From the NCBI GenBank assembly GCA_938040315.1, contig CALHQW010000004.1, positions 1-32,699 of the forward strand: a stretch of 32,699 nucleotides of DNA, read 5' to 3'. Of this stretch, positions 1-32,699 are shown piece by piece. The stretch is from an uncultured bacterium (lineage in GTDB: Bacteria; Hydrothermota; Tepidihabitantia; Tepidihabitantales; DTDR01). The position numbers and the translations under genes are program-made. The notes under the pieces were generated by a model. It was not told the origin of the DNA, did no database searches, and worked only from the letters and a program-made list of their open reading frames with translations. How positions within the stretch are numbered: the stretch's first letter is position 1; each line of letters starts with the position of its first letter.

Positions 1-861
1 CCTTTTGAATGGATTGAGATAAGAAATATTGGTGTGAGATTGCCGATAACTGGTGATGACCAAACAATAAGGATTCCTTTGCCATTTCCAATTTATTATT
101 ATGGTGTGAGGTATAGCGATTCTTTATCAGTATGTAGTAATGGTTGGATAACACCAATACGCACTACTTCCACAGTTTATACTAATCAACCATTACCTGA
201 TCCGACATCAACCAATCCGAGTGCGATGATTTGTGTTAATTGGGATGATTTATATCCACCTGTTGGTAATGGAATTTGGTTTTTGTATGATACATTGAAT
301 CATCGGATGATTTTAGAGTGGGATAGTGTCCATTATTATAATCCAAGGACATCTTGGGATAAGTTTCAGATAATTATATATGATACCACATTTCAAACAC
401 CGACCGGTGATAATATAATTAAATTCCAATATCTTACTGCTAATTATTATCAATCAAATACTGTTGGTATTGAGGATCAGACGAATACGATTGGAATATG
501 TGCTTTATATAACGGTAGTTATCATCGAGCATCGGCGCAAATTCAAGCAGAAAGAGCAATAAAAATCATTACTGGTCAACCATTACCAAGAGTAAATATT
601 TTTGAAATTGACAGAAAAGAAGGAGAAATTAATAAATATGGAGAACTACAAAAATTGCCGACAGTTTTTAAAGGAAATTCTATTATTTTGCCAATAAAAG
701 CAAATAAATTGGTTATTTATGATATTGCCGGAAAGAAAATTAAAGATGTTGAAAGAAGAAAAGAAAGAGAAATAAGGATTGAAAATCTACCAACAGGAAT
801 TTACATAATCAAAAATCTTGAAAACAAAAAGGAGATTTATAAGATAATTATAACAAAATAA
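1..861 (+). CDS. Secreted surface protein, C-terminal part (5' end outside window)
   Basis: The reading frame is open from base 1 (it starts PFEWIEIRNIG), so the gene begins upstream and the GTG at 34 is not its start. The visible 286 residues hold a beta-rich domain with a 'YYYGVRYSD...VCSNGWI' opening, an 'NWDDL' core and a 'VGIED' motif, rich in Tyr, Asn and Thr. The last ~50 residues read 'KLVIYDIAGKKI...LPTGIYII', a compact beta-strand module like the C-terminal type A sorting domain of type IX-type secretion. The likely role is a cell-surface or extracellular protein, perhaps with an enzymatic domain upstream of the window. No catalytic motif is visible here, so the activity is unknown. 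The call of secretion via a C-terminal tag is inferred from family resemblance. A 58-nt gap separates it from the aminotransferase. Confidence 0.75.
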   Translation, partial: PFEWIEIRNIGVRLPITGDDQTIRIPLPFPIYYYGVRYSDSLSVCSNGWITPIRTTSTVYTNQPLPDPTSTNPSAMICVNWDDLYPPVGNGIWFLYDTLNHRMILEWDSVHYYNPRTSWDKFQIIIYDTTFQTPTGDNIIKFQYLTANYYQSNTVGIEDQTNTIGICALYNGSYHRASAQIQAERAIKIITGQPLPRVNIFEIDRKEGEINKYGELQKLPTVFKGNSIILPIKANKLVIYDIAGKKIKDVERRKEREIRIENLPTGIYIIKNLENKKEIYKIIITK

Positions 862-919
862 AACCAAACTAAATTTTTAAAAATATACTTTTAAATTGAA
901 AAATTTAAAAAGGAGTGTT

Positions 920-2245
920 ATGCGTCCAAAAATTAATACTAAATTACCTGGTCCAAAGGCATTAAAATATTTAAGAAAAGATAAAAAATATGTTTCACCT
1001 TCTTATACTCGAATTTATCCAGCAGTAATTGAAAAAGGTGAGGATGTTTGGGTATGGGATGTGGATGGAAATAAATTCTTAGATTTTAATGCTGGAATTG
1101 CTGTGTGTACTACTGGTCACTGTCATCCAAAAGTAGTTGAGGCAGTGAGAAAACAGGTAGAAAAGTTATTTCATTATTCCGGTACCGATTTTTATTACCC
1201 TTATCAAACAATATTAGCAGAAAAACTCGTTGAAATAACTCCTGGCGGAACGAACAAGAAAGTTTTTTTCTGTAATTCTGGTGCGGAAGCAACTGAAGGA
1301 AGTATCAAACTTGTAAGGTATCATACAAAAAGACCTTATCTTATATCCTTTTTAGGCTCTTTTCACGGCAGAACATTAGGTGCTTTATCTCTTACAGGAA
1401 GTAAATTTATTCAAAAGAAAGGATTTGCTCCTCTTTTACCAGGCGTTTTTCATGTCCCCTATCCTTACTGTTATCGCTGTCTTTTCAATTTAGAATATCC
1501 CAAATGTGACTTTTATTGTGTGAAATATATTGAAGAAGAAATTTTTAGAAAAGTATTGCCACCAGAAGAAGTAGCGGCAATTTTTGTTGAACCAATCCAA
1601 GGAGAAGGTGGATATATTGTGCCACCTGACGGTTATTTTCAAGAATTAAAAAAATTATGTGAGAAATATGATATTCTTTTTGTTGCCGATGAGGTTCAAT
1701 CCGGAATGGGAAGAACCGGAAAAATGTTTGCCTTAGAACACTGGGGAGTTTTTGCCGACATTTATTATGTAGCAAAAGGAATTGCTTCTGGACTTCCTTT
1801 GGGTGCGATTATTGCCCGTTCTTCTATAATGAATTGGAAACCGGGAAGTCATGCATCCACCTTTGGTGGCAATCCAATTGCTTGTGCAGCAGCAATAGCA
1901 ACGATTGAACTTTTGGAAAGTGGTCTCATTGAAAATGCGGAAAAGGTCGGTAAATTTATTATGGAGTATTTAGAAAAATGGCAGGAGAAATATGATTTTA
2001 TTGGTGATGTACGAGGAAAAGGATTAATGATTGGTATTGAAATTGTTGAGGATAAAATATCTAAAAAACCGATTCCCGAGAAAGTTCAGGCAGTGGTATA
2101 TAAAGCCTTTGAAAAAGGATTATTAATTCTTCCTTGCGGAATTTCTACAATCCGTATTGCACCACCACTTATTATTACCGAGGAAAAAGCAAGTATTGGT
2201 TTAGAGATTTTAGAAGAAGCTTTAAAGGAGATATTTTTAAAGTGA
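920..2245 (+). CDS. Class III PLP-dependent aminotransferase (GABA/ornithine aminotransferase-like)
   Basis: This fold-type I PLP enzyme is 441 aa when read from ATG 920, which sits 4 nt after an AAGGAG ribosome binding site; a TTG at 896 in the same frame lacks a site. The N-terminus (RPKINTKLPGPKA, SPSYTRIYP) is typical of the archaeal/thermophile branch annotated as 4-aminobutyrate, ornithine or broad-specificity amino-acid aminotransferase or racemase. Visible motifs, in short numbering: the phosphate-binding 'CNSGAEA' near 120, 'FHGRT' near 150, 'VADEVQSG' with cofactor Asp257, and the Schiff-base lysine K286 in 'YVAKGIASG'. A four-cysteine insert (C184, C187, C196, C200) could hold a metal. 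The substrate cannot be decided from sequence. There is no argD/argB context. A TATACT at 884-889 could be its -10 box, but I see no matching -35. Confidence 0.88.
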   Translation: MRPKINTKLPGPKALKYLRKDKKYVSPSYTRIYPAVIEKGEDVWVWDVDGNKFLDFNAGIAVCTTGHCHPKVVEAVRKQVEKLFHYSGTDFYYPYQTILAEKLVEITPGGTNKKVFFCNSGAEATEGSIKLVRYHTKRPYLISFLGSFHGRTLGALSLTGSKFIQKKGFAPLLPGVFHVPYPYCYRCLFNLEYPKCDFYCVKYIEEEIFRKVLPPEEVAAIFVEPIQGEGGYIVPPDGYFQELKKLCEKYDILFVADEVQSGMGRTGKMFALEHWGVFADIYYVAKGIASGLPLGAIIARSSIMNWKPGSHASTFGGNPIACAAAIATIELLESGLIENAEKVGKFIMEYLEKWQEKYDFIGDVRGKGLMIGIEIVEDKISKKPIPEKVQAVVYKAFEKGLLILPCGISTIRIAPPLIITEEKASIGLEILEEALKEIFLK

Positions 2246-2295
2246 TTTAACTTTTATTAAACTAACTCCTTCTTTTATTATCCCTTGTAAAATAT

Positions 2296-2324
2296 TTGAA
2301 AATTTTTATTGTTCTTTTTAAAAT
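2296..2324 (+). promoter_or_regulatory. Promoter of tilS operon, leaderless type
   Basis: TTGAAA (2296-2301), a 17-nt spacer, and TAAAAT (2319-2324). The -10 ends 7 nt before the ATG at 2332, so transcription should start at or next to the start codon. The -35 hexamer coincides exactly with an alternative in-frame TTG at 2296, which therefore is unlikely to be translated. Confidence 0.65.
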
Positions 2325-2331
2325 ATTTTTG

Positions 2332-3711
2332 ATGGGTAGTGTTAAAATTTTAAAAAAAGTAGAAGAAACAATTAAAAAATATAAATTATTAGAAAAAGGA
2401 GATAAAGTTTTGATTGGTTTTTCGGGCGGAAAAGATTCGGTTTGTCTTCTTTATATTTTTTATTTATTAAAAGAAAAATATGATTTAAATTTAATTGCTT
2501 TTCATCTTAATCATCTATTGAGAGGTAAAGAGGCAAAAAGAGATGAAGAATTTTGTAAAGAATTTTGCAAAAAGTTAAATGTTCCACTAATCATTAAAAG
2601 AAGGGATGTTAAAAAATATAGCAAAAAATATAATTTAAGTATAGAAGAGGCTGGTCATAAATTAAGATATCATTATTATGAAAAAATTGCTCAAAAAGAG
2701 AAATGTCAAAGAATTGCTCTTGCTCATACTGCTTCGGATAATGAAGAGACAATTTTGCTCTCTTTAATCTCTGGTCAATCTTTGGGAAGAATTGCAGGAA
2801 TCTTACCCAAAAGAGAAAGGATTATTAGACCGTTGATTGATTTGACAAGTGAAGAAGTTTTGCTATTTTTAAAAGAGAATAATCTACCTTATGTAGAAGA
2901 TTCAACTAATAAAAATTTAAAAATTCCCAGAAATTATTTAAGAAATATTGTAATTCCCAATCTTAAAAAAATAAATTCTAATTTAGAAAAGACTTTAAGA
3001 CAAGTTAGCGAAATTCTATTTAAAGAAAATGAATATTTAGAAAGGGAAACAGATAGGGTTTATAATTTATTAATAAAAAAAGAGGATGATGATATTTTGA
3101 TTTCTAAGAAAGAATTTGTGATTTTGCCTTTAGCAATAAAAAGAAGAATTTTTAAAAGGCTCTTCCCTAATGCCAGTTTTTATCAAATAGAAGAAATGGT
3201 TAATTTGGTTAATAAACAAGTTGGTAAAAAAATAAATTTAAAAGAAAATATTATTTATAATGAGTATAATTATTTAAGAATACGCAAAGAAAATAAAAAA
3301 AAGACAATTAATGAAGTTTTTAAAATAAAATTAAACAAAATAAATAATTTCCCAAAGATTAATTTAAAATTGACTTGTGAAGTTATGGATATTGAAAAAA
3401 TTAAGAAATTTAATTATAATAATTGTGAATATTTTGATAAAAATGATATTAAATTGCCTTTATTTATCCGATTTAGAAAAAAAGGAGATATTATTAAAAT
3501 TAAAAAGGGAAGAAAAAAAGTTAAAAAACTTTTTATTGATATGAAAATTCCCAGGATAGTAAGAGATAATCTTCCTATACTATGTGACCAAAAAGGTATT
3601 CTTTGGATTTTTGGTGTTTATCGTGCTTATCGAGGTTTGATTAAAAAAAATACCAAAAAAGTTGTAAGAATAAAAATTTTAAAATGGCAAAATCCAATTT
3701 GCCAAAATTAA
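2332..3711 (+). CDS. tilS: tRNA(Ile)-lysidine synthase TilS
   Basis: This ATP-dependent ligase attaches lysine to C34 of the CAU-anticodon tRNA-Ile, so that it reads AUA; it is essential in an AT-rich genome. From ATG 2332 it has 459 residues. The PP-loop 'SGGKDS' lies at 31-36, the usual distance from the start. '[11 protein letters not shown]', '[13 protein letters not shown]' and 'NYLRN' follow, then a C-terminal domain ending in '[11 protein letters not shown]' and 'GVYRAYRG'. An in-frame TTG at 2296 would add 12 hydrophobic residues, but it falls on the -35 box. The stop lies inside ftsH (28-nt overlap). It is the first gene of tilS-ftsH-dapA-dapB; tilS-ftsH adjacency is common in bacteria and supports the call. 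Confidence 0.95.
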
Positions 3712-5513
3712 TAACTGGACAAATTCTTGTTTGGTTATTTATTATTATCGTTGTCTGGTTGGCATTTAGTCTTTTTAATATTAAATCATCTAAAGCAAAT
3801 ATTGATTATTCTCGTTTTTTAATAGAAGCGGAGAAGGGAAATATTGAAAGTGTAATTTTGGTTGAAAAAGAGGTTAACGGAACTTTTCGGGAACCAATTT
3901 TCGTGGAAGGGGAAAGAAAAAAATATAAAGAGTTCAAAACTTATATACCCTTCCCTGACCCTCAGATAATTGAAAAATTAGTAAAAAATAAAACAGAGAT
4001 AATTGCCAAACCACCTTCTAATATTTCTAATATTATTTTAGGAATTTTGCCTTGGTTTTTCTTTATCTTTTTGATGATGCTTTTTTTTAGAAGGGTTACT
4101 TCCGGTCAGGACCGAGCATTTACTTTTGGTAAAAGTCGGGCAAAAATTTTAAATGAAAGTAAACCAAAAGTAACCTTTGAAGATGTTGCAGGTGTTGATG
4201 AAGCAAAGGAAGAATTGAAAGAAATCATTGAATTTCTTAAAGCGCCAGCCAAATTTCAAAAATTAGGTGGAAGAATTCCTAAAGGAGTGTTGTTAGTTGG
4301 GCCACCGGGAACTGGAAAGACTTTATTAGCAAAAGCGGTCGCTGGGGAAGCAGGAGTTCCTTTCCTTTCTATTTCTGGCTCGGAGTTTGTGGAAATGTTT
4401 GTGGGTGTAGGTGCTGCAAGGGTAAGAGACTTGTTTGAACAAGCAAAAAAAAACGCTCCGTGTATTGTTTTTATTGATGAAATTGATGCTGTCGGTAGAC
4501 AAAGAGGTGCAGGAATTGGTGGTGGTCATGATGAGCGAGAGCAGACTTTGAATCAATTACTTGCTGAAATGGATGGTTTTGATACTACTGAAGGAATAAT
4601 TATAATGGCTGCTACTAATCGGCCAGATATTTTAGACCCAGCCCTTTTAAGACCAGGCAGATTTGATAGACAAATTGTTGTTGATCGACCAGATATAAAA
4701 GGAAGAGAAGAAATTTTAAAAGTTCACACAAAAAAAGTTCCATTAGATAAAGATGTGGATTTAAAAGTTCTGGCAAGAAGCACTCCTGGTTTTTCAGGCG
4801 CCGATTTAGCAAATATGGTAAACGAAGCAGCCTTACTTGCTGCCCGAAGAGGAAGAGAAAAAGTAACTATGCAGGATTTTGAAGATGCCAAAGATAAAGT
4901 ATTGATGGGAGTGGAAAGAAGAAGTTTGTTAATCTCTGAACAAGAAAAGAAATGGATTGCTTATCACGAAGCTGGTCATGCTTTGGTTTCTAAATTAATT
5001 CCCGGAACTGATCCGATTCATAAAGTAACAATTATTCCACGAGGAAGAGCTTTAGGAATAACCCAACAATTACCAATAGATGAGCGAAGAATTTATTCCA
5101 AAACCTATTGCGTAAATCAGTTATCGGTTATGCTTGGTGGCAGAGCAGCTGAAGAAACTGTTTTTGGCGATATTTCCACCGGTTCTCGTGATGATATTGA
5201 TAAGGCAACTCAATTAGCAAGAATGATGGTTTGTGAATGGGGAATGAGTGAAAGATTAGGACCTTTGACATTAGGAAAAAGAGATGAAGAAATATTTTTA
5301 GGTAGAGAATTTGGTCTTCATAGAAATATTTCCGAAGAAACCGCTAAAATTATAGATGAAGAAATTAAAAATTTTATAGAAAAAGCTCATAGAAAGGCAT
5401 TAGAAATTATTAAAAATAATGAACAATTACTTCATAAAATTGCTAATAAATTATTAGAAAAAGAAATTCTTACTGGTGATGAAATAGATGAAATCATAAA
5501 AAATTCTGAATAA
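3684..5513 (+). CDS. ftsH: ATP-dependent zinc metalloprotease FtsH
   Basis: Membrane-anchored AAA+ protease that degrades damaged or unneeded membrane and cytosolic proteins as a hexamer. Its 609 residues are close to the family norm. There are two transmembrane helices (about 12-31 and 116-136) flanking a small periplasmic domain. The AAA domain has Walker A GPPGTGKT at 206-213, Walker B IVFIDEID at 261-268, the pore motif FVG at 239-241 and an arginine-finger region 'RPGRFDRQ' near 323. The zinc site HEAGH is at 428-432, with a third ligand region 'STGSRDDID' further on. All catalytic residues are present. The ATG overlaps the end of tilS by 28 nt with no clear Shine-Dalgarno, which suggests translational coupling. 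Confidence 0.97.
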
Positions 5514-5525
5514 TTAAAATATTAA

Positions 5526-6401
5526 ATGTTTACTGGTTCAATAGTTGCTTTAATTACACCTTTTAAAAAGGGTAAATTAGATATTGAAGGCTTTAAAAAG
5601 AATCTTCAATTTCAATTAGAAAATAATACCGATGGTTTTCTGCCTTGCGGTACAACAGGTGAAACGCCTTCTTTAGAGGAAGAGGAATGGGTAGAAGTAG
5701 TAAAAACAACTATTGAATTTGTTAATAAAAGAAAACCAGTAATTGTTGGTACTGGAACAAATAATACCAAAAAGACAATAAAGTATACTATATTGGCTGA
5801 AAAATTTGGTGCTGATGCTTGTTTGGTTGTAGCGCCTTATTATAACAAACCAACCCAAGAAGGTTTATATCAACATTTTAAAGAAGTTAGTCAGAGTGTA
5901 AAAATACCGATAATTCTCTATAATATTCCTTCCCGAACCGGCGTAAATATCTTACCAAAAACATTAGAAAGACTTGTTTCTGATTGTAAAAATATTATTG
6001 GTATAAAAGAAGCATCAGGAAATTTAGACCAGGTTTCAGAAATTATTTTAAGATTAGGAAAGGATTTTATTGTTCTTTCTGGCGATGATTCTTTGACTTT
6101 ACCAATTCTCTCTCTTGGTGGTAAGGGAGTGATTTCGGTTTTAGCCAATATTCTGCCAAAAGAAATTCATTTATTGGTTAAAAATTTTTTAAATGGTAAT
6201 ATCTTAGAAGCTCAAAAAATTCATTTGAAGTATTTTAAATTGATGAAGGCATTATTTATTGAAACAAATCCGATACCAATAAAAACCGCAATGAATTTAA
6301 TGGGATTACCGGCCGGAGAATTAAGATTGCCATTGACACCTATGGCCAAAGAAAATTTAGAATATTTAAAATTAGTGATGAGGGAGTTAACGCTAATATG
6401 A
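5526..6401 (+). CDS. dapA: 4-hydroxy-tetrahydrodipicolinate synthase DapA
   Basis: Condenses pyruvate with aspartate semialdehyde, the first committed step to diaminopimelate and lysine. Its 291 residues form the expected TIM barrel. 'CGTTGETPSL' binds pyruvate (41-50), the proton-relay Tyr132 lies in 'YNIPSRTGV', and the Schiff-base Lys161 in 'GIKEASGN'. The start lies 12 nt after ftsH without a clear ribosome binding site. The stop codon overlaps the dapB start (ATGA). Its place in an operon with dapB makes the DapA role more likely than the related aldolases (NanA, KDG aldolase). Confidence 0.95.
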   Translation: MFTGSIVALITPFKKGKLDIEGFKKNLQFQLENNTDGFLPCGTTGETPSLEEEEWVEVVKTTIEFVNKRKPVIVGTGTNNTKKTIKYTILAEKFGADACLVVAPYYNKPTQEGLYQHFKEVSQSVKIPIILYNIPSRTGVNILPKTLERLVSDCKNIIGIKEASGNLDQVSEIILRLGKDFIVLSGDDSLTLPILSLGGKGVISVLANILPKEIHLLVKNFLNGNILEAQKIHLKYFKLMKALFIETNPIPIKTAMNLMGLPAGELRLPLTPMAKENLEYLKLVMRELTLI

Positions 6402-7111
6402 TAAAAGTTATCCTTATTGGTGCTTTAGGGAAAATGGGAAGAGTTTTAGGAGAAGCAATAAGTAGAGAAAAGGATATGAAGATTATTTATGGAATTGAAA
6501 GAGAGGATCATCCGGATTTGAATAAACCTTTTTATGATGGTTATCTTTTAAATAATTTAGAGGAGGTTGTAAAGGAATGTGATATCTGCGTGGAATTTAC
6601 AAATCCTCAGGCAACTTTAAAACATTTAGAGGTTATAAAAAAAGCCCAAAAACCCTTTTTGATAGGAACCACGGGATTTACTAAAGAAGAAATGGAAATT
6701 TTAAAATCTGCTGGTAAAAAAATTCCTCTTCTCTATTCTGCTAACTATTCTTTTGGCGTTAATTTTGTTTTCAAGATTTTAAAAGAAATAATAAAAATTC
6801 TTCCTGATAATTATGACATTACTTTAATTGAAATCCATCATAAAGAAAAAAAGGATGCACCCTCAGGCACAGCAAAAAGAATAATTGAAATTATAAAGGA
6901 GAATAAAAATAAAGATATAAACACTGTTTCTTTACGTTTTGGCGATATCGTGGGTAAACATACTCTAATTTTTGCTACCTATGGTGAAGTTATCGAGATT
7001 ACCCACAATGCGCTTTCTCGGTATGCCTTTGCTAATGGTGTTATTTATGGGATAAGATTTATTGTAGATAAAAAGCCTGATTTCTATCTTTTTGAAAAGA
7101 TTATTTCTTGA
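6398..7111 (+). CDS. dapB: 4-hydroxy-tetrahydrodipicolinate reductase DapB
   Basis: Reduces the DapA product with NAD(P)H in the diaminopimelate/lysine route. Its 237 residues are a little shorter than the E. coli enzyme. The N-terminal Rossmann motif is 'GALGKMGR', followed by 'VEFTNP' and 'GTTGF'. The catalytic signature is 'EIHHKEKKDAPSGTA', with the catalytic His and Lys, and it ends with 'THNALSRYAFANGVIYG'. It overlaps dapA by 4 nt and is the last gene of the tilS operon. No dapL, dapD or lysA is in view, so the later route is unknown. Confidence 0.95.
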   Translation: MIKVILIGALGKMGRVLGEAISREKDMKIIYGIEREDHPDLNKPFYDGYLLNNLEEVVKECDICVEFTNPQATLKHLEVIKKAQKPFLIGTTGFTKEEMEILKSAGKKIPLLYSANYSFGVNFVFKILKEIIKILPDNYDITLIEIHHKEKKDAPSGTAKRIIEIIKENKNKDINTVSLRFGDIVGKHTLIFATYGEVIEITHNALSRYAFANGVIYGIRFIVDKKPDFYLFEKIIS

Positions 7112-7152
7112 AAAAATAAGAATTTTCTTTATATTTTTTATATATTAATTTT

Positions 7153-8517
7153 ATGAACAAAATTAATCCACAAATTTTTCGAGAATATGATATTCGAGGT
7201 ATCGGTGATATTGAGTTGACGGATAATAATGTTTATTTAATTGCTTGTGGTTATGCAACTTATATTTCTCAATTTGGTTATAAAGAAGTGTTGATCGGTC
7301 GGGATGTTAGACTTTCCTCAAAAAGAATAAGAGATGCCTTGGTTAATGGTTTTTTAGATAGTGGTTGTAATGTAATTGATTTAGGAATAATTCCTACCCC
7401 AGTTTTTTATTTTTCTGCCTTTTATTATGATAAAAATGCAGGAATGATGATTACTGGTAGTCATAACCCAAAAGAGTTTAATGGGTTTAAAATTGGATTA
7501 AATAAAACGACTATCTATGGAAAAGAAATCCAACGATTAAGAGAAATTATTGAAGAAGGAAAATTTGTTAAAGGAAAAGGAATTTTATCTTATTTAAATC
7601 CCATTCCTGATTATGTTAGTTATTTAAAATCAAAAATAAAATTTCGAAACACTTTAAAAGTAGTTTTTGACCCGGGAAATGGTACAGGTGGCTATCTATT
7701 AGAAGAACTTTTTAAGGATTATCCGATTGAACCAGCTTATATCAATTTAGAACCTGACGGCAATTTTCCTAACCATTTACCCGATCCAACGATTATAGAA
7801 TATATGCAAGATGTAATAAGTTTAGTTAATGAACTTGATGCTGATTTGGGAATTGGTTACGATGGCGATTGTGATCGAATTGGAGCAGTGGATGATAAAG
7901 GAAGAATAATATTTGGTGATCGGTTGCTTTGCCTCTATGCTTGGGATATTGCAAAAATAAATCAAAAAGTAAAAGTTGTTTTTGATGTAAAATGTTCTCA
8001 AGGATTGGTAGAATATTTAAATAAAATTGGTGCCATTCCGATTATGTGGAAAACTGGGCATTCTCTAATAAAAAATAAAATGAAAGAAGAAAACGCCTTA
8101 CTTGCTGGTGAAATGTCCGGTCATATGTTTTTTGCCGATGATTATTTTGGTTATGATGATGCTATTTATGCTTCATTGAGATTAATGAAAATTGTTGCTG
8201 ATAGCGAAAAAAAACTTTCTTTTTTATTAAAAGATATTCCTGAGTATTATTCTACTCCGGAAATAAGGATTGATTGTCCTGATGAGGAGAAATTTAGGGT
8301 AGTAGAAGAAGTAAAAAATTATTTTAAACAGAGATATAAAGTTATTGATATTGATGGTGTGAGAGTAGTATTTTCTGATGGCTGGGGACTTCTGCGAGCA
8401 TCTAATACTCAACCAGTTTTAGTTTTGCGATTTGAAGGAAAAACTGAAGAGAAATTAAGGGAAATAAAAGAATTATTTTTCTCAGTATTAACCAAATATC
8501 CTTTTATCAAACTATAA
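7153..8517 (+). CDS. Phosphomannomutase / phosphoglucomutase (alpha-D-phosphohexomutase)
   Basis: Interconverts hexose 1- and 6-phosphates for cell-wall and glycan precursors. Its 454 residues cover the four domains of the superfamily. 'FREYDIRGIG' is at the N-terminus, the phosphoserine loop 'TGSHNPKEFNG' carries Ser103, the metal loop 'DGDCDR' lies at 237-242, the sugar loop 'GEMSGHMFF' follows, and the phosphate loop 'RASNTQPVL' is near the end. The GEMSGH loop and the dual PMM/PGM style resemble ManB/AlgC rather than GlmM, which has 'GEQSGH'. A possible promoter is TTGAAA (7108-7113), 16 nt, TATATT (7130-7135), about 17 nt before the ATG. It is followed after 18 nt by the ttcA-like gene. 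Confidence 0.9.
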   Translation: MNKINPQIFREYDIRGIGDIELTDNNVYLIACGYATYISQFGYKEVLIGRDVRLSSKRIRDALVNGFLDSGCNVIDLGIIPTPVFYFSAFYYDKNAGMMITGSHNPKEFNGFKIGLNKTTIYGKEIQRLREIIEEGKFVKGKGILSYLNPIPDYVSYLKSKIKFRNTLKVVFDPGNGTGGYLLEELFKDYPIEPAYINLEPDGNFPNHLPDPTIIEYMQDVISLVNELDADLGIGYDGDCDRIGAVDDKGRIIFGDRLLCLYAWDIAKINQKVKVVFDVKCSQGLVEYLNKIGAIPIMWKTGHSLIKNKMKEENALLAGEMSGHMFFADDYFGYDDAIYASLRLMKIVADSEKKLSFLLKDIPEYYSTPEIRIDCPDEEKFRVVEEVKNYFKQRYKVIDIDGVRVVFSDGWGLLRASNTQPVLVLRFEGKTEEKLREIKELFFSVLTKYPFIKL

Positions 8518-8535
8518 AAATTACAATCCTTTTTA

Positions 8536-9258
8536 GTGGAAGATAGAGAAGTCTATAAAAAGGCTTTTAACCTTCTTAAAAAAGCAATTGAGAATTATGA
8601 TCTCTTAATGGAAAATGAAAAATTTATTATTGGAGTTTCTGGTGGAAAAGATTCTTTATGTTTAACTCATTTACTAAATGAATATAACAAAAGAGAATAT
8701 AAAAATTTTGATTTTATCTGTGTTTACGTTAAGCCCGATTTTCTTAATTTTAATACCAAAAGATTAATAAATTTTTTTGAAAAATATAAAATGAGATATG
8801 AAATATTAGAAGCAAAAGTTTCTGAGAAAATAAAAACCAGTAAAAAAAGTCCCTGTTTTCTTTGTTCCCGTGAAAGGAAAAGGATACTTTTTAATTTTGC
8901 TGAAAAGTTAAATATTAATAAAATCGTGATGGCTCATCATTTAGAAGACCTAAACGAAACTTTTCTGTTAAATCTTTTTTTTAATAGTGAAATTTCAACT
9001 TTTTTACCAAAACAAGACTTTTTTAATGGTAAATTTTATATTGTTAGACCTTTGTATTATTTTACCAATCCTTTAATTAAAAATTATAATAAGATTTTTA
9101 AAATAAAGCCAATAAAAAATCCTTGTCCTTATATAAAAGAGAATAAAAGAGAAGAGATAAGGAAATTTTTAGAAAAATATTATAAAAGAGATGAAAGAAT
9201 AAGAGAAAATATATTTAAAGGAATAAGAAATATTAAATTAAAGTATTTACCTTCTTAA
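8536..9258 (+). CDS. ttcA: TtcA-like PP-loop tRNA thiolase
   Basis: Probable tRNA 2-thiocytidine (position 32) synthetase, using ATP to adenylate the base and an Fe-S cluster to hand over sulfur. Its 240 residues start at a GTG. The PP-loop 'SGGKDS' lies at 35-40. A CxxC pair (C107, C110) in 'CFLCSRERKR' and a third cysteine C197 in 'NPCPY' match the three cluster ligands of TtcA. 'MAHHLEDLNETFLLNL' matches the conserved helix after the motif. There is no strong ribosome site; TACAAT at 8522-8527 might be a -10 box 8 nt before the GTG, but no -35 is seen. The related family TtuA normally has extra zinc fingers, which are absent here. Confidence 0.85.
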   Translation: MEDREVYKKAFNLLKKAIENYDLLMENEKFIIGVSGGKDSLCLTHLLNEYNKREYKNFDFICVYVKPDFLNFNTKRLINFFEKYKMRYEILEAKVSEKIKTSKKSPCFLCSRERKRILFNFAEKLNINKIVMAHHLEDLNETFLLNLFFNSEISTFLPKQDFFNGKFYIVRPLYYFTNPLIKNYNKIFKIKPIKNPCPYIKENKREEIRKFLEKYYKRDERIRENIFKGIRNIKLKYLPS

Positions 9259-9274
9259 ATAATTTATTAAAATC

Positions 9275-10558
9275 TTAGTCTTTTTTGTGATATTTTCCTT
9301 CAAAACCTCTTTTTGTTGGGAAATAATATTTTTTCCCTTTTAATAAAGGTGGCAAATAATCTTGTTCAATTTCTCCTTCTGGATAATTATGGGGATATTT
9401 ATAGTTTTTACCATAACCTAATTTTGTCATTAATTGGGTTACTGGATTTCTGAGATGTAGAGGAACCGGTTCATTATAGGTATTTAAAGCATCCTCCTTT
9501 GCTTTATTATAGGCTAAATATACTGCGTTACTTTTCGGTGCTAATGCAAGATAAATAGTTGCTTGGGCTAATGCTAATGAACATTCAGGCATGCCCACAA
9601 ATTCACAAGCTTCTTTTGCGGAAGTTGCCACTACTAAAGCCATAGGATCAGCATTACCAATATCTTCGGAAGCCAAGATAATTAATCTTCTCGCAATATA
9701 TAAAGGGTCACAGCCGGCTTCTAACATCCGAGCAAGCCAATATAAGCTAGCATCAGGAGAAGACCCTCTCACTGATTTTATAAATGCCGAAATAAGATTA
9801 TAAAATTCTTCACCCTTTTTATCAAAATGTAAAACTTTCCTTTCTAAAAGTTTATCAATCTCTTCAATTTTAATAACTCTTTTTCCATTTTTATCTTTTT
9901 CGCTACTTAAAGTAGCCAGTTCTAAGATATTCAAAGCCACCCTCGCATCACCATTAGAAAGATGAGCAATGTACTCTAAAATCTCTTCACTAATCTCTAA
10001 ATTATAATCTTTTAAACCATCGGGATGATTAATTGCCCTTTTTAAAATCTCCTTTATTTCATTTATGCTTAATGGATGTAAAATATAAACTTTTAGACGA
10101 GAAAGTAATGGTGGAATAATTTCAAAAGAAGGATTTTCTGTCGTTGCACAAATTAAAAAGATTTTTCCTCTCTCTACATAAGGCAATAGAGCATCTTGTT
10201 GGGCTTTATTAAAATGGTGGATTTCGTCGATAAAAATTATTGTGTGCCTTTTGTAATATTTTAAATCTCTTTCGGCTAATTTTATTGCCTTTTTCATTTC
10301 GTTAATTGTTGTATCAGCCGCACTAAAAGAAATAAAATTGGTATTACTTATCTCAGCGATAATCTTTGCTAAAGTTGTTTTTCCGGTTCCTGGGGGTCCC
10401 CAAAAAATTAAAGAGTGCAATTTTCCTTTTGAAATTAACTTTCTAAAAGGAGTATCAGGAGAGAGTAAATGTTTCTGACCAACCATTTCATCCAGATTTT
10501 TAGGTCTTACTCTCTCGGCTAAGGGTGGCAAAAAATTACCTTTCTCAAAAAGTTCCAT
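9275..10558 (-). CDS. rarA: Replication-associated recombination protein A (RarA/MgsA), AAA+ ATPase
   Basis: DNA-dependent ATPase related to clamp loaders that acts at stalled replication forks. Its 427 residues have the standard order: 'LAERVRPKNLDEMVGQ', Walker A GPPGTGKT at 54-61, Walker B 'IFIDEIHHFNKAQQDALLP', sensor 1 'CATTENPSFE', then 'LLSRLKVY'. The C-terminal tetramerisation part contains 'SVRGSSPDASLYWLARMLEAG' and 'SEDIGNADPMAL', and it ends with 'YPHNYPEGEIEQDYLP'. The gene has its own consensus promoter overlapping the fusA stop and seems to be leaderless. It converges on the ttcA-like gene with only 16 nt between stops and no terminator hairpin. Confidence 0.96.
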   Translation of the reverse strand: MELFEKGNFLPPLAERVRPKNLDEMVGQKHLLSPDTPFRKLISKGKLHSLIFWGPPGTGKTTLAKIIAEISNTNFISFSAADTTINEMKKAIKLAERDLKYYKRHTIIFIDEIHHFNKAQQDALLPYVERGKIFLICATTENPSFEIIPPLLSRLKVYILHPLSINEIKEILKRAINHPDGLKDYNLEISEEILEYIAHLSNGDARVALNILELATLSSEKDKNGKRVIKIEEIDKLLERKVLHFDKKGEEFYNLISAFIKSVRGSSPDASLYWLARMLEAGCDPLYIARRLIILASEDIGNADPMALVVATSAKEACEFVGMPECSLALAQATIYLALAPKSNAVYLAYNKAKEDALNTYNEPVPLHLRNPVTQLMTKLGYGKNYKYPHNYPEGEIEQDYLPPLLKGKKYYFPTKRGFEGKYHKKD

Positions 10559-10564
10559 TAAAAA

Positions 10565-10593
10565 ATTATAAAACTTAAAAATTAAAATGTCAA
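10565..10593 (-). promoter_or_regulatory. Promoter of rarA, leaderless type
   Basis: Read on the minus strand: TTGACA (10593-10588), 17 nt, TATAAT (10570-10565), a perfect consensus match. The -10 ends 6 nt before the rarA ATG (10558). The -35 box overlaps the fusA stop codon at 10590-10592. Confidence 0.75.
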
Positions 10594-12665
10594 TATTTTA
10601 ATTTAATTTCTAAATAAGGAAAGATTTTTTTAATCTCTTCGTCGGGCAAGATTTCATAATGGGAGAAATGCATCGAATAGGTTGCCCGACCAGAAGATAA
10701 AGAACGAATAGTAGTTGCATAACCAAAGGTTTCCTTTAAAGGCACTATTCCAGATAATACTCGATAATCTTTTATTACTTCTATTTTTAAAATTTTTCCT
10801 CTTCGGGCTGTTAAATCATTAATAATTACCCCTACATATTCTTCTGGTGTTAAGATTTCAATATTCATTATTGGTTCCAATATTTTTGGTTGAGCATTTT
10901 TATAGGCTTCATTAAAAGCATTATTAGCAGCAATCTGAAAGGCAAAATCGGAAGGATTATCTTTATAATAACTGCCATCAAGAATTTCAATGAGAATATT
11001 ATTAATTGGGTAACCGATTAATAAACCAGCATTAATAATTCCAAGAAGAGTTTCTTCGATTTTTGGATAAAAAATTTCTGGAATTTTATCCTTATCAACA
11101 TTAAAAATTACATTAACTCCTCTTTCTTTTGGTGAGATTTTAATAGTTATTTCCGCTTGGTGTAATTTATTATCAATTATTTTAGAAAATTTACCAAAAC
11201 CAATACTTTCTTTGGTTATTGTTTCTCGATAGGAAACTTGTGGTTTACCGATATGACAGGGAATTTTATAGTCTCTTTGGATTCTATCGGCAATAATTTC
11301 TAAATGTAATTCGCCCATTCCCATAATTATTCGCTGACCGGTTTCTTCATCATATTTAACTTTAAAAGTGGGGTCCTCAATAGTGAGTAGTTCTAAACTT
11401 TCTTGTAATTTTTTCTCATCTTTCTTTGTTTTTGGTTCAATTGTGGCAAATATTACTGGTTCAGGAAGGGTTAAGGGTTCAAAGGCAATTGGTGCGTGCA
11501 GATCACAAAGGGTATATCCGGTCTTCACATTTTTTAATCCAACAATTGCTCCAATCTCACCGGCTTTTAATTCTTCTACCTCTTGTTGTTTATTGGCATG
11601 CATTAATAATATTTTATTTACTCTTATTTTCTCCATCGTGGGCACAACTAAAATTTGTTTGCCCACTTGAATCTTTCCTGAATAGATGCGGAAATAAGAA
11701 AGTAAGCCACGATTAAAATCATTTTGGATTTTAAAAATAAGCGCAGAAAAAGGTTGAGCGATATTTGCTTTTCTTTCTTCTAAATTATTATTCTTTGGGT
11801 GAAAGCCAACTACCGGTGGCAAATCAATTGGTGAAGGTAGATAATCAATAATGCTATCTAAAAGAGGTTGAATTCCTTTATTTTTTAAAGCACTACCACA
11901 TAAAACGGGATAAAATTTTAAATTTAATGTTCCTTTTCTTATTACTCCTTTTATCAAATCAATTGGTATATCTTCTCCTTTAAGATATTTCTCTAAAATT
12001 TCCTCATCTTCTTCTGACAAAATTTCTATCATTTTTTCTCTCATTGATTTTGCTTTCTCTTTATAATCTTCGGGTATTGGCAATTTATCATATTTTGCTC
12101 CCAAGGTTTCTTCATACCAAATATATAAAACTTGTTCAATTAAATCAATTACTCCTTTAAAATTTTCTTCTTCTCCATAAGGAATTTGGATTGGTAAAGG
12201 TTTAAGAGATAATCTCTCTTCCATCATTTTTATTACCCTTTTAAAATCAGAACCAATCCTATCAAGTTTATTAACAAAGGCAATCCTGGGAACCCGATAT
12301 TTATCTGCTTGATGCCAAACAGTTTCGGTTTGTGATTCTACGCCACCAACACCACAAAAAACAATTATTGCTCCATCTAAGACTTTCAGACATCTCTCTA
12401 CCTCAATTGTGAAATCAACATGACCAGGAGTATCAATTATATTAATCTGATAACCTTTCCAAAGACAAGTAGTGGCAGCGGAAGTGATCGTGATTCCTCT
12501 TTCTTTTTCTTGAATCATCCAGTCCATTGTCGCGGTACCTTCGTCTACCTCGCCCATACGATAAATTTTTCCAGTATAATACAAAATCCTTTCAGTTGTG
12601 GTAGTCTTTCCTGCATCAATATGAGCAGCAATACCAATATTTCTTATCCTCTTTATATATTCCAT
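10590..12665 (-). CDS. fusA: Elongation factor G (divergent domain IV)
   Basis: Translational GTPase for ribosome translocation and/or recycling. Its 691 residues are full length. G1 AHIDAGKT at 14-21, 'RGITI' at 56-60, G3 DTPGH at 78-82 and G4 NKLD at 132-135 are all intact, and the G' insert is present. Domain III has '[10 protein letters not shown]' (448-457). In domain IV the usual GGRGQYGHV signature after 'YRETI' is absent; residues 488-507 read quite differently. The C-terminus '[13 protein letters not shown]' is normal. It is not next to rpsL, rpsG or tuf, so it may be a second, specialised EF-G of the kind found in lineages with split translocation and recycling factors. It is divergent from hutU. 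Confidence 0.9.
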
Positions 12666-12674
12666 ATTTTATCA

Positions 12675-12702
12675 ATTTTAATCAAATCAAGTAATTAGTC
12701 AA
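12675..12702 (-). promoter_or_regulatory. Possible fusA promoter
   Basis: Minus strand: TTGACT (12702-12697), 16 nt, TAAAAT (12680-12675), with 9 nt to the ATG at 12665. I see no Shine-Dalgarno sequence in between. Same geometry as the proposed mazG promoter. Confidence 0.5.
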
Positions 12703-12732
12703 TGTGATTAGGATTATATAATTTAAAAGACC

Positions 12733-12808
12733 GTATATAGAAGATGGTTATAGGGTTATCCCTATACCCTTATGGATCATTGATTTATAAAGGGTTTTAA
12801 CTATATAC
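12733..12808. repeat. Nested inverted repeats between fusA and hutU
   Basis: An inner hairpin TATAGGG-TTAT-CCCTATA (12749-12766, extendable to 12746-12768 with one bulged T) is enclosed by an outer 8-bp inverted pair GTATATAG (12733-12740) / CTATATAC (12801-12808). An alternative stem AGGGT/ACCCT (12752-12756 / 12766-12770) overlaps the inner one. It lies upstream of both divergent promoters and has no following T-run, so it looks more like operator or regulator binding DNA than a terminator. Function unknown. Confidence 0.5.
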
Positions 12809-12839
12809 CCCTCCCCTATCAATTTTAATTATAATATTA

Positions 12840-12867
12840 TTGACAAATATTTATATTTAGGTATTAT
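12840..12867 (+). promoter_or_regulatory. Promoter of hutU, leaderless type
   Basis: TTGACA (12840-12845), 16-nt spacer, TATTAT (12862-12867). The -10 ends 6 nt before the ATG at 12874, and no Shine-Dalgarno fits in that space. Confidence 0.7.
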
Positions 12868-12873
12868 TAAATT

Positions 12874-14571
12874 ATGGAAATGATTGAGACATTGAAAGAG
12901 AAAAAGATTAAAGCCCCGCAAGGAAAAAGTTTATTTTGTAAGGGGTGGCATCAAGAGGCAGCCTTAAGAATGCTTTGTAACAATTTAGATTCTGAGGTAG
13001 CAGAAAAACCAGAGGAATTGATTGTTTATGGCGGTTGCGGTAAAGCAGCAAGAAACTGGGAATGTTTTTATGCCATTGTTGAATCTCTAAAAAATTTAGA
13101 AAACGATGAAACTCTTTTAATCCAATCAGGAAAACCAGTAGGAATATTTAAAACCTTTCCTTATGCACCAAGGGTTTTAATTGCCAATTCTTTATTAGTT
13201 CCTGCTTGGGCAACCTGGGATTATTTTAGAAAATTGGAAGCCTTAGGATTAATTATGTATGGTCAGATGACCGCCGGTAGTTGGATTTATATTGGCACTC
13301 AAGGGATTATCCAAGGAACTTATGAAACCTTTGCGAGTTGTGCTAAAAGACATTTTGGTGGTTCTTTAAGAGGGAAATGGGTATTGACTGCAGGAATGGG
13401 CGGAATGTCTGGTGCTCAACCATTAGCAGTTACTATGAACGAAGGAGTAATTTTGGATGTGGAAGTTGATCCTAAAAAGATTGAAAGAAGAATAAAACAA
13501 GGTTTCTGTGATTTGATGGTTTTTGATTTAGATGAAGCATTAAGATTAGTAGATGAGGCAGTGAAAAAGAAGATTCCTCGTTCTATTGGTTTAGTTGGTA
13601 ATGCTAGCGATATTCATCCAGAATTGGTAAAAAGAGGAATTATTCCTGATGTTTTAACTGACCAGACTTCTGCTCACGATGAATTAAATGGTTATGTGCC
13701 AGGAAGAATGGGTTTAGAAGAAGCATTGGAATTAAGAAGAAAAAATCCTCAAGAATATATTAAAAGAAGTTATGAATCAATGGCAAGACAAATGGAAGCA
13801 ATGTTAGAAATGCAAAAGAAAGGAGCAATAGCCTTTGATTACGGAAATAATATTCGTGGTCAAGCATATAAAGCTGGGGTAAAAGATGCCTTTAATATTC
13901 CTGGTTTTGTTTTAGAATATATTAGACCACTTTTTTGTGAAGGAAGAGGCCCTTTTAGATGGGTTGCTTTATCCGGAAATAAAGAAGACATTTATATTAC
14001 TGATAAACTGGTTTTAGAATTATTTAAAGATAATGAAATATTAGTCCGCTGGATTAAATTAGCAGAAGAGAAAATACCTTTCCAAGGTTTACCAGCAAGG
14101 ATTTGTTGGCTTGGTTATGGAGAAAGAGCAAAATTTGGATTGGAGATTAATAAGTTAGTAAGGGATGGTAAAATTGAAGCACCTATTGTTATTGGTCGAG
14201 ATCATTTAGATACCGGTTCGGTTGCCTCACCAAATAGAGAGACCGAAAAGATGAAGGATGGTTCTGATGCAATTGCTGACTGGCCAATACTTAATGCTTT
14301 ATTAAACGCCGTTTCTGGTGCTTCCTGGGTTTCTGTACATCATGGTGGTGGAGTGGGTATTGGTTATTCAATCCATGCTGGACAAGTTATTGTTGCTGAT
14401 GGTACTAAAGAAATGGATGAAAGATTAGAAAGAGTCTTAACTAATGACCCAGGAATAGGCATTGTTCGCCATGCCGATGCTGGTTACGAAAAAGCCATTG
14501 AAGTTGCTCAAAGACATAATATAAAAATTCCAATGCTAAATTTTCAAAAAGAAAAGAAAGAGAGAAAGTAG
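12874..14571 (+). CDS. hutU: Urocanate hydratase
   Basis: Adds water to urocanate to give imidazolonepropionate, the second step of histidine breakdown, using tightly bound NAD+ as electrophile. The full-length 565 residues contain '[11 protein letters not shown]', '[16 protein letters not shown]', the NAD-binding '[12 protein letters not shown]', '[12 protein letters not shown]', the active-site region '[11 protein letters not shown]' with the conserved Cys, '[13 protein letters not shown]' and '[10 protein letters not shown]'. No hutH, hutI or hutG is in the window, so the rest of the pathway must lie elsewhere. It is monocistronic, and its last 36 nt overlap the 3' end of the ICMT-like gene on the other strand. 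Confidence 0.97.
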
Positions 14572-15054
14572 AATAAGAAATAGCGTTTTTAATTCTTTCA
14601 GACAATTTCTTAAAGAAGGTTTTACTTTTATAATTTTAAAATTTTGATTTTTATTAAAAGCAATTTTCTCTTCATAATAGATAAAAAGTGAATATTCAAT
14701 TAGAAAAAAGATAATTACCCCCAAAGATAAAAAAAGAGGAAGTTTTAAAAACCAAAGGAAACCAATTAGAATGAAAAAATTTCCTAAATATATTGGATGT
14801 TTAAAATAATGATAAATTCCATTTGTCACAAAATATTCATTTTTAAATTTTAAAGAATATCCCCTATCTCCTAAATAAAAATAACCAAGAAGGCGAAGAA
14901 GAAGACCTAAAAATATTAAAAATAAACCTAAATAAATTTTATTAAAACTTATTTCTGAAAAAAGATAAATAATTAAAAAAATAATTATGCCGGTTATATC
15001 TCGATAAAAATATAATATTTCAATTATTCTTTTTAATCTTCTCCCAAACCTCAT
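14536..15054 (-). CDS. ICMT/PEMT-like membrane methyltransferase
   Basis: A small integral membrane protein (172 aa) with about four hydrophobic helices (roughly 17-33, 40-58, 88-104, 105-125, plus a hydrophobic tail at 156-170). The motif '[18 protein letters not shown]' matches the G-x-Y...HP-x-Y signature of isoprenylcysteine carboxyl methyltransferase and phospholipid methyltransferase-like proteins. 'YEEKIAF' later on fits the second conserved block, although the expected final Y-x-x-Y is replaced by '[12 protein letters not shown]'. The substrate is unknown; bacterial members are mostly uncharacterised. The start overlaps mazG by 35 nt, implying co-transcription. The end overlaps hutU antisense by 36 nt. 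Confidence 0.7.
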
Positions 15055-15775
15055 CCATCTCTTTCAAACTTACTTCTTTTAGTTCCTTTCCTTTTTTCTC
15101 AAATTCTTTTTCTAATTTTTTAAATCTTTTAATAAATTTTTGGCAGGCTTTCTTTAAACTCTCTTCAGCAGAAAGATTTAAATGGCGAGAAAAATTAACC
15201 AAAGCAAATAAAATATCGCCTATTTCATTTTCAATCTCTTTTTTCTCTTTTTTCTTTATTGCCTCTTTTAATTCTTTTATCTCTTCTTCCACTTTATTCA
15301 AAATATCCTCTTTTTTTTCCCAATCAAAACCAACTCTTTTTACCCGATCTTGGATTAATTCAGCATAATGAAGAGCGGGCAAAATCTTTGGGATACCACT
15401 AACAACGGAAGATTTTTTTCCTTTTTTTTCTTTCTTTTTTAAATCCTCCCAATTTCTCAATACTTCTTTTACATCTTTTACTCTTTTATTTTTGAAAACG
15501 TGGGGATGGCGATAGATGATTTTTTTCTTTAGGCGGGTTAAAATTTTAAAAAAATTACTTTTTTTCTTCTCTTTTAAAAGTTGCGAAGTAAAAATAATCA
15601 AAAGTAAAAGATCTCCCAATTCCTCTTCAATTCCTTTAAAATTTTTCTTATTAATCTTATCAACTAACTCATAAACTTCATTAATAAATAATGATTTAAT
15701 TTTATTTAATGTTTGTTTTCTATCCCAAGGACACTTTTTTCTTAATGTGGCAACAATTTTTAATAATTCTTTCAT
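15020..15775 (-). CDS. mazG: Nucleoside triphosphate pyrophosphohydrolase MazG
   Basis: Hydrolyses (d)NTPs to monophosphates and pyrophosphate, a housecleaning and stringent-response-linked enzyme. Its 251 residues hold two MazG repeats: N-terminal 'KCPWDRKQT', 'LFINEVYELVD' and 'EEELGDLLLLIIF', and C-terminal 'GFDWEKKEDIL', 'KVEEEIKELKEAI' and 'ENEIGDILFALVN'. Both repeats keep the ExxE...ExxD metal-binding pattern. The linker is unusually lysine-rich ('KKKEKKGKKS'). It heads a two-gene operon with the ICMT-like gene and diverges from the TM2-glyA-eno operon. Confidence 0.95.
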   Translation of the reverse strand: MKELLKIVATLRKKCPWDRKQTLNKIKSLFINEVYELVDKINKKNFKGIEEELGDLLLLIIFTSQLLKEKKKSNFFKILTRLKKKIIYRHPHVFKNKRVKDVKEVLRNWEDLKKKEKKGKKSSVVSGIPKILPALHYAELIQDRVKRVGFDWEKKEDILNKVEEEIKELKEAIKKKEKKEIENEIGDILFALVNFSRHLNLSAEESLKKACQKFIKRFKKLEKEFEKKGKELKEVSLKEMDEVWEKIKKNN

Positions 15776-15784
15776 AGTTTTAGA

Positions 15785-15812
15785 ATTTTAATAAATCTTT
15801 TAAAAAATTCAA
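15785..15812 (-). promoter_or_regulatory. Possible mazG promoter
   Basis: Minus strand: TTGAAT (15812-15807), 16 nt, TAAAAT (15790-15785), then 9 nt to the ATG at 15775. No Shine-Dalgarno is visible. Weaker match than the others. Confidence 0.4.
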
Positions 15813-15817
15813 TTAAA

Positions 15818-15846
15818 TTGACAAAAATATAAAATTTCAGTATATT
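15818..15846 (+). promoter_or_regulatory. Promoter of TM2-glyA-eno operon (leadered)
   Basis: TTGACA (15818-15823), 17 nt, TATATT (15841-15846). The start codon is at 15866 and is preceded by a strong AAGGAGG (15855-15861), so the mRNA has a leader of about 12-14 nt, just enough for the ribosome site. This contrasts with the leaderless units nearby. Confidence 0.75.
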
Positions 15847-15865
15847 AAAGAAAAAAGGAGGAATA

Positions 15866-16264
15866 ATGTATTGCCGAAATTGTGGAAAAGAGATAAGTGA
15901 TGTGGCTGAGTTTTGTATTCATTGTGGAGCAAAACCTTTAAAAGGAAGGAAGTATTGTCAAAATTGTGGAAATGAAGTTAACCCAGAAGCCGAGATTTGT
16001 GTAAAATGTGGTGTGAGACTTTTAATTGAGAAAGGAAAAAAAGAAAAGGAAGAAGGGCAAAAGGATTGGCTAGTTGCCTTATTACTTTCTATTTTTCTTG
16101 GTGGATTAGGAATTGACCGATTCTATCTGGGCTATATTGGTTTAGGAATTTTAAAATTATTAACTATGGGAGGTTTTGGAATTTGGTGGCTTATTGATTT
16201 GATTTTGATTGCCACTAATCGGATGAAGGATGCGGAAGGAAGGGAATTATATAAAAATATTTAA
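15866..16264 (+). CDS. Double zinc-ribbon TM2-domain membrane protein
   Basis: This 132-aa protein has two N-terminal zinc ribbons with CxxC pairs (C3/C6 with C17/C20, and C31/C34 with C45/C48), then a Lys/Glu-rich linker (53-66) and a TM2 domain. The TM2 part has two transmembrane helices around '[12 protein letters not shown]' and '[11 protein letters not shown]', the family hallmark. TM2 proteins are small membrane proteins of unknown molecular function. The zinc ribbons presumably face the cytosol and may bind protein or nucleic acid (inferred). A strong ribosome site precedes the start. glyA follows after 11 nt. Confidence 0.85.
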
Positions 16265-16275
16265 AAAGGAGAAAA

Positions 16276-17565
16276 ATGTTTCCAGAAAAACTTATAAAAA
16301 CTGATTTAGAGATTTTTAAAGCAATTAAAGGAGAAACGGAAAGAGAGCACTCTACTTTAGAACTTATTGCTTCAGAGAATTTTTGTTCAGAAGCAGTATT
16401 AGCAGCGTTGGGTTCAGTGCTTACTAATAAATATGCTGAAGGATTGCCTAAGAAGAGATATTATGGTGGTTGCGAATTTGTTGATATTGTTGAAAGTTTA
16501 GCAATTGAAAGATTAAAAAAATTATTTAATGCCGAACATGCGAATGTTCAACCCCATTCAGGTACGCAAGCAAATATGATTGCCTATTTTGCTTTGGCTG
16601 AACCAGGGTCAGTAATTTTTGGATTAAACTTAACCCATGGTGGCCATCTCTCCCATGGTCATCCAGTTAATTTTTCTGGTAAATATTTTCAAATTGTTCA
16701 TTATGGTGTTGACCCAAATAGTGAAGTTATTGATTATGATAACTTATGGAAAATGGCAAAAGAGTATAAACCAAAGATTATTGTTTCTGGTGCCAGTGCT
16801 TATCCAAGAACTCTTTATTTTGATAAATTTCAAGAAATTTGCGAAGATGTCGGTGCCTATCATGTGGCAGATATTGCTCATATTGCTGGTTTGGTAGTTG
16901 CCGGTCTTCACCCTTCACCAATTCCCTATGCTGATGTTGTTACTTCAACAACCCATAAGACTTTAAGAGGACCGAGGGGAGCAGTAATAATGTGTAAGGC
17001 AAAATATGCCGAATTGATTGATAAGATTACTTTTCCAGGAATGCAAGGCGGACCATTAGAACATGTGATTGCTGCTAAAGCAGTTGCCTTTAAAGAAGCA
17101 ATGAAGGATGAGTTTAAAGAGTATCAGAAACAGATTGTGAAAAATGCCAAAGTCTTAGCAGAAGAATTAAAAAGATTAGGTTATCGTTTAGTGGCTGATG
17201 GAACAGATACTCATTTGATGCTTGTTGATTTGCGAAATAAAAATATTACTGGTCGAGATGCCGAAAAGGCATTAGGTGAAGCTAATATAACTGTTAATAG
17301 AAACACTATCCCCTACGATCCCCAAAAACCTTTTATTGCTTCGGGAATTCGTTTGGGTACACCAGCACTAACTACCCGAGGAATGAAAGAAGAAGAGATG
17401 AAGAAAATCGCTCAATTGATTCATAAAGTTCTTTCTAATATCGGTAATGAAAAGATCTATGAAGAAGTAAGAAGAGAGGTGAAAGAGCTAACCGAGAGTT
17501 TTCCTTTATATCCAGAAAGAAGAAAAATTTATGAAGATTTATTAAAAGAATTTGGAAATGAGTAA
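16276..17565 (+). CDS. glyA: Serine hydroxymethyltransferase
   Basis: PLP enzyme that converts serine and tetrahydrofolate to glycine and 5,10-methylene-THF, the main source of one-carbon units. Its 429 residues are typical. Motifs are 'LELIASENF' (28-36), '[15 protein letters not shown]' (51-65), the PLP-lysine block '[13 protein letters not shown]' with K228, and 'GMQGGPLEH'. An AAGGAG site precedes the ATG. The last codons overlap eno by 8 nt. folP, for folate supply, lies about 5 kb away on the other strand. Confidence 0.98.
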
Positions 17566-18799
17566 AATTAAGGACATAAAAGCAAGGGAGATTTTAGATT
17601 CTCGGGGCTTACCAACAATTGAAGTTGAATGCTATCTAACCACTGGTGAAATTGGCCGGGCATCTGTTCCTGCCGGTGCTTCTAAGGGAAAGTATGAAGC
17701 ATTAGAATTGCGTGATAATGAGAAAAGGTACTTAGGAAAAGGAGTAAATAAGGCAATAAAAAATATTGAAGAGATAATTAAAAAAGCCTTAATTGGTTTT
17801 GATGTTTTAAATCAGAAAAAGATTGATGAGTTACTAATTAAATTAGACGGCACAGAAAATAAATCAAACTTAGGAGCCAATGCAATATTAGCAGTTTCCC
17901 TTGCTTGTGCTCGAGCAGCAAGTGCTTTTTGTGGTTTACCTTTATACAGATATCTTGGTGGAATTGCTACTTTTCTAATGCCTGTGCCTTATTTTAATAT
18001 AATTAATGGTGGACTACATGCTGGAAATAATTTGGATATTCAAGAATATATGATTGTTCCCTTAGGGATTAATACTTTTAAAGAAAAATTGAGAGCAGGC
18101 GTTGAGATATTTCATACTTTAAAGAATATTTTAAAAAAAGAAAGAAAATCAATCGGTATCGGTGATGAAGGCGGTTTTGCTTGTAATTTTGATAATAACG
18201 AAGAGCCGTTGAGATATTTAGTAAAAGCGATCGAAGAGGCTGGTTACGAAAGTGGCAAAGAAATTTTTTTAGCCATTGATGCGGCAGCAAGTAATTTTTA
18301 TTATCCAGAAGAAAAAATTTATTTTTTGAAGTTAGAAGATAAAAAATTAACAAGTGAAGAATTAATTAACCATTACGAAAATTGGATAGATAATTATCCA
18401 ATAATTTCTATCGAAGATGGACTTGCTGAAGAAGATTGGGAAGGGTGGCAGGAGCTTACCAAAAGATTAAAAGAAAAAATTCAATTGGTAGGCGATGATA
18501 TTTTTGTAACTAATATTAAAAGATTAAAAAAAGGAATAGAGAAGAAAATCGCTAACTGTATATTAATAAAACCTAATCAAATTGGTACTTTAACCGAGAC
18601 AATTGAATGTATAAATTTTGCCCGGGAGAATGATTATAAAATAATGATTTCCCATCGTTCAGGAGAGACAGAAGATAGTTTCATTGCTGATTTAGCCGTC
18701 GCAACAAATGCCGGACAAATAAAAGCCGGTGCGCCACAAAGAGGGGAAAGGGTTATTAAATATAATCAACTTCTGAGAATTGAGGAAGAGATACTTTAA
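17558..18799 (+). CDS. eno: Enolase
   Basis: Glycolytic/gluconeogenic conversion of 2-phosphoglycerate to phosphoenolpyruvate. Read from ATG 17558 (ATGAGTAA, overlapping the glyA stop) it has 413 residues and begins [17 protein letters not shown], as usual for enolase; a TTG six bases upstream is less likely. Motifs: '[11 protein letters not shown]', 'NGGLHAGN', catalytic Glu region '[10 protein letters not shown]', metal ligands in 'AIDAAAS' and '[14 protein letters not shown]', catalytic Lys in '[12 protein letters not shown]', and '[17 protein letters not shown]'. All key residues are present. It is slightly shorter than the ~430-aa norm. Confidence 0.98.
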
Positions 18800-19040
18800 A
18801 TATTTTCTTTTATTCCTGGTATTTTTTTATTTTTTTTTTCTTTTAATAAGATCTGATGGTTTAATTCAATATATCAAGAGAAAAAGGAAGGTTAGAAAAT
18901 TAGAGAAAGAAATTTTTAACTTAAGAATTGAATTGGCAATTAAAAAACTAAAAGGTAAAATTATGGAAGAATCTATTAGAAGATTATTGACTACTTTTTC
19001 TCCAATTCTCTTAATAATCTTTGGGCAACTGTATCATTAG
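18780..19040 (+). CDS. FtsB/DivIC-like septum formation initiator (short)
   Basis: An 86-aa protein starting at a TTG 20 nt inside eno; no ATG is available. It has a basic N-terminus, one membrane helix (about 7-23), then a Lys/Glu coiled-coil stretch (about 30-58, '[17 protein letters not shown]'). This architecture and the position right after eno fit FtsB/DivIC, the cell-division protein of the FtsQLB complex, and eno-ftsB adjacency is frequent in bacteria. The usual C-terminal 'YIE..AR..L' segment is not recognisable, and the last 16 codons are antisense to the end of the DUF2723 gene. It may be truncated or simply diverged. Moderate confidence that it is a gene, lower for the exact role. 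Confidence 0.55.
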
Positions 19041-21681
19041 GATTTCTAAATAGCCATTCTTTTAAAACATCTGTTGCTTTGGAAGTATCGTTTAAAGTAT
19101 AAAGATAAAATTGGAATAAAGTTTGAATTGGTTCTGGTTTCATTGGTGCCATTTCTTTTGCTTTTAGATAACTTTCTTCTGCTTTTTTAAGTTCATTTAA
19201 AGATTGATAGATAAGTCCTTTTTGGAGAAGTAGTTGAATATCTTTAATACCGGTTTTTTCAACAGATTCTAAATAAGCAAGGGCATTTTGATAATTTTTG
19301 GTATGAATATTAAAGAGACTTAAATTATAAAATAAAACTGCTTTTTTATCTGGATCAAGTTCAAATTCCTTTGCCTTTTCTAAGATTTCTGTTGCCTTTT
19401 TAAAATCTCCCTTTTTGTAATATTCTTGTGCTAATTGAACATAAAGAGCAACATAGTTTAAGAAAAGTCCTTTTGTGTTCTCATCTTTTTTTACCTTTGG
19501 ATCAAGCATACTTTTCATTTTATATCTCTTAAATAAAAATTCTTCGGTTTTCTCGATATCTATTTGATTCTCACCAGAATCAGCAGTCACTTGTTGGACA
19601 AGCCCTTTCAATACTAAAAAAGGTTCTACATCATAAAGATTATCCTTGGACACAGTGGTGGCAAAATAAATTTCGCAACCCGTTAAATTCTTATAATTTT
19701 TTAATACTTTTTGTCGAAATTCGTGAGGAGAAATTAAATAATCATCGGGATATCTTAATTTTATTCCTGAATTAGTTGCTAACATATCTCTAATAATAAT
19801 ATCTTTCAAAAGATAGACTCTACCATCTTTACCATAAATTCCTTGAGGTAATCTATCAATTTCTTCTTCGGTAAAAGAAATCGGTGCTCCCCATTTTTTC
19901 AACTGTTTACAATACCAATTGGTATTTAATAATGAAAGATTAGCCACTGCCACATTTCTTTTAAAAGGTACTTTATAGTTATTAACTTCAGAAGGAGTTT
20001 CCTGAACAAACCATAACGGAAAAGTATCGTTATCACCATTAGTAAAAACAACTGCTTTCTCTCCTTCACAAGAGATTAACATATTATAACCATATTCGGC
20101 TGGTATCATGTTTCCCCTTCTTGTCACTTCTGAATAATTAAAAACTACAGGTAAAAAAGCAACCAAAGTCAGAGAAGCGGTTACAGAATAGAAGGGAATC
20201 TTCTTTAATTTCATTTTTGTTAATAGATAATGAAGAAAATAATAACTTCCCATCCCAACAAAAATCGTAAAAAATACATAAGAAAAAGCAAAGAAATAAT
20301 CTCTTTCTCTAACCTCTCTAAATTTTAAATGTGGTCTGGGGTCAGAAGGTGAGTACTTTAAATTTAGATAAGTAATTAATCCTAGGGAAGCAATCAAAAA
20401 AGATAGAAAAATAAGTAAAAAAGATTTCTTTTCATTTTTATAATGTTCTAACATTCCCCAAATTCCTAAAATTGGAAAGATAAGGCCAATGAGGGCTGGC
20501 AATTTTATACCTAAAAAGATATCAAAATTTTCTCTTCCTGCCCATTGCCAAAAGAAATACCGAACATAAAATTTTATCTGTTCAAAATAAGCAGGAATTA
20601 CCCCTAAATAAGGAACCGAATTAGGATAGGCGCGCCATTCCTCTTCAGTTAAAAATTGAGTTTTTCTGGGAAGAAGTCTCATTGGATCATATTGTTCTCT
20701 TTTTAAAACGCTAACAAAATCTCGCCATTTTGCCGGTGCTACTTCATTAATCGCTGGTTCTAATTTGGCTCTTGCCATTAAAAAAAATTGGATAGAAGAC
20801 GCTAACGCAATTAAGAAAAGTCCTAAAAGCACATATTCCAATTTAAGTCTTTTCTTCTCATAAAGATAATAAAGATAAGCACCATATAAAACGATTAAAA
20901 TAAAAGCCCAAATTCCTCTTTCTTTATATAAATCAATTACTGCTACTAATGGTGAAGCCAAAAACAATACAAAATAATCAACCAAAACTAAACCAGAAAA
21001 TAAAACAATCAAGAGATAAAGGATAATAAATTCAATAAATCTTAATTCTAAAAGTGCTTTTCTATTGACAACCAAACCATAAATAAGTAAGGGAATAAAA
21101 ATCATTACCGGAGTAAAATGGATACCGGCTGATAGAAAAAGAAGAAAGATACTTGCTAAAACATATCTATTATCTCCTTCTCCCCTCTCCAACTTTTCCC
21201 GCCATAGAATTGCTAAATAGATAACAGATAGAGCGACAATAACACAGGGAGTATAAACTTCGGTTTCCACTGAATTATCCCAAAAAGAATAAGCAAAACC
21301 TAAAGCAAGCCCACCGATAATTCCCGCAAAATGAGATAAAAAAGGATATTTTTCATTGAAATTTTTAAACCCTTTTTGAAGGGAAAGTAATTTGACAACA
21401 AGTAAATAGACAAATCCACAAGAAAGAGCACCTAAAAGGGCAGTGAAAAAATTTGTCCGATAAGCTACTTCTTTACTTATTGGAATCATTGAAAAGAGTC
21501 TTCCTAAATTTACATATAAAGGGGTACCGGGTGGATGGGGTATTCCTAAAATATAAGAAACAGCAATCAATTCGCTACAATCCCAAAAGGAAGCAGTAGG
21601 CGCTACTGAATATAGATAAACCGAAAAAACAATTAAAGTTACTAAAAAGAAAAATAATATTTTTATTCTATTTTCTTTCAT
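18991..21681 (-). CDS. DUF2723 (TMEM260-like) membrane protein with C-terminal TPR repeats
   Basis: A large polytopic protein of 896 aa. The N-terminal DUF2723 block has 'SFWDCSELIA' (31-40, with Asp34) and 'GIPHPPGTPLYV' (46-57), followed by many transmembrane helices up to about residue 520, in the GT-C glycosyltransferase style. A soluble middle part contains 'NGDNDTFPLWFVQE'. The C-terminal ~180 residues are tetratricopeptide repeats ('AQEYYKKGDFKKATEILEKA', 'YQNALAYLESV', 'LKKAEESYLKAKEM'). The human homologue TMEM260 is an O-mannosyltransferase, so a protein glycosylation role at the cell surface is a reasonable inference. The acceptor is unknown. It lies 1 nt downstream of cdaA, in the same operon. 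The 3' end overlaps the ftsB-like gene by 50 nt. Confidence 0.85.
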   Translation of the reverse strand: MKENRIKILFFFLVTLIVFSVYLYSVAPTASFWDCSELIAVSYILGIPHPPGTPLYVNLGRLFSMIPISKEVAYRTNFFTALLGALSCGFVYLLVVKLLSLQKGFKNFNEKYPFLSHFAGIIGGLALGFAYSFWDNSVETEVYTPCVIVALSVIYLAILWREKLERGEGDNRYVLASIFLLFLSAGIHFTPVMIFIPLLIYGLVVNRKALLELRFIEFIILYLLIVLFSGLVLVDYFVLFLASPLVAVIDLYKERGIWAFILIVLYGAYLYYLYEKKRLKLEYVLLGLFLIALASSIQFFLMARAKLEPAINEVAPAKWRDFVSVLKREQYDPMRLLPRKTQFLTEEEWRAYPNSVPYLGVIPAYFEQIKFYVRYFFWQWAGRENFDIFLGIKLPALIGLIFPILGIWGMLEHYKNEKKSFLLIFLSFLIASLGLITYLNLKYSPSDPRPHLKFREVRERDYFFAFSYVFFTIFVGMGSYYFLHYLLTKMKLKKIPFYSVTASLTLVAFLPVVFNYSEVTRRGNMIPAEYGYNMLISCEGEKAVVFTNGDNDTFPLWFVQETPSEVNNYKVPFKRNVAVANLSLLNTNWYCKQLKKWGAPISFTEEEIDRLPQGIYGKDGRVYLLKDIIIRDMLATNSGIKLRYPDDYLISPHEFRQKVLKNYKNLTGCEIYFATTVSKDNLYDVEPFLVLKGLVQQVTADSGENQIDIEKTEEFLFKRYKMKSMLDPKVKKDENTKGLFLNYVALYVQLAQEYYKKGDFKKATEILEKAKEFELDPDKKAVLFYNLSLFNIHTKNYQNALAYLESVEKTGIKDIQLLLQKGLIYQSLNELKKAEESYLKAKEMAPMKPEPIQTLFQFYLYTLNDTSKATDVLKEWLFRNPNDTVAQRLLRELEKK

Positions 21682-21682
21682 T

Positions 21683-22438
21683 TTATTTCTCCTTCATTAA
21701 AATTTTATTTAATTCATTTTTTAATTCAAGTAAAGAGATATCATATTTAATATTTCCTCTATAGGCAAAAGAGATTTTAGAAGTGGTTTCGGAAAGAATA
21801 ATTGCACAGGCATCGCTTATTTCGGTAATACCAATTCCTGCTCGATGACGCATACCAAAAAAGGATGAAAATTTATTTTCACTTAATGGTAAAGCCACGC
21901 CGCAAGCAGCAATTTGATCACCAGAGATGATACAAGCACCGTCATGTAACGGTGAATCTGGTGAGAAAATAGACACTAAAAGAGGCGAAGAAACTTTTGC
22001 CGAAATTGGTATACCATTTTCAATATATTCTTTTAAACCAATCTCTCTTTCTAACACAATTAAAGCTCCCCATTTCTTCTCTTTTATTTCTTTTAAGGCT
22101 TTTGTTATTTCATCAATTAGATATTTATTCTCTTCATTTTTTAACAGAAAACTAAAAATTTTATAACGGCCGAATCTTGTTAGAACATTTCTAATTTCTG
22201 GTTGAAAGAGAATGATAAATAAAATTACCCAAACCGCCTTTAAAGAATTAATTATTAGTCCAAAGGCTTTTAATCCCAAAAGTTGTGCGAGATAAGAAAT
22301 AATAAAGATAAAGATTAAGGCATAAACCATTTTTAGTGCTCGACTTCCTTGTAAGAATTTCAAAAAATAATAAATTAAAATAGCAACAAGGGTTATATCT
22401 AAAATATCAGTAATTGTTGGCTTAAAAATTGTGAGCAT
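21683..22438 (-). CDS. cdaA: Diadenylate cyclase CdaA (DacA)
   Basis: Makes cyclic di-AMP from two ATP; the messenger controls potassium, osmotic balance and wall integrity. The 251 residues begin with three membrane helices (about 11-29, 34-54, 64-79), then the DisA_N catalytic domain with the DGA motif at 166-168 and RHR at 197-199, both intact, so the enzyme should be active. The start overlaps folP by 17 nt; a folP-cdaA pairing is seen in several bacterial phyla. No cdaR or glmM lies beside it. The DUF2723 gene follows directly. Confidence 0.95.
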   Translation of the reverse strand: MLTIFKPTITDILDITLVAILIYYFLKFLQGSRALKMVYALIFIFIISYLAQLLGLKAFGLIINSLKAVWVILFIILFQPEIRNVLTRFGRYKIFSFLLKNEENKYLIDEITKALKEIKEKKWGALIVLEREIGLKEYIENGIPISAKVSSPLLVSIFSPDSPLHDGACIISGDQIAACGVALPLSENKFSSFFGMRHRAGIGITEISDACAIILSETTSKISFAYRGNIKYDISLLELKNELNKILMKEK

Positions 22439-23627
22439 TGTTCATTATTGCTTCATAAACTTTAATTGCCTCTTTTGTTTCTTTTACATCATGAACTCTT
22501 AAAATATTTGCACCTTTTAAGGCTAATAAAACCGCACAACCAATTGAACCAAAAAGTCTTTTTTCTGGTTCATCATAATTAAGGATCTTACCGATAAAAC
22601 TTTTTCTGGAATGCCCAACTAAAATTGGTAAATTTAAAGATTTAAACTCTTCTAATCTTCTAATAATTTCTAAATTATGTTCCAAAAGTTTTCCAAAACC
22701 AATTCCTGGATCGATAATAATCCTTTCTCTTTTTATCCCTTTATTAATGGCATAATCTACTCTTTCTTTTAGATAATCATAAATCTCTTTTATCACATCT
22801 TTATAATGAACCCTTTTTTGCATTGTTTTGGGTTTTCCTTTTATGTGCATGATTACACAATAGGCGTTGTAAAAAGCAATCACTTCAGCCATTTTTTTAT
22901 CAAATTTTAAGCCGGAAATATCGTTAACAATTTCGCAACCTTCACTTAAACAAATCCTGGCTACTTCACTTTTATAAGTGTCAATAGATATTGGCACTTT
23001 TATTTTTTTCTTCAATTCTTTAAGAACCGGTAATACTCTCTTTAACTCTTCTTTTAAAGGCACCGGTTTGCTCCCCGGCCTTGTTGATTCACCACCAATA
23101 TCAATAATATCAGCACCTTCTTCCATCATTTTTATTGCATGATCAACCGCTTCTTTTATATCTTTAAATTTTCCACCATCATAAAAAGAATCAGGAGTTA
23201 AATTTAATATTCCCATTATCAAAATCCTGTTTTTTAAATTATAACTTCTATCTTTAAATTTAAGAACAAAACTATCTTTTTCTTTATAACTCTTTAAAAA
23301 TTTTTCTAAATTTTCTTTTACACTCTTTAAAAACTCTGGTTGATAATTAAGTTTTTCACAAATTTTTTCTAAACCTCTTAGGGTGGTAATTAAAATGGCA
23401 TCAGCCTTCTTTTTTCTGCCCGAAATAATTTTTTTATGAATAGCACAATCACTGTCACAAACCAAGGCAACCTGTTTTAAAATATTACAAATTGCTTGGT
23501 TCAAAGATTCTAATTTTAAAGCAATCACTTTACTTTTCTTTAAAAAGATTGGTATCGCTTCTGGATCAACCCCCACATTTAAAAGTTCCTTTTTTAAATC
23601 TCCATTATTTAAAGATAAAATTCGCAT
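22422..23627 (-). CDS. folP: Dihydropteroate synthase with N-terminal extension
   Basis: Joins p-aminobenzoate to the pterin pyrophosphate in folate synthesis. The protein is 401 aa, against about 280 for classic FolP. The catalytic barrel starts near residue 133 with 'IMGILNLTPDSFYDGG', then 'DIIDIGGESTRPGS', 'PISIDTYKS', 'IVNDISG', 'IIDPGIGFGK' and 'VGHSRKSFIG'. The first ~130 residues ('VGVDPEAIPIF', 'KVIALKLESLNQAICNILKQ', 'DAILITTLRGLEKI') form an extra domain also found in FolP of several anaerobes and thermophiles; its role is unknown. It is the first gene of folP-cdaA-DUF2723 and appears leaderless. Confidence 0.95.
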   Translation of the reverse strand: MRILSLNNGDLKKELLNVGVDPEAIPIFLKKSKVIALKLESLNQAICNILKQVALVCDSDCAIHKKIISGRKKKADAILITTLRGLEKICEKLNYQPEFLKSVKENLEKFLKSYKEKDSFVLKFKDRSYNLKNRILIMGILNLTPDSFYDGGKFKDIKEAVDHAIKMMEEGADIIDIGGESTRPGSKPVPLKEELKRVLPVLKELKKKIKVPISIDTYKSEVARICLSEGCEIVNDISGLKFDKKMAEVIAFYNAYCVIMHIKGKPKTMQKRVHYKDVIKEIYDYLKERVDYAINKGIKRERIIIDPGIGFGKLLEHNLEIIRRLEEFKSLNLPILVGHSRKSFIGKILNYDEPEKRLFGSIGCAVLLALKGANILRVHDVKETKEAIKVYEAIMNNAHNF

Positions 23628-23632
23628 AGTTT

Positions 23633-23661
23633 ATTATAATTTAATAATTATTAAATGTCAA
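23633..23661 (-). promoter_or_regulatory. Promoter of folP operon, leaderless type
   Basis: Minus strand: TTGACA (23661-23656), 17 nt, TATAAT (23638-23633), a perfect consensus. The -10 ends 5 nt before the ATG (23627). It is back to back with the glutaredoxin promoter, with 16 bp between the two -35 boxes. Confidence 0.75.
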
Positions 23662-23677
23662 TTCATCAAAACATTTT

Positions 23678-23705
23678 TTGATTTTTTTATTCATTTTTGT
23701 ATAAT
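23678..23705 (+). promoter_or_regulatory. Promoter of glutaredoxin-FDR operon, leaderless type
   Basis: TTGATT (23678-23683), 16 nt, TATAAT (23700-23705). The -10 ends 5 nt before the ATG at 23711, with no room for a Shine-Dalgarno. Confidence 0.65.
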
Positions 23706-23710
23706 AACCT

Positions 23711-23977
23711 ATGGGTGAGAAGAATAAAAAAATTGTTTTGTATGCTTTAAGCACATGTGGATGGTGTCGAAAAACAAAAAATCTTTTAAACAGATTAAAT
23801 ATCGAATATCAATGTTTTGAAGTTGATTTGCTGGAAGGAAAAGAAAGAGAGAAGATTCTTAAGGAAATGAAAAGATATAATCCCAATTTATCTTTTCCTA
23901 CTTTAGTGATTAATGATGAATTAGTAATCATTGGATATGATGAAGAGAAAATAAAAAAGGAATTTAAAAATGATTGA
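23711..23977 (+). CDS. Glutaredoxin-like protein
   Basis: An 88-residue thioredoxin-fold redox protein. The active site is C16-G-W-C19 after a first beta strand ('[13 protein letters not shown]'). The cis-proline loop is 'SFPTLVI', followed by 'IIGYDEEKI', as in NrdH/Grx-type proteins. It overlaps the next gene, a ferredoxin:disulfide reductase, by 8 nt, so that enzyme is the obvious electron donor in place of glutathione or an NADPH reductase. Targets could include ribonucleotide reductase or general protein disulfides; neither is shown here. Confidence 0.9.
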
Positions 23978-24458
23978 CAAAAATTTAATTAATTACTGGT
24001 ATGAAAAATTAAAAAAGGAAAGTGAAGAAAGCGGTTATTTTTTAAATCCTGATGAAGAATTTACCAAAAATCTGATCGAAGGATTACTTATCAACCAAGA
24101 AAGATATGGTTATTTTGCCTGTCCTTGTCGTTTAGCCACTGGTGATAAAAATAAAGATTTGGATATTATCTGTCCTTGTGATTACCGAGATGAAGATATC
24201 AATGAATATGGAAATTGTTATTGTGGTTTATATGTTTCCTATGAAGTTTATTCTGGCCAAAAACCAGTGATTTCTATTCCCGAAAGAAGGAATTTAAAAA
24301 AAGAAAGAAAAAATTCCATAAATAACTTTAATCTTCCAAAACTTTCTTTGCCTGTTTGGCGATGCAAGGTTTGTGGCTATCTTTGTGCCCGAGAAGAACC
24401 ACCAGAAATCTGTCCAATTTGTAAAGCGAGAAAAGAAAGATTTGAAAGATTTATTTAA
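23970..24458 (+). CDS. Ferredoxin:disulfide reductase (FTR catalytic domain) fused to rubredoxin
   Basis: A 162-aa two-domain protein. Residues 1-95 match the catalytic subunit of ferredoxin:thioredoxin reductase, with three CxC pairs (C51/C53, C68/C70, C83/C85) that hold the 4Fe-4S cluster and the redox disulfide. Residues 129-162 are a small rubredoxin-like domain with C132/C135 and C148/C151 (an extra C139 sits between). The domains are joined by a charged linker. The same combination is known from the ferredoxin:disulfide reductases of methanogens and some anaerobic bacteria. It probably passes low-potential electrons from ferredoxin to the adjacent glutaredoxin. It overlaps the glutaredoxin gene by 8 nt. 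Confidence 0.9.
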
Positions 24459-24473
24459 TAAAATAATACTCCG

Positions 24474-24494
24474 AAAATAAAAAAATTTTATTTT
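24474..24494. terminator. AT-only palindrome after FDR gene, possible terminator
   Basis: AAAATAAAA-AAA-TTTTATTTT, a perfect 9-bp stem made only of A-T pairs, 16 nt after the FDR stop. It ends in a T-rich arm but has no G-C clamp, so it would be a weak intrinsic terminator at best. Confidence 0.25.
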
Positions 24495-24548
24495 GCTTGT
24501 TTCTTTAGTAATCCTATCTTAATAAATTTGTTTATAATCTTCTGGCCA

Positions 24549-24566
24549 AAAATCTTTAAAGATTTT
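24549..24566. repeat. 18-bp perfect palindrome upstream of trpS
   Basis: AAAATCTTT/AAAGATTTT, a perfect dyad 63 bp upstream of the trpS -35 box. It could be an operator or a chance AT palindrome. It lies in a 206-nt gene-free stretch (24459-24664) that otherwise shows only the AT hairpin and the trpS promoter. Confidence 0.3.
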
Positions 24567-24628
24567 AAAAAGAATAGGAAAAGAAGAAGAAACCTTGTTT
24601 AAAAAATGATCAAATTATTTATTTAAAA

Positions 24629-24657
24629 TTGACAATTTTTTAATTCTAAATTATAAT
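24629..24657 (+). promoter_or_regulatory. Promoter of trpS-ispD-dxr-rseP operon, leaderless type
   Basis: TTGACA (24629-24634), 17 nt, TATAAT (24652-24657), a perfect consensus. The -10 ends 7 nt before the ATG at 24665. Confidence 0.8.
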
Positions 24658-24664
24658 ATTAATT

Positions 24665-25666
24665 ATGAAAAAAAGAATTTTGACTGGTGACCGACCTACT
24701 GGACCTCTTCATCTAGGACATTATGTGGGTACGATTATTAACCGAGTGAAATTACAGAAGGAATATGAAACTTTTATTATTATTGCCGATGTTCAAGCAT
24801 TAACAACAAATTTCGAACATCCCGAGTTGTTAAAAAATGATGTCTTACAAGTGGCTATTGATAATTTAGCCTGTGGGGTTGATCCAGAGATTTCTTCTAT
24901 TTTTATCCAATCAATGATACCAGAAATTGCTGAATTGACAGTTTATTACTCAATGCTGGTGTCGATTAATTTGCTCTCCCATAACCCAACGATTAAAACC
25001 GAAGCAAAACAATATAATTTTGAAAAAAGTATGCCTTATGGATTTTTAGGATATCCAATTAGTCAAGCAGCTGATATCACTTTTTGTAAAGCAAACTTAG
25101 TTCCCGTGGGCGAGGATCAATTACCCCACATTGAGTTAACAAGGAAAATTGTAAGAAAATTTAATCAATTATATGGCGAAGTTCTTGTTGAACCTGAGCC
25201 TCTTCTATCTCACACTCCTCGCTTACCGGGCTTAGACGGTGGAACAAAGATGAGCAAAAGTTTAGGTAACTGTATTTATTTAGGTGATTCTCAAGAAGAA
25301 GTAAGCAAAAAAATTAAAAAAGCAGTAACTGATCCAAAAAGAATTCATCCTACCGATTTAGGACATCCTGAGGTATGTACAGTTTTTACTTATCATAAAG
25401 CTTTTAATCAAGAAAATTATTTAGAAATTGAAAAAAGTTGTCGGAATGGTAAGATTGGCTGTGTTGCTTGTAAAGAAAAGTTAATTGAAATTCTTAATCA
25501 ATTTTTAGAACCCATTCGGGAAAAAAGAAGATATTATGAAGAAAGAAAGAAAGAAGTAATAGAAATTCTTTATGAAGGAACAAAAAAAGCGAAAAGGATT
25601 GCCGAAGAGACTTTGAAAGAGGTTCGAGCAGCAATTAAGATTGATTATTTTAATTATTTTAAATGA
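24665..25666 (+). CDS. trpS: Tryptophanyl-tRNA synthetase, Fe-S type
   Basis: Class I aminoacyl-tRNA synthetase charging tRNA-Trp. Its 333 residues carry the HIGH-like motif 'PTGPLHLGH' (11-19) and KMSKS (195-199). The C-terminal part has C238-x20-C259-x6-C266-x2-C269. This closely matches the 4Fe-4S motif of Thermotoga maritima TrpRS (C-x22-C-x6-C-x2-C), where the cluster lies near the anticodon-binding region. The start follows a consensus promoter with no leader. It overlaps ispD by 4 nt and heads a five-gene unit. Confidence 0.96.
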   Translation: MKKRILTGDRPTGPLHLGHYVGTIINRVKLQKEYETFIIIADVQALTTNFEHPELLKNDVLQVAIDNLACGVDPEISSIFIQSMIPEIAELTVYYSMLVSINLLSHNPTIKTEAKQYNFEKSMPYGFLGYPISQAADITFCKANLVPVGEDQLPHIELTRKIVRKFNQLYGEVLVEPEPLLSHTPRLPGLDGGTKMSKSLGNCIYLGDSQEEVSKKIKKAVTDPKRIHPTDLGHPEVCTVFTYHKAFNQENYLEIEKSCRNGKIGCVACKEKLIEILNQFLEPIREKRRYYEERKKEVIEILYEGTKKAKRIAEETLKEVRAAIKIDYFNYFK

Positions 25667-26322
25667 AAAAATATGGAATAATCCTTGCTGCCGGCAAGGG
25701 AAAAAGATTCGGAAATTTAAAACAATTTTTTTTTATTAATGATTATCCTCTTTTTATTTATTCAGTTAAGGCTTTTGAAAACTCCCTTTGTGATGGAATT
25801 TTCGTGGTGACTTTAAAAGAGAAGAAGAGAGAAGTTTGGAAGTGGATTAAAAAGTTATCTTTTAGAAAAGTGAAAAAAGTAATTACTGGTGGCAAGGAAC
25901 GTTTTCATTCTGTTATGAAAGCATTGAGATTTTTACCAAGTCGGGGTTATGTAGCAATTCATGATGCTTCTCGTCCATTAATTACATCAAATTTTATTAA
26001 TCAAGGTTTTAGATTAGTAGAAAAATATAAAGCAGTAATATTGGGAATAAAAAGTGAAGATACTTTAAAGACTGTTTTTAATCACCAAGTGATCGCCACT
26101 TTAGACCGGCGTTATATTTATCGCATTCAAACACCCCAATTTTTTGAAATTAAAATTTTAAAGAAAGCTTATCAATTGGCAAAAAAGGAAAAATGGGAAG
26201 GAACAGATGATTCCTTTTTTTTAGAAAAAGCAGGGTTTAGAGTATATCTCTTTGAAGGTGACAAAAGAAATTTAAAGATTACTACTAAAGAAGATTTAGA
26301 GCTGATAAAGAATTTATTATGA
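25663..26322 (+). CDS. ispD: 2-C-methyl-D-erythritol 4-phosphate cytidylyltransferase
   Basis: Transfers CMP to MEP, the third step of the MEP isoprenoid route. Its 219 residues have the nucleotide-binding 'LAAGKGKRFG' (8-17), 'TGGKERFHSV' (75-84), 'IHDASRPL' (99-106), 'RIQTPQFF' and 'TDDSFFLEKAG'. All blocks expected for IspD are present. It sits between trpS and dxr with 4-nt overlaps on both sides. Dxr makes its substrate, so the two consecutive enzymes are coupled. Confidence 0.93.
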   Translation: MKKYGIILAAGKGKRFGNLKQFFFINDYPLFIYSVKAFENSLCDGIFVVTLKEKKREVWKWIKKLSFRKVKKVITGGKERFHSVMKALRFLPSRGYVAIHDASRPLITSNFINQGFRLVEKYKAVILGIKSEDTLKTVFNHQVIATLDRRYIYRIQTPQFFEIKILKKAYQLAKKEKWEGTDDSFFLEKAGFRVYLFEGDKRNLKITTKEDLELIKNLL

Positions 26323-27485
26323 AATTGAATTTGGCAATAATTGGGTCCACTGGGTTTTTAGGAAAGCAGGCTTTGGAGATTATTAAGGAATTAAAAAAAG
26401 AATTTAATATCTTTGCTCTTTCCTGCGAGAAAAATATTGATTTATTAGTAAACCAAGCGAAAGAATTTAGGCCACGCTATTTACAAATTTATGATTTTAA
26501 GGCTTATCAGGTTTTTAAGAAAAATTATTCTTCTAAAAATTACCGAGTGGTTTATGGCGAAGAAGGTTTGTTAGAAATAGTTGCCCATCCGGAAGTAGAT
26601 GGGATCCTTTTCCTTGCCGCGAAAACAAAATCTTTAAAAGCCTTAATTTTAGCAATAAAAAAAAGAAAAAAAATTGCCTTGGCTTCTAAAGAGTTAATTG
26701 TTGCTTTTGGTTCGCCAATTTTTCAATTAGTAAAAAAAGAAAGAATAGAAATTATCCCAATTGATTCGGAATTAGTAGCAATTCACTCGCTTTTAAATAA
26801 TTTTGGTAATAAAAATCTAAAAAAAATATTCCTTACTGCTTCTGGTGGTTATTTTTTTTCTCGTAAAAGAAATTTAGAGAGACTTACTGTAAAAGAAGCC
26901 CTTTGTCATCCGGTTTGGAAAATGGGGAAAAAAATTACTATTGATTCAGCAACCTTAATTAATAAAATTTTTGAAATAATCGAAGCAAGTTATTTCTTTG
27001 ATCTACCAATAGAAAAAATTGGAATCCTTATTCATCCGCAAGGAGTAATCCATGGACTCATTGAAAATCTTGACGGAATCATTTACGGAATGTTTGCAAA
27101 ACCAGATATGAAAATTTTTCTTTCTTATGCCCTTTCGAAAATAGTAAATAAAAATTATAATATTTTGAATAGCGGAATAAAAGATTTTTCTTCTAAAAAT
27201 TTAACCCTAATTAAACCGGATAAAAAAGATTTCCCCGCTTTAGAATTAATTAATTATTTACAAAAGGATACTTCATTGCCAGCAGTTTTGGTAGGTGCTG
27301 ATGAAGTAGCGGTAGAAAATTTTTTAAAAAATAATATTAAATTTACTGATATTATAAAAATCATTAAAAAAACCTTAAAGGCTCATAAAAAGATTTTAAA
27401 TCCTAATTTAATAGAATTAATTCAAGCAGAAAATTGGGCAAGGCATTATGCCGATAGTTTAATAAATAAAATAAAAAGGAGATAA
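26319..27485 (+). CDS. dxr: 1-deoxy-D-xylulose 5-phosphate reductoisomerase
   Basis: Converts DXP to MEP with NADPH, the committed step of the MEP pathway. Its 388 residues contain the NADPH motif 'GSTGFLGKQALEI' (9-21), 'ALASKELIVAFG', the metal- and substrate-binding 'PIDSELVAIHSLL' and 'TASGGYFF', 'WKMGKKITIDSATLINKIFEI' split over a loop, and 'IHPQGVIHGLI'. All catalytic acids are visible. The gene lies just upstream of rseP, a common dxr-rseP order. A Shine-Dalgarno for rseP lies at its 3' end. Confidence 0.97.
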   Translation: MKLNLAIIGSTGFLGKQALEIIKELKKEFNIFALSCEKNIDLLVNQAKEFRPRYLQIYDFKAYQVFKKNYSSKNYRVVYGEEGLLEIVAHPEVDGILFLAAKTKSLKALILAIKKRKKIALASKELIVAFGSPIFQLVKKERIEIIPIDSELVAIHSLLNNFGNKNLKKIFLTASGGYFFSRKRNLERLTVKEALCHPVWKMGKKITIDSATLINKIFEIIEASYFFDLPIEKIGILIHPQGVIHGLIENLDGIIYGMFAKPDMKIFLSYALSKIVNKNYNILNSGIKDFSSKNLTLIKPDKKDFPALELINYLQKDTSLPAVLVGADEVAVENFLKNNIKFTDIIKIIKKTLKAHKKILNPNLIELIQAENWARHYADSLINKIKRR

Positions 27486-27486
27486 A

Positions 27487-28731
27487 ATGGATTTATTGAT
27501 AGTAGCAGTTGTTATTGGTATTTTAATTACTATTCATGAAATTGGTCATTTAATCGCTGCTAAAATTTATAAAATTCCGGTAGAAAGATTTTCTATTGGT
27601 TTTGGACCATCCTTAATAAAAAAACAGATTAAAGAAACAACTTATTCTATTTCTTTAATACCTTTAGGTGGTTATATAAAACTAAAAGGTGAGGAGGAAG
27701 AGGAAGAAAACGGATTTTTATTACAACCAACAAGAAAAAAACTAATGGTCGTTTTTATGGGTCCCATCGCTAATTTAGTTTTGGGGATTTTTCTTATTTT
27801 TCTTTTATATTTTTTATTTGGAATGAAATATTCACCACCAATACTCAATTTGGAAAAAAAAGTTGGTTATTTTGAAAAAGGGGATGTTTTAATTGCGATT
27901 AATAATGATACAATTAATTCTTTTGAAGAAGCCTACCAAATCTTGGAAAAAAATTTAAATAAAGAAGTCCTTTTTCATATTTTACGAAAAGAAAAATTAA
28001 TCAAATTTAGTTGGGTAATAAATGATAGTTTTCGCCATTTTTTTCCACTAATTTTACCAATCGTTGAAAGAGTAAAAAAAGGAAGTCCGGCTGATAAAGC
28101 CGGTTTAATGCCTAATGATACAATTATTGCTATTAATGATACACTTATTTATAGTTGGGAAAATTTGATTGAAAAGATAAGAAACTCTGGAGGAAAAAAA
28201 CTAAAAATTACTTATCGCCGAAAAGGAATTTTCTCAACTTATCTTACTCCGCAATTAGTTTCTCCTGATACTTCTTCAAAAAAAATTGGTCAGATTGGTA
28301 TTTGGGTCTATTTACCAAAGAGAAAAATAAATTTTCTTCAAGCCTTTTCGCAAGCTTTTATTCGTGGTGGTTATGTGATTGCTCAGACTTTTGTGATTAT
28401 TTATAAACTAATCACTGGCGAAGTTTCGCGAAAAGTTTTAGGTGGTCCAATAATGGTTGCTCAGTTAACTTACGAGAGTCTTCGTTGGGGATGGGAATAC
28501 TTTTTAGCCTTGTTTGGACTATTGGCAATTAATCTTTTTGTTGTTAATATTTTACCTATTCCGGTTTTAGATGGTGGTCGGGGATTAATTTTTATAATTG
28601 AATTTATTATAAAAAGAAGATTAACAAAAAAAGAATTGAATACCGCGATAACCATTGGTTGGGCAATAATTATGCTTTTAATCCTTTTCACCTTTTATAA
28701 TGACCTCTCCCGAATTTTTAAAACAAAATGA
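27487..28731 (+). CDS. rseP: Site-2 intramembrane zinc protease RseP
   Basis: Membrane metalloprotease that cuts transmembrane helices, such as anti-sigma factors or signal-peptide remnants. Its 414 residues show the zinc motif H17-E-I-G-H21 in the first helix, 'GFGPSLI', the beta-hairpin 'ISLIPLGGYIKLKGE', a second membrane helix (about 90-112), a degenerate first PDZ and a clear second PDZ ('VKKGSPADKAGLMPNDTI'). The third zinc-ligand motif is 'NILPIPVLDGG' near 352-362, followed by a final helix. A strong AAGGAG precedes the ATG. The next gene overlaps by 4 nt. No anti-sigma or sigma gene is nearby, so the substrate is unknown. Confidence 0.95.
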   Translation: MDLLIVAVVIGILITIHEIGHLIAAKIYKIPVERFSIGFGPSLIKKQIKETTYSISLIPLGGYIKLKGEEEEEENGFLLQPTRKKLMVVFMGPIANLVLGIFLIFLLYFLFGMKYSPPILNLEKKVGYFEKGDVLIAINNDTINSFEEAYQILEKNLNKEVLFHILRKEKLIKFSWVINDSFRHFFPLILPIVERVKKGSPADKAGLMPNDTIIAINDTLIYSWENLIEKIRNSGGKKLKITYRRKGIFSTYLTPQLVSPDTSSKKIGQIGIWVYLPKRKINFLQAFSQAFIRGGYVIAQTFVIIYKLITGEVSRKVLGGPIMVAQLTYESLRWGWEYFLALFGLLAINLFVVNILPIPVLDGGRGLIFIIEFIIKRRLTKKELNTAITIGWAIIMLLILFTFYNDLSRIFKTK

Positions 28732-29945
28732 AGAAGTTCCTTTTTCTTTATTCACCTTTTTCAAACCTTTCTTACGAAGAGAATTTTCCACCAAAAGGGG
28801 CTAATTATTTTTTAAAAGAAAAAGAAGAAATACTCCAAATAAAAAATTTTTTAGATTTTGATTATCAAGATTTAAGAATAAGAAAGTTAGAATTAAAGGA
28901 TTATGAATATATTTTTTTATATTGTGATTTTTTAAGTGATTTTCCGACAATTAATTCTCTTGGAGAAAATATCCTAAATAATAAAAAGAAACTTTTTCTT
29001 TTTGGTCCTTTAATAACCCATTATTTCTATTATCAACCTTCTTTATTAGAAAATTTAAAAGAAAAAGATTTATCATTGATAATTGGTTTCTTACCAAATA
29101 TTCTTTCTAAAATTCTTACGGATATCAATAATCAGGAGATTAAAAAAATTTATCAAGCTCCTCTTCTTCCTAATTACTTTCCTATGGATTCCCAAATCTC
29201 TTTAATTATTGGTTGTTATTGTTTAGAAGAACTTAAACCCTTTTGTAAAAACTTTCTTTATTTTAAAAATAATATAAAAATCCGCGAGATAAAAGAGGTA
29301 ATTAAAGAAGTCAGCAATAAAAAAAGAAAGTTAATAGAAATTGATGATGAAGATATTACTAGGAATTTTATTTATTATTCTGATTTTTTCTCTTCAGTTT
29401 GGCGATTTCGAAAACATTGGATTATAAAAACTTCTCAAAATATTTTTGAGAATCCAAAATTTATCCGACTTTTAGCCAAGGCGGGGGTGAAAGTTATTTA
29501 TTTAAATGAGAGTTGGTTAAATCTCGATAATTTAATAGAAAAGGAAAATAACAAATTAATAAAAGAAAAAAGAAAGGAAGTAAAATCCCTTCAAAAAGAA
29601 AAAATTCTTGTGGGAGCAAAACTTTCGTATATCTTAAAAGAAAGGAAAATTAATTTTAAAAAAATTTTTAATATTTTAAGAAAAATTGACTTTGATTTTT
29701 TAGAATTGAGGTTTTTTCTCTTAGAAAATAACCAACTTTATTTAACCTATCCTACTTATCAACCTTTTCTATCAGAAACCTCACCAGTTGTTTTAAAAAG
29801 AGAATTCTATTCTTTGCGAAATATTATTTATCGTTTATTAAAGAGACCACGACGGGTAGGATTTTATAATACTTTTTTTTATTCTTTACCTTTAAATCTG
29901 GCTTATCGCCAGAATTTTTTAGAAGGAATTCCTTTTCCTCCTTAA
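28728..29945 (+). CDS. Degenerate B12-binding/radical SAM-like protein (probably inactive)
   Basis: A 405-aa protein that follows the layout of B12-dependent radical SAM enzymes of the DUF4070-like type. It has an N-terminal cobalamin-like half ('DYEYIFLYCDFLSDFP', 'LFGPLITH' where GGPHAT is usual, 'LSLIIGFLP' where GEGE is usual, 'IKKIYQAP'). A radical-SAM half follows ('LIEIDDEDITRN', 'NPKFIRLLAKAGVKVIYLNES') with a tail 'EFYSLRNIIYRLL'. Where the CxxxCxxC cluster motif belongs there is only 'GCYCLEELKPFCKN' (C163, C165, C173), with the wrong spacing. No cobalamin DxHxxG is seen. I infer a pseudoenzyme or strongly altered member. It overlaps rseP by 4 nt and abuts the convergent NifU-domain gene with no gap. 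Confidence 0.6.
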   Translation: MKKFLFLYSPFSNLSYEENFPPKGANYFLKEKEEILQIKNFLDFDYQDLRIRKLELKDYEYIFLYCDFLSDFPTINSLGENILNNKKKLFLFGPLITHYFYYQPSLLENLKEKDLSLIIGFLPNILSKILTDINNQEIKKIYQAPLLPNYFPMDSQISLIIGCYCLEELKPFCKNFLYFKNNIKIREIKEVIKEVSNKKRKLIEIDDEDITRNFIYYSDFFSSVWRFRKHWIIKTSQNIFENPKFIRLLAKAGVKVIYLNESWLNLDNLIEKENNKLIKEKRKEVKSLQKEKILVGAKLSYILKERKINFKKIFNILRKIDFDFLELRFFLLENNQLYLTYPTYQPFLSETSPVVLKREFYSLRNIIYRLLKRPRRVGFYNTFFYSLPLNLAYRQNFLEGIPFPP

Positions 29946-30185
29946 TTACACAATATTTTCTACTTTTTTTACTTCGGAAAATTTTTCTTTTAATCTTTGT
30001 TCAATCCCTAAGGCAAGAGTAAAAGTAGCAAAAGGACAACCAGCACAACTACCAAAAAGTTTTACTTTCACAATCCCATCGTTAGTTATTTCTACAATTT
30101 CACCGTCACCACCATCAGCGATTAATCCTGGTCTTATTTCTTTCTCAAAAAATTCTTTAATATTTTTCTTTATTTCTTCGTTCAT
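29946..30185 (-). CDS. NifU-like (Nfu) Fe-S scaffold domain protein
   Basis: A 79-residue stand-alone NifU C-terminal domain that carries or delivers Fe-S clusters. It shows 'IRPGLIADGGDGEIVEI' and the ligand pair C47-x-x-C50 in 'GSCAGCPFAT', followed by the helix 'LALGIEQRLKE'. Nothing is missing for the family. It overlaps the DUF362 gene by 4 nt, and its stop touches the stop of the convergent radical-SAM-like gene. It could supply clusters to the many Fe-S proteins implied in this window (TtcA, TrpRS, FDR). Confidence 0.93.
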   Translation of the reverse strand: MNEEIKKNIKEFFEKEIRPGLIADGGDGEIVEITNDGIVKVKLFGSCAGCPFATFTLALGIEQRLKEKFSEVKKVENIV

Positions 30186-31270
30186 TTTAAATCCTCCTTT
30201 AAATATTTTTTAAAAAGTTTTCCCCATTCGCTTTCTAAAAATCTTTTTAAACGCATCTTGCCAATAAAAGGGTACCACAAAAAATCGTGATAAAAAGTTG
30301 AAGCAATTGGTGCCCAAATCCATAAAGGTGAATGAAGGGCAATTTTTTTTAGAAATCTTAAATACCCTTTTCTCAATTGTTGGTCACCAAAAATAACAAA
30401 ACTTTTTTTGGTTTTAAATTTAAAATTTAAAGAAGAAATATCTTCGCCATAAATTTTTATTTTTTCTAAATCAGCACAACCTAATCCTAAATCGTGAGCA
30501 ATTTTTAAATAATTAATTTTTAAAGGATCAAATCCCATTATTTTTGCTGCGACGGCATCTAAGGCAACAGAATCAAAAGAAGCCAAAATTAGATTGCCAA
30601 TATAAGGAAGCATCGTTCGCGGACCAGCACCATTGCCACAAACAGTACCATCCATTACCGCAAAAATAACCGGATGGATTTCCTTTTGCATTATAAGTAA
30701 ATCAACCAATACTTCGTGAATAAACTCATGACCATAATGTCTAACCTCTTTCAATAATCCACCAAAGGCATTTTTAATAGCACCGGTCGTAACCGAATGG
30801 CCATGGGTTTTTAAAGTTGGTAAATGAAGGATATTTTTGTTAATAAAGATTTTAGGAATATAAATACCTTCTTTAAAAATTTTATCAAGTTTCAACAAGG
30901 GAGTTTTAAAATCGTATCTTATCCATTCCTGCTCGGGTAAAGGATAAAATTTTAAATTATATTTTTTTAGAACATTAAGCCAGCCTTGATTTTTTGCTCC
31001 TTTCTTCACATCAGTAACAACTGTCTTATTTTCACAAGGATAAATTTTTTCTTTATCATAACCATCTTTTAATAAAGTCCTTACTACCCCTTCTAATTGC
31101 CAGGGAGGAGAAGAAGAGGCAGGATAAAAAAGTGTCCAAGATAAATTCAATTTAATAATTATTTCTTTATCCTTTTTTAAAAATTCTTGGTAATTTGCTA
31201 AATGAAGTAATTTCTCATAATCTTCTAATATTTTGTTTGGATTGGTTTTAACAACAAAAACTTCACTCAT
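30182..31270 (-). CDS. DUF362 domain protein
   Basis: A 362-aa protein of the DUF362 family (unknown function, sometimes fused to ferredoxin domains). Family features seen: 'IIIKLNLSW' near the N-terminus, 'ILHLPTLKTHGHSVTTGAIKN' split over the central block, 'NAFGGL', 'VMDGTVCGNGAGPRT' and 'SFDSVALDAVAAKIMGFDP'. No CxxCxxC ferredoxin motif is present. The C-terminal ~70 residues are aromatic and basic ('SPLWIWAPIASTFYHDFLWYP') and might associate with the membrane. It is joined by 4-nt overlaps to the UbiA-family gene upstream and the Nfu gene downstream. Its position suggests a role linked to the prenyl product or Fe-S metabolism, but this is a guess. Confidence 0.85.
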   Translation of the reverse strand: MSEVFVVKTNPNKILEDYEKLLHLANYQEFLKKDKEIIIKLNLSWTLFYPASSSPPWQLEGVVRTLLKDGYDKEKIYPCENKTVVTDVKKGAKNQGWLNVLKKYNLKFYPLPEQEWIRYDFKTPLLKLDKIFKEGIYIPKIFINKNILHLPTLKTHGHSVTTGAIKNAFGGLLKEVRHYGHEFIHEVLVDLLIMQKEIHPVIFAVMDGTVCGNGAGPRTMLPYIGNLILASFDSVALDAVAAKIMGFDPLKINYLKIAHDLGLGCADLEKIKIYGEDISSLNFKFKTKKSFVIFGDQQLRKGYLRFLKKIALHSPLWIWAPIASTFYHDFLWYPFIGKMRLKRFLESEWGKLFKKYLKEDLK

Positions 31271-32148
31271 CTTATCTTATAAATAATAAGTATCACACAA
31301 ATAAACCACAAAATAACATTTATTAATAAGGGAATATCTTTAATAAATGCCTTATCAGGATTTTCCCAAAATTGGCGATGATAAATTAAATAAAGATAGC
31401 GAAAGATTCCATAAATCACAAAGGGTAATGTGAAAATCAAATTTTTGGTTTTAAATTTGTTTATTGTTTCCGGAGCGACGGTATAAATACTGTAAGCAAT
31501 TAAAGAAGAAGCAGTGGCAACATTAATCATTTGGTCAATAAAATTATGAGAGTAATCTTTTAAAACTTTTCTATGAAAAATCGCCTTTTCATTAAGCATT
31601 TCAATTTCCGTTTTTCTTTTTGTGAGGGCTAAAAATAAAGCAAGTAAAATAGTACAAATAAAAAGCCATTCAGAAAGAGAAACATTAATCAGAACCGTTC
31701 CTGCCCAGGCTCTTAAAAGAAAACCAAAAGAAACAATAATCACATCCAAAATTACAATGTCTTTAAGATAAAGAGTATAAAAAATTGATAAGAGAATATA
31801 AAATATTAATACCAAAAAGAAAGAGGATGAGAGAAAATAAGAAAAAATTAATGAAAAAATAAGCAAGAGAATTGCTAAAATAAAAGCAACCTCTTTTTTT
31901 ATTAAACCATTAGCAATTGGTCTTTTTCTCTTTTCAGGATGGAGTTTATCTCTTTCGTAATCTTTGACATCATTCAATACATATAAAGCACCAGAAGCAA
32001 AGGAAAAAAGAAAGAAAGCGAAAACTGTTTTTAAAAATAAAGAAATATTAAATAACTTTTGAGCAAACACTAAACCAGCAAAAATTAAAATATTTTTAAG
32101 CCATTGATGCGGTCTTAAAGAAATGAAAAAATAATATATACTTTTCAT
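31267..32148 (-). CDS. UbiA-family prenyltransferase, decaprenyl-phosphate phosphoribosyltransferase-like
   Basis: An integral membrane enzyme of 293 aa with about eight helices. The first Asp-rich motif is N59-D-V-K-D63-Y-E-R-D67, followed by 'HPEKRKRPIANG'. The second motif region is 'YLKDIVILDVIIVSFGFLLRAWAG'. 'SLRPHQWLKN' at the N-terminus and these blocks are characteristic of the branch that includes mycobacterial DPPR synthase (Rv3806c type), which links phosphoribose to polyprenyl phosphate for arabinose or other decaprenyl-sugar donors. Other UbiA reactions remain possible. It is first in the UbiA-DUF362-Nfu operon and appears leaderless. Confidence 0.85.
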   Translation of the reverse strand: MKSIYYFFISLRPHQWLKNILIFAGLVFAQKLFNISLFLKTVFAFFLFSFASGALYVLNDVKDYERDKLHPEKRKRPIANGLIKKEVAFILAILLLIFSLIFSYFLSSSFFLVLIFYILLSIFYTLYLKDIVILDVIIVSFGFLLRAWAGTVLINVSLSEWLFICTILLALFLALTKRKTEIEMLNEKAIFHRKVLKDYSHNFIDQMINVATASSLIAYSIYTVAPETINKFKTKNLIFTLPFVIYGIFRYLYLIYHRQFWENPDKAFIKDIPLLINVILWFICVILIIYKIR

Positions 32149-32156
32149 TTAAAATA

Positions 32157-32185
32157 ATTATACCTCTAAAATTATTTATTTTCAA
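32157..32185 (-). promoter_or_regulatory. Promoter of UbiA-DUF362-Nfu operon, leaderless type
   Basis: Minus strand: TTGAAA (32185-32180), 17 nt, TATAAT (32162-32157). The -10 ends 8 nt before the ATG at 32148. Confidence 0.7.
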
Positions 32186-32217
32186 ATAAATCACAACAAA
32201 ATCAAGAAGATTTAAAA

Positions 32218-32234
32218 TTGGCATCCCATGCCAA
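32218..32234. repeat. Hairpin TTGGCAT-CCC-ATGCCAA
   Basis: A perfect 7-bp inverted repeat with a 3-nt spacer between the divergent ubiA and kbl units, 33 bp upstream of the ubiA -35 box. The symmetric TTGGCA(N)nTGCCAA form resembles a repressor or activator operator. It is followed by AAAATTTTT, so a weak terminator is also possible. Function unknown. Confidence 0.4.
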
Positions 32235-32529
32235 AAATTTTTAAAGGGAATTTTATTATAAGTCTTTGTATTTCAAATACTTATCTTAAATTTATAACAG
32301 AGATAGGGAATGGCTCCCTCCATCCTCTTATTCTCGTCTTAGAAATCTTCTTAATAGTCATTCTGGGCAATACTTTATTAAAAATTTTCAGAAAGATTTT
32401 GTCATTCCTTCTCATAGGAATTTTATTTTAATTATTTAAAAGCATATTGTTAAAAGATTTCTTAAGTATATTGCTAAAAATATTAATCTTGTTAATCTTA
32501 ATAGATATTTTAACCTTCCACAATTATTT

Positions 32530-32558
32530 TTGACTTTAAAATTATTTTTTTTTATAAT
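32530..32558 (+). promoter_or_regulatory. Promoter of kbl (leadered)
   Basis: TTGACT (32530-32535), 17 nt, TATAAT (32553-32558). The start codon is 30 nt further on, at 32589, with a GGAGG ribosome site at 32580-32584, giving a leader of about 24 nt. Confidence 0.75.
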
Positions 32559-32588
32559 TAATGGTAAAATTTTAAAAATGGAGGTCTT

Positions 32589-32699
32589 ATGGCATACGGA
32601 GCAATAAGAGATTTTTTAGTAAATGAATTAAGAATGACCAAAGAGGCTGGACTTTATAAAGAAGAGAGATATATTTTAACTCCCCAATCTTCCGAGATT
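32589..32699 (+). CDS. kbl: Glycine C-acetyltransferase (2-amino-3-ketobutyrate CoA ligase), N-terminus only
   Basis: The frame opens at ATG 32589 after a GGAGG site and runs off the window after 37 codons. The residues 'IRDFLVNELRMTKEAGLY' and 'KEERYILTPQSSEI' match the start of Kbl, which usually reads 'L..I..AGL.KEER.I...Q...I'. Kbl is a PLP enzyme that interconverts 2-amino-3-ketobutyrate plus CoA with glycine plus acetyl-CoA in threonine breakdown. The related AONS (BioF) family is the main alternative, but the AGL-KEER pattern favours Kbl. The PLP lysine lies beyond the window. Confidence 0.75.
   Translation, partial: MAYGAIRDFLVNELRMTKEAGLYKEERYILTPQSSEI

Follow-up and report, generated by a model that had tools for sequence, protein, structure and literature searches.

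Leaderless genes are widespread in bacteria, and bacteria rich in them are known chiefly from the Actinobacteria and Deinococcus-Thermus, where their share exceeds 20%, as found in a survey of TA-led genes covering 953 bacterial genomes in RefSeq as of 2010. The idea that initiation depends on operon position was already stated there, with reference to both Sulfolobus and bacteria (Zheng et al., 2011, PMC3160421). In Deinococcus-Thermus, a -10 element adjacent to the ORF occurs in about 30% of genes, and its role as a promoter has been shown experimentally (Zhong et al., 2025, PMC12340547). Mycobacterial translation needs no more than an ATG or GTG at the 5' end of the mRNA (Shell et al., 2015, PMC4633059). 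Leaderless initiation, familiar from other bacteria, appears to be undescribed for the WOR-3 phylum; a limited literature search joining leaderless initiation with WOR-3 or Stahlbacteria found nothing, which does not prove absence elsewhere.

The window (the whole stretch of DNA analyzed) spans 32.7 kb from the beginning of contig C4, part of a 1.49 Mb, 98% complete genome of candidate division WOR-3, has a GC content of 30%, and encodes a TrpS whose closest named relative lies in the MAG 'candidate division WOR-3 bacterium SKYB26' (93% identity). Pfam matches confirmed the gene names of the leading genes, and an Rfam search of the window found no known structured RNA. The earlier note had described nine promoters whose -10 hexamer ends 5–9 nt before a start codon (a distance termed d below), and all nine were re-derived from the sequence at the distances claimed. 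On the forward strand, these are the promoters of tilS (2296..2334; -35 TTGAAA 2296-2301, 17-nt spacer, -10 TAAAAT 2319-2324, ATG 2332, d=7), hutU (12840..12876; TTGACA 12840-12845, 16-nt spacer, TATTAT 12862-12867, ATG 12874, d=6), a glutaredoxin gene, grx, divergent from folP (23678..23713; TTGATT 23678-23683, 16-nt spacer, TATAAT 23700-23705, ATG 23711, d=5), and trpS (24629..24667; TTGACA 24629-24634, 17-nt spacer, TATAAT 24652-24657, ATG 24665, d=7). On the reverse strand, they precede rarA (10556..10593; TTGACA 10588-10593, 17-nt spacer, TATAAT 10565-10570, ATG 10558, d=6), folP (23625..23661; TTGACA 23656-23661, 17-nt spacer, TATAAT 23633-23638, ATG 23627, d=5), and a ubiA-like gene (32146..32185; TTGAAA 32180-32185, 17-nt spacer, TATAAT 32157-32162, ATG 32148, d=8), together with the weak cases fusA (12663..12702; TTGACT 12697-12702, 16-nt spacer, TAAAAT 12675-12680, ATG 12665, d=9) and mazG (15773..15812; TTGAAT 15807-15812, 16-nt spacer, TAAAAT 15785-15790, ATG 15775, d=9). 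The perfect TTGACA-N17-TATAAT promoters reported at rarA, folP, and trpS are all three present.

Two forward-strand units provide the leadered contrast and carry Shine-Dalgarno motifs as had been described, with leaders of 19 and 30 nt: a TM2-domain gene (15818..15868; TTGACA 15818-15823, 17-nt spacer, TATATT 15841-15846, AAGGAGG, ATG 15866, d=19) and the 3'-terminal unit, called kbl in the earlier note (32530..32591; TTGACT 32530-32535, 17-nt spacer, TATAAT 32553-32558, GGAGG 32580-32584, ATG 32589, d=30). The fusA and mazG sites are weak, and the description of rarA as unit-leading needs amendment. This gene follows fusA in the same orientation after 31 nt, and the TGA stop of fusA falls within the rarA -35 (10588-10593), so that the rarA promoter is intra-operon and does not mark a clear unit start. 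The start assignments are secure at eight of the nine genes because an in-frame stop lies 3–42 nt upstream with no alternative start before it. The exception is tilS, with two upstream TTGs; its promoter assignment is correct if the gene starts at the ATG at 2332, position 2296 being that of the -35, where a longer ORF would begin.

The same geometry recurs across the genome. Perfect TTGACA-N16-18-TATAAT promoters number 51, compared with 3 for a reversed-pattern control, and an ATG follows 5–7 nt after 26 of the 51 and 11–13 nt after 4. When 39 perfect promoters were read singly, 22 were found to precede an ORF that opens with ATG or GTG at 5–8 nt, nine a Shine-Dalgarno leader of 24–47 nt, and eight were ambiguous. 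A gene-anchored sample of the same genome was also taken as stretches totaling 814 kb (55%) with 595 called genes, the starts coming from a simple gene finder, so that the proportions are approximate. In the regions preceding the first start codons of 591 genes, an exact TATAAT was found at d=5, 6, 7, and 8 in 19, 15, 10, and 12 cases, respectively, with 0–4 at other distances. Among 104 divergent, and hence clearly first, genes, a promoter at d 5–9 scoring at least 9, 10, or 11 out of 12 precedes 46, 35, and 17 genes, respectively, which puts the leaderless share at ∼44% (46/104, score at least 9/12), whereas Markov-1 shuffled upstream regions give means of 2.1, 0.34, and 0.03 at these thresholds (maximum 7 at 9/12 or more) and other 5-nt bins of the same 104 genes hold 0–8 promoters. 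The genome-wide distance plot, proposed beforehand as the check that might overturn the reading, shows its peak at 5–9 nt, and this peak and the excess over Markov-1 shuffles bear out the earlier statement that chance is unlikely.

No Shine-Dalgarno motif precedes the start in any of 72 strong leaderless cases, whereas one is present in 22 of 40 cases with a promoter 15–45 nt upstream, and in the 814-kb sample Shine-Dalgarno hexamers peak 3–7 nt before starts. The 16S rRNA tail, GGATCACCTCCTTTTAC, retains an intact anti-Shine-Dalgarno, and both initiation modes should therefore operate. The start codons of the 72 strong cases (63 ATG, 7 GTG, and 2 TTG, vs. 140, 12, and 12 in Shine-Dalgarno genes) deviate in the expected direction, with small numbers. 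The promoter geometry, the absence of Shine-Dalgarno motifs, the limitation to genes that have a promoter of their own, and the evolutionary conservation described below are observed features, and very probably they reflect leaderless mRNAs transcribed from housekeeping sigma-70-type promoters and coexisting with Shine-Dalgarno initiation. At sigma-70 promoters, the -10 usually ends 6 nt before +1, so that with d=5–8 the transcription start would coincide with the start codon or lie no more than about two nucleotides from it. A housekeeping sigma-70-type RNA polymerase would recognize the canonical -35 and -10 separated by 16–17 nt, the latter ending 5–8 nt before the start, and would begin transcription at, or at most about 2 nt from, the A or G of the ATG or GTG. 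The resulting mRNA, with no Shine-Dalgarno, would have its 5'-terminal start codon bound directly, by 70S or IF2-dependent initiation, and other first genes and some operon-internal genes would use ordinary leaders with AAGGAGG and the intact anti-Shine-Dalgarno. Where exactly the 5' ends lie and how translation begins are predictions of this model, drawn for WOR-3 by analogy with the mycobacterial and Deinococcus findings; in it, d=5, the commonest exact-TATAAT class, places the A of the ATG one nucleotide nearer to the -10 than the usual +1, and d=8 could leave 1–2 nt of leader.

Of the alternatives, the one that survives best is that these mRNAs carry very short leaders of 1–5 nt, with ribosomes recruited in a way that does not involve a Shine-Dalgarno, e.g., by S1 or A/U-rich binding. 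Sites at d=7–9 would leave room for a leader of 1–3 nt, but the mode at d=5–6 leaves none, and the starts are almost all ATG or GTG, as for 5'-terminal start codons (PMC4633059), with an apparent TTG deficit in small counts; on balance, this alternative is improbable in comparison with leaderless initiation.

Leaderless sites belong to genes that have a promoter of their own. Strong sites occur at 36 of 104 divergent genes vs. 3 of 302 genes lying no more than 25 nt behind a co-directional gene, a rarity that is expected because the start is borne by the promoter. Shine-Dalgarno 4-mers serve first and internal genes alike, being found at 22–26% of first genes, 20% of overlapping internal genes, and 44% of internal genes set off from the preceding gene by a short positive gap (background 4–12%). 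The proposal of two initiation modes split by operon position therefore stands for its leaderless part only: a Sulfolobus-type split, with first genes leaderless and distal genes Shine-Dalgarno-led, fails in this sample in its Shine-Dalgarno half. Many internal genes have neither signal, and these are probably served by translational coupling. The leaderless genes with perfect promoters have varied family matches (TsaC, ThrS, RecJ, PhoU, a GreA-domain protein, a histidine kinase, methylmalonyl-CoA mutase, and others), and the leadered first genes with perfect promoters include those for MetK, YebC, and a thiolase-like protein; no functional bias between leaderless and leadered genes emerges from these sets, in which the numbers are too small and several genes have no family.

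The arrangement at trpS is conserved well beyond the window. A TTGA-type -35 (at least 4/6), a spacer of 16–18 nt, and a TATAAT-like -10 ending 5–8 nt before the start are found at 26 of 30 WOR-3 trpS loci, spanning families f1–f5 and f10 and encoding proteins 42–93% identical to the TrpS of the window; two of the loci, L071 and L234, have identical upstream regions and probably represent one genome, leaving 29 independent genomes. The exceptions are L236 (f2, d=3), L254 (f8), L255 (f7), and L260 (f10), the last with no TATAAT-like box at the threshold used. The spacer sequence has diverged although the geometry of -35, -10, and start is kept, and it is kept also in f5, for which the genome sample has a GC content of 53%. 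Among 78 outgroup trpS genes (Firmicutes, Fermentibacteria, and a few others), none has this architecture, and about two thirds have a Shine-Dalgarno motif. Similarly, a like footprint precedes rarA in most f1–f5 genomes with a usable start and is not clear in f9 and f10. Base composition would be a hard explanation for the trpS and rarA footprints.

These data also bear on the view that the promoters are real and the true starts lie further downstream, behind Shine-Dalgarno leaders. In a few cases (L022, L060, and one in L063), a perfect promoter close to an ATG is also followed by a Shine-Dalgarno-preceded start further downstream, but the conserved nucleotide-binding segment near the N-terminus of TrpS, ILTGDRPTGPLHLGH, begins about 4–5 codons past the ATG, and the next in-frame starts of trpS fall inside or beyond it. 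Moreover, the peak is seen at first starts with no optimization of start choice, and the leaderless and Shine-Dalgarno signals are nearly exclusive (0/72 strong cases), making general misassignment of starts highly improbable relative to leaderless initiation.

Leaderless geometry is unevenly distributed within the phylum. Across 147 WOR-3 genomes, an ATG lies 5–7 nt after 2,441 of 10,474 perfect promoters, compared with 673 at 11–13 nt (phylum totals being family sums tallied by hand), and the excess at 5–7 nt is found in most families with enough promoters. The corresponding count is 30 of 498 (6%) in 23 outgroup genomes vs. 67 of 148 in the window genome's own family (Fisher p about 1e-26). 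The excess was not found in f13, f16, f19, and f20, nor in f37, where an ATG lies at 5–7 nt in 80 of 950 cases and at 11–13 nt in 64, despite abundant perfect promoters. That the pattern arose by chance, from the frequency of TATAAT-like hexamers before starts in 30% GC DNA plus selection for unstructured A/T-rich starts, is the least credible reading, close to negligible. Hexamers loosely resembling a -10 do occur often (12% of mono-shuffled upstream regions pass the loosest criterion), but when a matching -35 is required, the positional peak is about 20-fold to more than 100-fold above Markov shuffles, the trpS architecture persists in a family of about 53% GC, and the AT-rich f37 (36% GC sample) has its many perfect promoters with no 5–7 nt excess.

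Leaderless initiation in WOR-3 may also vary with promoter form. In f37, the -35 and -10 are typically 17 nt apart (16-nt share 1%), and 55% of promoters have an extended TGnTATAAT box; in the leaderless-rich families f6–f10 the 16-nt spacer share is 83–97%. Over 31 families, the 16-nt spacer share and the leaderless share correlate with a Spearman coefficient of 0.71, a value not corrected for shared ancestry, and in the genome of the window leaderless and Shine-Dalgarno promoters are not distinguished by the length of the spacer. Gene-anchored profiles from other WOR-3 families, covering 14–128 genes each with longest-ORF starts that are poor at higher GC, agree in direction, with a peak at 5–7 nt in f6 and f10 and a dominance of Shine-Dalgarno signals in f5. 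A tentative and rather doubtful extension of these observations is that leaderless initiation could be an old, gene-specific trait of WOR-3 (trpS across the class, rarA across the order) whose frequency is coupled to promoter geometry and which some families either lost or never acquired. The contrast between families with and without the trait is the most interesting point. A deep uncultured phylum with long-kept leaderless genes and a family without the trait offers a natural comparison for the gain or loss of leaderless initiation. In practice, annotation of WOR-3 genomes can treat promoters together with start codons, and gene-finding programs built around Shine-Dalgarno motifs may put starts in the wrong place.

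Compared with described systems, WOR-3 resembles Sulfolobus solfataricus, as cited in the TA-led survey (PMC3160421), in that single and promoter-proximal genes are leaderless there under two-mode initiation; that account concerns archaeal promoter machinery, and WOR-3 differs in having first genes divided between leaderless and Shine-Dalgarno-led and many internal genes without a Shine-Dalgarno. The mycobacterial leaderless mRNAs start with ATG or GTG, the direction in which the WOR-3 start codons also tend, and coexist with leadered genes as in WOR-3; they were established by RNA-seq, ribosome profiling, and reporters (Shell et al., 2015, PMC4633059), whereas the WOR-3 case is read from sequence. 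In Deinococcus-Thermus, the -10 also lies about 6–7 bp before the ORF and an RBS motif coexists (Zhong et al., 2025, PMC12340547); the motif there is TANNNT (mostly TACACT in D. radiodurans), in contrast to the TATAAT with canonical TTGACA of the present 30% GC genome. Several features are shared with the TA-led genes, in which a -10-like signal about 10 bp upstream replaces the Shine-Dalgarno, SD-led genes coexist, leaderless initiation is possible only for promoter-proximal genes, and low-GC genomes have an informative TAtAAT (Zheng et al., 2011, PMC3160421). WOR-3 is absent from the groups named in that survey, and the present genome differs in that its -35 is also near-perfect, with a 16–17 nt spacer, and in that the arrangement is found at about 44% of clearly first genes.

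The 83-nt region between the divergent folP and glutaredoxin genes (window 23627–23711) contains two opposed leaderless promoters, each with a −10 element that ends 5 nt before the start codon. At the fusA/rarA junction (window 10565–10593), the perfect −35 element of rarA, TTGACA, encloses the fusA stop codon. Elsewhere in the window, the ORF at 34–861 (+) has a C-terminus similar, by eye, to a type IX secretion sorting domain, and a small ORF of 79 aa (29946–30185, −), which overlaps the end of a DUF362-like gene, has a likeness to the NifU C-terminal domain judged by eye only.

Some perfect promoters (TTGACA-N16–18-TATAAT) at loci L022, L060, and L063 are followed by an ATG at 5–8 nt and by a Shine-Dalgarno start 28–35 nt downstream, possibly representing short leader peptides or dual starts. 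The perfect promoters of WOR-3 family f37 (genomes G142–G146; loci L202–L231) have spacers of nearly always 17 nt and an extended TGnTATAAT −10 box in 55% of cases, and show no excess of start codons 5–7 nt downstream. tRNA genes apparently lie downstream of some f37 perfect promoters. Across the 147 WOR-3 genomes, the per-family share of leaderless promoters correlates with the share of 16-nt spacers (Spearman 0.71, uncorrected for ancestry).

Follow-up and report, generated by a model that had tools for sequence, protein, structure and literature searches.

The window, by which we mean the whole 32,699-nucleotide stretch of DNA analysed here, contains a run of overlapping genes on the forward strand. 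It opens with trpS, recognized from its sequence as encoding tryptophanyl-tRNA synthetase (24665..25666), and continues with ispD (25663..26322), dxr, encoding DXP reductoisomerase (26319..27485), and rseP (27487..28731), encoding a site-2 membrane protease (TIGR00054, 7.4e-84; Peptidase_M50, 1.9e-59). The gene under study (28728..29945) lies directly downstream of rseP and shares 4 nucleotides with it. It is an intact ORF with an ATG start, encoding a protein of 405 amino acids, and both the frame and the overlap are as given in a preliminary description of this DNA. Searched alone, the protein matches no family in Pfam or NCBIfam. Convergent with this gene run, at 30182-32148 on the reverse strand, a DUF362 protein adjoins a UbiA prenyltransferase. 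Elsewhere in the window, a ferredoxin-thioredoxin reductase catalytic chain (PF02943, 1.1e-23) is fused to a rubredoxin-like domain (PF21349) at 23970-24458, and two PP-loop ATPase genes are found at 2296-3711 and 8536-9258, one with a TilS C-terminal domain and one short.

The family to which this protein belongs, referred to below as the variant family, was traced with a profile run against 147 genomes of candidate division WOR-3, the phylum of the window (given as Caldifarciminota in the tree output). Orthologues were found in 47 of these genomes, each at E < 1e-79, and are separated by a clear gap from the remaining matches, whose E values range from 1e-45 to 1e-20. Named genomes were also scanned with a single C-terminal peptide pattern. 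Of the 15 loci matched, 14 carry the title candidate division WOR-3 and one is labelled an uncultured bacterium, such that every match was to a WOR-3 or an unnamed locus. Our literature search found no paper pairing radical SAM with WOR-3. Four papers mention both radical SAM and RseP; one of these (PMC6411480) deals with PDZ proteins. The reading frame is open in all 47 genomes. In one of them (G025) a TGA codon within the match was considered as a possible selenocysteine or readthrough site and rejected, being an ordinary stop near the C terminus. Within the genus of the window, the dN/dS of the gene is 0.12–0.14, and it is under purifying selection. The earlier proposal that the protein has been retained is thereby upheld.

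The relationship of the variant family to radical-SAM enzymes is seen at the level of profiles. An hhalign comparison with canonical relatives that carry the CxxxCxxC motif, and that themselves score with the Pfam Radical_SAM model (PF04055), gave a full-length alignment over 393 columns with an E value of 1e-38. Single-family models detect the kinship in part of the members: PF04055 matches 3 of 26 variant members (best 3.2e-5), and NCBIfam models match 6–7 of 16, the best being HpnR (1.2e-10), HpnJ (3.4e-9) and BchE (1.1e-6). A direct sequence search of solved structures with the variant-family profile matched none; the profile of the canonical relatives finds MgmA and AprD4.

Structure prediction leads to the same superfamily. 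The AlphaFold2 model of the window protein (pLDDT 85.7, pTM 0.85) has MgmA (2.7e-9), AprD4 (5.9e-9) and OxsB (3e-6) as its top Foldseek matches, and VIA-align gave Z scores of 17.8 for AprD4, 17.2 for MgmA and 16.8 for OxsB, with RimO, MiaB, CysS and TsrM at around 16. For L046, a member of the sister branch, the model (pLDDT 76.9) aligns with AprD4 at Z 21.6 and OxsB at Z 18.7. Both models match AprD4, MgmA, OxsB, RimO and MiaB, with Z between 16 and 22, and contain a partial TIM barrel. The B12-type radical-SAM layout and TIM-like barrel anticipated in the preliminary description were therefore recovered, by hhalign and by a window model that matches AprD4, MgmA, OxsB and TsrM with Z of 16–18. 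Descent of the variant protein from the B12-type branch of the radical-SAM superfamily can be regarded as almost certain.

In the tree, a single branch, supported at 100/100, divides the variant group from the canonical one. The variants constitute a distinct clade of the B12-type radical-SAM superfamily, confined to WOR-3 within the range searched. They also appear to have a single origin, in which one rearrangement of the motif became fixed, and the tree does not contradict this.

What distinguishes the clade is its cluster loop, C163-Y-C165-x7-C173, encoded at 29214..29246 on the forward strand. The three cysteines had been noted previously and, like the other sequence stretches quoted at that time, are all present. 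They are also found in all 46 orthologues that cover the region, with the spacing CxCx7C in 45 and CxCx6C in one. The CxxxCxxC motif occurs in none of the variant-family rows and in all 21 canonical homologues read, so that its absence extends throughout the orthologues and does not mark out a single decaying copy. In a joint alignment of both groups (44 rows), C163 and C173 are aligned and invariant, as is G162, and the two cysteines correspond to the first and third of the canonical motif. Three residues ahead of the last cysteine, where the canonical motif has its middle one, the window protein has K170, and 43 of the 46 orthologues have lysine or arginine. Compared with the canonical loop, that of the variants has three extra residues and a new invariant cysteine two residues past the first. 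In the AlphaFold2 model, a strand (160-162) precedes C163 and a helix (174-179) follows C173, just where the canonical motif would have its first and third cysteines.

The preliminary description held that the cluster-binding motif had been lost. This is where we depart from it, since three invariant cysteines lie in the loop that follows barrel strand 1, two of them aligned with canonical ones. The simplest account of the loop is that one cysteine ligand has been relocated, the motif being apparently rearranged and not deleted. On this evidence, C163, C165 and C173 may well bind a cluster, and it is probable that the protein binds a metal or an Fe-S centre of some kind. A gene resembling queE, as judged by eye, is convergent with the variant gene at three sister-branch loci (L046:5283-5966, L047:5034-5726 and L052:5020-5703, all on the reverse strand).

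Outside the loop, conservation is uneven. The N-terminal Rossmann-like half (approximately residues 1–151, encoded at 28728..29180 on the forward strand) is homologous to the B12-binding domain of the canonical relatives, and the window model aligns with AprD4, OxsB and TsrM from residue 1 on, which identifies it as an N-terminal B12-type Rossmann domain. All seven canonical relatives matched full-length by hhalign score with the B12-binding model PF02310; among the variants it is met in 1 of 26 members, at 0.063. The FGP (residues 92–94) and GFLP (120–123) substitutions noted earlier are present, and occupy the positions of GG.HPS and GEAE in the canonical relatives. Across the variant family GG.HPS has become FGP or YG.., and GEAE has become GDI or, in the genus of the window, GFLP, such that the B12-contact motifs are not conserved. 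Because these motifs have changed and the B12 Pfam model is nearly unmatched, cobalamin binding by the variant protein appears doubtful.

The segment KLIEIDDEDI (29328..29357, forward strand), which runs from K201 to D207-E-D209, is equivalent to the DDN segment of the canonical relatives. K201 and D207 are present in all 47 orthologues and D209 in 44, so that an acidic DD(D/E) segment is kept at the DDN position, and W231 and G253 are also kept in the family. The sister branch retains TPLPGT and LGYEGE alongside the same CxCx7C loop. Both have been lost from the order to which the window belongs, which is without TPxPGT and the glycine of the FGxD strand, features that the sister branch retains.

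In 44 of the 47 orthologue genomes, rseP lies immediately upstream on the same strand, and the adjacency to rseP seen in the window is therefore conserved. Two of the exceptions (G029 and G118) have the variant gene or rseP at a contig end; in the third (G006), the genes occupy separate contigs, and neither is close to a contig end. At L091:7080-11773 in this last genome, the orthologue follows a large gene that, by eye, resembles a secreted peptidase. Eight named loci were read, and in these ispD, dxr and rseP precede the variant gene, with the same 4-nucleotide overlap in five; the place of trpS in the gene run is repeated in L039, L040 and L042. No rseP is found within 8 kb of any of the 56 copies of canonical homologues checked. 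Conversely, rseP is present but the variant gene absent in families f4 and f8 of the class. Together with the separation seen in G006, this indicates that neither gene strictly needs the other. The possibility that a canonical radical-SAM gene fills the slot behind rseP where a genome has no variant gene in that place was considered and rejected, as none follows rseP in the five loci read (L081, L082, L084, L089 and L090). At the two f8 loci among them, a transporter-like gene comes after rseP.

With the cysteines conserved in 46 of 46 orthologues, rseP adjacent in 44 of 47 genomes and dN/dS at 0.12–0.14, the association of these features is far beyond chance. Position alone does not demonstrate a joint function, because dxr is a frequent neighbour of rseP in bacteria, as found in a survey (PMC6411480). 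The chances that the variant protein is functionally linked to RseP seem to us about even.

These observations can be rationalized in terms of a variant WOR-3 clade that is likely still to bind a [4Fe-4S] cluster through CxCx7C and to act as a non-canonical radical-SAM or SAM/Fe-S enzyme, a reading to which we assign a probability of about 0.6. C163, C165 and C173 would ligate three irons of the cluster at its usual place after strand 1, and the new C165 would stand in for the canonical middle cysteine, a basic residue now occupying the latter's position. The fourth iron, together with the D207-x-D209 segment, would hold SAM. The protein may plausibly act on a component of the membrane or envelope, since it is encoded together with RseP and with IspD and Dxr of the MEP isoprenoid pathway. 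The odds that it carries out SAM-dependent catalysis are close to balanced. More tentative still is the proposal that the loop represents a new mode of [4Fe-4S] binding, with a basic residue at the old middle-cysteine position, in a protein that acts with RseP on a shared envelope substrate. Of the preliminary description, then, the descent, the retention, the coupling to rseP and the absence of CxxxCxxC all stand, whereas the loss of the motif does not. Nor is the loss of SAM chemistry that it proposed supported, given the apparently rearranged CxCx7C and the retained DD(D/E) segment.

The main rival to the radical-SAM reading is a non-radical metalloprotein, in which SAM chemistry has indeed gone, the cysteines hold a cluster or zinc for structure or redox sensing, and the protein regulates or scaffolds RseP. 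Such a role would accommodate the eroded B12 and SAM-barrel signatures, the invariance of the cysteines and the constant pairing with rseP, but it sits less easily with the retention of D207, D209, W231, G253 and the barrel fold. Furthermore, the sister branch combines CxCx7C with TPLPGT and LGYEGE and thus keeps more of the barrel motifs, from which it follows that the loop could change while much else was retained. We consider this alternative unlikely, if worth serious attention.

Considerably less probable is an enzyme of isoprenoid-lipid metabolism that would modify a polyprenoid derived from the MEP pathway, in the manner of the hopanoid enzymes HpnR and HpnJ. The gene run is shared with ispD and dxr, and among named NCBIfam families HpnR and HpnJ score highest; however, the scores of the sister-branch protein L046 are far below the curated cut-offs (32.6 bits against 650 for HpnR and 27.6 against 577.6 for HpnJ), the canonical relatives match many B12 radical-SAM families alike, and the common occurrence of dxr beside rseP (PMC6411480) makes operon position weak evidence. 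Squalene-hopene cyclase has no match in the bacterium's own genome and only two partial matches in 65 genomes of the class, and a hopanoid role is unlikely because this cyclase is all but absent there. That the gene is a decaying pseudo-enzyme without function, as the lack of recognizable Pfam and NCBIfam scores in the window copy might suggest, can be dismissed in view of its invariant cysteines, its dN/dS of 0.12–0.14 and the open frames of 47 genomes.

Three implications can be drawn. A clade in which the middle cysteine has shifted, and which has been kept across several families of the phylum, is a natural experiment on the tolerance of the cluster loop. With its gene fixed in place behind rseP, a connection of a radical-SAM-fold protein to membrane proteolysis can be put to the test in a little-known group of bacteria. 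Finally, CxxxCxxC is the mark by which radical-SAM enzymes are recognized, and this filter misses families of different spacing; the window protein matches nothing in Pfam or NCBIfam.

Changed cysteine spacing with SAM chemistry kept has precedents in ThiC (CX2CX4C), HmdB (CX5CX2C), PhnJ (CX2CX21CX5C) and QueE (CX14CX2C) (PMC4389238), although none of these motifs is the CxCx7C of the variant family. In the literature search that string turned up in one paper, on mitoribosomal [2Fe-2S] clusters (PMC11791143). Among named families, HpnR, HpnJ and BchE score best with the sister branch, yet far below their curated cut-offs and in a class almost devoid of hopene cyclase. Closer to hand, the bacterium's own genome encodes, on another contig, a canonical homologue with full-length homology to the variant (L031:2892-4241) in which the loop reads CPYDCDFC. 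Unlike the variant, canonical WOR-3 homologues such as this one have CxxxCxxC, GG.HPS and GEAE intact, and their genes, in 56 copies, are not near rseP.

The closest structural relatives are the cobalamin-dependent radical-SAM enzymes MgmA (9ccb), OxsB (5ul3), TsrM (6wte), CysS and TokK, which share with the variant a Rossmann-like N-terminal half, a partial TIM barrel and a cluster loop after strand 1. They differ from it in having CX3CX2C together with GG and GE.E B12-contact motifs, where the variant has CxCx7C and replaced motifs. The radical-SAM diol dehydratase AprD4 (6fd2) heads the VIA list for both models, level with MgmA and OxsB for that of the window. Its cluster-loop spacing is different from that of the variant, and it has a known small-molecule substrate, paromamine. 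AprD4 also illustrates that the same fold exists without cobalamin.
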